Assembly (NCBI RefSeq): GCF_001429285.1 | Contig: NZ_LMJJ01000042.1 | Coordinates: forward strand, 1 to 64,000 | Length of the DNA stretch: 64,000 bases | Source of the DNA: Ensifer sp. Root278 | GTDB lineage: Bacteria; Pseudomonadota; Alphaproteobacteria; Rhizobiales; Rhizobiaceae | Reading direction: 5' to 3' | Shown: positions 1 to 64,000 of the stretch, piece after piece | Numbering within the stretch: position 1 is the stretch's first letter | Layout of the letters: each line of letters starts with the position of its first letter | Position numbers and translations under genes: made by a program | Notes under the pieces: generated by a model | Told to the model about the DNA's origin: nothing | The model's input: the letters and a program-made list of their open reading frames with translations, nothing else | The model's database searches: none

Positions 1-383
1 CCTTCGACCAGCTCGGGCTTCAGCGACGAGGCGGCGGCCAGTGCCGGATAGCAGATCGCCGGGCGCAGGTTGGCGAACAGTTCGAGATCCTTGCGCAGAC
101 GCAGCAACCCGGCTTCCGGACGCACCTCGTAGGGCACCGCATCCCACTTCGGACCGCCGACGGCGCCGAACAGCACCGCATCGGCGGTCAGCGCCTTCTT
201 CATGTCCGCTTCCGAGATCGCCTGGCCATGGGCGTCATAGGCCGAACCGCCGACCAGGCCCTCGTCGGTCACGAAGCCGGCACCAAGCTCGGCATTCATG
301 TAGGCGATGATTTTGCGGACTTCCGCCATGGCTTCCGGGCCGATGCCGTCGCCGGGCAGAAGGAAGAGGTTGCGCACAGTCAT
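1..383 (-). CDS. leuB: 3-isopropylmalate dehydrogenase, N-terminal part (runs off the window)
   Basis: Leucine biosynthesis: oxidative decarboxylation of 3-isopropylmalate with NAD in the cytoplasm. Only the first 127 or so codons are present; the rest lies before base 1. The start ATG is the complement of 381-383. The protein opens [19 protein letters not shown], the family's N-terminal strand and glycine-rich turn, followed by the typical segments GAVGGPKWD (about residue 73) and [17 protein letters not shown] (about residue 92), which carry the substrate-binding arginines. The gene is incomplete only because of the window edge; nothing suggests it is broken. Neighbours give no operon context. 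Identification is strong. Confidence 0.93.
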
Positions 384-580
384 GGATAGTCCTTCTCGCG
401 GGGGAAAACTCGGCCGCGTTCTAGCGCAACTTCGTATCGAGGGAAATCGCCGCGACGAAAGATTTGTGCGCGGCTGCGAGCGGCACGTTCCCGGCGGAAC
501 AGCTGCTCTACCGAGGAAGTGGGATGCTCTTTTCGAGGCCGCGCATCTTGCCCGGCCATCGATCCTCCTAGGAGAAAAGC

Positions 581-700
581 ATGCGCAAGTTCGTCCATGC
601 AGTCGCCACACATATCCGCGCCACGGCCAAGAATTTAACCTTTGCTGGCAAGCGGTCACCCGCGTCGTCATATAGCTGGCTTAGCTTTCCTCTTGACTGA
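581..700 (+). CDS. possible small ORF, 39 codons, with a strong ribosome binding site
   Basis: Unrecognised. An AGGAG at 570-574 sits a normal distance before ATG 581, and the frame runs 39 codons to TGA 698-700. It begins [18 protein letters not shown], is basic in its first half and has no cysteines or obvious membrane segment. The ribosome binding site is better than that of many larger genes here, which is the only positive argument. It lies in the 364-bp gap between leuB and the LysE gene; the rest of that gap holds nothing I can name. It could be a real small basic protein, a leader peptide or chance. Confidence 0.3.
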
Positions 701-747
701 ATCGGTGCCTCCGGATCGAATGCGGGCAACACAACCGGGAACCCGCC

Positions 748-1389
748 ATGTCCGAGACGCTGCTGATCGGAGCCTTTCTCGCCGCCCTTTCCTATGTCCT
801 TATTCCCGGACCGGCGTTTCTGGCGTTGCTCGGTATCGGCGCCGGACAGGGGCGCAAGGCAGGCGCCTTGTTCATGGGCGGGCACCTGGCGGGTGACGTT
901 CTCTGGTCGACCCTGGCGCTGGTTGCCATCGTTGGCGCGCGTTCGGTCGGTAGCACGATCTTCGATATTCTCGGCCTCTTTTGCGGCGTCTATCTCGGCT
1001 GGATCGGCTGGACGGCACTCCGTGCGAGGCCGGCGGGCGAGAACCGGGCACTCCTGACCGTCGAGCGTCCGCTGCGGCGCGGCCTGATCTTTGGGCTCAC
1101 CAATCCCAAGGGATATCCGGTGGCGCTCGCAACTTTCACGGCGCTGCTTGCCAGCTCGGCGAACGCGCTTGAGTTCAACGCGCTTCCGGCGCTGCTTGGC
1201 GTCTCGCTCATCGGCTTTCTTGTTGCCGACCTGATCCTGATCGTCATCATCGGCACCTCTGTGGTGCGGCGTTTCTACCGACGGCACGAATTGGCAATCG
1301 TCAGGCTCTCCGGTCTCCTGTTCATGGGCTTCGCCGCTCAAGCCGTCTGGCACGCAGCGCCGGGACTTCTCGGGCTGCGCAAACCTTGA
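748..1389 (+). CDS. LysE family translocator
   Basis: Predicted inner-membrane exporter of the LysE/RhtB superfamily, which exports amino acids or related small metabolites. The 213 residues match the family's usual 200-220. The N-terminus (LLIGAFLAALSYVLIPGPAF) carries the conserved P-G-P before a small-residue helix, and about six hydrophobic segments follow, with a basic stretch near residue 175. The ATG is the first start able to give a full first helix; its ribosome binding site is weak. The gene stands alone between leuB (opposite strand) and the peptidase. Substrate cannot be told from sequence. A second family member lies at 41831-42463. Confidence 0.85.
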   Translation: MSETLLIGAFLAALSYVLIPGPAFLALLGIGAGQGRKAGALFMGGHLAGDVLWSTLALVAIVGARSVGSTIFDILGLFCGVYLGWIGWTALRARPAGENRALLTVERPLRRGLIFGLTNPKGYPVALATFTALLASSANALEFNALPALLGVSLIGFLVADLILIVIIGTSVVRRFYRRHELAIVRLSGLLFMGFAAQAVWHAAPGLLGLRKP

Positions 1390-1494
1390 CGGTATCCCTG
1401 CCGGCAACCACCTTCATTTTCGCCGCTTCCTCATGTCGGAGGTAGCCGGCCCCCTCCCCGGACCTAAGCCGGACCGCATGCGAAAGGATTTCTG

Positions 1495-3558
1495 ATGACC
1501 ACCAGCACCCCGCTCAACCCCGCGCTCACATCATGGTCAGGCCACGAGGGCCTGCCGCGTTTCGATCTGGTGAAGGACGAGGATTTCGCGCCGGCGTTCG
1601 AAGCGGCCTTCCGGGAGCACGAAGCGGAGATTGACGCGATTGCCGAAAATTCGGCCGCTCCGACCTTCGAGAATACCATCGTTGCACTCGAAATCGCTGG
1701 CGATGCACTTTCGCGCGTGTCCTCCATCTTCTGGAATAAGGCCGGGGCCGACACCAACGAAACGATTCAGGCGCTGGAGCGCGACATCGCCCCAAAGATG
1801 TCGCGGCACTATTCCAAGATCGGCATGAATGCCGCGCTGTTCAGGCGCATCGACACGCTGTGGGAAGGCCGCCAGTCCCTGGGGCTTGATCTTGAAGCGA
1901 CCCGTGTGCTCGAGCGGCACTGGAAGGGTTTCGTCAAATCCGGCGCCAAGCTCGCAAAACCCGAGCAGGAGCGGCTGGCCGCGATCAACGAAAAGCTCGC
2001 CGGCATCGGCGCGAAGTTCGGGCAGAACGTGCTTGCCGACGAGAAGATCTGGGTTCTGTTCCTCGAAAGCGAGGAACAGCTCGCCGGTGTGCCGGACTTC
2101 CTTCGCGACGCCATGGCGGCAGTGGCCGAGGACCGTGGCCAGAAGGGAAAATACGCGGTTACCCTGTCGCGCTCGATCATCGAACCGTTCCTGACCTTCT
2201 CGGAAAATCGCGAGCTCCGTGAACAGGCCTTCCGCGCCTGGGTCGCGCGAGGCGAAAACGGCGGCGACACCGACAATCGCGGGCTGATCGCCGAGATGCT
2301 GGCGCTGCGCGCGGAAAAGGCGAAGCTGCTCGGCTATGAAAACTTCGCGTCGCTGAAGCTCGACGACACCATGGCGAAGACGCCGGCCGCAGTGAACGGT
2401 CTCCTGATGCAGGTCTGGGAAAAGGCCGTTGCCCGCGCCCACGAGGAAGAGGCGGAGCTTGCCCGGCTCGTTGCCGGCGAGGGTCGCAATCACGACGTCA
2501 TGCCCTGGGACTGGCGCCATTATGCCGAAAAGCTCCGGGCCGAGAAGTTCAATTTCTCCGAAGGCGAACTCAAGCCTTACCTGCAGCTCGAAAAGATCAT
2601 CGAAGCTTGCTTCGACGTTGCCAAGCGCCTGTTCGGCATCACCGCGACGGAGAAGAAAGGCATCGCCGCCTATCATCCTGACGTGCGGGTCTTCGAGATC
2701 AAGGACGCGTCCGGCAAGCTGGTGGCCCTCTTCCTCGGCGATTATTTCGCCCGGTCGTCGAAGCGTTCCGGCGCCTGGATGAGCTCGTTCCAGTCGCAGC
2801 ACAAGCTGAAACTGAAGAGCGGCGCCGAAGGCGAACTGCCGATCATTTATAACGTCTGCAATTTTGCCAAACCCGCCGAGGGCAAGCCGGCACTGCTGTC
2901 GCTCGACGATGCCCGCACGCTCTTCCACGAGTTTGGCCATGCCTTGCATGGCATGCTATCCAACGTCACCTATCCGTCCGTTTCGGGTACCGGTGTGTCG
3001 CGCGATTTCGTCGAGCTGCCGTCGCAGCTCTACGAACATTGGCTGACGGTGCCGGAGATCCTCAAGCGCTACGCAGTGCATTACCAGACCGGCGAGCCGA
3101 TGCCGCAGGCGCTGCTTGACAAGGTGCTCGCCGCCCGGACGTTTAACTCCGGCTTCGCCACCGTCGAGTTCACTTCTTCTGCTCTGGTCGACATGGCCTA
3201 CCACACGGCCGAGGAGACGGCGGAGCCGATGGCGCTCGAAGCAAAGAAGCTCGATGAGATCGGCATGCCGAAATCCATCGTCATGCGCCACCGCAGCCCA
3301 CATTTCCTGCACGTCTTCTCGGGCGACGGCTATTCGGCAGGCTACTATTCCTACATGTGGTCGGAAGTGCTCGACGCCGACGCCTTCGCGGCCTTCGAGG
3401 AAACCGGCAATGCCTTCGATCCGGCGATGGCCGCCCGCCTCAAGGACAATATCTATTCGGTCGGCGGCTCGATCGATCCGGAGGATGCTTACAAGGCGTT
3501 CCGCGGCAAGCTGCCGAGCCCGGATGCGATGCTGGCAAAGAAGGGCCTGGCGGCCTGA
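1495..3558 (+). CDS. dcp: M3 family zinc metallopeptidase (peptidyl-dipeptidase Dcp / oligopeptidase A type)
   Basis: Cytoplasmic zinc peptidase degrading short peptides. The 687 residues are the family's normal length. The thermolysin-like zinc motif HEFGHALHG lies near residues 477-485; the third zinc-ligand glutamate is expected about 28 residues later, in the conserved RDFVELPSQLYEHW stretch. The N-terminus (NPALTSWSGHEGLPRFDLVK) and the early TFENTIVALE motif are typical of the Dcp branch, which removes C-terminal dipeptides, rather than of PepF. It ends at a strong hairpin terminator, so it is probably a single-gene unit. Dcp versus PrlC cannot be settled by eye; the subfamily symbol is my best guess. 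Confidence 0.9.
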   Translation: MTTSTPLNPALTSWSGHEGLPRFDLVKDEDFAPAFEAAFREHEAEIDAIAENSAAPTFENTIVALEIAGDALSRVSSIFWNKAGADTNETIQALERDIAPKMSRHYSKIGMNAALFRRIDTLWEGRQSLGLDLEATRVLERHWKGFVKSGAKLAKPEQERLAAINEKLAGIGAKFGQNVLADEKIWVLFLESEEQLAGVPDFLRDAMAAVAEDRGQKGKYAVTLSRSIIEPFLTFSENRELREQAFRAWVARGENGGDTDNRGLIAEMLALRAEKAKLLGYENFASLKLDDTMAKTPAAVNGLLMQVWEKAVARAHEEEAELARLVAGEGRNHDVMPWDWRHYAEKLRAEKFNFSEGELKPYLQLEKIIEACFDVAKRLFGITATEKKGIAAYHPDVRVFEIKDASGKLVALFLGDYFARSSKRSGAWMSSFQSQHKLKLKSGAEGELPIIYNVCNFAKPAEGKPALLSLDDARTLFHEFGHALHGMLSNVTYPSVSGTGVSRDFVELPSQLYEHWLTVPEILKRYAVHYQTGEPMPQALLDKVLAARTFNSGFATVEFTSSALVDMAYHTAEETAEPMALEAKKLDEIGMPKSIVMRHRSPHFLHVFSGDGYSAGYYSYMWSEVLDADAFAAFEETGNAFDPAMAARLKDNIYSVGGSIDPEDAYKAFRGKLPSPDAMLAKKGLAA

Positions 3559-3594
3559 GGTGTCCTGAAACCTGCCCGGTTGGCTGGATATTGG

Positions 3595-3618
3595 AACGGC
3601 GCCCTCGGGCGCCGTTTT
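3595..3618 (+). terminator. rho-independent terminator after the M3 peptidase
   Basis: Ten-base inverted repeat AACGGCGCCC / GGGCGCCGTT around a very short loop, ending in TTTT. It lies 36 bp after the peptidase stop and just before the convergent stop of the DUF993 gene, so it may serve both. Confidence 0.8.
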
Positions 3619-3628
3619 AGCATTCTGC

Positions 3629-4801
3629 TCAAGCGCTCTGCTCGACGCCAAATGTCGATAGCAGGCTTTGCATCCGTTGCGCCGCCAGTTCCGGCCGATC
3701 GAGCACATTGGCGCGGTCGGCGAGACGGAAGATGTCGGCATAGTGCAGCGCCCCGCGGGCGGACTGCATGCCGGCGGGCATGGTGAAGTGGCGCTGGTGC
3801 CCGTTCAGCCAGGCAAGGAAAACGACCCCGGCCTTGTAGTATTGCGTAGGCGCCTCGAAGATCTTGCGTGACAACGGCACGGTCGGCTCGATCACGCCGC
3901 GGAAGGTGGCGAGGTCACTCTTGGCGAGTGCTGCGAGCGCCTTGGAGGCGGAGGGTGCCACCGCATCGAAAATGCCGAGCAGGGCGTGGCTAAACTTCGT
4001 GCCGTCGCCTTCGATCAGTTCCGCATAGTTGAAATCGTCGCCGGTAAAGCAGAGCACGCCGTCCGGCAGGCGGTTGCGTAGCGCCACTTCCCTGGCGTTG
4101 TCGAGCAGCGAGATCTTGATGCCTTCGACCTTGTCGCGGTTGGCTTCGATGATCGAGAGCACGGTATCGAGCGCCTGGTCGAAGTCCTCAGAGCCCCAGT
4201 AACCCCGAAGTTGCGGGTCGAACATGTCGCCGAGCCAGTGCAGCACGACCTTGTGTCGGGTCTGGCCGAGGATGCGCCCATAGACATGGCGATAGTCGTC
4301 GGCGGAGCGGGCAACGCGGGCGAGTGCGCGGCTTGCCATCATGATCGCCCTGCCCCCCTCGCCTTCGACGAAGCCGACCTGCTCTTCGTAGGCGGCAATC
4401 ACGTCGTCCAGCGATCGCGCATCGGTCGGCGCCAGGTGGTCGGTGCCGGCACCGCAGGCAAGATCGGCGCCCGGAACCTGCCGCGCGTCCGCAAGCGAGC
4501 GGCGGATCAGTTCCTGCGCGCCCGGCCAGGCAAGGCCCATACCGCGTTGGGCGGTGTCCATCGCCTCGGCGATCTTGAAGCCAAGGCTCCAGAGATGGTG
4601 GCGAAACGCCATCGTCGCCCCCCAGTCGATCGCCGGATTGCCCCAGGGATCGAGATCCCGGAGAGGATCCGAGACCACATGGGCGGCCGCATAGGCGATG
4701 CGGTTGAAGGTCGGCGGCGTCTGCGGCCGTTCGATCGGGGTTCCCGTCAGGCGGTAGTGTTCGAGCGAGCCGTCTTGGTGCGGCAGCGTCAGGCTTGTCA
4801 T
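3629..4801 (-). CDS. DUF993 family protein, dihydrodipicolinate-synthase-like aldolase
   Basis: 390-residue protein of the DUF993 family, which is distantly related to class I aldolases of the DapA/NanA superfamily; reaction unknown. Lys229, in the context VEGIKISLLD, is placed like the Schiff-base lysine of the superfamily, and the later FTGDDFNYAEL and SRKIFEAPTQYYKAGVVF segments resemble the barrel C-terminus. The start was chosen at the complement of 4799-4801 because GGAGGAG lies about 10 bases upstream; an in-frame ATG further out has no such signal. It is divergent from the lacI operon, and a LacI palindrome fills its promoter spacer. Co-regulation suggests it makes or cleaves a hydroxy-keto acid in that pathway, which is inference. 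Confidence 0.8.
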   Translation of the reverse strand: MTSLTLPHQDGSLEHYRLTGTPIERPQTPPTFNRIAYAAAHVVSDPLRDLDPWGNPAIDWGATMAFRHHLWSLGFKIAEAMDTAQRGMGLAWPGAQELIRRSLADARQVPGADLACGAGTDHLAPTDARSLDDVIAAYEEQVGFVEGEGGRAIMMASRALARVARSADDYRHVYGRILGQTRHKVVLHWLGDMFDPQLRGYWGSEDFDQALDTVLSIIEANRDKVEGIKISLLDNAREVALRNRLPDGVLCFTGDDFNYAELIEGDGTKFSHALLGIFDAVAPSASKALAALAKSDLATFRGVIEPTVPLSRKIFEAPTQYYKAGVVFLAWLNGHQRHFTMPAGMQSARGALHYADIFRLADRANVLDRPELAAQRMQSLLSTFGVEQSA

Positions 4802-4833
4802 CGGGGTAGGTCTCCTCCGCGGAAGTTTGTGTT

Positions 4834-4862
4834 GAAATACTTTGGATCGTTCCAAATGGCAA
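4834..4862 (-). promoter_or_regulatory. promoter and LacI operator of the DUF993 gene
   Basis: On the minus strand, TTGCCA (4862-4857), a 17-base spacer and TATTTC (4839-4834) form a sigma70-type promoter. The spacer is filled by the near-palindrome read on the plus strand as TTTGGATCGTTCCAAA (4841-4856), which differs by one base from the perfect copies at 5043-5060 and 19151-19168. Binding there would block RNA polymerase directly. The rest of the 299-bp gap to lacI shows nothing else I can name. Confidence 0.7.
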
Positions 4863-5035
4863 GTGGCATTGTTTTTGGGAATTCGCCAACAGTGTTATCG
4901 GTAGCGGCTCACGTGTGATTACATCGTTGTTTTGTATGGATTTATGTCATCAGGAAGGCGCCAGTATCACTGGCATTTAATGCCGATTGATCGCTAGAAG
5001 AGTCGTTGGTCCAGAAAAAAGTGATCAATCATCTC

Positions 5036-5065
5036 TTGACGAAATTGGAACGTTCCAATTATGAA
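5036..5065 (+). promoter_or_regulatory. promoter and LacI operator of the lacI-led operon
   Basis: TTGACG (5036-5041) and TATGAA (5060-5065) are an acceptable -35/-10 pair with an 18-base spacer. The perfect 18-base palindrome AATTGGAACGTTCCAATT (5043-5060) occupies that spacer. A central CG in an even palindrome is the usual LacI-family operator form. The site lies 40 bp before the lacI gene, so autorepression is likely. Confidence 0.75.
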
Positions 5066-5100
5066 AGAGAAAAGCAGGTACGAGAATTCGGGAGGATGCT

Positions 5101-7139
<2,039 letters not shown>

Positions 7140-7143
7140 ACTC

Positions 7144-8763
7144 ATGTCGATGAACAAGCATATCTCGCCGGCCGAAGCGGCCGCCCTGATCCCGGATGGT
7201 GCGGTGGTTTCCGTCTCGTCGTCCAGCGGACTCGGCTGCCCCGACCTGATGCTGAAGGCGATCGGTGAGCGCTTCGAGGCGACCGGTCATCCGCGCGATC
7301 TCACGACACTGCACCCGATCGCCGCCGGCGACATGAGCGGCATCAAAGGTGTCGACTACATCGCGAAGAAGGGCCTCCTGAAGAAGATCATCGGCGGCTC
7401 CTATCCCTCCGGCCCGTCGAGTGCGGAACCGCCGCTGATCTGGCAGATGATTGGTGCCAACGAGGTGGCCGCCTACAACATTCCCTCCGGCATCCTCTTC
7501 GATATGCACCGCGAGGCGGCCGCCAAGCGGCCGGGCGTCATGACCAAGGTCGGCCTCGACACCTTTGTCGACCCGTCGCGCGAGGGCTGCGCGATGAATG
7601 CTTCGGCGGCCGCCAAGCCGGTGGTCAAGAAGGTCTCGTTCGAGGGCGAGGACTGGCTGTATTTCAAGGCGATTGCGCCGCAGGTGGCCATCATCCGCGC
7701 GACGACCGCGGACGAGCGCGGCAACCTCACCTATGAACACGAGGGCGCTTATCTCGGCGGCCTCGATCAGGCGCTCGCCGCCCGCAACAATGGCGGCATT
7801 GTTATTGCCCAGGTCAAGCGCATCACCAAGGAAGGCTCGTTGAAGCCGCACGACGTGCGGGTGCCGGGTGTCCTCGTGGACTATGTCATCGTCGACCCGG
7901 ACCAGAAGCAGACGACCCAGACGCTTTACGATCCGGCGATCTCGGGCGAGATCTTCCGGCCGCTCGACAGTTTCCGCGTGCCGGAATTCAATATCCAGAA
8001 GGTGATCGCCCGCCGCGTGGCGCAGGAGCTTGAGGTCGGCAGCGCCGTCAATCTCGGTTTCGGCATCTCGGCCAACGTGCCGCGCATCCTGCTTGAAGAA
8101 GGCTTGCATGGCGCGGTCACCTGGGTGATCGAGCAGGGCGCCGTCGGCGGCGTGCCGCTTCTCGATTTCGCTTTCGGCTGCGCCTCGAACGCTGATGCCT
8201 TCATGCCTTCGCCCTACCAGTTCACCTATTTCCAGGGTGCCGGCTTCGACGCGTCGCTGCTCTCCTTCCTCGAGATCGACCGTCACGGCTCGGTCAATGT
8301 CTCAAAGCTCTCGTTCCGTCCGCATGTGACGGCCGGCGCCGGCGGCTTCGTCGACATCACGGCGCGGGCGAAGAAGATCGTCTTTTCCGGCATGTTCAAT
8401 GCCGGCGCCAAGCTTTCGATCGGCGATGGCAAGCTGGTGATCGAGAAGGAAGGCAAGCTGAAGAAGCTGGTCAACGAGGTCGAACACGTCACCTTCTCCG
8501 GCCGTCGCGGCATCGAGCAAGGCCAGGACATCACCTATGTGACCGAGCGCTGCGTGATGAAGCTGACGCCTGAGGGCGTCATGCTGACGGAGATCGCGCC
8601 GGGCGTCGATCTGCAGACCCATATTCTTGATCAGTCGGAGTTTCCGCTGATCGTGTCCAATCAGCTGAAAACGATGGATGCTGCCCTCTTCCAGGACGCA
8701 CTGATCGGGCTTGAGCTGCCGAAAAAGGCGCAGCGTCGGCTCGACGGAGGCCACCATGGCTGA
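7144..8763 (+). CDS. single-chain CoA-transferase (propionate/acetate CoA-transferase family)
   Basis: 539-residue family I CoA-transferase with alpha-like and beta-like halves fused in one chain, as in propionate CoA-transferase and YdiF. It would move CoA from an acyl-CoA to a free acid. The glutamate motif EQGAVGG near residue 330 fits EXGXXG, whose Glu forms the covalent CoA ester. ATG 7144 is taken as the start because it gives a family-length N-terminus (MSMNKHISPAEAAALIPDGA); ATG 7150 is possible. The open frame extends further upstream but that is overlap with the previous gene. It overlaps the crotonase gene by 8 bp. The substrate is probably the carboxylic acid made earlier in this operon; that is inference. 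Confidence 0.9.
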   Translation: MSMNKHISPAEAAALIPDGAVVSVSSSSGLGCPDLMLKAIGERFEATGHPRDLTTLHPIAAGDMSGIKGVDYIAKKGLLKKIIGGSYPSGPSSAEPPLIWQMIGANEVAAYNIPSGILFDMHREAAAKRPGVMTKVGLDTFVDPSREGCAMNASAAAKPVVKKVSFEGEDWLYFKAIAPQVAIIRATTADERGNLTYEHEGAYLGGLDQALAARNNGGIVIAQVKRITKEGSLKPHDVRVPGVLVDYVIVDPDQKQTTQTLYDPAISGEIFRPLDSFRVPEFNIQKVIARRVAQELEVGSAVNLGFGISANVPRILLEEGLHGAVTWVIEQGAVGGVPLLDFAFGCASNADAFMPSPYQFTYFQGAGFDASLLSFLEIDRHGSVNVSKLSFRPHVTAGAGGFVDITARAKKIVFSGMFNAGAKLSIGDGKLVIEKEGKLKKLVNEVEHVTFSGRRGIEQGQDITYVTERCVMKLTPEGVMLTEIAPGVDLQTHILDQSEFPLIVSNQLKTMDAALFQDALIGLELPKKAQRRLDGGHHG

Positions 8764-9535
8764 GGGGCGCATCCGAATTGAGATAGAAGGCGCGATCGCG
8801 ACCATGACGGTCGCCCGCCCGGAAAAGCTCAACGCCTTCGACATCGACATGCTGAAGGCCCTGGCCGCCGCCTGCGATACGGTAGAGGCCGACCGCAACA
8901 TCCGCGTTGTCATCCTCACCGGTGAGGGCAAGGCGTTTTCGGCCGGCGGCGACATCAAGGCCTGGGGCGGCATGGATGCGCCCGCATTCGGTCATGACTG
9001 GGTGCGCTTCGGCCATCGTGTGTTCGAGCGGCTGGCGACGTTGCGCATGCCTGTGATCGCCGCGCTCAACGGCCACGCGCTCGGAGGCGGGCTGGAGCTT
9101 GCGGCCGCGGCCGACATCCGCCTGGCCGAGGCGCAGATCAAGATCGGTCTGCCGGAAACGAGCCTCGGCATGGTTCCCGGTTGGTCGGGCACGCAGCGCC
9201 TGGTCTCGCGCTTCGGTGCCCAGATCGTGCGGCGCATGGTGCTGGGTGGCGAGATGTTCACTGCCGAGACTGCGCTCAAGGAAGGTTTGGTCGATGCCGT
9301 CGTCGAGACCGGCACGGTCCTTGCCGCCGCCCGCGACTACGCGGCGCGTGTTGCGAAGCGCGGCCCGGCGGCGCTCGAAATCTCGAAACTGATGATCGCT
9401 TCGGCGAATGGCGAAGACAATGGCTCGGCGGTCGAGGCTCTCGGCTCGATCCTCGTCGCCAAGACCGGTGATCTCAAGGAAGGCGTTGCCGCCTTTTCCG
9501 AAAAGCGTGAAGCCCAATTCAAGGGAGAATGGTAA
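8756..9535 (+). CDS. enoyl-CoA hydratase/isomerase (crotonase) family protein
   Basis: 259-residue crotonase-fold enzyme acting on an acyl-CoA. Visible are the oxyanion-hole segment SAGGDIKAWGG near residue 60, NGHALGGGLELAAAADIRL near residue 103, and PETSLGMVPGWSGTQRL near residue 129, which carry the two glutamates used by hydratases. The start at 8756 overlaps the CoA-transferase stop by 8 bp, so translation is coupled. Hydratase, isomerase, dehalogenase or retro-aldol activity cannot be told apart by eye. Following a CoA-transferase, it probably acts on the thioester made there. Confidence 0.9.
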   Translation: MAEGRIRIEIEGAIATMTVARPEKLNAFDIDMLKALAAACDTVEADRNIRVVILTGEGKAFSAGGDIKAWGGMDAPAFGHDWVRFGHRVFERLATLRMPVIAALNGHALGGGLELAAAADIRLAEAQIKIGLPETSLGMVPGWSGTQRLVSRFGAQIVRRMVLGGEMFTAETALKEGLVDAVVETGTVLAAARDYAARVAKRGPAALEISKLMIASANGEDNGSAVEALGSILVAKTGDLKEGVAAFSEKREAQFKGEW

Positions 9536-11043
9536 TGACCGTGCTCGTGAAACCCAAGGCGCTTGGCGACCACAAGGTCCGCGCCTTCCAGATGCTGATC
9601 GACGGCAAATGGGTGGACAGCGCCGAGCGGCGCATGATCGAGCGCGTGTCGCCGGGCCATGGCGTCGTCGTCAGCCGCTACCAAGCGGGCACCAAGGCCG
9701 ACGCCGAAAAGGCGATCGCCGCGGCTCGCCGTGCTTTCGACGAAGGCGCCTGGCCGCGCATGACCGCTTCCCAGCGCTCGCTGGTGTTGCTGCGGGCCGC
9801 CGACATCATCGCGGAACGGGCCGATGAACTCGCCTATCTCGACGCGATCGAATCCGGCAAGCCGATCAGCCAGGCCAAGGGCGAGCTTGGCGGCGCGGCC
9901 GATATCTGGCGCTATGCCGCGGCCCTTGCCCGCGATCTGCATGGCGAAAGCTACAACACGCTCGGCGATGGCACGCTTGGTGTCGTGCTGCGCGAAGCGA
10001 TTGGCGTCGTCTCGATCATCACGCCCTGGAACTTCCCGTTCCTGATCGTCAGCCAGAAGCTGCCCTTCGCCTTGGCGGCGGGCTGCACCACGGTGGTCAA
10101 GCCGTCCGAACTGACCTCGGCTTCGACGCTGCTGCTCGGCGAAATCCTCGAAGCGGCTGGCGTCCCTGCTGGCGTCGTCAACATCATCACCGGCACGGGG
10201 CCGGAGGTCGGCGCGCCGATGACGACGCATCCGGATGTGGACATGGTGTCCTTCACCGGTTCGACCGGCGTTGGTCGCCTGACCATGGCCAATGCCGCAC
10301 AGACGCTGAAGAAGGTGTCGCTGGAACTCGGCGGCAAGAACCCGCAGATCGTCTTCCCCGACGCCAATCTCGACGAATTCATCGATGCGGCCGTCTTCGG
10401 CGCCTATTTCAATGCCGGCGAATGCTGCAATGCCGGCTCGCGTCTGATCCTGCATCGCGATATCGCCGACGAGGTGACGCGGCGGATCGCCGAGCTTTCG
10501 GCCAAGGTCAAGGTCGGCGATCCGCTGGATCCGGAAACCCAGGTCGGCGCGATCATCACGCCGCAGCATCTGGAAAAGATTGCCGGCTATGTTTCTGCTG
10601 CATCCAAGGATGGCGCTGCGGTCGCGCATGGCGGCACGGCCCTCGATCTCGGCATGGGTCAGTTCATGGCGCCGACGATCCTCTCGGCCGTGCGCCCCGA
10701 CATGGCGGTGGCGCGCGAGGAAGTGTTCGGCCCGGTTCTTTCGGTATTGACCTTCGAGACGACCGAGGAAGCGATCAGCATCGCCAATGCGATCGACTAC
10801 GGTCTTTCGGCCGGCGTCTGGAGCCGCGACTTCGACACCTGCCTGATGATCGGCCGCCGCGTGCGCGCCGGCACCATCTGGATGAATACCTTCATGGATG
10901 GCGCGTCCGAGCTGCCCTTCGGCGGTTACCGCCAGTCCGGCCTCGGCCGCGAGCTCGGCCGACATTCGGTCGAGGATTACACCGAGACCAAGACGCTCAA
11001 CATGCATATGGGGCCGCGCACCGGCTGGTGGATGCCGCGTTAA
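9535..11043 (+). CDS. NAD(P)-dependent aldehyde dehydrogenase
   Basis: 502-residue aldehyde dehydrogenase, last gene of the lacI-led operon. Motifs: the TPWNFPF nucleotide-site segment, FTGSTGVGR, LELGGKNPQIVF with the general-base Glu, and NAGECCNAGSRL, where one cysteine of the pair is the nucleophile. ATG 9535 overlaps the upstream TAA by one base (TAATG) and has GGGAG 7 bases before it; ATG 9529 is less well placed. It resembles the betaine/gamma-aminobutyraldehyde group, but substrate cannot be deduced. In this pathway it may oxidise the aldehyde released by the DUF993 aldolase-like protein (inference). Confidence 0.92.
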   Translation: MTVLVKPKALGDHKVRAFQMLIDGKWVDSAERRMIERVSPGHGVVVSRYQAGTKADAEKAIAAARRAFDEGAWPRMTASQRSLVLLRAADIIAERADELAYLDAIESGKPISQAKGELGGAADIWRYAAALARDLHGESYNTLGDGTLGVVLREAIGVVSIITPWNFPFLIVSQKLPFALAAGCTTVVKPSELTSASTLLLGEILEAAGVPAGVVNIITGTGPEVGAPMTTHPDVDMVSFTGSTGVGRLTMANAAQTLKKVSLELGGKNPQIVFPDANLDEFIDAAVFGAYFNAGECCNAGSRLILHRDIADEVTRRIAELSAKVKVGDPLDPETQVGAIITPQHLEKIAGYVSAASKDGAAVAHGGTALDLGMGQFMAPTILSAVRPDMAVAREEVFGPVLSVLTFETTEEAISIANAIDYGLSAGVWSRDFDTCLMIGRRVRAGTIWMNTFMDGASELPFGGYRQSGLGRELGRHSVEDYTETKTLNMHMGPRTGWWMPR

Positions 11044-11145
11044 GGCGCTGCTGAGGGAGGAGAAGACATGCGGATCGAGGGCGGAGATCAGAGGCGGCAG
11101 GAGGCAGCGTCACGCGACGCGGCCTTGCGCATCTTTTCCGCCCGC

Positions 11146-12210
11146 TCAGCCCGCCGTGCTGAAACTCGCGGGGATCTGCGGACAGAGCAACAGTTGCAGC
11201 TTACTGACGTCGCTTTCGCCGCCGATCTTCTGCAGGAGCACCTGGCCCATGTCCTCGCCGGTTGCCGTCAGGTCTTCGTAGATCGTCTCGACCTGCGGCT
11301 GGATGGCGCTCAGCAGATGCGAGGTCTGCTTGGCGACGATGTCGTATTCGCGGCCAAGCGTCAGCCCGCAATCGCTCATGCCGGTGATGGTTGCGAGCGC
11401 GCAGACCTCCCCGCCGCACATGAAACTGTCCGGCGGACCGGGCTCGGCGTAGCGCTGCCGGATACGGTCGCGGATCGCGCCGGCGGGGCTATCAAGGTCG
11501 ATGCCGGTGAGGATCTCATAGGCGCAGCCGGCCTCGCGCACGGCGGTCATGAAGCCATGCTGCAGATGACCGGCGAAGGTGAAACCGGCGGGACCGCTGA
11601 TGAGAGCCGGCTTGCGCCTGCCCTTGGCGATCAGGCGTTTCGTCGCCTGGTAGGAAAAGGTGAAGTTGTCGTAGTCGACATAGGGATGCGGGGTGGAAAG
11701 CTCAGTGCGCCCATGGGTGACGAAGGGAAAGCCGAGATCCGACAGCAGCCGGACGCGGGGATCGAGCGGTTCCGTGCGCGAGAAGATCAGGCCGTCGGCC
11801 ATGCCGTTGCGGGTGATGTAGTTGACCGCCTCGACATTGGTCGAATTCAGGAAGTTCGGCATGACGATCAGGTGAAACGCCGTGCCCTGCAGCGCCTTGG
11901 CGATGCCGCTCATGATCGACGTGCCGTAGCCCAGGATTTCCTCATGCGGGTCGAGCAGCACGCCGATGACATTGGTGCGGCCGGTCTTCAGGCGCTGGGC
12001 GGCGCGGTCGGGCGAGTAGCCGATCTCATCGGCGACCTCGCGCACCCGCTTGCGGGTATCGAGCGAAATCTGCGGCGCATCGGAAAGCGCGCGGGATACG
12101 GTGGTGACCGCAAGGCCGGTGATTTCCGCGATCGTGCGAAGGGTCGGCTTGCCGCGCTTGGCGGTGGAGCCACCGTCTTCGCGATGGGCGGGCTTGGAGG
12201 GATCGGCCAA
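11146..12210 (-). CDS. LacI family transcriptional regulator (second), candidate regulator of the sugar ABC operon
   Basis: 354-residue LacI-family repressor with an N-terminal extension of about 22 residues before the helix-turn-helix (LRTIAEITGLAVTTVSRALS) and a YSPDRAAQRLKTGRTN hinge, then the sugar-sensing domain. It resembles the AglR branch that controls alpha-glucoside or glucose uptake in rhizobia, by memory. It is divergent from the importer operon across a 303-bp region carrying two AAAACGTTTT-type palindromes. It is convergent with the preceding operon; the 102-bp gap there shows no clear terminator. Its predicted operator differs from that of the first LacI, so the two regulators should act independently. 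Confidence 0.92.
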   Translation of the reverse strand: MADPSKPAHREDGGSTAKRGKPTLRTIAEITGLAVTTVSRALSDAPQISLDTRKRVREVADEIGYSPDRAAQRLKTGRTNVIGVLLDPHEEILGYGTSIMSGIAKALQGTAFHLIVMPNFLNSTNVEAVNYITRNGMADGLIFSRTEPLDPRVRLLSDLGFPFVTHGRTELSTPHPYVDYDNFTFSYQATKRLIAKGRRKPALISGPAGFTFAGHLQHGFMTAVREAGCAYEILTGIDLDSPAGAIRDRIRQRYAEPGPPDSFMCGGEVCALATITGMSDCGLTLGREYDIVAKQTSHLLSAIQPQVETIYEDLTATGEDMGQVLLQKIGGESDVSKLQLLLCPQIPASFSTAG

Positions 12211-12278
12211 TGCAAGTCATCCTGAGAGCGGGCGAGAGCGGGTTTTGTAACGTGGTGCGAACGCTTAGGCAATCGAAT

Positions 12279-12296
12279 CATGAAAACGTTTTAAAT
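12279..12296. promoter_or_regulatory. candidate operator of the second LacI regulator, lacI-proximal copy
   Basis: CATGAAAACGTTTTAAAT contains the perfect core AAAACGTTTT, and its right half is identical to the copy at 12415-12432. It lies 69 bp before the divergent lacI gene, consistent with autoregulation. Confidence 0.6.
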
Positions 12297-12402
12297 CTCG
12301 CATCGCGGCATGGTTTGCTGCACTGCAAAAGCCAATATGTGCTATATAATTCAGCAAATTCAATCGGTTCTGAAGGTGCTAAAATACAAAATGGCGCAAT
12401 GC

Positions 12403-12432
12403 TTGACTTGCTGAATTTATAACGTTTTAAAT
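12403..12432 (+). promoter_or_regulatory. promoter and operator of the sugar ABC operon
   Basis: TTGACT (12403-12408) is a good -35, and the AT-rich TTTAAA at 12426-12431 falls 17 bases later. The 18-base element ATTTATAACGTTTTAAAT (12415-12432) covers the -10; it is a palindrome with one mismatch, and its right half repeats that at 12288-12296. The second LacI protein is the natural ligand. The remaining bases to 12513 carry the leader and the GGGAGG site of the binding-protein gene. Confidence 0.65.
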
Positions 12433-12513
12433 GGCCAGCCGCTGGCTAGAGCGGCGCGAATTCCGGGGTGGAAGGAGGTTCCACTTCGAAAACTTGCAAA
12501 CGGGAGGATAACG

Positions 12514-13758
12514 ATGCGCAAGTTGATGACGACGACGGCCGTTGTGGCGCTGATGATGGCGGCCACCGCCGCGCGCGCAGCCGAGAATGTGGAAGTTCTG
12601 CACTGGTGGACATCCGGTGGCGAAGCTGCCGCGCTCGACGTTCTGAAGAAGGATCTGGAAAGCAAGGGCATCACCTGGACCGACATGCCGGTTGCCGGCG
12701 GTGGCGGCACGGAAGCCATGACCGTCCTGCGCGCTCGCGTCACCGCGGGCAACGCTCCGACCGCCGTGCAGATGCTCGGCTTCGACATTCTCGACTGGGC
12801 CAAGGAAGGCGCGCTCGGCAACCTCGACGAGACGGCTGCCAAGGAAGGCTGGGACAAGGTCGTTCCGACCGCCCTGCAGCAGTTCTCGAAGTATGACGGC
12901 CACTGGATCGCAGCTCCGGTCAACGTGCATTCGACCAACTGGGTCTGGATCAACAAGGCCGCACTCGACAAGGCTGGCGGCAAGGAGCCGGCCAATTGGG
13001 ACGAGCTGATCGCTCTGCTCGACAACTTCAAGGCTCAAGGGATCACCCCGATTGCTCATGGCGGCCAGCCCTGGCAGGATGCGACGATTTTCGACGCCGT
13101 CGTGCTTTCGCTCGGCACCGACTTCTACAAGCAGGCCTTCATCGATCTCGACCCGGCAGCGCTCGGCGGCGACAAGATGAAGGAAGCCTTCGATCGCATG
13201 ACGAAGCTGCGCTCCTATGTCGACGACAACTTCTCCGGTCGCGACTGGAACCTCGCTTCCGCCATGGTCATCGAGAACAAGGCCGGCCTGCAGTTCATGG
13301 GCGACTGGGCGAAGGGCGAGTTCCTGAAGGCCAAGAAGGTGCCTGGCACCGATTTCGTCTGCATGCGCTTCCCGGGCACGCAAGGCTCGGTCACCTTCAA
13401 CTCCGACCAGTTCGCGATGTTCAAGGTTGCTGACGACAAGGTTCCGGCGCAGCTCGCCATGGCTTCGGCCATCGAAAGCCCGACCTTCCAGTCGGCCTTC
13501 AACGTCGTCAAGGGTTCGGTCCCGGCCCGCACCGACGTTCCGGACACGGACTTCGACGCTTGCGGCAAGAAGGGCATCAAGGACCTCGCCGAAGCCAACA
13601 GCAACGGCAAGCTTTTCGGTTCCATGGCGCATGGCCATGCCAACCCGGCTGCCGTCAAGAACGCGATCTACGACGTCGTGACGCGTGAGTTCAACGGCGA
13701 ACTGACGTCCGAAGAGGCCGTCAAGGAACTGGTCACAGCGGTCGAGGCCGCGAAGTAA
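12514..13758 (+). CDS. periplasmic sugar-binding protein of a CUT1 ABC importer (glucose/mannose Gts-like)
   Basis: 414-residue secreted binding protein. The first 23 residues are a signal peptide (basic MRK, hydrophobic core, cut near ARA-AE). The mature chain begins [20 protein letters not shown] and has the [10 protein letters not shown] and [11 protein letters not shown] segments that I recall from Pseudomonas GtsA, the glucose-binding protein, with nearly the same spacing. GGGAGG lies just before the ATG. It is the first gene of the operon; a stable hairpin after its stop probably reduces expression of the permeases relative to it. Glucose, mannose or a related hexose is the likely ligand, by family resemblance only. 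Confidence 0.9.
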
Positions 13759-13767
13759 CGGGCTCGT

Positions 13768-13792
13768 TCCGGGGCGCTCAAAGCGCCCCGGA
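13768..13792 (+). other. intercistronic hairpin between binding-protein and permease genes
   Basis: Eleven-base perfect inverted repeat TCCGGGGCGCT / AGCGCCCCGGA with a 3-base loop, 10 bp after the binding-protein stop and without a T run. Such hairpins stabilise the upstream message and lower downstream expression in ABC operons. The remaining bases to 13930 hold nothing else clear. Confidence 0.6.
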
Positions 13793-13930
13793 CACCCATT
13801 CCGACATGCAAGCGTCGTCGTACCGCCGTGGCCAATAGGACGCGGGGAAGGGCGCTTCGATACCCAGAACCTCGCGCGGATGCCGATATCAGGGATTTCC
13901 CGACGGCCGCGCCAGAAGTGGTGAACGTTC

Positions 13931-14809
13931 ATGGATAGCCGCAGCCGCCTGCAGGACCTGATACCGAAGCTGGTCCTTGCCCCGAGCTTCCTTATCGTCC
14001 TGATCTTTGTCTATGGCTTCATTGCCTATACCGGCTTCTTGTCGATGACGGACAGCAAGATGCTGCCGTCCTACAATTTCGTCGGGTTCAGCAATTACGC
14101 GAAACTGTGGGCGCTGCCGCACTGGTGGCGGGCGGTGAGCAACCTGGCGATCTTCGCCGCGCTCTATATCGCCATCTGCTCCGTGCTCGGTCTCGGGCTG
14201 GCAATCCTGCTCGACCAGAAGATCCGGGCCGAAGGTTTCCTGCGGCCGATCTACCTCTATCCGATGGCGCTCTCGTTCATCGTGACGGGAACGGCCTGGA
14301 AGTGGTTCCTCGATCCTGGCATCGGTCTTGAAAACACCATGCATCTCTGGGGCTGGGAGAGCTTCTCCTTCAACTGGATCAAGGACCGCAACTACGCGAT
14401 CTACTGCGTCGTGATTGCCGCGGTCTGGCAGTCGACCGGCTTCATCATGGCGATGTTCCTGGCCGGCCTTCGCGGCGTCGACAACGAGATTATCAAGGCA
14501 GCACAGATCGACGGCGCCAAGACCTCGACGATCTATCGCCGGATCATCATTCCCTTGATGCGGCCGGTGTTCCTGTCGGCCTTCGTGGTGCTCGCGCACC
14601 TGGCGATCAAGGCCTACGACCTGATCATCGCCTTGACCGGCGGCGGCCCGGGGCAGGCGACCGAACTGCCGGCGACCTTCATGTATTCCTACACCTTCAC
14701 CCGCAACCAGATGGGCATCGGCGCGTCCTCGGCGATCATCATGCTGGTGATGATCTTCTCGATCATCGTGCCGTACCTCTATTCCGAAATCCGGGGAGCA
14801 AAACGCTGA
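13931..14809 (+). CDS. ABC sugar permease, first subunit (CUT1, MalF/GtsB type)
   Basis: 292-residue inner-membrane subunit with six hydrophobic segments. The ATPase-contacting EAA loop reads EIIKAAQIDGAKTSTIYRRI near residues 188-207, ending in IIIPLMRP. Unlike MalF of E. coli it lacks a long periplasmic loop, as is usual for glucose-type systems. Its stop overlaps the next start by one base (TGATG). It pairs with the second permease and the ATPase to import the ligand of the preceding binding protein. Confidence 0.9.
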   Translation: MDSRSRLQDLIPKLVLAPSFLIVLIFVYGFIAYTGFLSMTDSKMLPSYNFVGFSNYAKLWALPHWWRAVSNLAIFAALYIAICSVLGLGLAILLDQKIRAEGFLRPIYLYPMALSFIVTGTAWKWFLDPGIGLENTMHLWGWESFSFNWIKDRNYAIYCVVIAAVWQSTGFIMAMFLAGLRGVDNEIIKAAQIDGAKTSTIYRRIIIPLMRPVFLSAFVVLAHLAIKAYDLIIALTGGGPGQATELPATFMYSYTFTRNQMGIGASSAIIMLVMIFSIIVPYLYSEIRGAKR

Positions 14810-15690
14810 TGAGCGCTCCGAGCCCAGACAACATCATCTCGCACAACCGCCTCACCCGTGCGCTGATCTATACCGCACTGATCCTTTTCGCGCTCTATTC
14901 GCTGCTGCCGCTCTATGTGATGCTGGTGAATTCGGTGAAGCCGCTCGATGAGATCCGCCAGGGCGGCATGCTCAACCTGCCGCAAACCTTTACCATCGAG
15001 CCCTGGCTTCAGGCCTGGTCGACGGCGCAGATCGGTGTGCAGCCGACCGGCCTGAAACCCTTCTTCATCAACTCGATCCTGATGGTGGTGCCGGCCGTGG
15101 CGATCTCGACGATCATCGGCGCGCTCAATGGCTACGTGCTGACGAAGTGGCGCTTTCCCGGTGCCAACATCTTCTTCGGCATGCTGCTCTTGTCCTGCTT
15201 CATCCCGTTCCAGATCGTGCTGATCCCGATGGCGCGCATCCTCGGTATCCTGGGGCTCGCCGGTTCGATCTGGGGCCTGATCTTCGTCCATGTGATCTAC
15301 GGCCTGGGCTTCACGACGCTTTACTTCCGCAACTACTACGAGGCGTTTCCGACGGAACTGGTGCGCGCGGCGCAGATCGATGGCGCCAGCTTCTTCCAGA
15401 TCTTCTGGCGCATCCTCCTGCCGTCGTCCGGCCCAATCATCGTCGTTTCGGTCATCTGGCAGTTCACCAACATCTGGAACGACTTCCTGTTCGGTGCGTC
15501 TTTCTCCGGCCCCTATTCGACGCCGATGACGGTCGCGCTCAACAACCTCGTTTCGTCCTCGACCGGGGTCAAGGAATACAACGTTCACTTCGCAGGCGCG
15601 ATCCTTGCCGCCCTGCCAACGCTCATCGTCTACATCGTGTCCGGCCGCTACTTCGTTCGCGGGCTGATGTCGGGCGCCGTGAAAGGATAA
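14809..15690 (+). CDS. ABC sugar permease, second subunit (CUT1, MalG/GtsC type)
   Basis: 293-residue inner-membrane subunit with six predicted helices. The EAA loop reads ELVRAAQIDGASFFQIFWRI and is followed by LLPSSGPIIVV. The N-terminal segment LYSLLPLYVMLVNSVKP is typical of MalG-type subunits. It is translationally coupled to the previous gene by a one-base overlap and is followed 4 bp later by the ATPase gene. Together the two permeases form the channel heterodimer. Confidence 0.9.
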   Translation: MSAPSPDNIISHNRLTRALIYTALILFALYSLLPLYVMLVNSVKPLDEIRQGGMLNLPQTFTIEPWLQAWSTAQIGVQPTGLKPFFINSILMVVPAVAISTIIGALNGYVLTKWRFPGANIFFGMLLLSCFIPFQIVLIPMARILGILGLAGSIWGLIFVHVIYGLGFTTLYFRNYYEAFPTELVRAAQIDGASFFQIFWRILLPSSGPIIVVSVIWQFTNIWNDFLFGASFSGPYSTPMTVALNNLVSSSTGVKEYNVHFAGAILAALPTLIVYIVSGRYFVRGLMSGAVKG

Positions 15691-15694
15691 GCTC

Positions 15695-16807
15695 ATGTCT
15701 TTCTTGAAAATCAGCAACCTGCGCAAATCCTATGGCTCGCTCGAGATCCTGAAGGACATCAACCTGGAGATTGAAAAGGGTGGTTTCCTCGTGCTCGTCG
15801 GCCCCTCGGGCTGCGGCAAGTCCACGCTTCTCAACACGATTGCCGGCCTTGAGCCGATCACGTCGGGGGAGATCGCCATCAACGGCCGGTCGGTCGCCGA
15901 TCTGCATCCGTCGAAGCGTGACATCGCCATGGTGTTCCAGTCCTACGCGCTCTATCCGAACATGACTGTCGCCGGAAACATCGCCTTCGGCATGGAAATC
16001 CGCGGCGTGCCGAAGGACGAGCGCGAGAAGGCGATCAAGCAGGTCGCCGACATGCTGCAGATCGGCCATCTGCTCGACCGCAAGCCGAGCCAGCTTTCCG
16101 GCGGCCAGCGCCAGCGCGTCGCCATGGGCCGTGCGCTGGTGCGCAACCCGCAGGTCTTCCTGTTCGACGAGCCGCTCTCCAACCTCGACGCCAAGCTGCG
16201 CGTCGACATGCGCACCGAGATCAAGCGCCTGCACCATCGCATGAAGACGACGATCGTCTACGTCACGCACGACCAGATCGAGGCGATGACGCTAGCGACC
16301 AAGATCGCGGTCTTGAAGGACGGCGTGCTGCAGCAGTTCGGAACGCCGGCGGAGATCTACAACAATCCGGCCAACATGTTCGTCGCCGACTTCATGGGCT
16401 CGCCGGCGATGAACCTGTTGACGGCGCGCATCGAAAAGAGCGGTTCCGACGTTGCCGTCACGCTCGCGCGCCCGAACGCTGAGCCGATGAAGCTGGCGGT
16501 GCCGCATAACGGCGCGCTCGCCGCCTATGCCGGCAAGGACGTCGTCTTCGGCATCCGTCCGGAAGCGCTGACCGATCCTGACGGGGCCGACCGCAATGCC
16601 AAGGCGATCGTCGAAGGCGAATGCCTGATCGAGGTGGTTGAGCCCGCGGGTTCGGACACCTTCGCGGTGACCCGTCTCGGCGGCAAGGAGGTCGTTGCCC
16701 GCCTGCGCGCCGATGCGCGCATCGCCCCAGGCCAGACCTCGCGCCTTGCCTTCAACCTCGACAAGGCGGTGTTCTTCGACCCGCAGAGCCAACAGCGGAT
16801 CGTGTAA
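15695..16807 (+). CDS. ABC importer ATP-binding protein (MalK/UgpC type)
   Basis: 370-residue ATPase energising the sugar importer. Walker A GPSGCGKST near residues 37-45, Q-loop in MVFQSYALYP, signature LSGGQRQRVAMGRAL near residue 134, Walker B FLFDEPLSNLDAKL and the switch histidine in VTHDQIEAM are all intact. The last 120 residues form the TOBE/regulatory domain found in MalK-type ATPases (FGIRPEAL). It starts 4 bp after the second permease and ends 6 bp before the GMC oxidoreductase gene, so transport and oxidation are in one operon. Confidence 0.92.
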   Translation: MSFLKISNLRKSYGSLEILKDINLEIEKGGFLVLVGPSGCGKSTLLNTIAGLEPITSGEIAINGRSVADLHPSKRDIAMVFQSYALYPNMTVAGNIAFGMEIRGVPKDEREKAIKQVADMLQIGHLLDRKPSQLSGGQRQRVAMGRALVRNPQVFLFDEPLSNLDAKLRVDMRTEIKRLHHRMKTTIVYVTHDQIEAMTLATKIAVLKDGVLQQFGTPAEIYNNPANMFVADFMGSPAMNLLTARIEKSGSDVAVTLARPNAEPMKLAVPHNGALAAYAGKDVVFGIRPEALTDPDGADRNAKAIVEGECLIEVVEPAGSDTFAVTRLGGKEVVARLRADARIAPGQTSRLAFNLDKAVFFDPQSQQRIV

Positions 16808-16813
16808 CGAACG

Positions 16814-18313
16814 ATGCAGGAGCAGCCGGACATCGTCATCATCGGGTCGGGTATCGGCGGCTCCACCATTGCGGCGGGGCTTGCCGGCTCCGGTGCCCGC
16901 ATCGCCATCCTCGAGCGCGGCGAGCGCCTGCCCGATACGCCGGAGGCGCGCAGCTACAGCTCGATCTTCGTCAAGGGCCATTTCCGGCCCAGGGAGATGT
17001 GGCGCGAGCCCGATGGTACCGAATTCAATCCGGGAAATTTCTACTTCGTCGGCGGCAATTCCAAGCTCTTCGGCGCGGTGCTCCTGCGCTACCGGGCCGA
17101 AGATTTCACCGAGATGCAGCACCTTGGCGGCGTCTCGCCGGCCTGGCCCTTTCCCTATGAGGAACTGGAGCCATGGTACGGCAAGGCCGAGCAATTGTTC
17201 GAGGTGCGCGGCGAGCTGGGCCAGGACCCGACCGAGCCGTTCCACGCTTCGCCCTATCCTCACGGCCCGGTACCGGACGAGCCGGCGATTGCCCGCGCGC
17301 GCGCCGAGTTGAAGGCGCAGGGACTGCACCCGGCGACGCTGCCGCTCGGTGTCGATATCGAGACGTGGCTCGCCGGCGGGCGCACGCCATGGGATGGATT
17401 TCCCAATACCGGCAAGGGCAAGAAGGATGCCGAGACCGCATCGCTCGCGGCCGCTCTGAAGGACCCGAATATCGAGCTGATCACCTCAGCCCATGTCGAC
17501 ACGCTGGAGGCAGGCCCGGGCGGGCGGATCGAGGCGATCCACTACACCCACAGGGGCGAGAGGAAGCGCCTGTCGCCGAAGCTGGTGATCCTGTCGGCGG
17601 GCGCGATCAATTCGGCGGCCATCCTGCTGCGCTCCGGCGACGGCAAGGGGCTGGCAAACGCTTCCGACCAGGTCGGCCGCAACTTCATGAACCACAATTG
17701 CAGCGCCATGCTGGCGATCAATCCGTTCAGGCGCAACGACAGCATCTACCAGAAGACGCTGATGCTGAACGACTATTACCTGACCGGCGGTAGGGATGGC
17801 CTGCCACTCGGCAATGTCCAGCTGCTCGGCAAGATCAATGCCGACATCCTCAAGGCCAATGCGCCGATCTGGGGGCCACGCTTCGCCTTCGACTTCATGG
17901 CCGGTCATGCGGTCGACTGGTACATGATGACCGAGGACCTGCCGAACCCGGAAAGTCGTATCATGGTCGACGGCAAGGGCATCATCATGCAGTGGCGGCG
18001 CTCGAACATGGAGGCACTTTCCGGGCTCGAAGCGAAGATGCGCGCGCACTTCAAGGCCGCCGGCTATCCGATCGTGCTTTCCCAGGCCTTCGACAAGCGC
18101 ACGCCGTCGCACCAATGCGGCACGGTGCGAATCGGCACCGACCCGAAGGACGCGCCGCTCGACGTCTATTGCCGTGCCTTCGACCACCCCAATCTCTTCG
18201 TCGTCGACGCCGCCTTTCTGCCCACGTCCGCCGCCGTCAATCCGGCGCTGACGGTTGCCGCCCAGGCGCTGCGCGTCGCCGACCATATCGTTGCGAAGGA
18301 GTTCCGATCATGA
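16814..18313 (+). CDS. GMC family FAD-dependent oxidoreductase (first)
   Basis: 499-residue flavoprotein of the glucose-methanol-choline family. The FAD motif IIGSGIGGSTIAAGL lies at residues 8-22, the second FAD segment is FVGGNSKLFGAVLLRYR near residue 78, and the C-terminal substrate domain ends with TPSHQCGTVRIG (catalytic-type His) and NPALTVAAQALRVADHI. No signal peptide is seen. It is the fifth gene of the importer operon and overlaps the SDR gene by 4 bp (ATGA). It probably oxidises the imported sugar or a derivative, perhaps to a keto-sugar; the electron acceptor is unknown. It is not close in layout to the choline-dehydrogenase-type protein at 19193. Confidence 0.88.
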   Translation: MQEQPDIVIIGSGIGGSTIAAGLAGSGARIAILERGERLPDTPEARSYSSIFVKGHFRPREMWREPDGTEFNPGNFYFVGGNSKLFGAVLLRYRAEDFTEMQHLGGVSPAWPFPYEELEPWYGKAEQLFEVRGELGQDPTEPFHASPYPHGPVPDEPAIARARAELKAQGLHPATLPLGVDIETWLAGGRTPWDGFPNTGKGKKDAETASLAAALKDPNIELITSAHVDTLEAGPGGRIEAIHYTHRGERKRLSPKLVILSAGAINSAAILLRSGDGKGLANASDQVGRNFMNHNCSAMLAINPFRRNDSIYQKTLMLNDYYLTGGRDGLPLGNVQLLGKINADILKANAPIWGPRFAFDFMAGHAVDWYMMTEDLPNPESRIMVDGKGIIMQWRRSNMEALSGLEAKMRAHFKAAGYPIVLSQAFDKRTPSHQCGTVRIGTDPKDAPLDVYCRAFDHPNLFVVDAAFLPTSAAVNPALTVAAQALRVADHIVAKEFRS

Positions 18314-19089
18314 CGTCATCGACGCGTCCCGTCGCCATCGTCACCGGCGGCCGCCGCGGCATCGGGCTCGGCGTTGCCCGCGCGCTTGCGCGCGACGGTT
18401 TCGACATCGCCATCACCGGTCTCGGCGCTCCAGACACTGCCACGGACCAGACGCTTGCCGAACTTGCGGGCGACAGCGGCCGGGCCATCTACATCGAGGC
18501 CAATCTTGCCGATGTCGGCGGGCATGGCGCCACCGTTGAGCGCGTTCGCGCCGAGCTCGGCCCGATCCGCTGCCTCGTCAACAATGCCGGCATCGCCTCG
18601 GTCGTCAGGGGTGACTTTCTCGACCTGCTGCCGGAGAATTTCGACACGATCGTCGCCACCAACCTGCGCGGCACGGTGTTTTTCACCCAGGCCGTTCTGG
18701 TGTCGATGCTGACCGATCCGGCCGATGTGACGCCGCGATCGATCATCAACATCACCTCGGTTTCGGCGACGATGAGTTCGCCGGAGCGGCTCGACTATTG
18801 CATGACCAAGGCCGGGCTTGCCGCCTTCAGCCAGGGTCTGGCGCTCCGGCTCGCCAATACCGGAATCTCGGTCTTCGAGATCCGGCCGGGCATCATCCGC
18901 TCCGACATGACCGCGGGCGTCTCGGCGAAATACGACACACTGATCGATGGCGGGCTGGTGCCGATGCGCCGTTGGGGCGAGCCGGAGGATATCGGCAACA
19001 TGGTGGCCGGTCTCGCCGGCGGCACTTTCGGCTTTGCCACGGGTTCCGTCATCCAGGCGGATGGCGGCCTTTCGATCGGCCGACTCTAG
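18310..19089 (+). CDS. short-chain dehydrogenase/reductase, probable 3-ketoacyl-ACP-reductase-like
   Basis: 259-residue SDR. The cofactor motif is VTGGRRGIGLGVARAL at the N-terminus, the structural motif LVNNAGIAS near residue 91, the catalytic Ser in NITSVSATMS and the YCMTK pair near residues 161-165. The C-terminus ends in the usual FATGSVIQADGGLSIG. The start at 18310 overlaps the GMC stop (ATGA). It is the last gene of the importer operon and probably reduces or oxidises the product of the GMC enzyme; the substrate is unknown. A shorter reading is not possible without losing the Rossmann motif. Confidence 0.9.
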   Translation: MTSSTRPVAIVTGGRRGIGLGVARALARDGFDIAITGLGAPDTATDQTLAELAGDSGRAIYIEANLADVGGHGATVERVRAELGPIRCLVNNAGIASVVRGDFLDLLPENFDTIVATNLRGTVFFTQAVLVSMLTDPADVTPRSIINITSVSATMSSPERLDYCMTKAGLAAFSQGLALRLANTGISVFEIRPGIIRSDMTAGVSAKYDTLIDGGLVPMRRWGEPEDIGNMVAGLAGGTFGFATGSVIQADGGLSIGRL

Positions 19090-19150
19090 GAAACAGGCAG
19101 GACTTACGGACGCTCGCAAGCGGGCAGGGTTTGGAGTTATCACGTCGAAA

Positions 19151-19168
19151 ATTTGGAACGTTCCAAAT
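19151..19168. promoter_or_regulatory. perfect LacI-type operator before the second GMC gene
   Basis: ATTTGGAACGTTCCAAAT is a perfect 18-base palindrome sharing its 14-base core with the operators at 5043-5060 and (one mismatch) 4841-4856. It ends 10 bp before the ribosome binding site of the GMC gene, so repression may be by roadblock. A clear -35/-10 pair is not evident nearby; readthrough from the importer operon is possible. Confidence 0.75.
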
Positions 19169-19192
19169 GGCGGCGGCGGAGGAAAACAGGGA

Positions 19193-20848
19193 ATGAGCTA
19201 CGACTACATCATCACCGGTGCCGGCCCGGCCGGCTGCGTTCTTGCCAACCGGCTCTCCGAGGATCCGTCGGTTCGCGTGCTGCTGCTGGAAGCCGGTGGC
19301 GGCGACTGGAATCCGCTGTTCCACATGCCGGCCGGCTTTGCCAAGATGACCAAGGGTGTTGCCAGCTGGGGCTGGGAGACCGTCCCGCAGAAGCACATGA
19401 AGGGCAGGGTGCTGCGCTATACCCAGGCCAAGGTCATTGGCGGCGGCTCCTCGATCAACGCCCAGCTCTACACCCGCGGCAACGCCGCCGACTACGATCT
19501 CTGGGCTTCCGAGGACGGCTGCGCCGGCTGGGACTATCGCAGCGTGCTTCCCTATTTCAAACGCTGCGAAGACAACCAGCGCTTTGCCGACGACTATCAC
19601 GCCTATGGCGGCCCGCTCGGCGTCTCAATGCCGGTCTCGGCGCTGCCGATCTGTGACGCCTATATCCGCGCCGGCCAGGAACTCGGCATTCCCTATAACC
19701 ACGATTTCAACGGCCGCCAGCAGGCGGGCGTCGGCTTCTACCAGCTCACCCAGCGCAACCGTCGCCGCTCGAGCGCATCGCTTGCCTATCTTTCGCCGAT
19801 CAAGGACCGCCGCAACCTCACGGTCCGGACCGGCGCGCGCGTCGCGCGGATCGTGCTTGAGGGCACCCGCGCCGTCGGCGTCGAAGTCGTCACCGGCAAG
19901 GGTAGCGAGATCATCCGGGCGGAGCGTGAAGTGCTTGTCTCCTCCGGCGCCATCGGTTCGCCAAAGCTCTTGCTACAGTCCGGCATCGGCCCGGCCGATC
20001 ACCTGAAGTCGGTCGGCGTCGCGGTGAAGCACGACCTGCCCGGGGTCGGCGGCAACCTGCAGGACCACCTCGATCTCTTCGTCATTTCTGAATGCACCGG
20101 CGACCACACCTATGACGGTGTGGCGAAACTTCATCGTACGCTATGGGCCGGGCTGCAATATGTGCTGTTCCGTTCCGGTCCGGTCGCGTCCTCGCTCTTT
20201 GAAACCGGGGGCTTCTGGTATGCCGATCCCAATGCGCGCTCGCCGGATATCCAGTTCCATCTGGGGCTTGGCTCCGGCATCGAGGCCGGCGTCGAAAAGC
20301 TGAAGAACGCCGGCGTGACGCTCAATTCCGCCTATCTGCATCCGCGCTCACGCGGCACGGTCCGGCTTTCGTCCTCGGATCCGGCGGCAGCGCCGCTCAT
20401 CGACCCCAACTATTGGGAGGATCCGCACGATCGCAAGATGTCGATCGAGGGGCTAAAGATCGCCCGCGAGATCATGCAGCAGGCGGCGCTGAAGCCTTTC
20501 GTGATGGCGGAACGTCTTCCCGGCAATTCGGTCATCAGCGATGAACAGTTCTTCGACTACGGCTGCGCCAATGCCAAGACGGATCACCACCCCGTCGGAA
20601 CCTGCAAGATGGGGACGGACGCCATGGCGGTGGTCGACCTCGATCTCAAGGTGCGGGGGCTGGAGGGACTGCGCGTCTGCGACAGCTCGGTGATGCCGCG
20701 CGTTCCCTCTTGCAACACCAACGGGCCGACGATCATGATGGGGGAGAAGGGCGCCGACATCATTCGCGAGCGCCAGCCCCTGCCGCCTGCCATCTTTTCC
20801 CACGAACGTAACGACAGCCGCCCGCGCGCCCGCGCCGATATCCGTTGA
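19193..20848 (+). CDS. GMC family FAD-dependent oxidoreductase, choline/alcohol dehydrogenase type (second)
   Basis: 551-residue flavoprotein. The FAD motif IITGAGPAGCVLANRLS is at the N-terminus, the GMC signature AKVIGGGSSINAQLYTRG lies near residue 80, and the C-terminal active-site segment is TDHHPVGTCKMG, followed by NTNGPTIMMGEKGAD. It belongs to the branch of choline dehydrogenase and AlkJ-type alcohol dehydrogenases. The start at 19193 has GGAGG 10 bases before it. The gene is first of a three-gene unit with the Dabb and glycerate-kinase genes, under a palindrome shared with the first lacI operon. It probably oxidises a primary or secondary alcohol in that pathway. Confidence 0.9.
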   Translation: MSYDYIITGAGPAGCVLANRLSEDPSVRVLLLEAGGGDWNPLFHMPAGFAKMTKGVASWGWETVPQKHMKGRVLRYTQAKVIGGGSSINAQLYTRGNAADYDLWASEDGCAGWDYRSVLPYFKRCEDNQRFADDYHAYGGPLGVSMPVSALPICDAYIRAGQELGIPYNHDFNGRQQAGVGFYQLTQRNRRRSSASLAYLSPIKDRRNLTVRTGARVARIVLEGTRAVGVEVVTGKGSEIIRAEREVLVSSGAIGSPKLLLQSGIGPADHLKSVGVAVKHDLPGVGGNLQDHLDLFVISECTGDHTYDGVAKLHRTLWAGLQYVLFRSGPVASSLFETGGFWYADPNARSPDIQFHLGLGSGIEAGVEKLKNAGVTLNSAYLHPRSRGTVRLSSSDPAAAPLIDPNYWEDPHDRKMSIEGLKIAREIMQQAALKPFVMAERLPGNSVISDEQFFDYGCANAKTDHHPVGTCKMGTDAMAVVDLDLKVRGLEGLRVCDSSVMPRVPSCNTNGPTIMMGEKGADIIRERQPLPPAIFSHERNDSRPRARADIR

Positions 20849-20855
20849 GGTCCCC

Positions 20856-21173
20856 ATGATCCGCCATTGCGTCTTCATCCGCTTCCGCCCCGAAATCTCC
20901 GAGGAGGAGAAAGCAACGATCTTCGACGAGATCGTCGCGCTGAAATCACGGTTGCCGGGTTTCATGGCAGCCCATATCGGTGGCAATGTCAGCCCGGAAG
21001 TGGGCATGGACAAGGGCCATGGCCTAGGTTTCATCGTCGACTTCACCGATGCGGCGGCCCGCGACGCCTACCTGGAAGACGAGGCGCACCGCAAGACCGG
21101 CGCCAAGATCGTCGCTGCGGCCGAAGGCGGCGTTGCCGGTATCTTCGTCTACGACCTCGAAATTGCCGATTGA
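20856..21173 (+). CDS. Dabb family (stress-responsive A/B barrel) protein
   Basis: 105-residue small alpha/beta-barrel protein. The N-terminus MIRHCVFIRFRPEISEEEKA is the Dabb pattern, with the first strand carrying the HxV/F element and the later strand GFIVDFTDAAARDAYLEDEAHR. Members are dimeric; some are enzymes and many are of unknown role. It lies 7 bp after the GMC gene and directly abuts the glycerate-kinase gene, so it is part of the catabolic operon. It may be a small isomerase or lyase of this pathway, which is speculation. Confidence 0.85.
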   Translation: MIRHCVFIRFRPEISEEEKATIFDEIVALKSRLPGFMAAHIGGNVSPEVGMDKGHGLGFIVDFTDAAARDAYLEDEAHRKTGAKIVAAAEGGVAGIFVYDLEIAD

Positions 21174-22448
21174 GTGACGATCATGCTCGAAGCGCGCCCG
21201 TTCCTGACCCGGCTATTCGAGGAAGCCGTAAGAGCCGCCGACCCCTATGAGGCAATCAAGGCGCATCTGCCCGATCCGCCAAAGGGGCGGACCGTGGTCG
21301 TCGGCGCCGGCAAGGCGGCGAGCCAGATGGCGGCCGCCTTTGAGCGGCTCTGGAAGCATCCGTTGAGCGGGACGGTGGTGGCACGACACGGCCCGATCGA
21401 ACATTGCGAGCGGATCACGGTGCTGCAATCGGCCCACCCTGTGCCGGACGAAGCCGGCCTCGCGGCCTCGAGCGTGCTGCTTTACGCCGTCTCCAACCTG
21501 ACAGCCGACGATCTCGTGGTTGCGCTGGTTTCCGGCGGCGGCTCGGCCCTGCTGCCGGCGCCGCCTGAAGGCTTGACGCTTGCCGACGAGATTGCGGTCA
21601 ACAAGGCGCTCCTTGCTTCCGGTGCACCGATCTCAGCAATGAATGTTGTCCGCAAGCACGTGTCGCGCATCAAGGGCGGTCGGCTCGCTGCGGCGGCTTT
21701 CCCGGCGCGTGTCGTCAGCCTGGTGGTCTCCGACGTGCCCGGCGACAATCCGGCGTTCGTCGCCTCCGGCCCGACCGTTCCGGATCGCACTACGGCGGCG
21801 GAGGCACTTGATATCGTTGCCCGTTACCGCATGGCGCTGCCCGATGGGGTGATGGCGCATCTGCGCTCGGAAGCGGCAAGAGCGCCCGATCCGGACGATC
21901 TGCGTTTTGCCGGACATGAATGCCACGTGATCGCTTCGGCGAGCGTGTCTCTCGAAGCGGCCGCGGCCAAGGCGCGCGAACTCGGCATCGAGGCGCGCAT
22001 TCTATCCGATGCGATCGAGGGAGAGGCGCGTGATATCGGCCGTATGCATGCGGCGCTCGCTCGTGAGGTGGCGCTCAGGAGCCGCCCCTTCGAAAAGCCG
22101 GTGGTGCTGCTTTCCGGCGGCGAGACGACCGTGACGATCTCAGGCAAGGACTACGGAAAGGGTGGGCGCAACAGCGAATTGCTGCTGTCGCTGGCGCTCG
22201 ACATCGACGGCGTGGATGGCATCGATGCGCTTGCCGCCGATACGGATGGAATCGACGGTTCCGAGGATAATGCCGGCGCCTTTGCCGACGGTGAGAGCAT
22301 AACCCGCATGCGGGCGGCCGGCATCGATCCGCGCCTGCACCTCGCCCGCCATGATGCCTGGTCGGCCTTTGCCGCGAGTGGTGATCTCTTCGCGCCCGGA
22401 CCGACCGGAACGAACGTCAACGATTTCCGGGCGCTGCTGATCCGCTAG
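21174..22448 (+). CDS. glycerate 2-kinase / hydroxypyruvate-reductase-type protein (MOFRL, DUF4147)
   Basis: 424-residue member of the TtuD/GckA family, which phosphorylates glycerate to 2-phosphoglycerate, feeding lower glycolysis; older annotations call it hydroxypyruvate reductase. Typical segments are VVVGAGKAASQMAAAFE near residue 40, VSGGGSALLPAP near residue 120, VSDVPGDNPAFVASGPTVPD and the MOFRL-domain ALAADTDGIDGSEDNAGA near the end. GTG 21174 directly follows the Dabb stop (TGAGTG); ATG 21183 is an equally plausible start. As last gene of the LacI-linked operon it suggests that the pathway yields glycerate. A terminator follows. Confidence 0.88.
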   Translation: MTIMLEARPFLTRLFEEAVRAADPYEAIKAHLPDPPKGRTVVVGAGKAASQMAAAFERLWKHPLSGTVVARHGPIEHCERITVLQSAHPVPDEAGLAASSVLLYAVSNLTADDLVVALVSGGGSALLPAPPEGLTLADEIAVNKALLASGAPISAMNVVRKHVSRIKGGRLAAAAFPARVVSLVVSDVPGDNPAFVASGPTVPDRTTAAEALDIVARYRMALPDGVMAHLRSEAARAPDPDDLRFAGHECHVIASASVSLEAAAAKARELGIEARILSDAIEGEARDIGRMHAALAREVALRSRPFEKPVVLLSGGETTVTISGKDYGKGGRNSELLLSLALDIDGVDGIDALAADTDGIDGSEDNAGAFADGESITRMRAAGIDPRLHLARHDAWSAFAASGDLFAPGPTGTNVNDFRALLIR

Positions 22449-22505
22449 GACGCGGCTTTCTCGCAGAGATGTTAGCCGGATTCGGCGCCGCATGTGAAAT
22501 GCAAA

Positions 22506-22538
22506 CGCCGCCGCCGATATCCGCGGCGGCGGCGCTGT
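22506..22538. terminator. bidirectional terminator between the glycerate-kinase and transaminase genes
   Basis: Perfect 11-base GC repeat CGCCGCCGCCG (22506-22516) and its complement (22524-22534) with a 7-base loop, followed by CTGTTTT on the plus strand. It separates two convergent genes. Confidence 0.75.
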
Positions 22539-22559
22539 TTTGACTTGCTTCGCTTTGAC

Positions 22560-23897
22560 TTACTTGGCGCGCTTCAGCGCATCGCCAAGGATCGAAACGA
22601 TCTCGGCGAAATGCTTCTCTTCGGCGATCAGCGGCGGCGAGAAGGCGATGATGTCGCCGGTGACGCGGATCAGCAGACCCTTTTCGAAGCAATCGACGAA
22701 GACGTCATAGGCGCGGGCGCCGACAGCGCCGTCGCGCGACTGCAGCTCGATGCCGGCAATCAGGCCGATCGTGCGGATGTCGATGACGTTTGGCAGGCCC
22801 TTCATGGAATGCATGGCATCGTGCCAGGCGTCCTGCAGCTCGACAGCGCGGGTCATCAGGCCCTCGTCGCGGTAGATGTCGAGCGTGGCGATGCCGGCGG
22901 CGCAAGCGGCCGGGTGGCCGGAGTACGTGTAGCCGTGGAAGAGCTCGATCGCGTTTTCCGGACCATGCATCAGAGCATCGTGCACCTTGCGGCTGGCAAA
23001 GACAGCGCCCATCGGGATCGCGCCGTTGGTAAGCCCCTTGGCGGTCGTCACCAGATCGGGCGTGACGCCGAAGAAATCCGTCGCAAAGGGGGCGCCCAAG
23101 CGGCCGAAGCCGGTGATGACTTCGTCGAAGATCAGGAGGATGCCGTGCTTGTCGCAGATGGCGCGCAGGCGTTCCAGGTAACCCTTCGGCGGGATGAGCA
23201 CGCCGGTCGAGCCGGCGACCGGTTCGACGATGCAGGCGGCGATGGTTTCGGCGCCGTGCAGCGCCACCAGCCGCTCGAGATCATCGGCAAGTTCGGCGCC
23301 GTGCTCCGGCTGGCCCTTGACGAAGGCGTTCTTGGCGAGGTCGTGGGTGTGGCGAAGGTGGTCCGAACCGGGAAGCTGCGGGAAGACGCGGCGGTTGTTG
23401 AGGATGCCGCCGACCGAAATGCCGCCAAAGCCGACACCGTGATATCCACGCTCACGGCCGATCAGGCGGGTGCGGGTGCCCTGGCCAATCGCGCGCTGAT
23501 AGGCGATCGCGATCTTCAGGGCGGTGTCGACCGATTCCGAGCCGGAGCCGGTGAAGAACACGCGGTCAAGCTTCTGGCCCTCAGGACCCGGAGCGATCTC
23601 GGCGAGACGTTCGGCGAAATCGAAGGCGATCGGGTGGCCCATCTGGAAGGAGGGCGCGAAATCCATGGTCGACAGCTGGCGCTCGACGGCAGCGGCAATC
23701 TGGCGGCGACCATGGCCGGCATTGACGCACCAGAGGCCGGCGGTGCCGTCGAGGATCGTGCGGCCATCGGTGCTGGTGTAGTGCATGCCCTCGGCCGAGG
23801 CGAGCAGGCGCGGTGCCTGTTTGAATTGCCGGTTGGCGGTAAAGGGCATCCAATAGCTGTCGAGTACGGGAGCGTTGGGTTTGGTGTGCTGGTTCAT
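22560..23897 (-). CDS. class III aminotransferase (omega-amino acid--pyruvate / beta-alanine type)
   Basis: 445-residue PLP enzyme. It carries LWCVNAGHGRRQI near the N-terminus, FFTGSGSESVDTALKIA (phosphate contacts), FDEVITGFGRLG (cofactor Asp), and the PLP lysine in LVTTAKGLTNGAIPMG. The N-terminus, DSYWMPFTANRQFK, is that of beta-alanine--pyruvate transaminases. AGGAGG lies just before the chosen ATG at the complement of 23895-23897; the frame is open further upstream without a better signal. It is divergent from an XRE-cupin regulator of the PuuR group. Substrate could be beta-alanine, a diamine or taurine; the sequence does not settle this. Confidence 0.88.
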   Translation of the reverse strand: MNQHTKPNAPVLDSYWMPFTANRQFKQAPRLLASAEGMHYTSTDGRTILDGTAGLWCVNAGHGRRQIAAAVERQLSTMDFAPSFQMGHPIAFDFAERLAEIAPGPEGQKLDRVFFTGSGSESVDTALKIAIAYQRAIGQGTRTRLIGRERGYHGVGFGGISVGGILNNRRVFPQLPGSDHLRHTHDLAKNAFVKGQPEHGAELADDLERLVALHGAETIAACIVEPVAGSTGVLIPPKGYLERLRAICDKHGILLIFDEVITGFGRLGAPFATDFFGVTPDLVTTAKGLTNGAIPMGAVFASRKVHDALMHGPENAIELFHGYTYSGHPAACAAGIATLDIYRDEGLMTRAVELQDAWHDAMHSMKGLPNVIDIRTIGLIAGIELQSRDGAVGARAYDVFVDCFEKGLLIRVTGDIIAFSPPLIAEEKHFAEIVSILGDALKRAK

Positions 23898-24045
23898 GGC
23901 ATCCTCCTGAAGTCGGCGATTGACGCCATGATTTGATTTGCCAAACAAGTCCTTTTCTGCTGTCACTTAACTCATTGAATTTCATCGGGTCGATGCAGTG
24001 TGTTTGCGCTATTTCGAACAACCTGAACACCAAGGTTTGATCTGC

Positions 24046-24594
24046 ATGACAGTCGACATCGGAAACCGGCTTCGCCATCTGAGGCTCATGCACAATCTGT
24101 CGCAACGCGAACTCGCCAAGCGCGCCGGCGTCACCAACTCGACGATCTCGCTGATCGAATCGAACGCCTCCAATCCGTCCGTCGGCGCGCTGAAGCGCAT
24201 TCTCGACGGCATACCGATCGGGCTTGCGGAGTTCTTCTCCTTCGAGCCGGAGAAGCCGCGCAAGGCGTTTTATGCAGCGGAGGAACTGGTCGAAATCGGC
24301 AAGGGGCCGATTTCCTACCGGCAGATCGGCGAAAACCTCTTTGGCCGCAGCCTGCAGATCCTGAAGGAATGTTACCAGCCGGGCGCCGACACCGGAAAGG
24401 TGCCGCTGGTGCATGATGGCGAGGAGGGAGGCATCGTACTCTCGGGCCGCATCGAGGTCACCGTCGATGACGAGCGGCGGATACTGGGGCCGGGGGATGC
24501 GTATTACTTTGAGAGCCGGCGGCCGCATCGCTTTCGCTGCGTCGGGCCGGTGCCTTGCGAGGTGATCAGCGCCTGTACGCCGCCGACGTTTTGA
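24046..24594 (+). CDS. XRE family regulator with C-terminal cupin domain (PuuR-like)
   Basis: 182-residue regulator. Residues 1-65 are an XRE helix-turn-helix (IGNRLRHLRLMHNLSQRELA, TNSTISLIES), and residues 105-180 a cupin sensor (VPLVHDGEEGGIVLSGRIEV, then LGPGDAYYFESRRPHRF). This architecture is that of PuuR and related regulators of polyamine, taurine and amino-acid catabolism. ATG 24046 was chosen because it gives the family's normal N-terminus; an upstream in-frame start adds 16 unrelated residues. It is divergent from the transaminase across 148 bp that include AT-rich sequence but no palindrome I would defend. It probably controls the transaminase gene. Confidence 0.9.
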   Translation: MTVDIGNRLRHLRLMHNLSQRELAKRAGVTNSTISLIESNASNPSVGALKRILDGIPIGLAEFFSFEPEKPRKAFYAAEELVEIGKGPISYRQIGENLFGRSLQILKECYQPGADTGKVPLVHDGEEGGIVLSGRIEVTVDDERRILGPGDAYYFESRRPHRFRCVGPVPCEVISACTPPTF

Positions 24595-24598
24595 GGAC

Positions 24599-24620
24599 GG
24601 ACGGCGCCGGGGCGCCGTCC
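24599..24620. terminator. hairpin between the XRE-cupin gene and aatB
   Basis: GGACGGCGCC / GGCGCCGTCC, ten paired bases with a two-base gap, between two convergent stops only 34 bp apart. No T run follows on either strand, so terminator function is likely but not certain. Confidence 0.55.
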
Positions 24621-24628
24621 GCAGTACG

Positions 24629-25861
24629 TTACGAAAGCCGCGCGCAGGCGTCGGCGATGCGCGTCAACGCTAACTTCAGTTCCGCTTCCGAGGTCGCATA
24701 GGAGATGCGGAAGAACGGCGAAAGGCCGAAGGCCGAGCCGGGAACGACGGCGACGTGGGCATCGTCGAGCAGGTAGGCGCAGAAGTCCGTATCCGTCTCG
24801 ATCCTCTTGCCCGAGGGCGTGACCTTGCCGAGCATGCCGGCGCAGCCGGAGAAGGTGTAGAAGGCACCTTCCGGAACGCGGCAGTCGAGACCGTCGATGG
24901 CGTTGAGGCCATGGACGACCAGGTCGCGGCGACGCTGGAAGCTGGCCGTGCGTTCCTTCAAGAATTCCTGCGGCCCGGTGAGCGCGGCGACGGAAGCGGC
25001 CTGGCTGACGGAGGAGGGGCAGGAGGTTGCCTGGCTCTGGACCACGGCCATAGCCTTGATCAGGTCACGCGGTCCGCCAGCATAACCGATGCGCCAGCCG
25101 GTCATGGCATAGGCCTTGGAGACGCCGTTGACCGTCAGAGTGCGGTCTTTCAGGCGCGGCTCGAGCTGGGCCGGGGTGACGAAGCGAAAGCCGTCATAGA
25201 CGATGTGCTCGTACATGTCGTCGACCAGCAGCCACACATGTGGATGCTTCAGGAGCACGTCGAGCAGCGGCCGGTAGTCGGCAGCGCTGTAGGCGGCACC
25301 CGAGGGGTTCGACGGCGAATTCAGGAGCACCCAACGCGTCCTCGGCGTGATTGCCGCTTCGAGCTTGTCGGCTGTCAGCCGGAAGCCCGAGGAGGCGTCG
25401 CAGGGGATCAGAACCGGCTTGCCTTCGCAGATCTGGACGATATCCGAATAGGAGGTCCAGTAGGGCGTCGGGATGATCACCTCGTCGCCGGGATTGATCG
25501 ACGCCATCATGGCGTTGAACAGGATCTGCTTGGCGCCGGTTGCCACCGTGATCTCGTCTTGCTCGTAGGCAATGCCGTTTTCACGCTGGAACTTTTCGCG
25601 GATCGCCTTCTTGAGGTCCGGCGTGCCGTCGAGTGCGGTGTACTTGGTTTCGCCGCGCTTGATCGCCTCGCAGGCGGCGTCCTTGACGTAGTCGGGCGTG
25701 TCGAAGTCCGGCTCGCCAGCGCCGAGAATGATGACCGGCTTGCCTTCGCGCTTCATGGCTTGCGCGCGGGCGCCGATTTTCAGGATTTCGGAGACTCCGA
25801 TCGAGGAGATCCGCGAGGCGGGCTGAAAGCCCGCCTCCTTGACCGTTTGGTTGATGGTCAT
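24629..25861 (-). CDS. aatB: class I aminotransferase, aspartate aminotransferase AatB type
   Basis: 410-residue fold-type I PLP enzyme. Motifs: LGAGEPDFDTPDYVKDAA near residue 47, TPYWTSYSDI, LLNSPSNPSGAAYS (cofactor Asn), and the PLP lysine in VNGVSKAYAMTGWRIGYAGG; the substrate-carboxylate arginine is in FFRISYATS. Length and N-terminus agree with rhizobial AatB as I recall it. It lies 26 bp downstream of the ALDH7 gene on the same strand, so it is probably co-transcribed with the lysine-degradation genes. A role in converting 2-aminoadipate to 2-oxoadipate is inferred from that position; a general aspartate role is equally possible. Confidence 0.88.
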   Translation of the reverse strand: MTINQTVKEAGFQPASRISSIGVSEILKIGARAQAMKREGKPVIILGAGEPDFDTPDYVKDAACEAIKRGETKYTALDGTPDLKKAIREKFQRENGIAYEQDEITVATGAKQILFNAMMASINPGDEVIIPTPYWTSYSDIVQICEGKPVLIPCDASSGFRLTADKLEAAITPRTRWVLLNSPSNPSGAAYSAADYRPLLDVLLKHPHVWLLVDDMYEHIVYDGFRFVTPAQLEPRLKDRTLTVNGVSKAYAMTGWRIGYAGGPRDLIKAMAVVQSQATSCPSSVSQAASVAALTGPQEFLKERTASFQRRRDLVVHGLNAIDGLDCRVPEGAFYTFSGCAGMLGKVTPSGKRIETDTDFCAYLLDDAHVAVVPGSAFGLSPFFRISYATSEAELKLALTRIADACARLS

Positions 25862-25887
25862 GGTCGAATCCTACTTAAGTGCGCCGA

Positions 25888-27420
25888 TTATTCGATGTCG
25901 AACGACACGCCCTGCGCCAGCGGCAGAGCCTTCGAATAGTTCACCGTGTTGGTGGCGCGGCGCATGTAGGCCTTCCACGAGTCCGAGCCGGATTCGCGAC
26001 CGCCGCCGGTTTCCTTCTCACCGCCGAAGGCGCCGCCGATTTCAGCACCCGAGGTGCCGATGTTGACGTTGGCGATGCCGCAATCCGAGCCGTCGACCGC
26101 CAGGAAGCGTTCGGATTCCTGCATGTCGCGGGTGAAGATCGAGGACGACAGGCCGGCCGCGACCGCATTGTGGTCGGCAACGACGGCGTCGAAGTCGCTG
26201 TACTTCATGACGTAGAGGATCGGCGCGAAGGTCTCTTCGAGCACCGGGCCAGCCTGCTTCGGCATTTCGACGAGGGCCGGCTTGGCATAGTAGCCGTTAT
26301 CATAGCCGAGTTCGACGCGTTCGCCGCCGGTGACGGTGCCGCCATGGGTCTTGGCTTCGCCGATTGCCTTCTGCATGCTGTCGAAAGCAGCCTTGTCGAC
26401 GAGCGGGCCGACGAGGGCGGTCGATTCCAGCGGGTTGCCGACCGAGACCGAGCCATAGGCCTTCTTCAGACGCGGAACGAGCTGGTCATAGACGCTCTCG
26501 TGCACGAAGAGACGACGCATGGTGGTGCAACGCTGGCCGGCGGTGCCCATGGCGCCGAAGGCGATGGCGCGCAAGGCCATGTCGAGATCGGCCGAGGGGC
26601 AGACGATGCCGGCATTGTTGCCGCCGAGTTCGAGGATGGCGCGGGCAAAACGCTTGGCAAGGCGCGGGCCGACGTCGCGGCCCATGCGGGTGGAACCGGT
26701 CGCCGAAACGAGCGGAACCTTCGGGTTGTCGACGAGGACTTCGCCGACGGTGCGGTCGCCGATGAGAACCTGCGACAGGCCTTCCGGCGCATCGCCGAAG
26801 CGGGCGAGTGCACGCTCGAAGATTGCCTGCGAGGCAAGCGCCGTGAGCGGGGTCTTTTCGGACGGCTTCCAGACGACGGAGTTGCCGCAGACGAGCGCCA
26901 GCGCCGTGTTCCACGACCAGACGGCGACCGGGAAGTTGAAGGCCGAGATGACGCCGACGACGCCCAGCGGATGCCAGGTTTCCATCATGCGGTGGCCGGG
27001 GCGCTCGGTGGCGATCGTCAGGCCGTATAGCTGGCGGGAAAGACCGACGGCGAAATCGCAGATGTCGATCATTTCCTGGACTTCGCCGAGGCCTTCGGAG
27101 GTGATCTTGCCGGCTTCGATCGAAACCAGGCGGCCGAGGTCGGCCTTGAAGGCGCGCAGTTCTTCGCCGAGCAGGCGGATCAGTTCGCCGCGCTTCGGTG
27201 CCGGAACCAGGCGCCAGGCCTTGAAGGCTTCATGAGCCTTTTCGATCTTGGCGGCGGCTTCCGCAGCCGAAACCGTCTTGAGGTTGCCGATCTTCTCGCC
27301 GGTGACCGGGCTGTAGGACGGCATGTCGCCGCCGGTGTAGAGTTCCTTGGCGACGCCCATCTTTTCGAGAAGCGCTGCGGCTTCCTTGGTCACGTCGACT
27401 TTTTTGGTTGCGATGTTCAT
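25888..27420 (-). CDS. ALDH7-type aldehyde dehydrogenase (2-aminoadipate 6-semialdehyde dehydrogenase)
   Basis: 510-residue enzyme that closely follows ALDH7A1/AmaB. Characteristic strings are ISAFNFPVAVWSWNTALAL, ELGGNNAGIVCPSADL, GTAGQRCTTMRRLFVHE with the nucleophile Cys, and the ALDH7-specific tail SGAEIGGAFGGEKETGGGRE then AYMRRATNTVNYS. The family oxidises aminoadipate semialdehyde (in equilibrium with piperideine-6-carboxylate) to 2-aminoadipate in lysine catabolism. It lies 28 bp downstream of the D-2-hydroxyglutarate dehydrogenase-like gene and upstream of aatB, consistent with an operon for that route. The start has GGGAG shortly upstream. Confidence 0.92.
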   Translation of the reverse strand: MNIATKKVDVTKEAAALLEKMGVAKELYTGGDMPSYSPVTGEKIGNLKTVSAAEAAAKIEKAHEAFKAWRLVPAPKRGELIRLLGEELRAFKADLGRLVSIEAGKITSEGLGEVQEMIDICDFAVGLSRQLYGLTIATERPGHRMMETWHPLGVVGVISAFNFPVAVWSWNTALALVCGNSVVWKPSEKTPLTALASQAIFERALARFGDAPEGLSQVLIGDRTVGEVLVDNPKVPLVSATGSTRMGRDVGPRLAKRFARAILELGGNNAGIVCPSADLDMALRAIAFGAMGTAGQRCTTMRRLFVHESVYDQLVPRLKKAYGSVSVGNPLESTALVGPLVDKAAFDSMQKAIGEAKTHGGTVTGGERVELGYDNGYYAKPALVEMPKQAGPVLEETFAPILYVMKYSDFDAVVADHNAVAAGLSSSIFTRDMQESERFLAVDGSDCGIANVNIGTSGAEIGGAFGGEKETGGGRESGSDSWKAYMRRATNTVNYSKALPLAQGVSFDIE

Positions 27421-27448
27421 GGTCTGACTCCCGTTTTCCTGGCTTGAC

Positions 27449-28870
27449 CTATCCGAAGCGCACGCTGCCGAGCTTTCCCGGCGAGGTGAGCGTCTTCAGG
27501 CCTGCGGCCATGTCCTTGAGTTTGTCTGGTGTATAAATGTCGTAATAGGCCTGGTTGCGGCGGCCGATCGCATGTTCCGCGCTGAAGCTGCCGTGATACT
27601 CCTCAACGGCGACCGCGAAAACCCATTCGCGAAGCCGGGATTCGAAGGTCTCGTCGTTGAGAAGGTCGCTGTCCTTCGGCACGACGAGGTTGAAGTGCAC
27701 GCCGCCGTCGCCGATATGGCCGAAGTCGCAGACGGTCACATCAGGGAATTTCGCCGGCATTTCGGCCTTCATATGGTCGCAGAAGGCCATGATGTCACCC
27801 CTGCGGAAGGAGACGTCGAAGGCGATCAGCTTGCCGAGATGCTTGACGCCCTCGGACAGAGCGTGGCGCAGCGCCCAGATCTCATGCGGCGGGCCGACGA
27901 AAGCATCGGCGAGCGGCGCCTCTTCCATTTCCCAGATCTCGGCAAGTGCCGATTCCAATACCGCGTCGAGCGACTGTTCGCCGTCGCGCGGTGCCCAGGT
28001 GCGGCTGATCTCGGCGAGGATGACATAGTCAGGAACGTTGCCGCCCTGGAAGGGGTTCTTCAGTGACGGCACATGGGCGAAGGCGGCCTTGACGGCGTTC
28101 TTCGACATGCCCTCGAAGGCCGAGAGATAGGCGCCGAGCCGCTCTTCCATGGCGCGGAGCAACGGCAGTACATGGGCGCCGCTTGCCGGAACGAGCAGCG
28201 CGGTTGCCGTCTGTTGCGGCAGGCGCTCTAGGTTCAGCACGCATTCGGTGACGATGCCGAAGGCGCCCGAAGTGCCGACGAAGATCTGCTTCCAATCGAC
28301 GCCGGTGTTGTTCTTGCGCAGGTCGCATTGCAGGTCGAGCACGGTGCCGTCCTCGTCTGCGAGAACGACCTTGAGCCCGAGCGTGTTGCGGCGCACGTCG
28401 CCATATTTCAGAAAGCGTGAACCGCCGGTGTTGGTGGCGATCATGCCGCCGATGCGCGGGTCGGCACCAAGGTCGATCGGGAAGAATAGGCCGTGCTCTT
28501 CCAGCCGCCGGTTGAGATCGGACAGCCGAAAGCCGGCGTCGAGCCGCACCGAGCGATTGTCGAGGTCGAGCTCGAAGCGCTTCGTCAGCCGGTCGAGGCT
28601 GAGCACGGCCTCGTCGCCCGACTGATCCGGGGTCGAGCCGGAAACGAGGCCGGTGTTGCCGGATTGCGGGATCAGCGCGATGCCGTTCGTGACGCAATAG
28701 GCGACCGCAGCAGAGACTTCTTCCGTCGTTGCCGGCCGCAGCACGAGCGAAGTCCGGCCGCGATCGTAGCGCGCGCCGGTCTCGTAGGCTTCCAGGTCTT
28801 CAGGACGCGTAACGACACCCTTGTTTCCAAGGATCCCGCTCAGCGCGTCGATGTGCCGTTTGTCGATCAT
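27449..28870 (-). CDS. FAD-binding D-2-hydroxyacid dehydrogenase, D-2-hydroxyglutarate dehydrogenase-like
   Basis: 473-residue flavoprotein of the GlcD / D-2-hydroxyglutarate dehydrogenase group. The FAD-binding PCMH domain includes LIPQSGNTGLVSGSTPD near residue 86 and GADPRIGGMIATNTGGSRFL near residue 134. The C-terminal catalytic half contains CDFGHIGDGGVHFNL, with the metal/substrate histidines, and SFSAEHAIGR near the end. It is 10 bp downstream of the HglS-like gene. D-2-hydroxyglutarate is the product of HglS, so oxidation to 2-oxoglutarate is the likely step. It is much shorter than the 1000-residue YdiJ used for this step in Pseudomonas putida. Confidence 0.88.
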   Translation of the reverse strand: MIDKRHIDALSGILGNKGVVTRPEDLEAYETGARYDRGRTSLVLRPATTEEVSAAVAYCVTNGIALIPQSGNTGLVSGSTPDQSGDEAVLSLDRLTKRFELDLDNRSVRLDAGFRLSDLNRRLEEHGLFFPIDLGADPRIGGMIATNTGGSRFLKYGDVRRNTLGLKVVLADEDGTVLDLQCDLRKNNTGVDWKQIFVGTSGAFGIVTECVLNLERLPQQTATALLVPASGAHVLPLLRAMEERLGAYLSAFEGMSKNAVKAAFAHVPSLKNPFQGGNVPDYVILAEISRTWAPRDGEQSLDAVLESALAEIWEMEEAPLADAFVGPPHEIWALRHALSEGVKHLGKLIAFDVSFRRGDIMAFCDHMKAEMPAKFPDVTVCDFGHIGDGGVHFNLVVPKDSDLLNDETFESRLREWVFAVAVEEYHGSFSAEHAIGRRNQAYYDIYTPDKLKDMAAGLKTLTSPGKLGSVRFG

Positions 28871-28880
28871 CAGAAAAGCA

Positions 28881-30281
28881 TCATTCCGCAGCGATCGCGC
28901 CGGTCAAGGCCCGGATGCAGCTTTCGATCGAAGCCTGCTCGATGCCGGCATAGTGGTCGAATTCGTTGAGCACGGTGGCGCCGAGATCGCTTTCGAAGCG
29001 CTTCTGGTTCGGGCTGGCGACGAAGTCCTGCTGGGCGCCGTCGCCGAGGTTCGACTGGAAGATACCCGCGGCGCTGACCGGCAAGAAGTCTTCGTAGACG
29101 ATCGCGTCGAACTGGACGAGACCGCTCGCGATCAGCGCTTCGATGTCACGCGCCGGGGAGACGCCGGCCTTGCGGCCCTTCTCCGTTAGCGAGTAGCTGA
29201 AATAGCCGAGGCCGGCTTCGCGGATGCCTGCCCAAGTGTCCGGGAAGGGCTCAAAAGCCTTGGCGAGGGCTGCTTCGTATTCGCGGGCATTGGAGCCGTC
29301 GGCGGCTGGGCGGACGATCTTGCGCGAGGCGTCGAGCAGGTCGTCGTAGAGCGCGCGGCCTTTCGGGGTCAGCGCGATGCCGCGCTGTTCGATCTCGCCG
29401 AAGCGAGCGGTGTGGGAGCCGGCCTTCCAGGCGCCGTCGGCATCCTTGAAGGAAACAGGCTCTTCCAGCGCCTTGAACGAGGTCTGGCGCAAAAGGATCG
29501 GGCACTTGCGGGTCGGCGGGCCCTCGACGACGGCCTTCGGCGCGATTTCGTATTCCGGCATCAGCGCCTGCACCATGTCGATGTCGAGCGTACGCGGCGT
29601 CAGGTGGTTGATGTGCGGACCCTTGAAGGAGACGACGTCGGCGATCAGACGATGGGCGTCGTGCAGACGCTTGTACATGTCGGCGCTGACATTGGCCTTG
29701 TCGTGCCAGCGGAAGGTTTCGAGCACTTCCGAGACGAAACGCTCAGCGTCGGCTTTGTCGAGACCGCCGTCACGTTCAGCCTTTTCGGTCAGTTCGACAG
29801 CGACGGGCGTAAAGATCCGGCGCTCGGCGAGGATCGCCTGTGACTCGGCGCGCAGGCTCTCGTCAGCGATCAAGTCCAGGCGCAGCAGCGAGGTGAAAAC
29901 GCGGAAGGGATTGCGCTTCAGAGCGGCGTCACCAACGGGGCGGAAAGCCGTCGAGTGCACCGGGACACCGGCAGTCGACAGGTCGTAGTAGCCGACCGGG
30001 TACATGCCCATGACGGCAAAGACGCGACGCATCATCGATAGCTCGGCGGGTGTGCCGAGGCGGATCGCACCGTGGCGTTCCTCGGAGATGCGATCGAGCG
30101 AATCCGTGGCGTCCAGACGCTCCTTCAGGACCGGATCGGCGGCGAGCGTATCGTCGTTTACCTTGGCGACCAGTTCCATCAGCGTGCCGTAGGCCGGCAC
30201 CTCTTCGCGGTACATAACCGACATGGCTGCGGAAAAGGCCGAACGGATGTCGTCGGCCGATACGAAACTATTCTCTTTCAC
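28881..30281 (-). CDS. hglS: 2-oxoadipate dioxygenase/decarboxylase (HglS, DUF1338 family)
   Basis: 466-residue non-haem iron enzyme that converts 2-oxoadipate to D-2-hydroxyglutarate with O2. Starting at GTG (complement of 30279-30281) the residues I remember as metal or substrate contacts in Pseudomonas HglS fall at the same numbers: His70 and Arg74 in EERHGAIRLGT, and His226 in GPHINHLTP; the third ligand Glu lies at 296 or 298 in ARFGEIEQRG. That agreement and a family length of about 464 support the GTG over the ATG at 30324-30326, which adds 15 residues. It is the first gene of a minus-strand operon with the D-2-hydroxyglutarate dehydrogenase, ALDH7 and aatB genes. Confidence 0.9.
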   Translation of the reverse strand: MKENSFVSADDIRSAFSAAMSVMYREEVPAYGTLMELVAKVNDDTLAADPVLKERLDATDSLDRISEERHGAIRLGTPAELSMMRRVFAVMGMYPVGYYDLSTAGVPVHSTAFRPVGDAALKRNPFRVFTSLLRLDLIADESLRAESQAILAERRIFTPVAVELTEKAERDGGLDKADAERFVSEVLETFRWHDKANVSADMYKRLHDAHRLIADVVSFKGPHINHLTPRTLDIDMVQALMPEYEIAPKAVVEGPPTRKCPILLRQTSFKALEEPVSFKDADGAWKAGSHTARFGEIEQRGIALTPKGRALYDDLLDASRKIVRPAADGSNAREYEAALAKAFEPFPDTWAGIREAGLGYFSYSLTEKGRKAGVSPARDIEALIASGLVQFDAIVYEDFLPVSAAGIFQSNLGDGAQQDFVASPNQKRFESDLGATVLNEFDHYAGIEQASIESCIRALTGAIAAE

Positions 30282-30394
30282 TGGGGCTCGCCTCGCGCTA
30301 TGGGTGAAGGACAAGGTCATTCTCATTTCGGATCATATCCGATCGAACTGGCCATTGATCGCGTTGCTTCTGACTATGTTGATGCGAGGCTGGA

Positions 30395-31288
30395 ATGAAG
30401 TTAAGCCGCAGGCTGGTTCCCGACGTGACGACGCTGCAGGCGTTCGAATGCGCGGCGCGACATGGCAGCTTCACGCAGGCCGCCGCCGAGCTGAACCTTA
30501 CCCAAAGCGCCGTCAGCCGGCAGATCAAGGATCTCGAAAACCAGCTCGGCGTGCTTTTGTTCGAGCGCGTGCGCCAGCGGGTGATCCTGTCGGATGCCGG
30601 CCAGAAGTTCCTGCCCGAGGTTCGCCGTCTCCTCAATCAGACCGAGGAACTGATGGTGCGCGCCATGGCTTCGGCCCGGGCGGACTCGACGCTCTCGATC
30701 GCGTCGCTCCCGACTTTCGGCAGCCGCTGGCTGGTGCCGCGCCTTCCCGACTTCCTCAAGCGCCATCCGGATACGGTGCTGAACATCGCCTCCCGTTCCG
30801 CGCCCTTCGATTTCGACGAGCAGAACTTCGATCTCGCCATTCATTACGGCCAACCGGTCTGGGCGCGCGCCACCTGCAGCTATCTGTGCAGCGAGATCAT
30901 CGTGCCCGCTGCGAGCCCTGCCCTGTTGGCGAACCATCCGATCGAGACCCCCGAGGATCTCGTCGCCGGCCCGTTGCTGCATCTCGCCACGCGGCCGAAG
31001 CTCTGGGCACAATGGTTCGAGGCAAACGACATGGACGGCCGCGGCGCCTATCGCGGCAACCGTTTTGACCAGTTCTCCATGGTGATCGAAGCGGCGACGG
31101 CGGGGCTCGGTTTCGCGCTGCTGCCACGTTACCTGATCGAGCAGGAAATTGCCGCCGGCACGCTGAGCATCGTGCTCGACCGGCCGATGAAGACGGAAAA
31201 CAGCTATTATCTCGCCGTGCCCGAGGGTAAGCTCGAAAACCCCATCAGCCTGGCCTTCCGGGAGTGGATCACCGAGCAAGTGGGCTGA
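30395..31288 (+). CDS. LysR family transcriptional regulator, probable lysine-catabolism regulator
   Basis: 297-residue LysR-type regulator. The winged helix is clear (LQAFECAARHGSFTQAAAEL, LTQSAVSRQIKDLE), followed by the effector-binding domain with IASLPTFGSRWLVPRL. It resembles the GcvA group. It is divergent from hglS with 113 bp between the start codons, the usual LysR layout, so control of the lysine-to-2-oxoglutarate operon is likely. Effector is unknown; 2-aminoadipate, lysine or 2-oxoadipate would make sense. The 349 or so bases between its stop and ndvB contain no further gene; the one structure seen there is the ndvB leader hairpin. Confidence 0.92.
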   Translation: MKLSRRLVPDVTTLQAFECAARHGSFTQAAAELNLTQSAVSRQIKDLENQLGVLLFERVRQRVILSDAGQKFLPEVRRLLNQTEELMVRAMASARADSTLSIASLPTFGSRWLVPRLPDFLKRHPDTVLNIASRSAPFDFDEQNFDLAIHYGQPVWARATCSYLCSEIIVPAASPALLANHPIETPEDLVAGPLLHLATRPKLWAQWFEANDMDGRGAYRGNRFDQFSMVIEAATAGLGFALLPRYLIEQEIAAGTLSIVLDRPMKTENSYYLAVPEGKLENPISLAFREWITEQVG

Positions 31289-31602
31289 GCGGATCGACGC
31301 TTTTCTACAAATCGAGGGAACCTTCCTCGCCGCTTCACGTTTCGCCTCGTCTGCCATTCGCGATGAAGCTTGAGAAGAGGGCAATTGAGAGAGCTGTATC
31401 GAAGTGCCATTGGGGGCGCGCGCAGCGGCCGGTTTCGGCTTGATTCGTTTGTGCGCAAATCGTCCGAACTTGTATGAGCAATCCTTGCAAGCTGTTGGCA
31501 CCACGGCTAAAAAATGCCATTTTCATGCATCACCGCGGCCTTGAAAACCAATGCGCCGCCGGCTTTGCGATCTCCGATGCCCAGTCGAGGGCGGTGCCTG
31601 TT

Positions 31603-31635
31603 ACCGCCAATTCCCCACATGCGGGAATTGACGGT
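31603..31635 (+). promoter_or_regulatory. leader hairpin directly before the ndvB ribosome binding site
   Basis: CAATTCCC (31608-31615) pairs with GGGAATTG (31623-31630), 7-base loop; after a one-base mismatch, ACCG (31603-31606) pairs with CGGT (31632-31635). The hairpin ends 4 bp before the GGGAGG of ndvB, so it could affect ribosome access. It could equally be a protein-binding palindrome. Confidence 0.5.
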
Positions 31636-31649
31636 GGATGGGAGGACAC

Positions 31650-34600
31650 ATGACCGTGTCTAGCAATGCGCCGGCTCAGCCTGACTTCTCAGGTCCGCAG
31701 CCAACCCGGCAACCCAACGAGGACCGGGCCGATCAACCCCGGTTGGATTCAGAACCCGTACCCATGCAGCTTCAAACAACGCCGCCCACCTCTCCGCGCG
31801 AACCGGAAGCAAAGCAGATCGATTACAACGATTCGATCCGCGCCACCTTCTTCTCGATGGAGGACCTCCGGCAATGCGGCGAGGATCTCGCAGTGAAGGG
31901 TGCCTCCTCGCTGCCGGGATTCTTCCCGTTCGAGTTCCGGCCGCGGCATCGCGAAAACGAGAGCGAGATCCTGCGTGTCTACCGGGCGACCGCTGCGGAC
32001 GTGGAAGCCGGGGCGACGATCACGCCGGCCGCCGAATGGCTGCTCGACAACCACCACGTCGTCGAAGAGGCGATCCAGGAAGTCCGGCGCGATTTCCCGC
32101 GCCGGTTCTATCGGCAGCTGCCGACGCTTTCGGTTTCCGGCACGGTGATCCCGCGCACCATGGCGCTCGCCTGGCTCTATGTCGCCCACACCCACAGCAC
32201 GGTGACGCGCGAAAGCATCACGGCGATGGTCGAAGGCTTCCAGAAGCACGACACCTTCAAGATCGGCGAACTCTGGGCGCTGCCGTCGATCCTGCGCTTC
32301 GTGCTGATCGAGAACCTCCGCCGGATCGCCATCCGCGTCGAGCGCTCGCGCGGCATGCGCCGAAAGGCGAACGACATTGCCGACCAGATCATCCGCCTGA
32401 ACGATCCGGAGAAATATCGGGCGCTGCTTGCGGAATCGGAAGCGCTGGCTGCCGACAACACCTTCGTCGCGCAACTGCTCTACCGCACGCGTGACGGCTC
32501 GCAGACCTCCGGTGCCGTTATCGGCTGGATCGAGGAACAGCTTGAGAGGCGCGGCAGCGACGTCGAAAACGCGCTGGTCGCCGAACAGAACCGCCTGTCG
32601 TCCGGCAATGCGACGATGAGCAACATCATCCGCAGCCTGCGTGAGATCGACGACACCGACTGGGCTGTCTGGTTCGAAAGCGTCAGCAAGATCGACGCGG
32701 CGCTACGCGAGGGCTCCGACTATGCGGCGCTCGATTTCGGCTCGCGCAACAAGTATCGCGACACGATCGAGAAGCTCGCGCGTCGTTCCGGTCACAGCGA
32801 ATACGAGGTGACGCAGATCGCCATCGAGATGGTGCGCGAGGCGGAGACTGCGGCCGAGACCGAAGTGCCGCTCCAGGAGCCGAACGTCGGATCCTTCCTC
32901 GTCGGCAAGCAGCGCAAGGTGCTCGAGAAGAAGATCGGCTATCGACCGTCGCTGCTGCAGACCATCATCCGTATCAGCCGCAAGCTCGACTGGTTCGCGA
33001 TCGCCGGCCCGAACATCCTCTTGACGATCCTGGCGATGATCGCCGTCTATTCCTTCGTCAGTCCGATGGATATTCCGAACGGCGCGAAGCTGATCATGCT
33101 GCTTCTGTTCGCGCTGCCGGCATCCGAAGGCGCGATGGGCCTGTTCAACACGCTGGTGACGCTGTTCGTCAGACCATCGCGACTTGTCGGCTATGAATTC
33201 CTCGACGGAATTCCCGAGCATGCCCGCACCCTCGTCGTCGTACCTTGCCTGATTGCCAAGCGCGACCATGTCGACGAACTCGTGCGCAATCTCGAGGTGC
33301 ACTACCTCGCCAACCCGCGCGGCGAGATTTATTTCGCGCTGCTCAGCGACTGGGCCGATAGCAAGGTTGAGGAGTCGAGCACCGATTCCGACGTGCTCGA
33401 CTACGCCAAGCGCGAGATCGCCCAGCTTTCGGCGCGCTACGCCTATGACGGCAAGACGCGCTTCCATCTCCTGCATCGCCGCCGCCTGTTCAACGAGCAG
33501 GAAGGCGTATGGATGGGCTGGGAGCGCAAGCGCGGCAAGCTGCACGAACTGAACATGCTGCTTCGCGGCGATCGCGACACCTCGTTCCTGCAGGGCGCCA
33601 ACACGGTGCCGGACAACGTGCAGTACGTGATGACGCTCGATTCCGACACGCGCCTGATGCGCGATGCGGTGACGAAGCTCGTCGGCAAGATCTACCATCC
33701 GATCAACCGTCCGGTGGTCGACCCTAAGACACAGGACGTGATCGCCGGCTACAGCCTGCTGCAGCCGCGCGTGACGCCGTCGCTGACAACGGGCAGCGAA
33801 GCTTCCGCCTTCCAGCGTATCTTCTCGGCCAACCGCGGCATCGACCCCTATGTCTTCACCGTTTCCGACGTCTACCAGGACATCGCCGGCGAAGGTAGCT
33901 TCACCGGCAAGGGCCTCTACCATGTCGACGCCTTCGAGGCGGCGCTGAAAGGCCGGATCCAGGAGAATGCCGTTCTCAGCCACGATCTGCTCGAAGGCTC
34001 CTATGTGCGTTGCGCGCTGGTCACCGACGTCGAGCTCGTCGAGGACTTCCCGACCCGCTACGAGGTCGAGATGTCGCGCCAGCATCGCTGGGCACGTGGC
34101 GATTGGCAGCTGCTGCCCTACATCTTCAATTTCTCGAACGGGCTGTCGATGCTCGGGCGCTGGAAGATGTACGACAACCTGCGTCGCTCGCTGATCCCGC
34201 TTGCCTGGCTCGTCGCCTCGGTGATGGGCTGGTACTACATGGAGCCGACCGAGGCGCTGATCTGGCAGATCGTCCTGATCTTCAGCTTGTTCGTGGCTCC
34301 GACCCTGTCGCTGATCAACGGCCTCCTGCCGCGCCGCAACGACATCGTCGCCCGCGCCCACCTTCACGCGGTGCTGACGGAAGTCCGCGCCGCCAATGCA
34401 CAAGTGGCGCTCCGCATCGTCTTCATCGCCCACAATGCGGCGATGATGGGCGACGCGATCGCGCGCTCGCTCTACCGCACCTTCGTCAGCCGCAAGCTGA
34501 TGCTCGAATGGCGCACGGCCGCGCAGGTGCAGAGTGCCGGCCACGGCACGATTGGCGATTACTACCGCGCGATGTGGATCGCGCCGGCGCTTTCGGCGCT

Positions 34601-37600
34601 TTCGCTGGCGCTTGCCGCGATCTCCGACACCGGCCTGCCGTTCATCGGCATTCCCTTCGCGCTGCTCTGGGCGCTTTCGCCTGCCGTCGCCTGGTTCGTC
34701 AGCCAATCGGCCGAAACCGAGGACCAGCTCGTCGTCTCCGATGAAGCGATCGACGAGATGCGCCTGATTGCCCGGCGCACCTGGCGTTATTTCGAGACCT
34801 TCGTGACCGCCGAGCAGCACTTCCTGCCGCCGGACAACTTCCAGGAAACGCCGCAGCCGGTCCTGGCCGAGCGCACCTCGCCGACGAATATCGGCGTCTA
34901 CCTGCTGTCGGTGATGTCGGCGCGCGATTTCGGCTGGATCGGCTTCGAGGAGACGATCAACCGGCTGGAGCAGACGATCGCCACCATCGACCGCCTGCCG
35001 AAGTATCGCGGCCACCTGTTCAACTGGTATCGGACGAACACGCTCGACACCATGGAGCCGCGCTACATCTCGTCGGTCGACAGCGGCAACCTTGCCGGTC
35101 ACCTGATTGCCGTATCGTCGATGTGCCGCGACTGGGCCGAGGCGCCGTCGGCGCATGTGCAGGGCAGCCTGGACGGCATCGGCGACGTGGTGGCGATCCT
35201 CCAGGAGGTGTTGCGCGATCTGCCCGACGACCGCAAGACGGTCCGGCCGCTGCGTCGCCTGATCGAGGAACGCATCGTCGGCTTCCAGAACGCGCTTGCC
35301 GCGGTCAAGCGCGAGCGCGAGTTCGCGTCGATCCGGGTGATCAACCTCGCGGTGCTGGCGCGCGACATGCACAAGCTCACCGTCAACCTCGATCACGAGG
35401 TGCGCACGCCGCAGAGCACCGAAGTGACGAAGTGGGCAAATGCGCTCGTCAGCACCTGCGAAGCCCATATTTCCGACGGTGTCTTCGATCTCGGTGCGAT
35501 CGAATCGCTGCGTCAGCGCCTGCTGGTGCTGAAGGATCGCGCCCGCGACATCGCCTTCTCGATGGATTTCGGCTTCCTGTTCCGGCCGGAGCGGCGCCTG
35601 CTGTCCATCGGCTTCCGGGTCAACGCCAACGAGCTCGACGAAGCCTGCTACGACCTTCTCGCCTCGGAAGCACGGCTCACCAGTCTGTTTGCCATCGCCA
35701 AGGGCGACTTGCCGACGGAGCACTGGTACAAGCTCGGCCGTCCGATCGTGCCGATCGGCGCGCGCGGCGCGCTGATCTCCTGGTCGGGCTCGATGTTCGA
35801 GTATCTTATGCCGCCGCTGGTGATGCAGGAACGGCAGGGCGGCATCCTCAACCAGACCAACAATCTGATTGTGAAGGAGCAGATCAACCACGGCCGCCGT
35901 CTGGGCACGCCCTGGGGCATTTCGGAAGCCGCGTTCAACGCGCGCGACCACGAGCTCACCTACCAGTACACCAACTTCGGCGTGCCGACGCTCGGGCTCA
36001 AGCGCGGCCTCGGCCAGAACGCGGTCATCGCGCCCTACGCCTCGATCCTCGCCTGCATGTACGATCCGAAATCGGCGCTCGCCAACCTCGGACGCCTGCG
36101 CGAGGTCGGCGCACTCGGTGTCTACGGCTTCCATGATGCCGTAGACTTCACTCCGACGCGTGTGCCCGAGGGCCAGAAATGCGCGGTCGTGCGCAACTAC
36201 TATGCGCACCACCATGGCATGTCGATCGCGGCTGTCGCCAACGTCGTCTTCAATGGCCGCCTGCGGGAGTGGTTCCACGCCGATCCGGTGATCGAGGCCG
36301 CCGAACTGCTGCTGCAGGAAAAGGCGCCGCGCGACATCCCGATCATGAATGCCAAGCGCGAGCCGGAATCGGTCGGCAAGGGCCAGGACGATCTCCTGCG
36401 TCCGGAAGTCCGCATCATCGAGAACCCGCTGGCACAGGACCGGGAGACCGTGTTTCTCTCCAACGGCCATTACTCAGTCATGCTGACGGCCAACGGCGCC
36501 GGCTATGCCCGCTGGAACGGCCAGTCCGTCACCCGCTGGAAGCCGGATCCGGTCGAGGACCGCACCGGCACCTTCATCTTCCTGCGCGACACGACGACCG
36601 GCGATTGGTGGTCCGCGACATCGGAGCCGCGCCGTGCGGCCGGCGAGAAGGTGCTGACCCGCTTCGGCGACGACAAGGCCGAATTCGTCAAGACCGTCGG
36701 CGACCTCACCAGCGAGGTCGAGTGCATCGTCGCCACCGAACACGACGCCGAAGGGCGCCGGGTCATCCTGCTCAACACCGGCACCCAGGATCGCTTCATC
36801 GAAGTGACCTCCTATGCCGAGCCGGTGCTTTCGATCGACGAGGCCGACAGCGCGCACCCGGCCTTTTCGAAGATGTTCGTGCGCACGGAAATCAGCCGCC
36901 GCGGCGACGTCATTCGCGTCAGCCGCAACAAGCGCAGCTCCAGCGACCCGGACATGGAAGTGGCGCATCTCGTCACCGACAATGCCGGCAGCGATCGCCA
37001 TACGGAAGCGGAGGCCGACCGTCGCCGCTTCATCGGCCCGGGCCGGACGCTTGCCGAAGCTGCCGCGTTCGACACGGACGCAGTGCTTTCGGGCACGGAC
37101 GGCTTTACGCTCGATCCGATCATGTCGCTGCGCCGCGTCGTTCGCGTGCCCGCCGGCAAGAAGGTCAGCGTCGTCTTCTGGACAATCGCTGCGCCGAGCC
37201 GCGAGGAGGTCGATCGCGCGATCGACCGCTATCGCCATCCGGAGACCTTCAACCAGGAACTCATCCACGCCTGGACCCGCAGCCAGGTGCAGATGCGCCA
37301 TGTCGGCGTGACATCGCAGGAGGCCGCGAGCTTCCAGATGCTCGGCCGCTACCTCGTCTATCCGGACATGCATCTGCGTGCCGACACGGCGACGGTGCAG
37401 GCAGGCCTCGACTCCCAGTCGAAGCTCTGGCCGCTGGCGATCTCGGGCGACTACCCGATCTTCTGCCTCCGCATCAACGACGACGGCGATCTCGGCATCG
37501 CACGTGAAGCGCTGCGCGCCCAGGAATATATGCGCGCCCGCGGCATCACCGCCGACCTCGTCATCATCAACGAGCGGGCCTCGTCCTATGCGCAGGATAT

Positions 37601-40277
37601 GCAGCATGCGCTGGATTCCATGTGCGAGAACCTGAGGCTTCGCGGCCTTTCGGACGGCCCGCGCCAGCATATCTTCTCGGTGCGCCGCGACCTGATGGAA
37701 CCGGAGACCTGGTCGACACTGTTGTCGGCCTCGCGCGCCGTGTTCCATGCCCGCAACGGCACGATCTCCGACCAGATCGCCCGCGCCAACTCGCTCTATT
37801 CGCCGGCGCCGGCGAAGGGTGCGGAGAAGAGCGGCGAGTTCGTGGGACCGCTTTTGGCGGCGCCGCAGGAGAAGGCAGACGTTGCCCCGGCCGAGATCAA
37901 GGGCGATCGTCTTTCCTTCTGGAACGGCTTCGGTGGTTTTGCCGAAGGTGGTCGCGAATATGTCGTGCGTCTTCGTGGCGGCGAAGCGACGCCGCAGCCC
38001 TGGATCAACGTCATCTCCAACGAGCAGTTCGGCTTCCACGTTTCGGCGGAAGGCGCGGCCTTCTCCTGGAGCCGCAATTCGCGCGACTACCAGTTGACGC
38101 CGTGGACGAACGACACGGTCATCAACCGTCCGGGCGAGGCGATCTTCATCCGCGACATGGAGAGTGGTTCGGTATCGACGCCCTATGCGTCGCTCTCGCG
38201 TCGCCGCTCCGTCGTCTTCGAAACGGCGCATGGGCTCGGCTATTCAAGCTTCCGCAGCACCCAGGACGACCTCGAGATTGAGGCGACCCATACGGTGCAC
38301 CGCAGCCTGCCGGCAAAGCTCATCCGCGTCTCGATCCGCAACCGCGCGACGACGGCACGGCGGTTGAGGCTCTACGGCTATAACGAGTGGGTGCTCGGCA
38401 ACAACCGCGCCCGCTCGGCGCCATTCATCCTCTCGAAGTGGGATGAGGAGACAGCGGCGCTGGTCGCGACCAACCCCTACAGCATCGACTATGCCGGTCG
38501 TTCGGCGTTCTTCACCGCCGATGGCGGCCAGGCTGCCGGCTACACCGCGAGCCGGCGGGAGTTCCTGGGCTCGCTCGGCGGCATCCTCGTGCCGCAGGCG
38601 GTGCTTTCGGGTGCCGATCTCTCGGGTTCGGTCGACGTAGACGGCGACCCTTGCGCGGTCATTGCGTCCGATCTGACCATCGAACCCGGTGCCGAGCAGC
38701 AGGTCACCTTCATTCTCGGCGATGCCGACAATGAGGATCAGCTTCGTGCCGTACTCGGTGAGTTGCGTGAGACTGCATTCGACACGGTGCTCGGGGCGGC
38801 CAAGACGTTCTGGCGCGATTTCACCGATATCGTGAAGGTGGAAACGCCGGATCCGGCCTTCGACGCCATGATCAACAACTGGCTGCCCTACCAGAGCCTC
38901 GGTTGCCGCATCATGGCGCGCTCCGCCTTCTACCAGGCGAGCGGTGCCTTCGGCTTCCGCGACCAACTGCAGGACACGCTGGCTTTCCTGATCCACAGGC
39001 CGGAGCTTGCCCGGGCGCAGATCCTGAATGCTGCGGCTCGTCAGTTCGTCGAGGGCGACGTGCAGCACTGGTGGCTGCCGGGAACCGGCGCCGGCGTGCG
39101 CACGATGATATCCGACGACGTCGTCTGGCTCGCCCATGCCGTTACGCATTACTGCTCGGTGACCGGTACCTCCGACATCCTGAGAGAACAGATCGCCTTC
39201 ATCAGCGGTCCGGCTCTCGAAGAGGGCCAGCACGACGCCTTCTACAAGCCTGAGATTTCCGAGGAGGTCGGCGACGTCTACGAGCATTGCGCCCGTGCGC
39301 TCGACCTCGCGATCAAGCGGACCGGCGAGAACGGCCTGCCGTTGATCCTCGGCGGTGACTGGAACGATGGCATGAACCGTGTCGGTGCTGCCGGAAAGGG
39401 CACCAGCACCTGGCTTGGATGGTTCCTCGCAGGCACGCTCCGCGGCTTCCTGCCTTACGCTCGCGAGCGTAAGGACCAGGCACGCGTCACCCGTTGGGAG
39501 GCGCATCTCGAAGCCCTGAAGAAGGCGCTCGACACCGCCGGCTGGGACGGCGACTACTATCGTCGCGGCTATTACGACGACGGCACGCCGCTCGGCACCA
39601 GCGAGGCGCTCGAGTGCCGGATCGATTCGATCGGCCAGTCCTGGAGCGTCCTCTCAGGCGAAGGCGACGAGCAGCGTTCGCTCAAGGCGATGGATGCGGT
39701 CATGGCCGAACTGGTCGATCCGGACCAGCACATCGTGCGGCTGTTCACGCCGCCGCTCGAGCGGACGTCGCAGGATCCAGGCTACATCAAGGCCTATCCG
39801 CCCGGCGTGCGCGAAAATGGCGGGCAATATACCCATGCGGCCACCTGGGTGGCGCTGGCCTTCGCCGAACAGGGCAGGGCGGAAGAAGCCTGGCGCGTCT
39901 TCCAGATGCTGAACCCGGTCTCGCATGCGCAGAGCCGCGAGGCGGCGGAACACTACCGCGTCGAGCCCTATGTCGTCGCCGCCGATATCTATGGCGAAGG
40001 CGATCTGGCGGGACGCGGCGGCTGGACCTGGTACACCGGTTCGGCTGGCTGGCTCTACCGCGTCGGCGTCGAAGGTATTCTCGGGATCCGCAGACAGGGC
40101 GACAAGCTGGTCATTCGGCCGGTGCTGCCGGCGGCCTGGGACGGCTACTCCGCAGAAGTGACGCTCAACGGCGCGCGGCACAAGATTTCGGTGCAGCGCG
40201 ACCAGAAAAGTGGCGAGCCGATTGTCAGCATAAACAATAGTGTCACAAAAAACGCGCATGAAGGCATTTTGCTGTAA
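31650..40277 (+). CDS. ndvB: cyclic beta-1,2-glucan synthase NdvB
   Basis: 2875-residue inner-membrane protein making the periplasmic cyclic beta-1,2-glucans needed for hypo-osmotic adaptation and legume infection. In order: two hydrophobic stretches (about 446-510), the GT84 glycosyltransferase domain (about 525-830) with TLDSDTR near 661 and the QHRWARGDW motif near 810, further membrane segments (about 848-890 and 975-1020), a glucoamylase-like domain including GQNAVIAPYASILACM near 1455, and the C-terminal GH94-type ring-size domain with GGDWNDGMN near 2568 carrying the catalytic-type Asp. ATG 31650 has GGGAGG 4 bases upstream, better than ATG 31638. It is slightly longer than the S. meliloti protein (about 2830). 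A terminator follows. Confidence 0.97.
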   Translation: MTVSSNAPAQPDFSGPQPTRQPNEDRADQPRLDSEPVPMQLQTTPPTSPREPEAKQIDYNDSIRATFFSMEDLRQCGEDLAVKGASSLPGFFPFEFRPRHRENESEILRVYRATAADVEAGATITPAAEWLLDNHHVVEEAIQEVRRDFPRRFYRQLPTLSVSGTVIPRTMALAWLYVAHTHSTVTRESITAMVEGFQKHDTFKIGELWALPSILRFVLIENLRRIAIRVERSRGMRRKANDIADQIIRLNDPEKYRALLAESEALAADNTFVAQLLYRTRDGSQTSGAVIGWIEEQLERRGSDVENALVAEQNRLSSGNATMSNIIRSLREIDDTDWAVWFESVSKIDAALREGSDYAALDFGSRNKYRDTIEKLARRSGHSEYEVTQIAIEMVREAETAAETEVPLQEPNVGSFLVGKQRKVLEKKIGYRPSLLQTIIRISRKLDWFAIAGPNILLTILAMIAVYSFVSPMDIPNGAKLIMLLLFALPASEGAMGLFNTLVTLFVRPSRLVGYEFLDGIPEHARTLVVVPCLIAKRDHVDELVRNLEVHYLANPRGEIYFALLSDWADSKVEESSTDSDVLDYAKREIAQLSARYAYDGKTRFHLLHRRRLFNEQEGVWMGWERKRGKLHELNMLLRGDRDTSFLQGANTVPDNVQYVMTLDSDTRLMRDAVTKLVGKIYHPINRPVVDPKTQDVIAGYSLLQPRVTPSLTTGSEASAFQRIFSANRGIDPYVFTVSDVYQDIAGEGSFTGKGLYHVDAFEAALKGRIQENAVLSHDLLEGSYVRCALVTDVELVEDFPTRYEVEMSRQHRWARGDWQLLPYIFNFSNGLSMLGRWKMYDNLRRSLIPLAWLVASVMGWYYMEPTEALIWQIVLIFSLFVAPTLSLINGLLPRRNDIVARAHLHAVLTEVRAANAQVALRIVFIAHNAAMMGDAIARSLYRTFVSRKLMLEWRTAAQVQSAGHGTIGDYYRAMWIAPALSALSLALAAISDTGLPFIGIPFALLWALSPAVAWFVSQSAETEDQLVVSDEAIDEMRLIARRTWRYFETFVTAEQHFLPPDNFQETPQPVLAERTSPTNIGVYLLSVMSARDFGWIGFEETINRLEQTIATIDRLPKYRGHLFNWYRTNTLDTMEPRYISSVDSGNLAGHLIAVSSMCRDWAEAPSAHVQGSLDGIGDVVAILQEVLRDLPDDRKTVRPLRRLIEERIVGFQNALAAVKREREFASIRVINLAVLARDMHKLTVNLDHEVRTPQSTEVTKWANALVSTCEAHISDGVFDLGAIESLRQRLLVLKDRARDIAFSMDFGFLFRPERRLLSIGFRVNANELDEACYDLLASEARLTSLFAIAKGDLPTEHWYKLGRPIVPIGARGALISWSGSMFEYLMPPLVMQERQGGILNQTNNLIVKEQINHGRRLGTPWGISEAAFNARDHELTYQYTNFGVPTLGLKRGLGQNAVIAPYASILACMYDPKSALANLGRLREVGALGVYGFHDAVDFTPTRVPEGQKCAVVRNYYAHHHGMSIAAVANVVFNGRLREWFHADPVIEAAELLLQEKAPRDIPIMNAKREPESVGKGQDDLLRPEVRIIENPLAQDRETVFLSNGHYSVMLTANGAGYARWNGQSVTRWKPDPVEDRTGTFIFLRDTTTGDWWSATSEPRRAAGEKVLTRFGDDKAEFVKTVGDLTSEVECIVATEHDAEGRRVILLNTGTQDRFIEVTSYAEPVLSIDEADSAHPAFSKMFVRTEISRRGDVIRVSRNKRSSSDPDMEVAHLVTDNAGSDRHTEAEADRRRFIGPGRTLAEAAAFDTDAVLSGTDGFTLDPIMSLRRVVRVPAGKKVSVVFWTIAAPSREEVDRAIDRYRHPETFNQELIHAWTRSQVQMRHVGVTSQEAASFQMLGRYLVYPDMHLRADTATVQAGLDSQSKLWPLAISGDYPIFCLRINDDGDLGIAREALRAQEYMRARGITADLVIINERASSYAQDMQHALDSMCENLRLRGLSDGPRQHIFSVRRDLMEPETWSTLLSASRAVFHARNGTISDQIARANSLYSPAPAKGAEKSGEFVGPLLAAPQEKADVAPAEIKGDRLSFWNGFGGFAEGGREYVVRLRGGEATPQPWINVISNEQFGFHVSAEGAAFSWSRNSRDYQLTPWTNDTVINRPGEAIFIRDMESGSVSTPYASLSRRRSVVFETAHGLGYSSFRSTQDDLEIEATHTVHRSLPAKLIRVSIRNRATTARRLRLYGYNEWVLGNNRARSAPFILSKWDEETAALVATNPYSIDYAGRSAFFTADGGQAAGYTASRREFLGSLGGILVPQAVLSGADLSGSVDVDGDPCAVIASDLTIEPGAEQQVTFILGDADNEDQLRAVLGELRETAFDTVLGAAKTFWRDFTDIVKVETPDPAFDAMINNWLPYQSLGCRIMARSAFYQASGAFGFRDQLQDTLAFLIHRPELARAQILNAAARQFVEGDVQHWWLPGTGAGVRTMISDDVVWLAHAVTHYCSVTGTSDILREQIAFISGPALEEGQHDAFYKPEISEEVGDVYEHCARALDLAIKRTGENGLPLILGGDWNDGMNRVGAAGKGTSTWLGWFLAGTLRGFLPYARERKDQARVTRWEAHLEALKKALDTAGWDGDYYRRGYYDDGTPLGTSEALECRIDSIGQSWSVLSGEGDEQRSLKAMDAVMAELVDPDQHIVRLFTPPLERTSQDPGYIKAYPPGVRENGGQYTHAATWVALAFAEQGRAEEAWRVFQMLNPVSHAQSREAAEHYRVEPYVVAADIYGEGDLAGRGGWTWYTGSAGWLYRVGVEGILGIRRQGDKLVIRPVLPAAWDGYSAEVTLNGARHKISVQRDQKSGEPIVSINNSVTKNAHEGILL

Positions 40278-40302
40278 CGGCCGGCATTGAAGACAGGATG
40301 AG

Positions 40303-40339
40303 ACCGGCTTTGTTCCCGCAAGGGCAAGGCCGGTTTTTC
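40303..40339 (+). terminator. rho-independent terminator after ndvB
   Basis: ACCGGC (40303-40308) pairs with GCCGGT (40329-40334), with an inner CCC/GGG pairing in the loop, followed by TTTTTCT. It lies 26 bp after the ndvB stop. Confidence 0.75.
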
Positions 40340-40387
40340 TTTGCGGAAATGCGGGCGGCATGACCCCGACGGCCGGGTGTCGTGTCT

Positions 40388-40494
40388 TGGAGCGCCAGGC
40401 GTTCAGACGAACGCACAAAGGGCGCTCTAACACTTTGAAGCCAGAGCATCTTATCCGCTTCCAGTGACTTCACTTGAAAGCGGGATGCTCTAGA
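40388..40494. repeat. rhizobial composite palindromic repeat (RIME-like), two hairpin modules
   Basis: Module A (40388-40429) has GAGCGCC/GGCGCTC arms around GCGTTC/GAACGC. Module B (40443-40494) has AGAGCATC/GATGCTCT arms around GTGACTTCAC. Both modules recur, in opposite order, at 60680-60775, and half of B recurs at 55805-55840. They fill most of the gap between ndvB and opgC; the remaining bases to 40651 show nothing. The resemblance to RIME elements is from memory. Confidence 0.75.
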
Positions 40495-40651
40495 TCATCG
40501 GAGCGGGATGGGGCGGAGAACTGCAACATGTTCCTCATCCCACCTAGTTCATGGTGCCGGGCATCTCGCGCGTTTGAATGACGGCGCGGGCTGTCGGTGC
40601 CCGTTTCAACAGGGATGGGGCAGGGGCGCCAAATCCTGGAAAACGGACCGC

Positions 40652-41806
40652 ATGCTGCAAAAGACTTTTCAGGGTGGTGTCAACCCGACGTCCGCCCGAA
40701 TGGTTCCCAACGAGCGTGACACACGCCTCGACGTGTTCAGGGCGCTGTGCCTGCTGACGATCTTCGTCAACCACGTTCCGGGACAGTACCTCGAATATCT
40801 GACGCACAAGAACTTCGGCTTTTCCGATTCCGCCGAAGCCTTCGTGCTGATCTCCGGCCTGTCGGTCGGGATCGCCTATGGCGGCAAGTTCGCCGCCGGA
40901 GAACGGCTGGCGATGACGCTGAAAATCTGGCGCCGGGCGCTGGCGCTTTATGTCGCCCACATCATGACCAGCATCGTGACGCTGGCGATTTTTGCGGCCG
41001 GGGCGATCTATTTCGGCCGGCAGGATCTGATCGGCGAGATTAACATTCGGCCGATGGTGGAACAGACGGAACAGGGCATCGTCGCCATGGTGCTTCTGGG
41101 GTATCAGCTCGGCTACAACAACATCCTGTCGATGTATGCGGCGCTGTTCCTGATGCTGCCGGGTATTCTCTGGCTGAACGGCGTCAGCAAGAAACTGCTG
41201 CTGTCGCTGTCGGCCGCCCTGTGGCTCGCCGCAGGCATCTTCAAGTTCGTGCCGTCGAATTTCCTCGACGAGGGCTATTGGTTCCTCAATCCCTGGTCCT
41301 GGCAGTTCCTGTTCGTCATCGGCATCGTCATGATGACCTTCGTTCGCAATGGTGGATCACTCCCCCGATGGCCCTGGCTGATCGTCCTGTCGGGCGCTTA
41401 TCTTGCGGTCTCCGCTGTCTGGGTGCTCTTCTCCTTCTGGAGCATCGACCTTTCCTTCGGTCTTCCAGCGGTCTTGACCGGCTTTGACAAGACCTTCCTG
41501 TCGGGCCCCCGGCTGCTCCATGTGCTGGCGCTTGCCTACATCGTCGCCGTGACGCCTCGCATCAGCAACCTCGCCAAACTCGACAGCGATCATCCGCTCG
41601 CGGTTGTCGGGCGACACTCGCTGCCGATCTTCATCTTCGGCACGATCCTGGCGATGTCCGGCCAGGTGCTGCTGTTCGTCACCGGGAGAAACCCGATCTT
41701 CGGCAGCCTCTTCGTGCTCGTCGGCATCGGGCTGCATTTCGCCTATGCCTATTATCTCGAATGGTTGCGCGGCATTGCTACTGCAAAGCCGCTGCGGGCG
41801 GCGTAA
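40652..41806 (+). CDS. opgC: OpgC family protein, probable cyclic-glucan succinyltransferase
   Basis: 384-residue polytopic membrane protein of the OpgC/acyltransferase-3 group, which succinylates periplasmic glucans. The N-terminal signature RDTRLDVFRALCLLTIFVNH then GFSDSAEAFVLISGLSVG is the OpgC pattern; about ten hydrophobic segments follow, and GRHSLPIFIFGTILAMSG lies near the end. ATG 40652 is used; ATG 40700, just before RDTRLDVF, is possible and neither has a strong ribosome binding site. Position between ndvB and ndvA supports a role in adding anionic groups to the cyclic beta-1,2-glucan; that link is inference from family and context. Confidence 0.88.
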   Translation: MLQKTFQGGVNPTSARMVPNERDTRLDVFRALCLLTIFVNHVPGQYLEYLTHKNFGFSDSAEAFVLISGLSVGIAYGGKFAAGERLAMTLKIWRRALALYVAHIMTSIVTLAIFAAGAIYFGRQDLIGEINIRPMVEQTEQGIVAMVLLGYQLGYNNILSMYAALFLMLPGILWLNGVSKKLLLSLSAALWLAAGIFKFVPSNFLDEGYWFLNPWSWQFLFVIGIVMMTFVRNGGSLPRWPWLIVLSGAYLAVSAVWVLFSFWSIDLSFGLPAVLTGFDKTFLSGPRLLHVLALAYIVAVTPRISNLAKLDSDHPLAVVGRHSLPIFIFGTILAMSGQVLLFVTGRNPIFGSLFVLVGIGLHFAYAYYLEWLRGIATAKPLRAA

Positions 41807-41819
41807 GAGAACGCCGCCC
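41796..41819. terminator. hairpin between opgC and the LysE gene
   Basis: GGGCGGCG (41796-41803) and CGCCGCCC (41812-41819) flank an 8-base loop containing the opgC stop codon. The genes are convergent. There is no T run, so function is uncertain. Confidence 0.4.
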
Positions 41820-41830
41820 CTGCTGGGCGA

Positions 41831-42463
41831 CTAATTTCTGGAACCAAGGGCAAGGCGGCAGGCGAGCCCCGTGAATACGCCGGCGAGAAGATACTGCGGC
41901 AGCTTCGGGAAACGCCTGATGCCAGCGAGCCGCGCGCGCAGATGGCTGCCGACCAGGATGACCGAGCCGTTCACGAGGAAGCCGACCCCGTTCAACACGG
42001 TCGCCAGCAGAAGCATCTGCGTGACCATCGACCCGCTCTTTGGGTCTACGAACTGTGGGAGCAGCGCCAGTACGAAGAGCGCCATCTTCGGATTGAGCAG
42101 GTTCGTCATCAGCCCCTCGCCGAAGATCCGCCAGTTCGAAAGTCGCTTGAGCGTCGAAACCGGTGACGCGCTCGATGCGTTCGAGCGGACTGTCTTGTAG
42201 GCGAGGTACAGCAGATAGGCGCAGCCCGCCCAGCGCACGATCTCATAGGCAACCGGCAAGGTGACGAAGAGCTGGGAAAGACCGAGTGCTGCGGCCAGCG
42301 CGTGGCAATAGGTGCCGACTGCGATCCCGGCATAGGTGAGGAACCCGGCTGCGCCCCCCTGGCTCACGCTCCGAGAAGCGATGAGCAGCATGTCAGGGCC
42401 GGGCGTGGCGGTGAGCACGAGGCTTGCTGTGGCGAAAACTGCGATTGTGGAGATGTCCGGCAT
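41831..42463 (-). CDS. LysE family translocator (second)
   Basis: 210-residue inner-membrane exporter of the LysE/RhtB superfamily. The N-terminal helix carries ATASLVLTATPGPDMLLIAS, with the family P-G-P, and LMTNLLNPKMALFVLALLPQF is the typical third segment. The start at the complement of 42461-42463 has AAGGA 6 bases upstream; extending the frame upstream adds 33 unlike residues. It sits between opgC (convergent) and ndvA (same strand, upstream, behind a strong terminator), so it is probably a separate unit unrelated to glucan metabolism. Exported substrate unknown. Confidence 0.87.
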   Translation of the reverse strand: MPDISTIAVFATASLVLTATPGPDMLLIASRSVSQGGAAGFLTYAGIAVGTYCHALAAALGLSQLFVTLPVAYEIVRWAGCAYLLYLAYKTVRSNASSASPVSTLKRLSNWRIFGEGLMTNLLNPKMALFVLALLPQFVDPKSGSMVTQMLLLATVLNGVGFLVNGSVILVGSHLRARLAGIRRFPKLPQYLLAGVFTGLACRLALGSRN

Positions 42464-42558
42464 GATGATTCCTTTGGAATTGGGGCCGGAATTCCCGTCT
42501 ACCAACAATCTCGAGAATGGCAAGGCTGGTCGACGCGACGTTGTCAGAAAGCCGAAAA

Positions 42559-42592
42559 GCAAAAAACCACCCGCGTTTGACCGCGGGTGGTT
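42559..42592 (-). terminator. rho-independent terminator after ndvA
   Basis: On the minus strand an 11-base perfect stem, AACCACCCGCG / CGCGGGTGGTT, with a 6-base loop, is followed by a T run (the A run at 42560-42566 on the plus strand). It lies about 30 bp after the ndvA stop and is one of the best terminators in the window. Confidence 0.88.
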
Positions 42593-42623
42593 CGGTTCGT
42601 TCGCTTGACTTCAAGCGCGTGTC

Positions 42624-44381
42624 TTATGCCGCCGTGTGGCTCATGCGGACGTCTTCGTCCGTCAGGATGCCGCTGGCGCGCAAGAGGGCTGCGAAGCGGC
42701 CATTGCTCTGGCTGAGCTCGTTGAAACCGCCCATTTCGACGACACGGCCCTGATCCATGAAGATCACCAGGTCGGCCTCGCGCACCGTCGACAGGCGGTG
42801 TGCGATGATGAAGGTCGTGCGGTTCTTGCGCAGGGCATCGATCGCATCCTTCACGCGGGCCTCGGTTTCGACGTCGAGCGCGCTGGTCGCCTCGTCGAGC
42901 ACCAGGATCGGCGCATTCTTGAGGATGGCGCGGGCGATGGCCACACGCTGGCGTTCGCCGCCCGACAGACGGTTGCCGCGTTCGCCGACCACCGTGTCGT
43001 AGCCGCCCGTCCGGCCCTCGATGAAGTCGCAGGCGGCGGCCGCTTCGGCGGCAGCCATGACTTCCTCGATCGTCGCATCGTCACGGCCGAGGCGGATGTT
43101 GTCCGAGATCGAACGGTTCATCAGGCCCGCATCCTGGAAGACGGTGGCGATCGAGCGGCGCAGCGACTTGCGCGTTACCTTCGAGATATCGTTGCCATCG
43201 ATCAGGATCTGGCCGTCACGCGGATCGTGAACACGCTGCAGCAGGTTGACGAGCGTCGTCTTGCCGGCACCCGTCGGGCCGACGATCGCGATCGTCTGGC
43301 CGGCCTTGGCCGTGAACGAGACGTTGTGCACGCCCTGGTTCGTGTTGGCAAAATCGAAGGAGACGTTGCGGAACTCGACTTCGCCGACAGCTGGCGGCAG
43401 TTCAGTCGCGCCTGCCGGCTCGTCACGTTCGCGCACGGCGTCCTCGAGCTGGAAGAAGTCTTCGAGCTTGGCGCGGGCTTCGAAAATCTGCGTCACGAAG
43501 GCCTTCATCTGGTCGAGACGGCCGATCAGCAGGTTGGCAAAACCGATGAAGGCGATGACTTCGCCGACGCCGAGCTCGCCGCGCTGCACCAGCACGGTGC
43601 CGATGACGAGGATCGCCATCATCGAAATGGTGGAGGCGACGCGGTTCAGCGCGCTCGCCAGTGCCCACCAGTCGAGCACCGGGAACTGGGCGGAGATCAG
43701 CCGCTCGGTGAACTTCTTCAGCTCGCGGGTTTCAGCCTCGATGCGGTTGTAGCTGTGCACGACCGAGACGTTGCTGATGGCGTCGGAAACGTGGGAGAAA
43801 ACCGTATGATAGTGGTTCTCGACCGAGGCCTGACCTTCCTTGGTGCGGCTCATCACCGCCTTGCTGATCATGACATAGGCCGCGCCGAGCACGAGAAGGA
43901 CGAGCGAGAGGCGCACGTCCATGGCAAAGGCGGTCGGAATGAGCAGCATCAGCGCGACGGCCGTAGCCAGGTGCTGGCGCATGAATTCGAGCCAGAGACC
44001 GAATAGGGTTTCGCAGGCGCGCAACAGCGTGTGCAGCGCGTTGGACGTGCCGCGCTGGCTATGCCAGGCGAGCGGCATGGAAACGATCCGTCCAAAGGCT
44101 TCCGTCAGGAGCGTGGCGCGGCGGCCATGCGCCAGCCGGTCCGCCTCGCGGGCAACGAGCACGAAGGCGACGGTGTTGAAGACGCCGAGGCCAGCCCACA
44201 TCAAAAGCATCGGCGTGACCTCGCCCTTCGACGAGATGGCGTCGATGATGCGCCCGAACAGGATCGGTTCGGCAATCGAGATGGCTGCCAGAACGACGTT
44301 GGCGAGGACGATCGCCGAGACACGAAACTTGTGAACCGCAAGATACTGGAGCGCTCTTGCATACACTTGGAACAATGACAC
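42624..44381 (-). CDS. ndvA: cyclic beta-1,2-glucan ABC exporter NdvA/ChvA
   Basis: 585-residue half-transporter: six membrane helices (about 20-300) fused to an ATPase domain (about 335-575). Walker A GPTGAGKTT, Q-loop TVFQDAGLMNRSI, signature LSGGERQRVAIARA, Walker B LVLDEATSALD and the H-loop IIAHRLSTVREAD are intact. Sequences such as HGRRATLLTEAFGRI and ACETLFGLWLEFMR match NdvA/ChvA as I remember them. It exports the NdvB product to the periplasm. The start is GTG (complement of 44379-44381) after GGTGAG, giving the canonical N-terminus MSLFQVYARALQYL; the frame stays open upstream to 44624 but with atypical residues. Confidence 0.95.
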   Translation of the reverse strand: MSLFQVYARALQYLAVHKFRVSAIVLANVVLAAISIAEPILFGRIIDAISSKGEVTPMLLMWAGLGVFNTVAFVLVAREADRLAHGRRATLLTEAFGRIVSMPLAWHSQRGTSNALHTLLRACETLFGLWLEFMRQHLATAVALMLLIPTAFAMDVRLSLVLLVLGAAYVMISKAVMSRTKEGQASVENHYHTVFSHVSDAISNVSVVHSYNRIEAETRELKKFTERLISAQFPVLDWWALASALNRVASTISMMAILVIGTVLVQRGELGVGEVIAFIGFANLLIGRLDQMKAFVTQIFEARAKLEDFFQLEDAVRERDEPAGATELPPAVGEVEFRNVSFDFANTNQGVHNVSFTAKAGQTIAIVGPTGAGKTTLVNLLQRVHDPRDGQILIDGNDISKVTRKSLRRSIATVFQDAGLMNRSISDNIRLGRDDATIEEVMAAAEAAAACDFIEGRTGGYDTVVGERGNRLSGGERQRVAIARAILKNAPILVLDEATSALDVETEARVKDAIDALRKNRTTFIIAHRLSTVREADLVIFMDQGRVVEMGGFNELSQSNGRFAALLRASGILTDEDVRMSHTAA

Positions 44382-44413
44382 TGTCTCACCCCTTCCGGGT
44401 ACCGGATTTGACG

Positions 44414-44434
44414 CGCCGCAGTCCTTCTGCGGCG
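44414..44434 (-). promoter_or_regulatory. hairpin in the ndvA leader
   Basis: CGCCGCAG (44414-44421) pairs with CTGCGGCG (44427-44434) around a 5-base loop, about 33 bp upstream of the ndvA GTG. It may be a 5'-UTR element or the end of an upstream transcript. The rest of the 383-bp gap between ndvA and the divergent luxR gene shows nothing I can name. Confidence 0.35.
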
Positions 44435-44764
44435 GATGCACCCGCGTCCTCGAGCTACGGTTGGCGGGCTTGGGCTCCGCCCCCATACACTCGGGGCCGC
44501 GCTGAGACGGTCTTTTGCGGCAAAGGGAAGCCGTAGCCGGACGCATGGACAGCCACTCGTTTTCCCGTTTCGCTCGCATGCGAGCTTGGCGAGAATATTC
44601 ATAGTCTGCTATCTGTCGTGCCAACTCCGATTTCTTGCATATTTCGCATAAGACCGGGCGTGGTATGAGGGATTATCGCGGGTGCAACATGAATGGTCGC
44701 TGAACGGTGCCTTTATGTCCGGATTCGGAAATGCGACCATATGCATCTACCTGGAAGGTGATCC

Positions 44765-45505
44765 ATGAACATTACGCTGCTCGTACAGTTTCTCGCGCTT
44801 CTGGAGGAGATGAAGACACGCGAGGAAATCGTCCCGGAATTCGAGCGCCTGCTCGATCGCTGCGGCTTCGACTTCTACGGTGTCGTTCGGCAGCCGAAAC
44901 CGCATGACAATCCGCTGCGGCTGCTGCTCGCCGGCCGCTGGCCGGAAGGCTGGCCGCAGATCTACATCCGCAAGAAGTTCGTGGTGATCGATCCGACCAT
45001 CCGCTATCTCGGCCATGCGCAGCGCGGCTTCCGCTGGCGTGACACGCTGTTTGCCTTCCGCTCCGATCCACATCGCAAGCGCATGGAAAGCATGATGATC
45101 GAGGCCAGAAACCACGGTCTCTACGATGGCTACATCTTTCCGGTGCACGGCCGGCGCGGCCTGCTCGGCAACCTGACGGTCGGCGGTCGCGTCGTCGACT
45201 TGAGCCCGGTCGAGATCAGCCTCTTCGACGCCATCGCCAAGCGGCTGTTCTGGAAGCTTCTGGAGCTGACCGATCCCGAGGTTTCGGCCGAACTCGGCTC
45301 GCGCGTCGAGGTGCAGATGACGCGGCGCGAAATGGAAGCGCTCAACTATCTCGCCGACGGCATGACTTCGAACGACATAGGCAAGGTGCTCGATATCTCG
45401 AGCCATACGGTCGACTGGTATATGAACGGCATCCAGGAGAAATTGAAGGGCAAGAACCGCCATCACGTCGTGGCGATCGCCTTCCGGCTCGGGCTGATCT
45501 CCTAG
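44765..45505 (+). CDS. LuxR family regulator with autoinducer-binding-type domain (solo)
   Basis: 246-residue regulator with an N-terminal autoinducer-binding-like domain (about 20-165) and a C-terminal LuxR helix-turn-helix (MTRREMEALNYLADGMTSND then SHTVDWYMNGIQEKL). In the sensor the conserved pocket pattern W-x4-Y-x8-D-P is visible in GWPQIYIRKKFVVIDP, plus the later Trp in GFRWRDTLF, so acyl-homoserine lactone or a related ligand could bind. No LuxI-type synthase is in the window. It lies between divergent ndvA and downstream pyc, 118 bp before the latter; its targets are unknown. Confidence 0.9.
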   Translation: MNITLLVQFLALLEEMKTREEIVPEFERLLDRCGFDFYGVVRQPKPHDNPLRLLLAGRWPEGWPQIYIRKKFVVIDPTIRYLGHAQRGFRWRDTLFAFRSDPHRKRMESMMIEARNHGLYDGYIFPVHGRRGLLGNLTVGGRVVDLSPVEISLFDAIAKRLFWKLLELTDPEVSAELGSRVEVQMTRREMEALNYLADGMTSNDIGKVLDISSHTVDWYMNGIQEKLKGKNRHHVVAIAFRLGLIS

Positions 45506-45623
45506 AGTCGAAGGCTTTCGGTTTCCTGTCGCATCTGAAATTGCGCTCTGCTCGGTGACTCGCTAATACTTTATTTCGCGGGTGCAGCATTTCCCGCAAT
45601 ATCAAGTCATTGAGGAGACCGAC

Positions 45624-49082
<3,459 letters not shown>

Positions 49083-49102
49083 GGGTAAGTTCAAACAAAC
49101 AG

Positions 49103-49136
49103 AAACGGCCGGATGCGAATCCGGCCGTTTTGTTTT
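49103..49136 (+). terminator. rho-independent terminator after pyc
   Basis: Perfect 11-base stem AAACGGCCGGA / TCCGGCCGTTT with a 6-base loop, then TGTTTT. It lies 20 bp after the pyc stop. The 158 bases from here to the next gene show nothing else. Confidence 0.88.
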
Positions 49137-49294
49137 CTGGAAGTAGAGGGGGCGTCTAGCCTGCTGGGGTCGTCCGTCCTGCTCCCCGGACTGAACATCA
49201 AGCCCGAGGATGACGGTAGAGATAGACAAGGCTGGCGCAAAGGGTGCCCGACCCACACCCGCCGGATCGTCCTGTGATCCGTCGTCCCCTCCGC

Positions 49295-50056
49295 TCAGAT
49301 TTCGTAGTCGTGCGGGGCGCTCAGCGAGGCGATGAACTTCTTGGTACGCTCACGCTCGGGCGCCGAGAAGATCGTCTTCGGGGCACCGCTTTCGACGATG
49401 AGACCACCGTCGAGGAAAATCACCTTGTCGGCGACGCGGGATGCGAGGCGCAGGTCATGGGTCGCCATGACCATGGTCGTGCCTTCACGAGCAAGCCGGC
49501 TCAGGACTTCGACCACTTCTTCCGCCAGTTCCGGGTCGAGGGCAGAGGTCGGCTCGTCGCAGAGAAGCACGCGGGGCGACGGGGCAAGCGCGCGGGCGAT
49601 CGCCACGCGCTGTTGCTGGCCGCCGGAAAGGGTCGCCGGCCAGGCGTCGGCCTTGTGCGCCATGCCGACCTTTTCCAAGAGTTCCATCGCGCGCGTCTTC
49701 GCCCTGTCGGCCGGCCATTTCAGCACCGTGACGAGACCTTCCATGACATTGCCGAGGGCGGTCTGGTGGGGGAAGAGCTGGAAGTTCTGGAACACCATGC
49801 CGGTCTGCCGGCGCAGGCGCTGGATCGCCGCCCAGCCGACCTTGCGGCCGGGCGAAAATTCGAGCGTCTCGTCGCCAAGCCGGATTGCGCCGGACGTTGG
49901 GATCTCCAGCAGATTGATGCAGCGCAGCAGCGTGCTCTTGCCGCCGCCGGATGGGCCGACCAAAGCCGTCACCGTGCCCTCGGCGAGCGTGACGGAGATG
50001 TCCTTGAGGACAAGATTGTCGCCGAAGCGCTTTTCGATGTGGGAGAGCTCGATCAT
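49295..50056 (-). CDS. polar amino-acid ABC importer ATP-binding protein (GlnQ/TcyN type)
   Basis: 253-residue ATPase of the PAAT family. Walker A GPSGGGKSTLLRC near residues 34-46, Q-loop VFQNFQLFPH, signature LSGGQQQRVAIARAL, Walker B LLCDEPTSALDPEL and ATHDLRLA are present. It is the last gene of a minus-strand operon, overlapping the permease gene by 4 bp (ATGA). With the permease and the binding protein at 50841 it forms a complete importer. Cystine or another polar amino acid is the likely substrate, by resemblance of the binding protein to FliY/TcyJ. Confidence 0.92.
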   Translation of the reverse strand: MIELSHIEKRFGDNLVLKDISVTLAEGTVTALVGPSGGGKSTLLRCINLLEIPTSGAIRLGDETLEFSPGRKVGWAAIQRLRRQTGMVFQNFQLFPHQTALGNVMEGLVTVLKWPADRAKTRAMELLEKVGMAHKADAWPATLSGGQQQRVAIARALAPSPRVLLCDEPTSALDPELAEEVVEVLSRLAREGTTMVMATHDLRLASRVADKVIFLDGGLIVESGAPKTIFSAPERERTKKFIASLSAPHDYEI

Positions 50057-50733
50057 GCGCGTGCCTCCAGGAAGCCGCCATAGCGGGCGAAGCGCCGCTC
50101 CAGCCTGACCTGCAGAGCCGACAGCACGGAGCTCATGGCGAGGTAGATCAGCGCCGCCAGGATATAGAGGATCAGCGGCTCGTAGGTGGTGGCAACGATG
50201 CGCTGGGCGGTCTGGAACATCTCTGGCACGGTGATGGCGGCGGCAAGCGAAGTGTCCTTCACCAGCGAGATGAAGGTGTTCGACAGCGGCGGCACGGCGA
50301 CGCGGGTCGCCTGCGGCAGGATGGTGCGGCGCATCGCCTGGCTCCAGCTCATGCCGATGGAGTAGGCCGCTTCCCACTGTCCGCGTGGCACTGACGAGAT
50401 GACGGCACGGATGATCTCGGAGGTGTAGGCGCCGACGTTCAGCGAGAAGCCGATGAGCGCGGCGGTGAAGGCGTCGAGCAGGATGCCGGCGCTCGGCAGC
50501 CCGTAGAAGATCACGAAAAGCTGGACGAGCAGCGGTGTGCCGCGGATCACCCAGACGTAAAATCGCGCGATGGCGACCACCGGCGCCGGTCCGAACAGAC
50601 GGGCGACGGCGGTTGCGAGCCCGAGGATCAGGCCGAAGATGAAGGAAAGCAGCGTCAGCGGGATGGTGAAGGTGAGGCCGGCCCAGAGCAGGGACGGCAG
50701 CGAATCCAGCATCAGTTGGAGCCAGGTGGGCAA
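50053..50733 (-). CDS. polar amino-acid ABC importer permease (TcyL/HisM type)
   Basis: 226-residue membrane subunit with about five helices. The N-terminal LLWAGLTFTIPLTLLSFIFG and the EAA loop region VPRGQWEAAYSIGMSWSQAM, ending in ILPQATRVAVPPLSN, are diagnostic for PAAT permeases, as is FYVWVIRGTPLLVQLFVIFY. It probably works as a homodimer because only one permease gene is present. It lies 107 bp downstream of the binding-protein gene, behind a hairpin with a T run, and overlaps the ATPase gene by 4 bp. Confidence 0.92.
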   Translation of the reverse strand: MPTWLQLMLDSLPSLLWAGLTFTIPLTLLSFIFGLILGLATAVARLFGPAPVVAIARFYVWVIRGTPLLVQLFVIFYGLPSAGILLDAFTAALIGFSLNVGAYTSEIIRAVISSVPRGQWEAAYSIGMSWSQAMRRTILPQATRVAVPPLSNTFISLVKDTSLAAAITVPEMFQTAQRIVATTYEPLILYILAALIYLAMSSVLSALQVRLERRFARYGGFLEARA

Positions 50734-50747
50734 GGGGCGGGCCTTTC

Positions 50748-50786
50748 AAAAAGCGCGATCCGCCCCGGTGTCCGGAACGGATCGCG
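50748..50786 (-). terminator. attenuator-like hairpin between binding-protein and permease genes
   Basis: CGCGATCCG (50754-50762) and CGGATCGCG (50778-50786) form a 9-base stem; on the minus strand it is followed by CTTTTTG. It probably stops most transcripts after the binding-protein gene, giving excess binding protein over permease. Confidence 0.7.
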
Positions 50787-50840
50787 ATTCATAACCGAGA
50801 ATGGCCGGCGGAGAAACCGACCCGGCGCTCGGGACAGGGG

Positions 50841-51614
50841 TTACTTCGAGACGTCGGCGCCGAAGTACTTCTGCGAGATCTTGTCGTAGGTACCGTCGGC
50901 CTTGATCTCGCCGAGCGCCTTGTTGATCGCTTCCAAGAGTTCCGGCTCGTCCTTGCGGATGATGATGCCGGAGAAGTCGGCGTCAGCCTGTTCGGCCGCG
51001 ATCTTTACCGGCGCGTCGGGCTTCTTCTTCTTGAAATCGAGGAAGGAGAGGCTGTCGTTTATCGTGGCATCGGCGCGGCCGGTGAGCACGAGCTGGATCG
51101 ACTGGTCGAAGCCGTCGGTGCCGACGAGTTCGGCGCCGGAGGCGGTTGCGAGCTTGCCGAAGTTGCTGGTCAGCGACTGAGCCGACTTCTTGCCCTTGAG
51201 ATCGGCGAAGCCCTTGATCTCCTCGTTGTCGGTCTTGACGATCAGCACGGCCTTCGAGGCGATGTAGGGCTCGGAGAAGTCGTACTTCTTCTTGCGCTCT
51301 TCGGTGATGCCGACCTGGTTGATGACCGTGTCGTAGCGGTTGGCGTCGAGGCCGGCGATCAGGCCGTCCCACTTGCCTTCGAGGAATTCGGCCTTGACGC
51401 CGAGCTTCTCGGCGACGGCCTGGCCGATCTCAACGTCGAAGCCGACAAGAGCGCCGGAGGCATCGTGATAGGTGAAGGGCGCATAGGTGCCCTCGGTGCC
51501 GATCTTCAGGACGCCGGCGGATTTGACCGCGTCGAGATTCTCGCCGGCTTCAGCGGAGGCGAGGGCGGCAACCTGCATCAGAGCGGCGGCGAACAGCGTG
51601 GGGAGGAGCTTCAT
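50841..51614 (-). CDS. periplasmic amino-acid-binding protein (FliY/TcyJ cystine-type)
   Basis: 257-residue secreted protein. Residues 1-23 form a signal peptide (MKLLPTLFAAALMQVAALAS, cut near AEAGE). The mature chain has the SBP_bac_3 pattern: GVLKIGTEGTYAPFTYHDAS, GFDVEIGQAVAEKLG, YDTVINQVGITEERKKKYDF and PYIASKAVLIV. The INQVGIT and KKKYDFSEPY strings are those of FliY/TcyJ. The start at the complement of 51612-51614 gives a clean signal sequence; 20 upstream in-frame codons are not used. It is the first gene of the importer operon and divergent from the deoR gene. Confidence 0.9.
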   Translation of the reverse strand: MKLLPTLFAAALMQVAALASAEAGENLDAVKSAGVLKIGTEGTYAPFTYHDASGALVGFDVEIGQAVAEKLGVKAEFLEGKWDGLIAGLDANRYDTVINQVGITEERKKKYDFSEPYIASKAVLIVKTDNEEIKGFADLKGKKSAQSLTSNFGKLATASGAELVGTDGFDQSIQLVLTGRADATINDSLSFLDFKKKKPDAPVKIAAEQADADFSGIIIRKDEPELLEAINKALGEIKADGTYDKISQKYFGADVSK

Positions 51615-51838
51615 CGTGATTTTCCATCTTCTTTGTGGTCCGGCCCGTCGTCCGGATTGAGCGGACAATCGCACAAAAGATTGGCGATCTGAGCGTATAA
51701 AACACCAATTCCCGAGCGTTTTGATGAAGAATTTTCCTCGAAATGGCGTCGGTCACGCGCAAAAGGCACGGTTTGCTCGAATTGCTGGCCCGCGGTGATT
51801 TGGCTTATTCCGCGACTTGAAATCGGTTTCAAAAGTCG

Positions 51839-51878
51839 TTATGCACATTCATAGCGATTTATGCACGTTTATGCACGA
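51839..51878. promoter_or_regulatory. tandem 10-bp operator repeats before the deoR gene
   Basis: Four consecutive 10-base units begin at 51839, 51849, 51859 and 51869: TTATGCACAT, TCATAGCGAT, TTATGCACGT, TTATGCACGA. Three share TTATGCAC exactly and the second is degenerate. A 10-bp period puts all copies on one face of the helix, as expected for a multimeric DeoR-type repressor. The array ends 9 bp before the deoR start, so autoregulation is likely. Confidence 0.7.
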
Positions 51879-51887
51879 TTGGCAAAA

Positions 51888-52673
51888 ATGTCGAGCGATC
51901 TCTTACTTCGTGAGCGAAAGACGCTGATCCAGGAGCGGCTGAAGGCCAACGGCCGGGTGCTGGCTGCGGATCTCGCTGCCGAGCTCAATGTTTCCGAAGA
52001 CACGATCCGCCGTGACCTGCGCGAAATGGCGGCAGCGGGGCTTTGCGAGCGGGTCTATGGTGGCGCGCTCCCGGTCGTTCCCGCGGCACACAGCAGTTTG
52101 AGCGAGCGGGTGGCGATGGCGCCGGAGCGCAAGGCAGCACTTGCCCGCACGGCGGTCGGACTGATCAAGCCGGGCATGACCGTGTTTCTTGATGCCGGTT
52201 CCACAAACCTCGCCATCGCGCAATTGATCGAGCCGGAGCTCCAGGTCACGATTGTCACCAATACGCCGCTGATCGCTGCAGCGCTGATGGAGAAGCCTGG
52301 CGTCGATCTCATCCTGCTTGGCGGGCCACTCAACCGTGCGGTCGGTGCGGCCATCAGCGCGCGGGCGCAGCGCGACGCCGAACTGCTCAGGCCCGATCTC
52401 TGCTTTCTCGGCACCTGCGGCGCCGATGCCGAAGCGGGCCTGACGGCGATCTATTTCGAGGACGCCGAATTCAAGCGGCTCGTCGCCTTGCGCAGCCGGC
52501 GTCTCGTTGTTGCCATCACCAGCGACAAGCTCGGGACGGCGGCGGCCCACGCGATCGTCGGTATTGACGAAAGGGCGGTGCTGGTCCTGGAGGCTGATGC
52601 CCCGGCAGCGCATCGTACTGCATTCGAGGCGGCCGGGGCGGAAGTCTTGATGGCGGGAGGGCCCGAACGATGA
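51888..52673 (+). CDS. DeoR/GlpR family transcriptional regulator
   Basis: 261-residue repressor: an N-terminal helix-turn-helix (LLLRERKTLIQERLKANGRV, then LNVSEDTIRRDLREM) and a C-terminal DeoR effector domain with FLDAGSTNLAIAQLI, TIVTNTPLIAAAL and LLGGPLNRAVGAA. Such domains bind phosphorylated sugars. ATG 51888 was chosen over an in-frame ATG at 51861 because the latter lies inside the operator array and adds nine residues outside the family pattern. It is first of a unit with the VOC and MFS genes, overlapping the former by 4 bp (ATGA). Confidence 0.9.
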   Translation: MSSDLLLRERKTLIQERLKANGRVLAADLAAELNVSEDTIRRDLREMAAAGLCERVYGGALPVVPAAHSSLSERVAMAPERKAALARTAVGLIKPGMTVFLDAGSTNLAIAQLIEPELQVTIVTNTPLIAAALMEKPGVDLILLGGPLNRAVGAAISARAQRDAELLRPDLCFLGTCGADAEAGLTAIYFEDAEFKRLVALRSRRLVVAITSDKLGTAAAHAIVGIDERAVLVLEADAPAAHRTAFEAAGAEVLMAGGPER

Positions 52674-53053
52674 CGATTACCCACGTGGCGCAGTGGACCC
52701 GAGACCTTGAGGCGATTGCCGGCTTTTGGTCGACGTTCTTCGGTGCTGAAGTCGGCGAGGTCTATCAAAGCCGGCGGCGGCCGGGCTTCCGCTCACGCTT
52801 CCTGAGGCTTGGCGACGGACCAGCGATTGAGATCATGGAGGGCCCTTGGGTTGCTCCGGGCGATCCGGCGCAAGAGCGCACGGGCCTTGCCCATGTGGCG
52901 CTGTCGCTCGGCAGCGAGCAGGCGGTCGATGCCATGGCTGCGCGCGCCGAGGCTGAAGGCATTCTGGTCGCGAAGGCGCGCTGGACCGGCGACGGCTTCT
53001 ACGAGGCGGTCCTACGCGACCCCGATGGAAATCTGATCGAAATCACTGTTTGA
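52670..53053 (+). CDS. VOC (glyoxalase/bleomycin-resistance fold) family protein
   Basis: 127-residue protein of the vicinal-oxygen-chelate fold. The N-terminal HVAQWTRDLEAIAGFWSTFF and the C-terminal GDGFYEAVLRDPDGNLIEI motif, with the metal-ligand-type His and Glu (His5, HVALSLGS near 63, and the final E), are typical of lactoylglutathione-lyase-like enzymes. It overlaps the deoR gene by 4 bp and precedes the MFS gene by 30 bp. The reaction is unknown; context suggests a role in use or detoxification of the MFS substrate. Confidence 0.87.
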   Translation: MTITHVAQWTRDLEAIAGFWSTFFGAEVGEVYQSRRRPGFRSRFLRLGDGPAIEIMEGPWVAPGDPAQERTGLAHVALSLGSEQAVDAMAARAEAEGILVAKARWTGDGFYEAVLRDPDGNLIEITV

Positions 53054-53083
53054 GCCGGCCCGATCCGGCACAGAGGCAATACC

Positions 53084-54268
53084 ATGGACCAACGTTCTCC
53101 CACTGCAACCGTCCGCCAGGGCTATATGACCCGCAACCGGCTGGCGGTTTCCCTGCTCTTTCTGATGAATGGCTTCGTCACCGGCAGCTGGGCGCCGAAG
53201 ATCCCCGAGTTCAAGGACCGGCTCGGCATCAGCGAAAGCGTACTCGGCCTCCTGATCCTGATGTTTGGCATCGGCTCCCTGGTGCTGATGCCGATTGCCG
53301 GCGGCTATATCGCCCGCGTCGGTTCGCAGAAGGTGGTCAAGGTCACAGCCATCATCCTGTCGCCGCTGCTTCTGCTTTTGACATTGGTGCCAAACGTCTG
53401 GGCGGCAGCGATCGGCATGTTCGTGCTCGGCGGTTTCGTCGGCGCGATGGATGTCGCCATGAACGCCAATGCGGTCGAGGTCGAGAAATCGATGCGGCGG
53501 GCAATCATGTCCTCCTGCCACGCCTATTGGAGCCTCGGCGGCCTGATCGGCGCCGGCATCGGCGGATTCCTCATGGCGCGCGTCGGCGTGCTGCCGCATG
53601 TCTTCGTCGTCACCGTGATCTGCCTGACGTTGATTGCGATTGCCTGGCCGATGATCCTTGCCGACAAGCCACATCCGGCCGCCGCCAAGGAAAAGCTCCG
53701 CCTGCCGATGACGCCGCTACCCTGGCTGATCGGCATCATGGCGCTGTTTTCGATGGTGCCGGAGGGCACGGTGCTCGATTGGGGCGCGCTCTACCTGCGC
53801 AACGAGCTTGGTGCCTCGGTGGAACTGTCCGGCTTCGGCTTTGCCGCTTTCTCCGCCACCATGGCGACCATGCGCTTTGCTGGCGACCTCGTGCGCGACC
53901 GCTTCGGTGCCAAGAAGACGCTGCGCATCTGCACGGTCACCGCGCTCATCGGCATGATCATCGCGGGCACGGCGCCGAATGCCTATATCGCCATCCTCGG
54001 CTTTGCGATTGCCGGCGTCGGCATCTCCAACATGGTGCCGATCGCCTTTTCGGCGGCCGGCAACATGCCGGGCCTGCAGCCTGGCATCGGCCTTTCGGTC
54101 GCGACCTTCATGGGCTATTCGGGAATGCTGTTTGCGCCATCGGTGATCGGCTTCGTCGCCGAGCATACGGGCTTTGCCATCGTCTTTGCCTCGGTGCCGG
54201 TGCTGTTCATCGTGGTGCTGATGCTGTCGCATCATGCTCATCATGCCGACCACGCAAAGGGACACTGA
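53084..54268 (+). CDS. MFS transporter (YbjJ-like)
   Basis: 394-residue major-facilitator protein with about twelve hydrophobic segments. The first helix region, LFLMNGFVTGSWAPKIPEFK, followed by GISESVLGLLILMFGIGS, recalls the YbjJ/FucP-side families, and VPEGTVLDWGALYLRNELG opens the second half. The C-terminus is His-rich (HHAHHADHAKGH), unusual but not diagnostic. It lies 30 bp after the VOC gene, probably in the same operon, so it is likely controlled by the DeoR regulator. Substrate and direction are unknown. Confidence 0.9.
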   Translation: MDQRSPTATVRQGYMTRNRLAVSLLFLMNGFVTGSWAPKIPEFKDRLGISESVLGLLILMFGIGSLVLMPIAGGYIARVGSQKVVKVTAIILSPLLLLLTLVPNVWAAAIGMFVLGGFVGAMDVAMNANAVEVEKSMRRAIMSSCHAYWSLGGLIGAGIGGFLMARVGVLPHVFVVTVICLTLIAIAWPMILADKPHPAAAKEKLRLPMTPLPWLIGIMALFSMVPEGTVLDWGALYLRNELGASVELSGFGFAAFSATMATMRFAGDLVRDRFGAKKTLRICTVTALIGMIIAGTAPNAYIAILGFAIAGVGISNMVPIAFSAAGNMPGLQPGIGLSVATFMGYSGMLFAPSVIGFVAEHTGFAIVFASVPVLFIVVLMLSHHAHHADHAKGH

Positions 54269-54417
54269 TGCCGGCCGCCTGCCATCAAATCGCCGTCAGG
54301 GCATGATGTCGCCGTTGACAACGGTGCTTTCCTCATCCACCTGATGGACGAAAAGCAAGAGCGGGACGGCAGAAGTCCATGCGGTTTCCGCCCGCATCCC
54401 GCGCTGAAACGATGAGA

Positions 54418-54439
54418 CCAGGTCACTGGCGTGACCTGG
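54418..54439 (+). promoter_or_regulatory. perfect palindrome/hairpin before ispG
   Basis: CCAGGTCAC / GTGACCTGG, nine paired bases with a 4-base gap, 6 bp before the AAGAGG ribosome binding site of ispG. It may be an RNA leader hairpin or an operator. The remaining bases between 54269 and 54455 show no gene. Confidence 0.5.
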
Positions 54440-54455
54440 GGACCAAGAGGCCTTT

Positions 54456-55709
54456 ATGTCTGCCGCCTTCGATTTTGATCCGCAGCCCCGCCGTGCGTCC
54501 GTCGCCGTCGATGTCGGCGGGGTCATAGTGGGCGGTGGCGCGCCGGTGGTCGTCCAGTCGATGACCAACACCGATACCGCTGATATCGACGGAACGGTGG
54601 CGCAGGTTGCCGCCCTTCACAAGGCCGGCTCGGAACTGGTGCGCATCACCGTCGACCGCGACGAGAGTGCCGCCGCCGTGCCGAAGATCCGCGAGCGGCT
54701 CGAGCGCCTCGGTCTGGACGTGCCGCTCGTCGGCGACTTCCACTATATCGGCCACAAGCTGCTCGCCGATCATCCGGCCTGCGCCGAAGCGCTCGCCAAG
54801 TACCGCATCAACCCGGGCAATGTCGGCTTCAAGGACAAGAAGGACAAGCAGTTCGCCGAGATCGTCGAAATGGCGATCCGCTACGACAAGCCGGTGCGCA
54901 TCGGCGTCAATTGGGGCTCGCTCGACCAGGAACTGCTGACGCGGCTGATGGACGAGAACCAGGCGAACGGCTTTCCGCTGACGGCCCAGCAGGTGACGCG
55001 CGAGACCATCGTGCAGTCGGCGCTCTTGTCGGCGGATCTCGCAGAAGAGATCGGCCTGCCACGCAACCGCATCATTCTCTCCGCCAAGGTTTCGGGTGTC
55101 CAGGACCTGATCGCCGTCTACGCCATGCTGTCGGCACGCTCCGACCATGCGCTGCATCTCGGGCTGACGGAAGCCGGCATGGGCACCAAGGGCATCGTCG
55201 CCTCCTCGGCCTCGCTCGGCATCCTGATGCAGCAGGGCATCGGCGACACGATCCGCATTTCGCTAACGCCGGAGCCCGGTGGCGACCGCACCCGCGAGGT
55301 GCAGGTGGCGCAGGAACTGCTACAGGTCATGGGCTTCCGCCAGTTCATTCCGGTGGTTGCAGCGTGTCCCGGCTGCGGGCGCACGACGTCCACCGTGTTC
55401 CAGGAGCTCGCGCAGAAGATCCAGGACGACATCCGCCGCAACATGCCGGTCTGGCGCGAGAAATATCCCGGTGTCGAAGGCCTGAAGGTCGCGGTGATGG
55501 GCTGCATCGTCAACGGCCCGGGCGAAAGCAAACATGCGGACATCGGCATCTCGCTTCCGGGCACCGGTGAAATGCCGGCCGCCCCAGTTTTCGTTGACGG
55601 CCAGAAGGCGATGACCCTGCGCGGCCCGAACATCGCCGCGGACTTCGAGACGCTGGTTTCCGATTATATCGAGAAGCGTTATGGCCGCGGCCAGGCGGCT
55701 GCCGAATAG
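54456..55709 (+). CDS. ispG: 4-hydroxy-3-methylbut-2-en-1-yl diphosphate synthase (flavodoxin)
   Basis: 417-residue iron-sulfur enzyme of the non-mevalonate (MEP) isoprenoid pathway, converting MEcPP to HMBPP. It starts with the TIM-barrel segment [20 protein letters not shown], contains [12 protein letters not shown] and [16 protein letters not shown], and carries the cluster cysteines in [11 protein letters not shown] and [10 protein letters not shown] near the C-terminus, with the final glutamate in GPGE. Length is as in other alphaproteobacteria. Convergent with hisC; a repeat fragment lies in the 126-bp gap. With the ispA-type gene nearby it gives two isoprenoid steps in the window. Confidence 0.96.
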
Positions 55710-55804
55710 GCGGTTTCTTCCGGGCAGTTCCAAGCGACGTACAAGGCTCCTGCCGCCCGGAAGCGCGCGGCTTGGGGCCTATCGCCGCGACGTCAGCCCG
55801 CTCT

Positions 55805-55840
55805 CAGGTGGAATCACTCGAAGCGGAAAGACGCTCTAGA
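55805..55840. repeat. partial copy of repeat module B, overlapping the hisC stop
   Basis: AGGTGGAATCACTCGAAGCG and the following GGAAAGACGCTCTAGA match the right half of module B at 60699-60732 with few differences. The terminal CTCTAGA overlaps the hisC stop codon (complement of 55836-55838). The left arm is missing. Confidence 0.6.
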
Positions 55841-56891
55841 GGATCTCGTCCAGCGCTTCGATCAGTCGCGCGCATTCCTGATCGGTGCCGATCGTGATGC
55901 GCAGGAAATCGGAAATGCGGGGCTTGGCGAAATGGCGGACCAGCACGGCCCGCTCGCGCAGCGCCTTCATCAATGCCTCGCCGTCATGGCCCGGATGCCG
56001 GGCGAACACAAAGTTGGCCTGAGATGGCAATACCTCGAAGCCGCGTTGAGTGAGGTCCGCCGCAAGCAGTTCGCGGGAGTCGATGATTTTTGCGCGCGTT
56101 TCCTCGAACCAGGCCTCGTCCTCGATCGCGGCGATGGCGCCTGCTTGCGCCGGACGGCCGAGCGGATAGGAGTTGAAGCTGTCCTTCACCCGCTCCAGCG
56201 CCTCGATCAGCGGCCGCTGGCCGATGGCGAAGCCGACACGAAGGCCTGCAAGCGCGCGCGACTTGGAGAAGGTCTGGACGACCAGCAGGTTCTCGTATTT
56301 CGAAACGAGTTCTGCTGCCGACTGGCCGCCGAAGTCGACATAGGCCTCGTCGATGACGACGGGCTGGTCCGGGTGGCTTGCGACGAGCCGCTCGATTTCG
56401 GCGAGCGGCAGGCCGATGCCTGTCGGAGCGTTCGGGTTCGGCAGGATGATCGCGCCGCAGGGGCGATCATAGTCGGCGATGTCGATCTCGAAGGCGTCGT
56501 TGAGCGGGACCTCGACCGTGTCGATCTCGAAGAGCCGCGCGTAGGTCGAATAGAAGCTGTAGGAAATATCCGGATAGAGCAGCGGCGAGTCGTGCTTCAG
56601 GAGGCCGGCGAAGATATGGGCCAGCACCTCGTCCGAGCCGTTGCCGACGAAGACTTCCTCCGCCGTCACGCCATAGCGCGCGGCGATCGCCTGGCGAAGC
56701 TTGAGCGCCAGCGGGTCGGGATAAAGGCGGAGATCGCTGCTTGCTGCAGCGCCGATCGCGTCGAGCACTTTTTGCGAGGGACCGTAGGGGCATTCGTTGG
56801 TGTTAAGCTTCACCAGATTGGCGATGCGCGGCTGCTCGCCCGGCACATAGGGCTTGAGCTTCGAGACGATCGGCGACCAGTATTTGCTCAC
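55836..56891 (-). CDS. hisC: histidinol-phosphate aminotransferase
   Basis: 351-residue class I/II PLP enzyme of histidine biosynthesis. Typical strings are [20 protein letters not shown] at the N-terminus, [28 protein letters not shown] (cofactor Asn), the Asp/Tyr stretch [12 protein letters not shown] and the PLP lysine in [15 protein letters not shown]. The start is GTG (complement of 56889-56891), four bases after the ispA stop; the long in-frame extension upstream runs through the ispA gene and is not used. It is the second gene of a minus-strand pair with ispA. It may act on more than one substrate, as HisC homologues do. Confidence 0.95.
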
Positions 56892-56895
56892 GGGG

Positions 56896-57810
56896 CTAAT
56901 TCCTGCGGTTGGCGACGAAGCGGGCGGTTTCGATGAGGATGGCCGAGCGCTCACCATAGGGCGCGAGCAGGGATTCGGCTTCTGCGACCAGTTGCTCCAG
57001 CCGCTCCTCTGCCCAGGCCTGGCCGTGCAGCGCGACCAGCGTGCCTTTGCCGCGGGCGGCGTCCTTGCCGGTCGCCTTGCCCATGGTCTCCGCGTCAGCA
57101 GTGAGGTCGAGCAGGTCGTCAGCGAGCTGGAAGGCAAGGCCGATCTTTTCGCCGAAGTGGCGAAGCCGGGCGCGGTCGTCTTTCGATGCGGCAGCGACGA
57201 TGGCGCCCGCTTCGCAGGCGAAGCGGATGAGGGCGCCGGTTTTCATGGCCTGCAGCGTCACGATGCCGGCCTCGTCGGGCGGCGACTTCTCTGCTGCCAG
57301 ATCGAGCGCCTGTCCGCCGGCCATGCCACCGTGGCCGGCGGCGCGTCCGAGCGCCAGGATCAGCTCCACTTTCTGGCCGTCCGTCAGCAGCGTTTCGGGG
57401 GCCGCGATGATGTCGAAGGCGAAGGTCAGCAGGCTGTCGCCGGCGAGGATCGCGGTTGCCTCGTCGAAGGCCTTGTGCACCGTCGGCTGGCCGCGGCGGA
57501 TATCGTCGTCGTCCATCGCCGGCAGGTCGTCATGGACGAGGGAATAGCAATGGACGCATTCGAGCGCCGCCCCGACGCGCAAGGATGCATCCAAGCTGCC
57601 GCCGAGAAGATCCGCACATTCGATCACCAGAAAGGGGCGCAGCCGCTTGCCGCCGTTCAGCACGCCGTGCCGCATGGCCGCGAGCAGGTTTGCTGGTCGC
57701 GCAATCTCGTCGACCGCCGTCGCCGAGCCGAGCAGGCGCTCGAGCAGAGCTTCGACGGCGCGGGCATTGCCGGTGAGGCGGCGGGTGAAGGGCGATGTGT
57801 CCTGGCTCAT
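56896..57810 (-). CDS. ispA: polyprenyl synthetase, farnesyl diphosphate synthase type
   Basis: 304-residue prenyltransferase condensing isopentenyl diphosphate with allylic diphosphates. The first aspartate-rich motif is [18 protein letters not shown] near residue 96 (DDxxxxD), the second is [12 protein letters not shown] near residue 230 (DDxxD), and [10 protein letters not shown] near residue 53 binds diphosphate. The spacing DDLPAMD and the length fit bacterial FPP synthase rather than octaprenyl synthase; geranylgeranyl activity cannot be excluded. It is upstream of hisC on the same strand. Confidence 0.92.
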
Positions 57811-57955
57811 GCGCGCTCTTTGGCACGGGCGAAGAGGGCTTTCAACGGGGATTCGTGTCGCAGCGGCGCGCTTTCCCTGGGACAGCCGCCTGGGCGCCTT
57901 GCCTTTTACCAGAAAGCCCGTTCAACTTTGCCGGACCATACACTAAGAGAAGCGG

Positions 57956-58729
57956 ATGGACAGCGAGGTGAACAGTCAGGCCGTGAACGTCGTTCCGGAA
58001 GCGCGCGAGGAGGGCGAAGTGCCTTCCAGTCGCTGGTCTTCGCTTCGCCGGACGTTGCGCAAGAAACGCCGCCAGATCATCCTGGCTGTCCTGGGTTTCG
58101 TTGCCCTGCCCTATGTGCTGATCGTTCTCTATCTCGTCGAGTTCGTCCACCCGGTCTCCACCTTGATGCTGCGCGATCTCGTTCTGCTTCGCGGCTACGA
58201 CCGCCAATGGGTCGATTTCGAGAACATCTCGCCGGTGCTCGTCCAATCGGTGATGATGTCGGAGGACGGTCAGTTCTGCGCCCATGACGGCGTCGACTGG
58301 GGCCAGATGCGCGGCGTGGTCGAGGATGCGCTTGAAGGGGAATCGACCCGTGGCGCCAGCACCATCCCGATGCAGACGGTCAAGAACCTCTACCTCTGGA
58401 ACGGCCGCTCCTTCCTGCGCAAGGGCATGGAGCTGCCGCTGGCGGTCGCTGCCGATTTCGTCTGGAGCAAGCGGCGGATGATGGAGATCTATTTGAACGT
58501 CGCCGAATGGGGTGATGGGATCTACGGTATCGAGGCGGCGGCCCGCCACCATTTCGGCGTTTCCGCGGCGAAGCTCTCGCGCCGGCAGGCCGCACTGCTT
58601 GCGGTTTCGCTGCCCAACCCGAAAGAGCGCAATGCCGGCAAACCCGGCCGTGGGCTCAAGCGTCTGGCGAATTTGATCGAGCGTCGCGCCAGCCGCTCCG
58701 GCGGCTACATCACCTGCCTTTATGATTGA
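57956..58729 (+). CDS. mtgA: monofunctional biosynthetic peptidoglycan transglycosylase
   Basis: 257-residue GT51 enzyme that polymerises lipid II into glycan strands. One membrane anchor (about residues 40-60, [20 protein letters not shown]) is followed by the transglycosylase domain: catalytic-Glu motif [17 protein letters not shown] near residue 98, [16 protein letters not shown] near residue 131, and [20 protein letters not shown]. No transpeptidase domain follows, as in MtgA. The start gives a short cytoplasmic tail of about 38 residues. It is divergent from ispA; no operon partner is evident. Confidence 0.95.
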
Positions 58730-58833
58730 GATCAGACCTTTTCATTGGATGCGGTTGCCGGGGGATGTCATCCTGGCTTCGTAGAGTTCTGCCATCTGGG
58801 CCCTCTCTCCATTCAAAAGGCCCGATCGCTCCC

Positions 58834-59568
58834 ATGACCTCGATTTCCCCTTCGCTTCTCGCCTTTGGCCGCAACGCGGACACCATTCCGCCGAAGCATA
58901 TCGGAACCCGCTACGCCACGGACGGCCGCTTCCTGCGTGAGCCGGGCAACACGGTCGTCTCCCACGTCACCGCCGGATCGCCGTCCGAGACGGCCGTGCT
59001 TGCCGTGCGCGAGCGTCTGATGGCGATGCCCGAGGCGGGGCAGTTCGCCTTCACGCATCCGTCCAGCCTGCACATGACGATCTTCCAGGGCATCATCGAA
59101 TATCGTCGCAGGCTACCCTATTGGCCCGTCGATATGGCGCTCGATACACCGATCGATGTGATGACCGAACACTACTGTGCGCGGCTGAGGCACTTTGCGC
59201 CGTTGCAGCCCTTCCGTGCCCGCGTGACCGAGATCACGCCAACCGGTCTCGCGCTTGAAGGCGACAGCGTCGCCGATCGGGCTTGCCTCAAGGCCTGGCG
59301 CGATGCTTTCGCCGAAGTCTTCGGCTATCGCCATCCTGATCATGACGACTATGCGTTTCACATCACCTTCGCCTATGTCATCGACTGGCTCGATGACGCG
59401 GCACTGCCGCGCTGGCAGGAAATGTTGAGCGAACAACTCGCCTGCCTCAGGGAGCGGGCGCCGGTGATCGAGCTCGATCCGCCGGCCTTCTGCTCGTTCG
59501 AGGACATGAACCATTTCGAGGAACTGATCGTTTTCTCGGACAGATCAGCAATCACGGCCAGCAATTAA
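58834..59568 (+). CDS. DUF1868 family protein, predicted 2H phosphoesterase fold
   Basis: 244-residue protein of a family of unknown function. Two H-x-T-type motifs about 110 residues apart, LHMTIFQG near residue 89 and YAFHITFAYV near residue 178, are the hallmark of 2H phosphoesterases (2',5'-RNA ligase, cyclic phosphodiesterase group). The C-terminus includes CSFEDMNHFEELIVF. The start ATG 58834 is the first giving a family-like N-terminus. It precedes the GST gene by 21 bp, so the two may be co-transcribed. Substrate unknown; a nucleotide or RNA cyclic phosphate is plausible. Confidence 0.8.
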   Translation: MTSISPSLLAFGRNADTIPPKHIGTRYATDGRFLREPGNTVVSHVTAGSPSETAVLAVRERLMAMPEAGQFAFTHPSSLHMTIFQGIIEYRRRLPYWPVDMALDTPIDVMTEHYCARLRHFAPLQPFRARVTEITPTGLALEGDSVADRACLKAWRDAFAEVFGYRHPDHDDYAFHITFAYVIDWLDDAALPRWQEMLSEQLACLRERAPVIELDPPAFCSFEDMNHFEELIVFSDRSAITASN

Positions 59569-59589
59569 GGCCAGCATCAAGGAATGTAG

Positions 59590-60237
59590 ATGACCGGACT
59601 TACCCTTTACGTCGGCAACAAGAACTATTCGTCCTGGTCGATGCGGCCCTGGATGGCGATGACCGCCGCGGGCATCGCCTTCGAGGACGTGGTCATTCCC
59701 TTCGATTTCGCGGCCGGCAATCCTGATATCCGCGCGATCTCGCCGACCGGAAAGGTGCCGCTGCTGCGCCACGGCGATCTGCTCGTCTGGGAATCGCTGG
59801 CGATCATCGAATATGTCGCCGAGCTCTTTCCCGACGCCGGGCTTTGGCCGTCCGATCGCCAGGCCCGCGCCCGGGCCCGCAGCTATTCCATGGAGATGCT
59901 CTCCGGTTTCAGGGCGCTGCGCGGTGCCTGCCCGATGAACATCCGCCGGGAGAGGCGGGCGCTTCAGGTGGATGCCGACGTTCGCGCTGATGTCGTGCGC
60001 ATCGAGCAGATCTGGAAGGAGGCGCTTGCCCACTCCGGCGGGCCGTTCCTCTTCGGATCCTTCAGCGCGGCCGATGCAATGTACGCGCCTGTGGTCAACC
60101 GCTTCGACGTCTACGATCTCGTTGCGGATCAAGAAACGCTCGGCTACATGCAACGGGTGAAGGCACATTTCGCTTTCCGGAAGTGGGAAGAGGCTGCCCG
60201 CGCCGAGCCGTGGGTCGTTCCCGATGACGAGGTCTGA
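59590..60237 (+). CDS. glutathione S-transferase family protein
   Basis: 215-residue cytosolic GST. The N-terminal thioredoxin-like domain carries YVGNKNYSSWSMRPWMAM (catalytic Ser/Tyr region) and SPTGKVPLLRHGDLLVWESL, the glutathione-binding P and E-S; the all-helical C-terminal domain has FGSFSAADAMYAPVVNRFDV. The YSSWSxRPW pattern is that of the YfcF/zeta-like bacterial branch. It follows the DUF1868 gene by 21 bp. Physiological substrate unknown. Confidence 0.92.
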   Translation: MTGLTLYVGNKNYSSWSMRPWMAMTAAGIAFEDVVIPFDFAAGNPDIRAISPTGKVPLLRHGDLLVWESLAIIEYVAELFPDAGLWPSDRQARARARSYSMEMLSGFRALRGACPMNIRRERRALQVDADVRADVVRIEQIWKEALAHSGGPFLFGSFSAADAMYAPVVNRFDVYDLVADQETLGYMQRVKAHFAFRKWEEAARAEPWVVPDDEV

Positions 60238-60394
60238 ATCGGCGCCGCCAGATCTTGAGTCGAAAAATTGCGGCTGGGGACTGGTCAAACAGCAGTTGCC
60301 CATGTATAAGCGCGCCAAATTTCCGTGATTGACATCTGTTTAACACGGCCATTTCGGCTGCTGAACAGTGTTTGCCCGATAAGTGGAGAATGAA

Positions 60395-60580
60395 ATGGCT
60401 GTACCTAAAAGAAAAACGAGCCCGTCCAAGCGTGGCATGCGCCGTTCCGCTGACGCTCTCAAGACGCCGACCTACGTCGAAGACAAGAACTCCGGCGAAC
60501 TGCGTCGCCCGCACCACATCGACCTGAAGACCGGCATGTACCGTGGCCGTCAGGTTCTGACCCCGAAGGAAAACGCATAA
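60395..60580 (+). CDS. rpmF: 50S ribosomal protein L32
   Basis: 61-residue L32. The N-terminus [20 protein letters not shown] and the later [13 protein letters not shown] are typical of alphaproteobacteria, which lack the zinc-binding cysteines found in some other L32 proteins. ATG 60395 is preferred because the mature protein begins AVPKRK; an in-frame ATG at 60383 adds four residues. TTGACA at 60329-60334 may be part of its promoter; no matching -10 is clear. A terminator follows directly. Confidence 0.97.
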
Positions 60581-60604
60581 GCGTTTCCGTTCGTGGAATG
60601 GTTC

Positions 60605-60636
60605 AAAGGGCTGGCTCTGCCGGCCCTTTTGTTTTG
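60605..60636 (+). terminator. rho-independent terminator after rpmF
   Basis: AAAGGGC (60605-60611) pairs with GCCCTTTT (60623-60630), with an inner GG/CC pairing, followed by GTTTTG. It lies 25 bp after the rpmF stop. Confidence 0.78.
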
Positions 60637-60679
60637 CGTCTGACATTTTCTCGCTTGGACCCTGTGTTATCCGCAGGAG

Positions 60680-60885
60680 CTAGAGCATCACGCGCCAAGG
60701 TGAAGTCACTGGAAGCGGAGAGATGCTCTAGACCCTAAGTGCTGGAGCGTCCTTGGTGCGTTCATGCGAACGCACAGCGCTCTACAGCGCCGCGCGTCTT
60801 ATCAGACGCGCAAAGGTCGCTGTAGCACTTTGAATTGCTGCATGTTTTTGTCCTTTAACCGGCTACGATTAAAGGAAACATGCAG
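60680..60885. repeat. array of four palindromic modules (RIME-like composite repeat)
   Basis: Four hairpins follow one another. B: CTAGAGCATC / GATGCTCTAG (60680-60731). A: GTGCGTTC / GAACGCAC (60756-60775). C: TACAGCG / CGCTGTA around GCGCGTCT / AGACGCGC (60783-60824). D: CTGCATGTTT / AAACATGCAG around CCTTTAA / TTAAAGG (60838-60885). Modules A and B also occur at 40388-40494. This fills most of the 350-bp gap after rpmF. I recall such arrays as common in Ensifer and Rhizobium genomes. Confidence 0.8.
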
Positions 60886-60930
60886 TAGGCCTGAAGACGC
60901 CGCAAGACGCGGCAAAGGAGTTCGTGCCCG

Positions 60931-61332
60931 ATGCTCGCTGCCGTTCCGCTGCTGATCCTGCCGTTCGTTGTCTACAATCTCGCGATGATCGGAATGTTCG
61001 GCGGTATTGCCGGCTTGAACGCCGAGATGCTGTCGCTGTCCATGCTGTCGGGCGCGACCTGGACGATGCGCTTCGGCGACCTCCTGATCGTCGTCGCACT
61101 GCTGTTGCTCTTCGTCGAATTGCTGAAGGCGACCCGCACGAGCACGCGTGCGCTGATGGATCACCTGTTGTCGATGATTCTGTTCATCGCCTTCCTGATC
61201 GAATTCCTGCTGCTGGCGCCGGCGGCAACCCAGCTCTTCTTCATCCTGATGACGATCAGCTTCATCGACGTCATCGCCGGCTTCGCCGTCTCGATGCGCT
61301 CGGCCGGACGGGACGTGTCGATCGGCCTTTAA
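60931..61332 (+). CDS. small conserved-looking inner-membrane protein, function unknown
   Basis: 133 residues with four predicted hydrophobic helices (about 2-28, 48-66, 79-103 and 104-122). A short charged loop, ELLKATRTSTRALMDH, lies between the second and third. AAGGAG at 60915-60920 is 10 bases before the ATG. There is no recognised catalytic motif. The gene lies between two repeat elements, upstream of the convergent phaR. I do not recognise a named family; the open frame, ribosome binding site and clean membrane topology argue that it is real. Confidence 0.75.
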   Translation: MLAAVPLLILPFVVYNLAMIGMFGGIAGLNAEMLSLSMLSGATWTMRFGDLLIVVALLLLFVELLKATRTSTRALMDHLLSMILFIAFLIEFLLLAPAATQLFFILMTISFIDVIAGFAVSMRSAGRDVSIGL

Positions 61333-61338
61333 AGCCTG

Positions 61339-61435
61339 TAGCGCAAAAGTGCGCAGCGGTTTTGCGACAACGACATGCGAAATATCAAGAACTTAAAGCG
61401 CAAGGCGCGAATCTGAAAGATCGCGACGCGCTTTA
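61339..61435. repeat. second type of rhizobial palindromic repeat
   Basis: The element holds GCGCAAAAGTGCGC and CGCAGCGGTTTTGCG at its left, and a perfect 8-base inverted pair TAAAGCGC (61394-61401) / GCGCTTTA (61428-61435) at its right. By memory, near-identical blocks are scattered in rhizobial intergenic regions. It is different from the A-D modules. Confidence 0.6.
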
Positions 61436-61496
61436 GGTCACGATCGATCCCGGGGCGTTGGCCCAATTCAAAACATGGTTTGCTGGACGGGAATTG

Positions 61497-61517
61497 GGCG
61501 GGTGACTCACACCCGCC
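61497..61517 (-). terminator. hairpin after phaR
   Basis: GGCGGGTG / CACCCGCC with a 5-base loop, about 20 bp downstream of the phaR stop on the minus strand. No T run follows on that strand, so termination is likely but unproven. Confidence 0.45.
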
Positions 61518-61535
61518 TTTGCAAGGAGAATGCGC

Positions 61536-62114
61536 TCAGCCGAGATTGTCGAGCTTGGTCTGGAGCGCGCGAAGCTGTTCCTTGAGCTCGTCGATATCCT
61601 TGGCTTCGGCCTTCTTGGTTTCCTTCACCGGCGGGGCGGTGATGAACGGCGAGAACATCTGCATCGCCTGATGGAACATCTCGGTATTGCGGCGGACCTG
61701 CTCTTCGACAAGTTGCAGCGGAACCTGCAGGTTCTTGCCGAGCGGCGTGTCACCGAAGGCCTTGTTGATCTGCTCGCGCATCTGCGACTGCTGCTCGGTG
61801 AAAGCCTGCATCGAATGCTCGAGATAGCTCGGCACCACCATCTGCATCTGGTCGCCGTAGAACGAGATCAGCTGGCGCAGGAAGGAGATCGGCAGCAGCG
61901 TGTTGCCGGTCTTGGACTCCTGCTCGAAGATGATCTGCGTCAGCACGGAATGGGTGATGTCCTCTCCGGACTTTGCGTCCTGGACGATGAAATCGTCGCC
62001 CTTCTTCACCATGACAGCCAGGTCGTCGAGCGTGACATAGGTGCTGGTCCCGGTGTTGTAGAGCCGCCGGTTCGCATATTTTTTTATAACGATCTGGCCT
62101 TCGTGCTTCGCCAT
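61536..62114 (-). CDS. phaR: polyhydroxyalkanoate synthesis repressor PhaR (AniA)
   Basis: 192-residue DNA- and PHB-binding repressor controlling phasin genes and carbon flow. The N-terminal PHB/PHA-accumulation DNA-binding domain is clear: IVIKKYANRRLYNTGTSTYV then LDDLAVMVKKGDDFIVQDAK, residues about 7-47, followed by the PHB_acc repeats (LTQIIFEQESK, LPISFLRQLISFYGDQMQ). The C-terminal 40 residues are a charged likely coiled coil (DIDELKEQLRALQTKLD). It is divergent from phbA across 224 bp. Usual length for the family. Confidence 0.95.
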   Translation of the reverse strand: MAKHEGQIVIKKYANRRLYNTGTSTYVTLDDLAVMVKKGDDFIVQDAKSGEDITHSVLTQIIFEQESKTGNTLLPISFLRQLISFYGDQMQMVVPSYLEHSMQAFTEQQSQMREQINKAFGDTPLGKNLQVPLQLVEEQVRRNTEMFHQAMQMFSPFITAPPVKETKKAEAKDIDELKEQLRALQTKLDNLG

Positions 62115-62200
62115 CAGGGTCTCCTCTCACCCATCATCCCGTCTTTATTGCGTTTTTCAGAGTATCCGCAAAAGAGCGCCGCTGACAATGTCTTTGTGCG

Positions 62201-62214
62201 TTGCGGCGACGCAA
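62201..62214. promoter_or_regulatory. candidate palindrome in the phaR-phbA intergenic region
   Basis: TTGCG-GCGA-CGCAA is a perfect inverted repeat between the divergent starts. It might bind a regulator, perhaps PhaR, but it does not match the PhaR sites I remember. Low confidence. Confidence 0.3.
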
Positions 62215-62338
62215 GTGCGAAATCTTGCGGTTGCGTCTTGAGTGACGGTTTTGTGGCACCGCATCAAGGCGTTTGACTTGCGCCGCGCGCTTTGCCAGTC
62301 TGCTTCCATTAGGCAAGAAAGATCTGAGGAAACGTCCC

Positions 62339-63520
62339 ATGAGCAATCCCTCCATCGTGATCGCCAGCGCCGCCCGTACCGCGGTCGGATCCTTCAACGG
62401 TGCATTCGCCAACACACCGGCGCACGAACTCGGCGCCGCCGTCATCAAGGGCGTGCTCGAGCGCGCAGGCGTCGAGGCAGGCGAGGTCGACGAGGTGATC
62501 CTCGGCCAGGTCCTGCAGGCCGGCGAGGGCCAGAACCCGGCGCGTCAGGCGGCGATGAAGGCGGGTCTTCCGCAGGAGAAAACCGCCTGGGGCATGAACC
62601 AGCTCTGCGGTTCCGGTCTTCGTGCCGTGGCGCTCGGCATGCAGCAGATTGCAACCGGTGATGCGGATATCATCGTCGCCGGCGGCATGGAGTCCATGTC
62701 GATGGCGCCGCATTGCTCGCATCTTCGCGGCGGCGTGAAGATGGGCGATTTCAAGATGATCGACACGATGATCAAGGACGGTCTGACCGACGCCTTCTAC
62801 GGCTATCACATGGGCATCACTGCCGAAAACGTCGCCCGCCAGTGGCAGCTCAGCCGTGAAGAGCAGGATACTTTCGCGCTCGCCTCGCAGAACAAGGCCG
62901 AAGCGGCCCAGAAGGCCGGGCGGTTCGCCGACGAGATCATTCCCTTCATCGTCAAAGGCCGCAAGGGCGACGTCACCGTCGACCAGGACGAATATATCCG
63001 CCATGGCGCAACGCTCGACCAGATGACGAAGCTGCGTCCGGCCTTCGACAAGGAAGGCACGGTCACCGCCGGCAACGCCTCCGGCCTCAATGACGGCGCC
63101 GCGGCCACTCTGCTGATGACCGAAGCGCAGGCTTCCAAGCGCGGCATCCAGCCGCTCGCCCGTATCGTTTCCTGGGCAACGGCCGGCGTCGATCCGCAGG
63201 TCATGGGCACCGGCCCGATCCCGGCTTCGCGCAAGGCGTTGGCGAAAGCCGGCTGGGCGATCGGCGACGTCGAACTGGTCGAGGCCAACGAGGCTTTCGC
63301 GGCACAGGCCTGCGCGGTCAACAAGGACCTCGGCTGGGATCCGTCGATCGTCAACGTCAATGGCGGCGCGATCGCCATCGGCCATCCGATCGGCGCTTCC
63401 GGCGCCCGCGTGCTCAACACGCTGCTCTTCGAAATGAAGCGCCGCGGCGTTTCCAAGGGGCTTGCAACGCTCTGCATCGGCGGCGGCATGGGCGTCGCCA
63501 TGTGCGTCGAACGGCTCTAA
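62339..63520 (+). CDS. phbA: acetyl-CoA C-acetyltransferase (beta-ketothiolase)
   Basis: 393-residue thiolase joining two acetyl-CoA to acetoacetyl-CoA, first step of PHB synthesis. Motifs: nucleophile Cys in [14 protein letters not shown] near residue 88, [11 protein letters not shown] near residue 117, [19 protein letters not shown] with the catalytic His near residue 349, and the second cysteine in [13 protein letters not shown]. The N-terminus [17 protein letters not shown] is typical. ATG 62339 was chosen at the family start; the frame is open 22 codons further upstream. It is followed by a small exported protein gene and phbB. Confidence 0.96.
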
Positions 63521-63533
63521 TCGGTTTGGCGGC

Positions 63534-63893
63534 ATGAACAGCGCCAGGTGGGTTCCGTTTTCCCTTCTTCTGGCCGGTTCGCCGATCGTTTCCGCACATG
63601 CCAATCCCGCGCCTCTCGACGAGGCGCGGTTGGTTCAGTGCATGCTGGAACATACGACCTCGGACGACGAGGCCGTTTTCAAGGACATGATGGTTGCGGC
63701 CCCGAACGATGACAGTGGCGCTTTGAAAGCGTCGCTCGTTCAGCTCTCCAGTCTGATGATGAACCTCGCGCTCACCAAGTGCGAGGTGGGTATGTCTATG
63801 CTCGCGACGCCTCAGTTCCAGGCTGCCGCCGAGCTCTACGGACGACAGGTCGGCGAAAAGCTGATGAAGAAGGCCTTTGAGAAACTGAACTGA
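63534..63893 (+). CDS. small exported protein of unknown function between phbA and phbB
   Basis: 119 residues. The first 20 or so (MNSARWVPFSLLLAGSPIVS, cut near AHA-NP) form a signal peptide. The mature part is mostly helical, with two cysteines (VQCMLEHT and TKCEVGMS) about 45 residues apart that could pair in the periplasm, and a basic C-terminus (KLMKKAFEKLN). It starts 13 bp after the phbA stop and ends 17 bp before phbB, so it is probably co-transcribed with both. I do not recognise a named family. Confidence 0.8.
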   Translation: MNSARWVPFSLLLAGSPIVSAHANPAPLDEARLVQCMLEHTTSDDEAVFKDMMVAAPNDDSGALKASLVQLSSLMMNLALTKCEVGMSMLATPQFQAAAELYGRQVGEKLMKKAFEKLN

Positions 63894-63910
63894 TCAAGTG
63901 GGAGGCGTGC

Positions 63911-64000
63911 ATGAGCAGGGTAGCATTGGTCACAGGTGGGTCGCGCGGCATCGGCGCGGCAATCTCCGTCGCACTCAAGAATGCCGGCTACAAGGTGGCC
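63911..64000 (+). CDS. phbB: acetoacetyl-CoA reductase, N-terminal part (runs off the window)
   Basis: Only the first 30 codons are present. They read VALVTGGSRGIGAAISVALK after MSR, the NADP-binding Rossmann motif of SDR enzymes such as PhbB. GGGAGG lies a normal distance before ATG 63911. Position after phbA supports reduction of acetoacetyl-CoA to (R)-3-hydroxybutyryl-CoA, the second step of PHB synthesis. The fragment alone would only show an SDR; the specific name rests on the neighbours. Confidence 0.8.
   Translation, partial: MSRVALVTGGSRGIGAAISVALKNAGYKVA

Follow-up and report, generated by a model that had tools for sequence, protein, structure and literature searches.

A LacI-linked operator motif and a candidate regulon for 1,5-anhydro sugar breakdown in Ensifer sp. 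Root278

The closest described route for 1,5-anhydro sugars is that of S. morelense S-30.7.5, a strain isolated with 1,5-anhydrofructose as sole carbon source. As far as PMC12441222 outlines it, this route starts with a 1,5-anhydrofructose reductase and proceeds to mannose by way of a P450-like enzyme yet to be identified (Kuhn, Yu, Giffhorn 2006). The same source describes an anaerobic 1,5-anhydroglucitol-6-phosphate pathway in E. coli (YbiW/PflD) that depends on a glycyl-radical enzyme together with a PTS. In a 64-kb stretch of DNA from Ensifer sp. Root278 (the window), an ortholog of the reductase lies among three transcription units preceded by one palindromic motif. We find that a LacI-repressed regulon for aerobic 1,5-anhydrohexose breakdown best explains this arrangement, with a probability of roughly 0.6.

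Operator sites and their conservation

The core palindrome TTGGAACGTTCCAA occurs exactly at 5045-5058 and 19153-19166 and with one mismatch at 4842-4855, where the 14-base site reads TTGGATCGTTCCAA. An earlier note on this DNA had proposed that one such operator links the units headed by the DUF993 gene, lacI, and the second GMC gene (GMC2) (Table 1). Its exact core at O3 and one-mismatch copy at O1 reappeared in our site scan. The perfect palindrome it gave for 5043-5060 holds for the 14-base core, whereas this place departs from the 16-mer TTTGGAACGTTCCAAA by two mismatches. No further TTGGAACGTTCCAA site within 1 mismatch was found in the window besides O1-O3, as the note had stated. The note was also right in its gene calls for the three units and in placing the sites directly before gene starts, the genes beginning at ≈4801 (minus strand), 5101, and 19193.

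Table 1. Features of the candidate regulon in the window
Feature	Position	Strand	Remarks
DUF993 protein (PF06187), DHDPS-fold TIM barrel	3629..4801	-	618 bits; start ≈4801
Putative operator O1 (TTTGGATCGTTCCAAA)	4841..4856		precedes DUF993 gene
Putative operator O2 (AATTGGAACGTTCCAATT)	5043..5060		precedes lacI
LacI-family repressor	5101..6141	+	start GTG at 5101; family search
1,5-Anhydro-D-fructose reductase ortholog (Gfo/Idh/MocA)	6138..7139	+	structure-sequence matches
Class I CoA-transferase (CoAT), YdiF-type	7144..8763	+	2ahu, 386 bits
Crotonase/enoyl-CoA hydratase (ECH)	8756..9535	+	family search
Aldehyde dehydrogenase (ALDH)	9529..11043	+	closest relative of solved structure is 7w5l, an L-sorbosone dehydrogenase (554 bits)
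Second LacI, local to importer operon	11146..12210	-	family search
Importer sugar-binding protein	12514..13758	+	4r2b, 775 bits
Importer: two permeases and ATPase	13931..16807	+	family search
GMC1, FAD glucose/fructose dehydrogenase-like	16814..18313	+	6a2u, 119 bits
Short-chain dehydrogenase (SDR)	18307..19089	+	family search
Putative operator O3 (ATTTGGAACGTTCCAAAT)	19151..19168		precedes GMC2
GMC2, choline-dehydrogenase-like alcohol dehydrogenase	19193..20848	+	start ATG at 19193
Dabb protein	20856..21173	+	family search
Glycerate 2-kinase (DUF4147/MOFRL)	21174..22448	+	family search

Dinucleotide shuffles held a mean of 0.01 sites per window at up to 1 mismatch, and none of 100 reached three. 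At up to 3 mismatches the shuffle mean rises to 1.54 and three matches are reached in 16 of 100, so the significance is carried by the near-exact matches. A whole-genome scan found no copy of TTGGAACGTTCCAA within 1 mismatch beyond O1-O3, and this scarcity, together with the shuffles, rules out a chance palindrome. Searched genome-wide with up to 2 mismatches, the 16-mer marks the O1-O3 places and C42:280364 (2 mismatches); with up to 3 mismatches it marks 12 places, against 10 for the reversed control. The C42:280364 site, outside the 1-mismatch set, lies ≈170 bases before a gene that by eye resembles 5-aminolevulinate synthase (L084).

The earlier note would have given up its reading had the palindrome been common genome-wide or absent before orthologous genes in related species; within 1 mismatch it is confined to O1-O3, and in relatives it is present before the orthologous genes. 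In all 16 genomes of the genus, O1 is kept within 2 mismatches and O2 and O3 within 1. O1 forms a conserved island inside a diverged intergenic region, and at O3 the mean majority-base share is 0.98 in the core versus 0.76 and 0.57 in the flanks. Among 151 family genomes the exact motif is found in 17, all of them among the 39 that carry a CoA-transferase ortholog (identity of 63% or more, paralogous clusters left out; Fisher p 4e-12 with kinship ignored). In each of these 39 genomes (the 17 with the exact motif, 18 represented by L116-L133, and G023, G098, G103, and G062), a site within 2 mismatches adjoins lacI, the reductase, or the CoA-transferase. Of 80 named loci, collected by searching with the reductase, 79 have at least one operator and 77 have two or more. 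G043 carries a site before its GMC gene as well. Additional 1-mismatch matches occur in G004 and G015; the extra G004 site lies inside an open frame and is taken as chance. The motif is rare and, in many genera, conserved with the same genes, which supports the central claim of the earlier note, and the DUF993, lacI, and GMC2 units almost certainly form one regulon under a single predicted operator.

The regulator combines a helix-turn-helix with a periplasmic-binding-type sensor domain (PF00356, PF13377), and its gene adjoins the reductase in all 80 named loci, which were themselves found via the reductase. The palindrome precedes lacI itself and its putative targets and is conserved together with lacI; we infer that LacI binds it. 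By eye, O1 is flanked on the minus strand by the hexamers TTGCCA and TATTTC, which are spaced by 17 bases; O2 fills a spacer of 18 bases that separates TTGACG (5036) from TATGAA, and O3 has no clear −10 hexamer. These hexamers are by-eye calls because a sigma-70 promoter scan around the operators gave no promoter at its threshold. Both O1 and O2 thus take up the space separating a −35-like from a −10-like hexamer, so that polymerase would be blocked by LacI bound there, and the imported sugar or an intermediate would release LacI. SMc04401 of S. meliloti is, judging by its locus tag, probably the ortholog of this LacI. The earlier note had called the regulon undescribed, a word that needs care: a binding matrix for SMc04401 was already used in PMC4560400, the available text of which gives no function for it.

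Enzymes and importer of the regulon

The Gfo/Idh/MocA gene is, by sequence, an ortholog of the characterized 1,5-anhydro-D-fructose reductase, matching 4koa with 644 bits and 2glx with 621 bits, and the next family with 120 bits. It has EKP at 93 and DITVH at 176 (D-x3-H), which we take to be the Gfo/Idh catalytic motifs. This orthology gives the pathway a likely entry compound, and the earlier note's statement that no known pathway name could be attached is not supported. The CoA-transferase keeps its EQGAVGG motif. The nearest solved relative of the crotonase is the 3-hydroxypropionyl-CoA dehydratase 5zai, and both expected catalytic Glu residues are present at the positions usual for the family. 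In the 80 reductase-found loci, these enzymes recur 79 times (CoA-transferase), 78 times (crotonase), and 76 times (aldehyde dehydrogenase).

The earlier note described the layout correctly, with a sugar importer and its own LacI between two of the units, but missed that the importer, GMC1, and the SDR belong to the same system. In several genera no second LacI separates the importer from the aldehyde dehydrogenase that precedes it, and the second LacI is found in 27 of the 80 named loci. G115 (L068, L092) and G062 (L115) carry a single operator-led row, reductase-CoAT-ECH-ALDH-importer-GMC1-SDR-GMC2-Dabb-DUF993-LacI, and 17 loci of the Brucella/Ochrobactrum group have the row LacI-reductase-CoAT-ECH-(ALDH)-GMC1-SDR-GMC2, in which GMC2 is 72-86% identical to ours. 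We reject the reading of the importer and its LacI as an independent system, since the importer is part of the main row in other genera. The other relatives of its binding protein are named sugar- or glucose-binding proteins; the importer may therefore carry glucose.

The reading of glycerate delivery rests on the glycerate kinase. Two genus genomes (the window and L082) and one MAG (L221) carry it in the cluster; outside the genus it is found in L221 and paralogous clusters only, many stretches ending before its place, and it is missing from the joint rows of G115 and G062. A second cluster in the same genome (L085) brings together GMC, CoA-transferase, crotonase, glycerate kinase, and DUF993 genes.

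In a Foldseek search with DUF993, 4dnh, a solved structure of the DUF993 family, ranks first, and the listed ranks 2-50 are DHDPS-family chains, with target-normalized TM values of 0.66-0.83 and 11-16% identity. Lys229 is invariant in 11 aligned sequences and lies within strand 225-231; a forced global profile alignment, a weak match with a probability of 3.6%, pairs it with the GVKD lysine. AMDTAQ replaces the strand-2 GTTGE, the carboxylate motif of DHDPS/NAL enzymes, and His188 their strand-5 Tyr, as placed by that weak alignment and the strand order. DUF993 is a candidate Schiff-base lyase that, for want of both features, we do not file as a pyruvate aldolase; an ordinary KDG/pyruvate aldolase is further weakened by its co-occurrence with the reductase. 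Counting against the proposed regulon, DUF993 was not detected in six named loci with a full 10 kb upstream (L197, L200, L209, L217, L221, and L223), and a match without a reductase ortholog occurs in 16 of 151 family genomes. Across the class, 25 of 289 genomes have DUF993. Within the limited literature collection searched, no paper on DUF993 or PF06187 was found, and the regulon gives this family a biological context.

Proposed pathway and alternative readings

The substrate class is likely 1,5-anhydro sugars, namely 1,5-anhydro-D-fructose and, probably, 1,5-anhydromannitol or 1,5-anhydroglucitol. A glucose-type ABC importer would take up the sugar, the reductase would convert the 2-keto sugar to 1,5-anhydromannitol, and the GMC and aldehyde dehydrogenases would oxidize alcohol groups to an acid, of which the CoA-transferase would form the thioester. 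The crotonase could then remove and add water next to the thioester and so open the ring ether without an oxygenase or radical enzyme; such CoA-dependent ring opening is a tentative proposal that we regard as possible at best. The keto sugar may be the substrate of DUF993, whose lysine would serve in retro-aldol cleavage or dehydration. The former would split 1,5-anhydrofructose at C3-C4 and the latter would yield an ascopyrone-like compound, between which sequence cannot choose. Products would leave as C3 acids, in this genus with glycerate passing through the 2-kinase.

The strongest challenge to this scheme is a different substrate for the regulon, some other glucose-like sugar or a glucoside that is oxidized to a keto sugar and an acid; the reductase would then use a related 2-keto compound, and its 1,5-anhydrofructose activity would be incidental. 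The reductase is absent from 7 of the 39 family genomes with the CoA-transferase, so the substrate common to them all may be a compound other than 1,5-anhydrofructose. Those seven loci all keep the crotonase and aldehyde dehydrogenase, and six keep the importer, the seventh (L072) stopping at a contig end before the importer's place. The glucose-binding protein among the binding-protein relatives and the resemblance of GMC1 to glucose/fructose dehydrogenases fit this alternative. By annotation order, we take smc04396 of S. meliloti to be the ortholog of the importer gene in the window. Dextrin induces smc04396, as reported in PMC4960864, which fits this alternative as well. The reductase, however, is the most specific clue, its source strain having been isolated on 1,5-anhydrofructose, as PMC12441222 relates, and it adjoins lacI throughout the reductase-found loci; we consider another sugar unlikely.

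Less probable still, and in our view improbable, is that the published route is complete, with 1,5-anhydrofructose reduced to anhydromannitol and an oxygenase elsewhere in the genome leading to mannose as given in PMC12441222, while the CoA and GMC genes form a side stream. A Pfam scan of 20 window genes found no P450-type oxygenase, and the recurrence of the CoA-transferase, crotonase, and aldehyde dehydrogenase with the reductase also argues against a side stream. That a different regulator binds the palindrome, or that O3 is not a working operator, might be suspected from the missing −10 hexamer at O3, the empty promoter scans, and G115, whose linked LacI is only ≈41% identical yet both operators are exact, but is very improbable given the co-occurrence of motif and lacI, the O3 site in 16/16 genus genomes, and the G043 site before the GMC gene.

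The 1,5-anhydrohexose regulon, in its fullest form, would encode an oxygen-tolerant, oxygenase-free route from anhydrohexitol to acid, CoA ester, and crotonase ether opening, and DUF993 would be the first of a new class of Schiff-base lyases that act on ring-ketone sugars. We put this forward as a speculative and rather doubtful extension; if true, it would be the missing aerobic path for 1,5-anhydro sugars. The regulon also offers a short list of candidates for the later 1,5-anhydrofructose steps; these, like its importer, regulator, and operator, can be tested in S. meliloti.

Comparison with known systems

The end of the non-phosphorylative Entner-Doudoroff pathway consists of an aldolase, a glyceraldehyde dehydrogenase, and a glycerate 2-kinase. 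The regulon resembles it in joining an aldolase-fold protein, an aldehyde dehydrogenase, and a glycerate 2-kinase, but differs in that a CoA-transferase and a crotonase are included and DUF993 is without the pyruvate-type motif. With the DHDPS/NAL aldolase superfamily, DUF993 shares the fold (Foldseek), and its Lys229 is a candidate for the strand-6 lysine by the 3.6% profile alignment, whereas it has His188 for the strand-5 Tyr and AMDTAQ for the strand-2 GTTGE. The E. coli YbiW/PflD pathway handles the same substrate class and must likewise open the 1,5-ether; the scan of 20 window genes found neither a glycyl-radical enzyme nor a PTS.

The S. morelense S-30.7.5 route shares the reductase family (2glx/4koa), a related host family, and an aerobic setting. 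Unlike that account, the present locus ties a regulator, operators, an importer, GMC enzymes, a CoA-transferase, a crotonase, an aldehyde dehydrogenase, and DUF993 to the reductase. Local LacI regulons such as those of ThuR and AglR, as PMC4052901 presents them, likewise have an autoregulated lacI adjoining sugar-catabolic genes and a palindrome with a central CG; here, in contrast, three units that lie apart in this genus are joined, and CoA-ester enzymes take the place of kinases and hydrolases.

Putative operator sites in the window and in Rhizobiaceae

The regulon marked by the 14-base palindrome TTGGAACGTTCCAA is real and widely conserved. An earlier note had placed this palindrome before the genes for DUF993, LacI, and GMC2 (putative operators O1, O2, and O3) and nowhere else in the window. 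Our scan agrees, with two exact copies, one copy carrying a single mismatch, and no further site at ≤1 mismatch in the window; three such sites were reached in 0 of 100 dinucleotide shuffles of the window. The genome-wide search that the note proposed returned the same three sites alone at ≤1 mismatch (7.1 Mb, 44 contigs), and the 16-mer at ≤2 mismatches added one place. That 16-mer match, with two mismatches, precedes a gene resembling 5-aminolevulinate synthase by eye. Hexamers picked by eye put O2 in the 18-base gap between TTGACG (5036) and TATGAA, and O1 in the 17-base gap between TTGCCA and TATTTC; promoter scans returned nothing at the tool threshold. The GMC2 start lies 26 bases past the end of the O3 core, which has no clear −10 element beside it.

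Coordinates of features in the window and elsewhere in the Ensifer sp. Root278 genome
Feature	Position	Strand	Remark
DUF993 gene	3629-4801	-	
O1 core	4842-4855	-	1 mismatch
O2 core	5045-5058		exact
lacI	5101-6141	+	
Reductase (Gfo/Idh)	6138-7139	+	
Second LacI	11146-12210	-	
AACGTTTTAAAT	12285-12296		exact
AACGTTTTAAAT	12421-12432		exact
Importer	12514-16807		
GMC1	16814-18313		
O3 core	19153-19166		exact
GMC2	19193-20848	+	
Omega-aminotransferase and PuuR-like pair	22560-24594		
Long open frame	31638-40277		2879 codons
16-mer match	C42:280364-280379		2 mismatches
Second cluster (L085)	C16:44000-57407		

Among related rhizobia, where the earlier note had also suggested looking, all three sites are kept in 16 of 16 genus genomes (O1 at ≤2 mismatches, O2 and O3 at ≤1), and stray one-mismatch matches there number two in total, one each in G004 and G015. 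The sites form conserved islands amid diverged intergenic DNA; the mean majority-base share is 0.98 in the O3 core versus 0.76 and 0.57 in its 40-base flanks. The exact core occurs in 17 of the 151 genomes of our family sample, genus members counted in, and outside the genus all 15 genomes with it have it beside lacI, CoA-transferase, reductase, or DUF993 orthologs. A CoA-transferase ortholog (≥63% identity) is present in 39 of the 151, a count that leaves out paralogous-cluster copies in G097, G112, and G117 (the last excluded because it is 70% identical and its genome carries a paralogous DUF993 cluster, L110). The exact core is found in 17 of these 39 genomes versus 0 of the 112 without the ortholog, in which the scan covered exact copies only; the other 22 have sites at ≤2 mismatches (18 genomes, plus G023, G098, G103, and G062). 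A search with the reductase as query gave 80 named loci, the best 80 of 92, from Ensifer, Sinorhizobium (including S. meliloti 4H41), Aminobacter, Rhizobium, Ciceribacter, Brucella/Ochrobactrum, Hoeflea, Bradyrhizobium, and others. Across these 80, lacI adjoins the reductase in every case; 79 carry one operator or more (the exception, L160, is a 5.1-kb contig), and 77 carry at least two.

SMc04401 is probably the S. meliloti counterpart of the present LacI. PMC4560400 worked with an SMc04401 binding matrix, with a mean regulon size of 4.04 in S. meliloti; the main text of PMC4052901 contains no 'SMc04401'. Two further papers give SMc04390, SMc04391, and SMc04392, which by annotation order would be GMC2, SDR, and GMC1, with negative log2 changes (PMC12542648) and report induction of smc04396 by dextrin (PMC4960864). 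None of the matches listed for DUF993, PF06187, or anhydro sugars describes the regulon, subscription papers being mostly outside their coverage.

Joint gene rows and neighboring genes

In genome G115, two exact operators precede a single gene row, which runs reductase, CoA-transferase, crotonase, aldehyde dehydrogenase, binding protein, two permeases, ATPase, GMC1, SDR, GMC2, Dabb, DUF993, and LacI. The G062 row (L115) is the same except that another binding-protein-like gene precedes the ATPase, and the operators ahead of it carry one and two mismatches. LacI, reductase, CoA-transferase, crotonase, GMC1, SDR, and GMC2 also occur together in 17 loci from Brucella, Ochrobactrum, Falsochrobactrum, or a Rhizobiales isolate; L208 is the only one of them in which no aldehyde dehydrogenase was detected. 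The second cluster of the Root278 genome, L085, combines GMC, CoA-transferase (69%), crotonase (56%), glycerate kinase (64%), SDR, DUF993 (56%), and an acyl-CoA dehydrogenase-like gene read from sequence, with no operator at ≤2 mismatches; similar clusters are L087 and L088 (G009 and G001), and partial ones L110–L112. These joint rows support one pathway independently of the motif. L085 also carries two aldo/keto-reductase-like genes and etfBA-like genes.

An in-cluster glycerate kinase is seen in the window, L082 (G009), and L221; the G115 and G062 rows have none, and most 10-kb flanks stop short of its place. The importer's own LacI is present in only 27 of the 80 named loci (best 80 of 92). 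The AACGTTTTAAAT copies before the importer operon, the one at 12421-12432 overlapped by a third site with one mismatch, are probably operators of this second LacI. GMC1 is 92–99% identical in nine near-species loci (L145–L149, L168, L170, L178, L222) and ~59–68% in other named loci where seen (L151, L171–L176, L190–L212; S. meliloti 66%), unlike the S. meliloti importer, which is 92–95% identical to the window's, so replacement of GMC1 is possible. An omega-aminotransferase gene (AptA model, above cut-off) and a PuuR-like cupin regulator gene, side by side, adjoin the regulon but lack the operator. The long open frame suggests a cyclic beta-glucan synthase by size.

DUF993 and its genomic company

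The sole solved relative of DUF993 by sequence is 4dnh (57% identical), named SMc04132 of S. meliloti; since the S. meliloti 4H41 cluster gene (L151) is 84% identical to the window's, 4dnh is probably a paralog, not an ortholog. The predicted structure (pLDDT 82.8, 11 sequences; other four models 66–72) has the DHDPS fold, judging by the structure matches listed (ranks 2–50), and the invariant Lys229 is located in its strand 6. DUF993 has His188 at the place of the DHDPS Tyr and AMDTAQ at that of GTTGE; the profile alignment used in this placement is weak by itself.

In the 151-genome sample, DUF993 is present in 32 of 32 reductase genomes (≥50% identity); in 31 of them the two genes share a contig and lie no more than 16 kb apart. 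It is absent from the stretch fetched around the CoA-transferase in all seven genomes without the reductase, three of which carry it elsewhere. A further 16 genomes, lacking the reductase, also have a DUF993 match, which brings the overall count to 48 of 151, one a short fragment. DUF993 is found in 72 of the 80 named loci (best 80 of 92); of the others, two are short contigs (L160 and L220) and six are true misses at the threshold used (L197, L200, L209, L217, L221, and L223). Sixteen DUF993 loci were examined outside this cluster and the paralogous ones; a Gfo/Idh gene 23–28% identical to the reductase adjoins DUF993 in 14 (L089, L090, L096–L107), and L108 and L114 have none beside it. DUF993 thus mostly accompanies an enzyme potentially able to form or consume a ring ketone. 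Importer permeases lie near the pair in 10 of the 14 loci, and in L089 the other side is occupied by a TIM barrel resembling xylose isomerase.

Enzyme assignments and a candidate route

Against solved proteins, the Gfo/Idh protein scores 644 bits with 4koa, a 1,5-anhydro-D-fructose reductase, 621 bits with 2glx, and 120 bits with the next relative. The CoA-transferase belongs to the YdiF type. The crotonase has retained the two glutamates expected of it, and its nearest solved relative is 3-hydroxypropionyl-CoA dehydratase; for the aldehyde dehydrogenase this is L-sorbosone dehydrogenase, at 554 bits. GMC1 is similar to FAD glucose and fructose dehydrogenases, GMC2 is a choline-dehydrogenase-type enzyme, and the DUF4147/MOFRL kinase is closest to glycerate 2-kinase models, scoring under their cut-offs. 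The importer binding protein matches 4r2b, presumably a glucose-containing structure, at 775 bits over 392 residues; its more distant relatives include sugar- and glucose-binding proteins.

The regulon's substrates are likely 1,5-anhydro sugars. The reductase and DUF993 look like an entry branch to a shared core of importer, GMC enzymes, aldehyde dehydrogenase, CoA-transferase, and crotonase. Oxidation would be followed by thioester formation and then by crotonase chemistry, which could open an ether adjoining an activated carboxyl group; we infer the step order, the carbon oxidised, and the part played by DUF993, and this candidate route is unusual. In the Rhizobiaceae route described in PMC12441222, a specific reductase converts 1,5-anhydrofructose to 1,5-anhydromannitol, and a P450-like hydroxylation, by an enzyme left unidentified, then leads to mannose (citing Kuhn 2006). 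The gene content of the regulon suggests a continuation other than this P450-like step.
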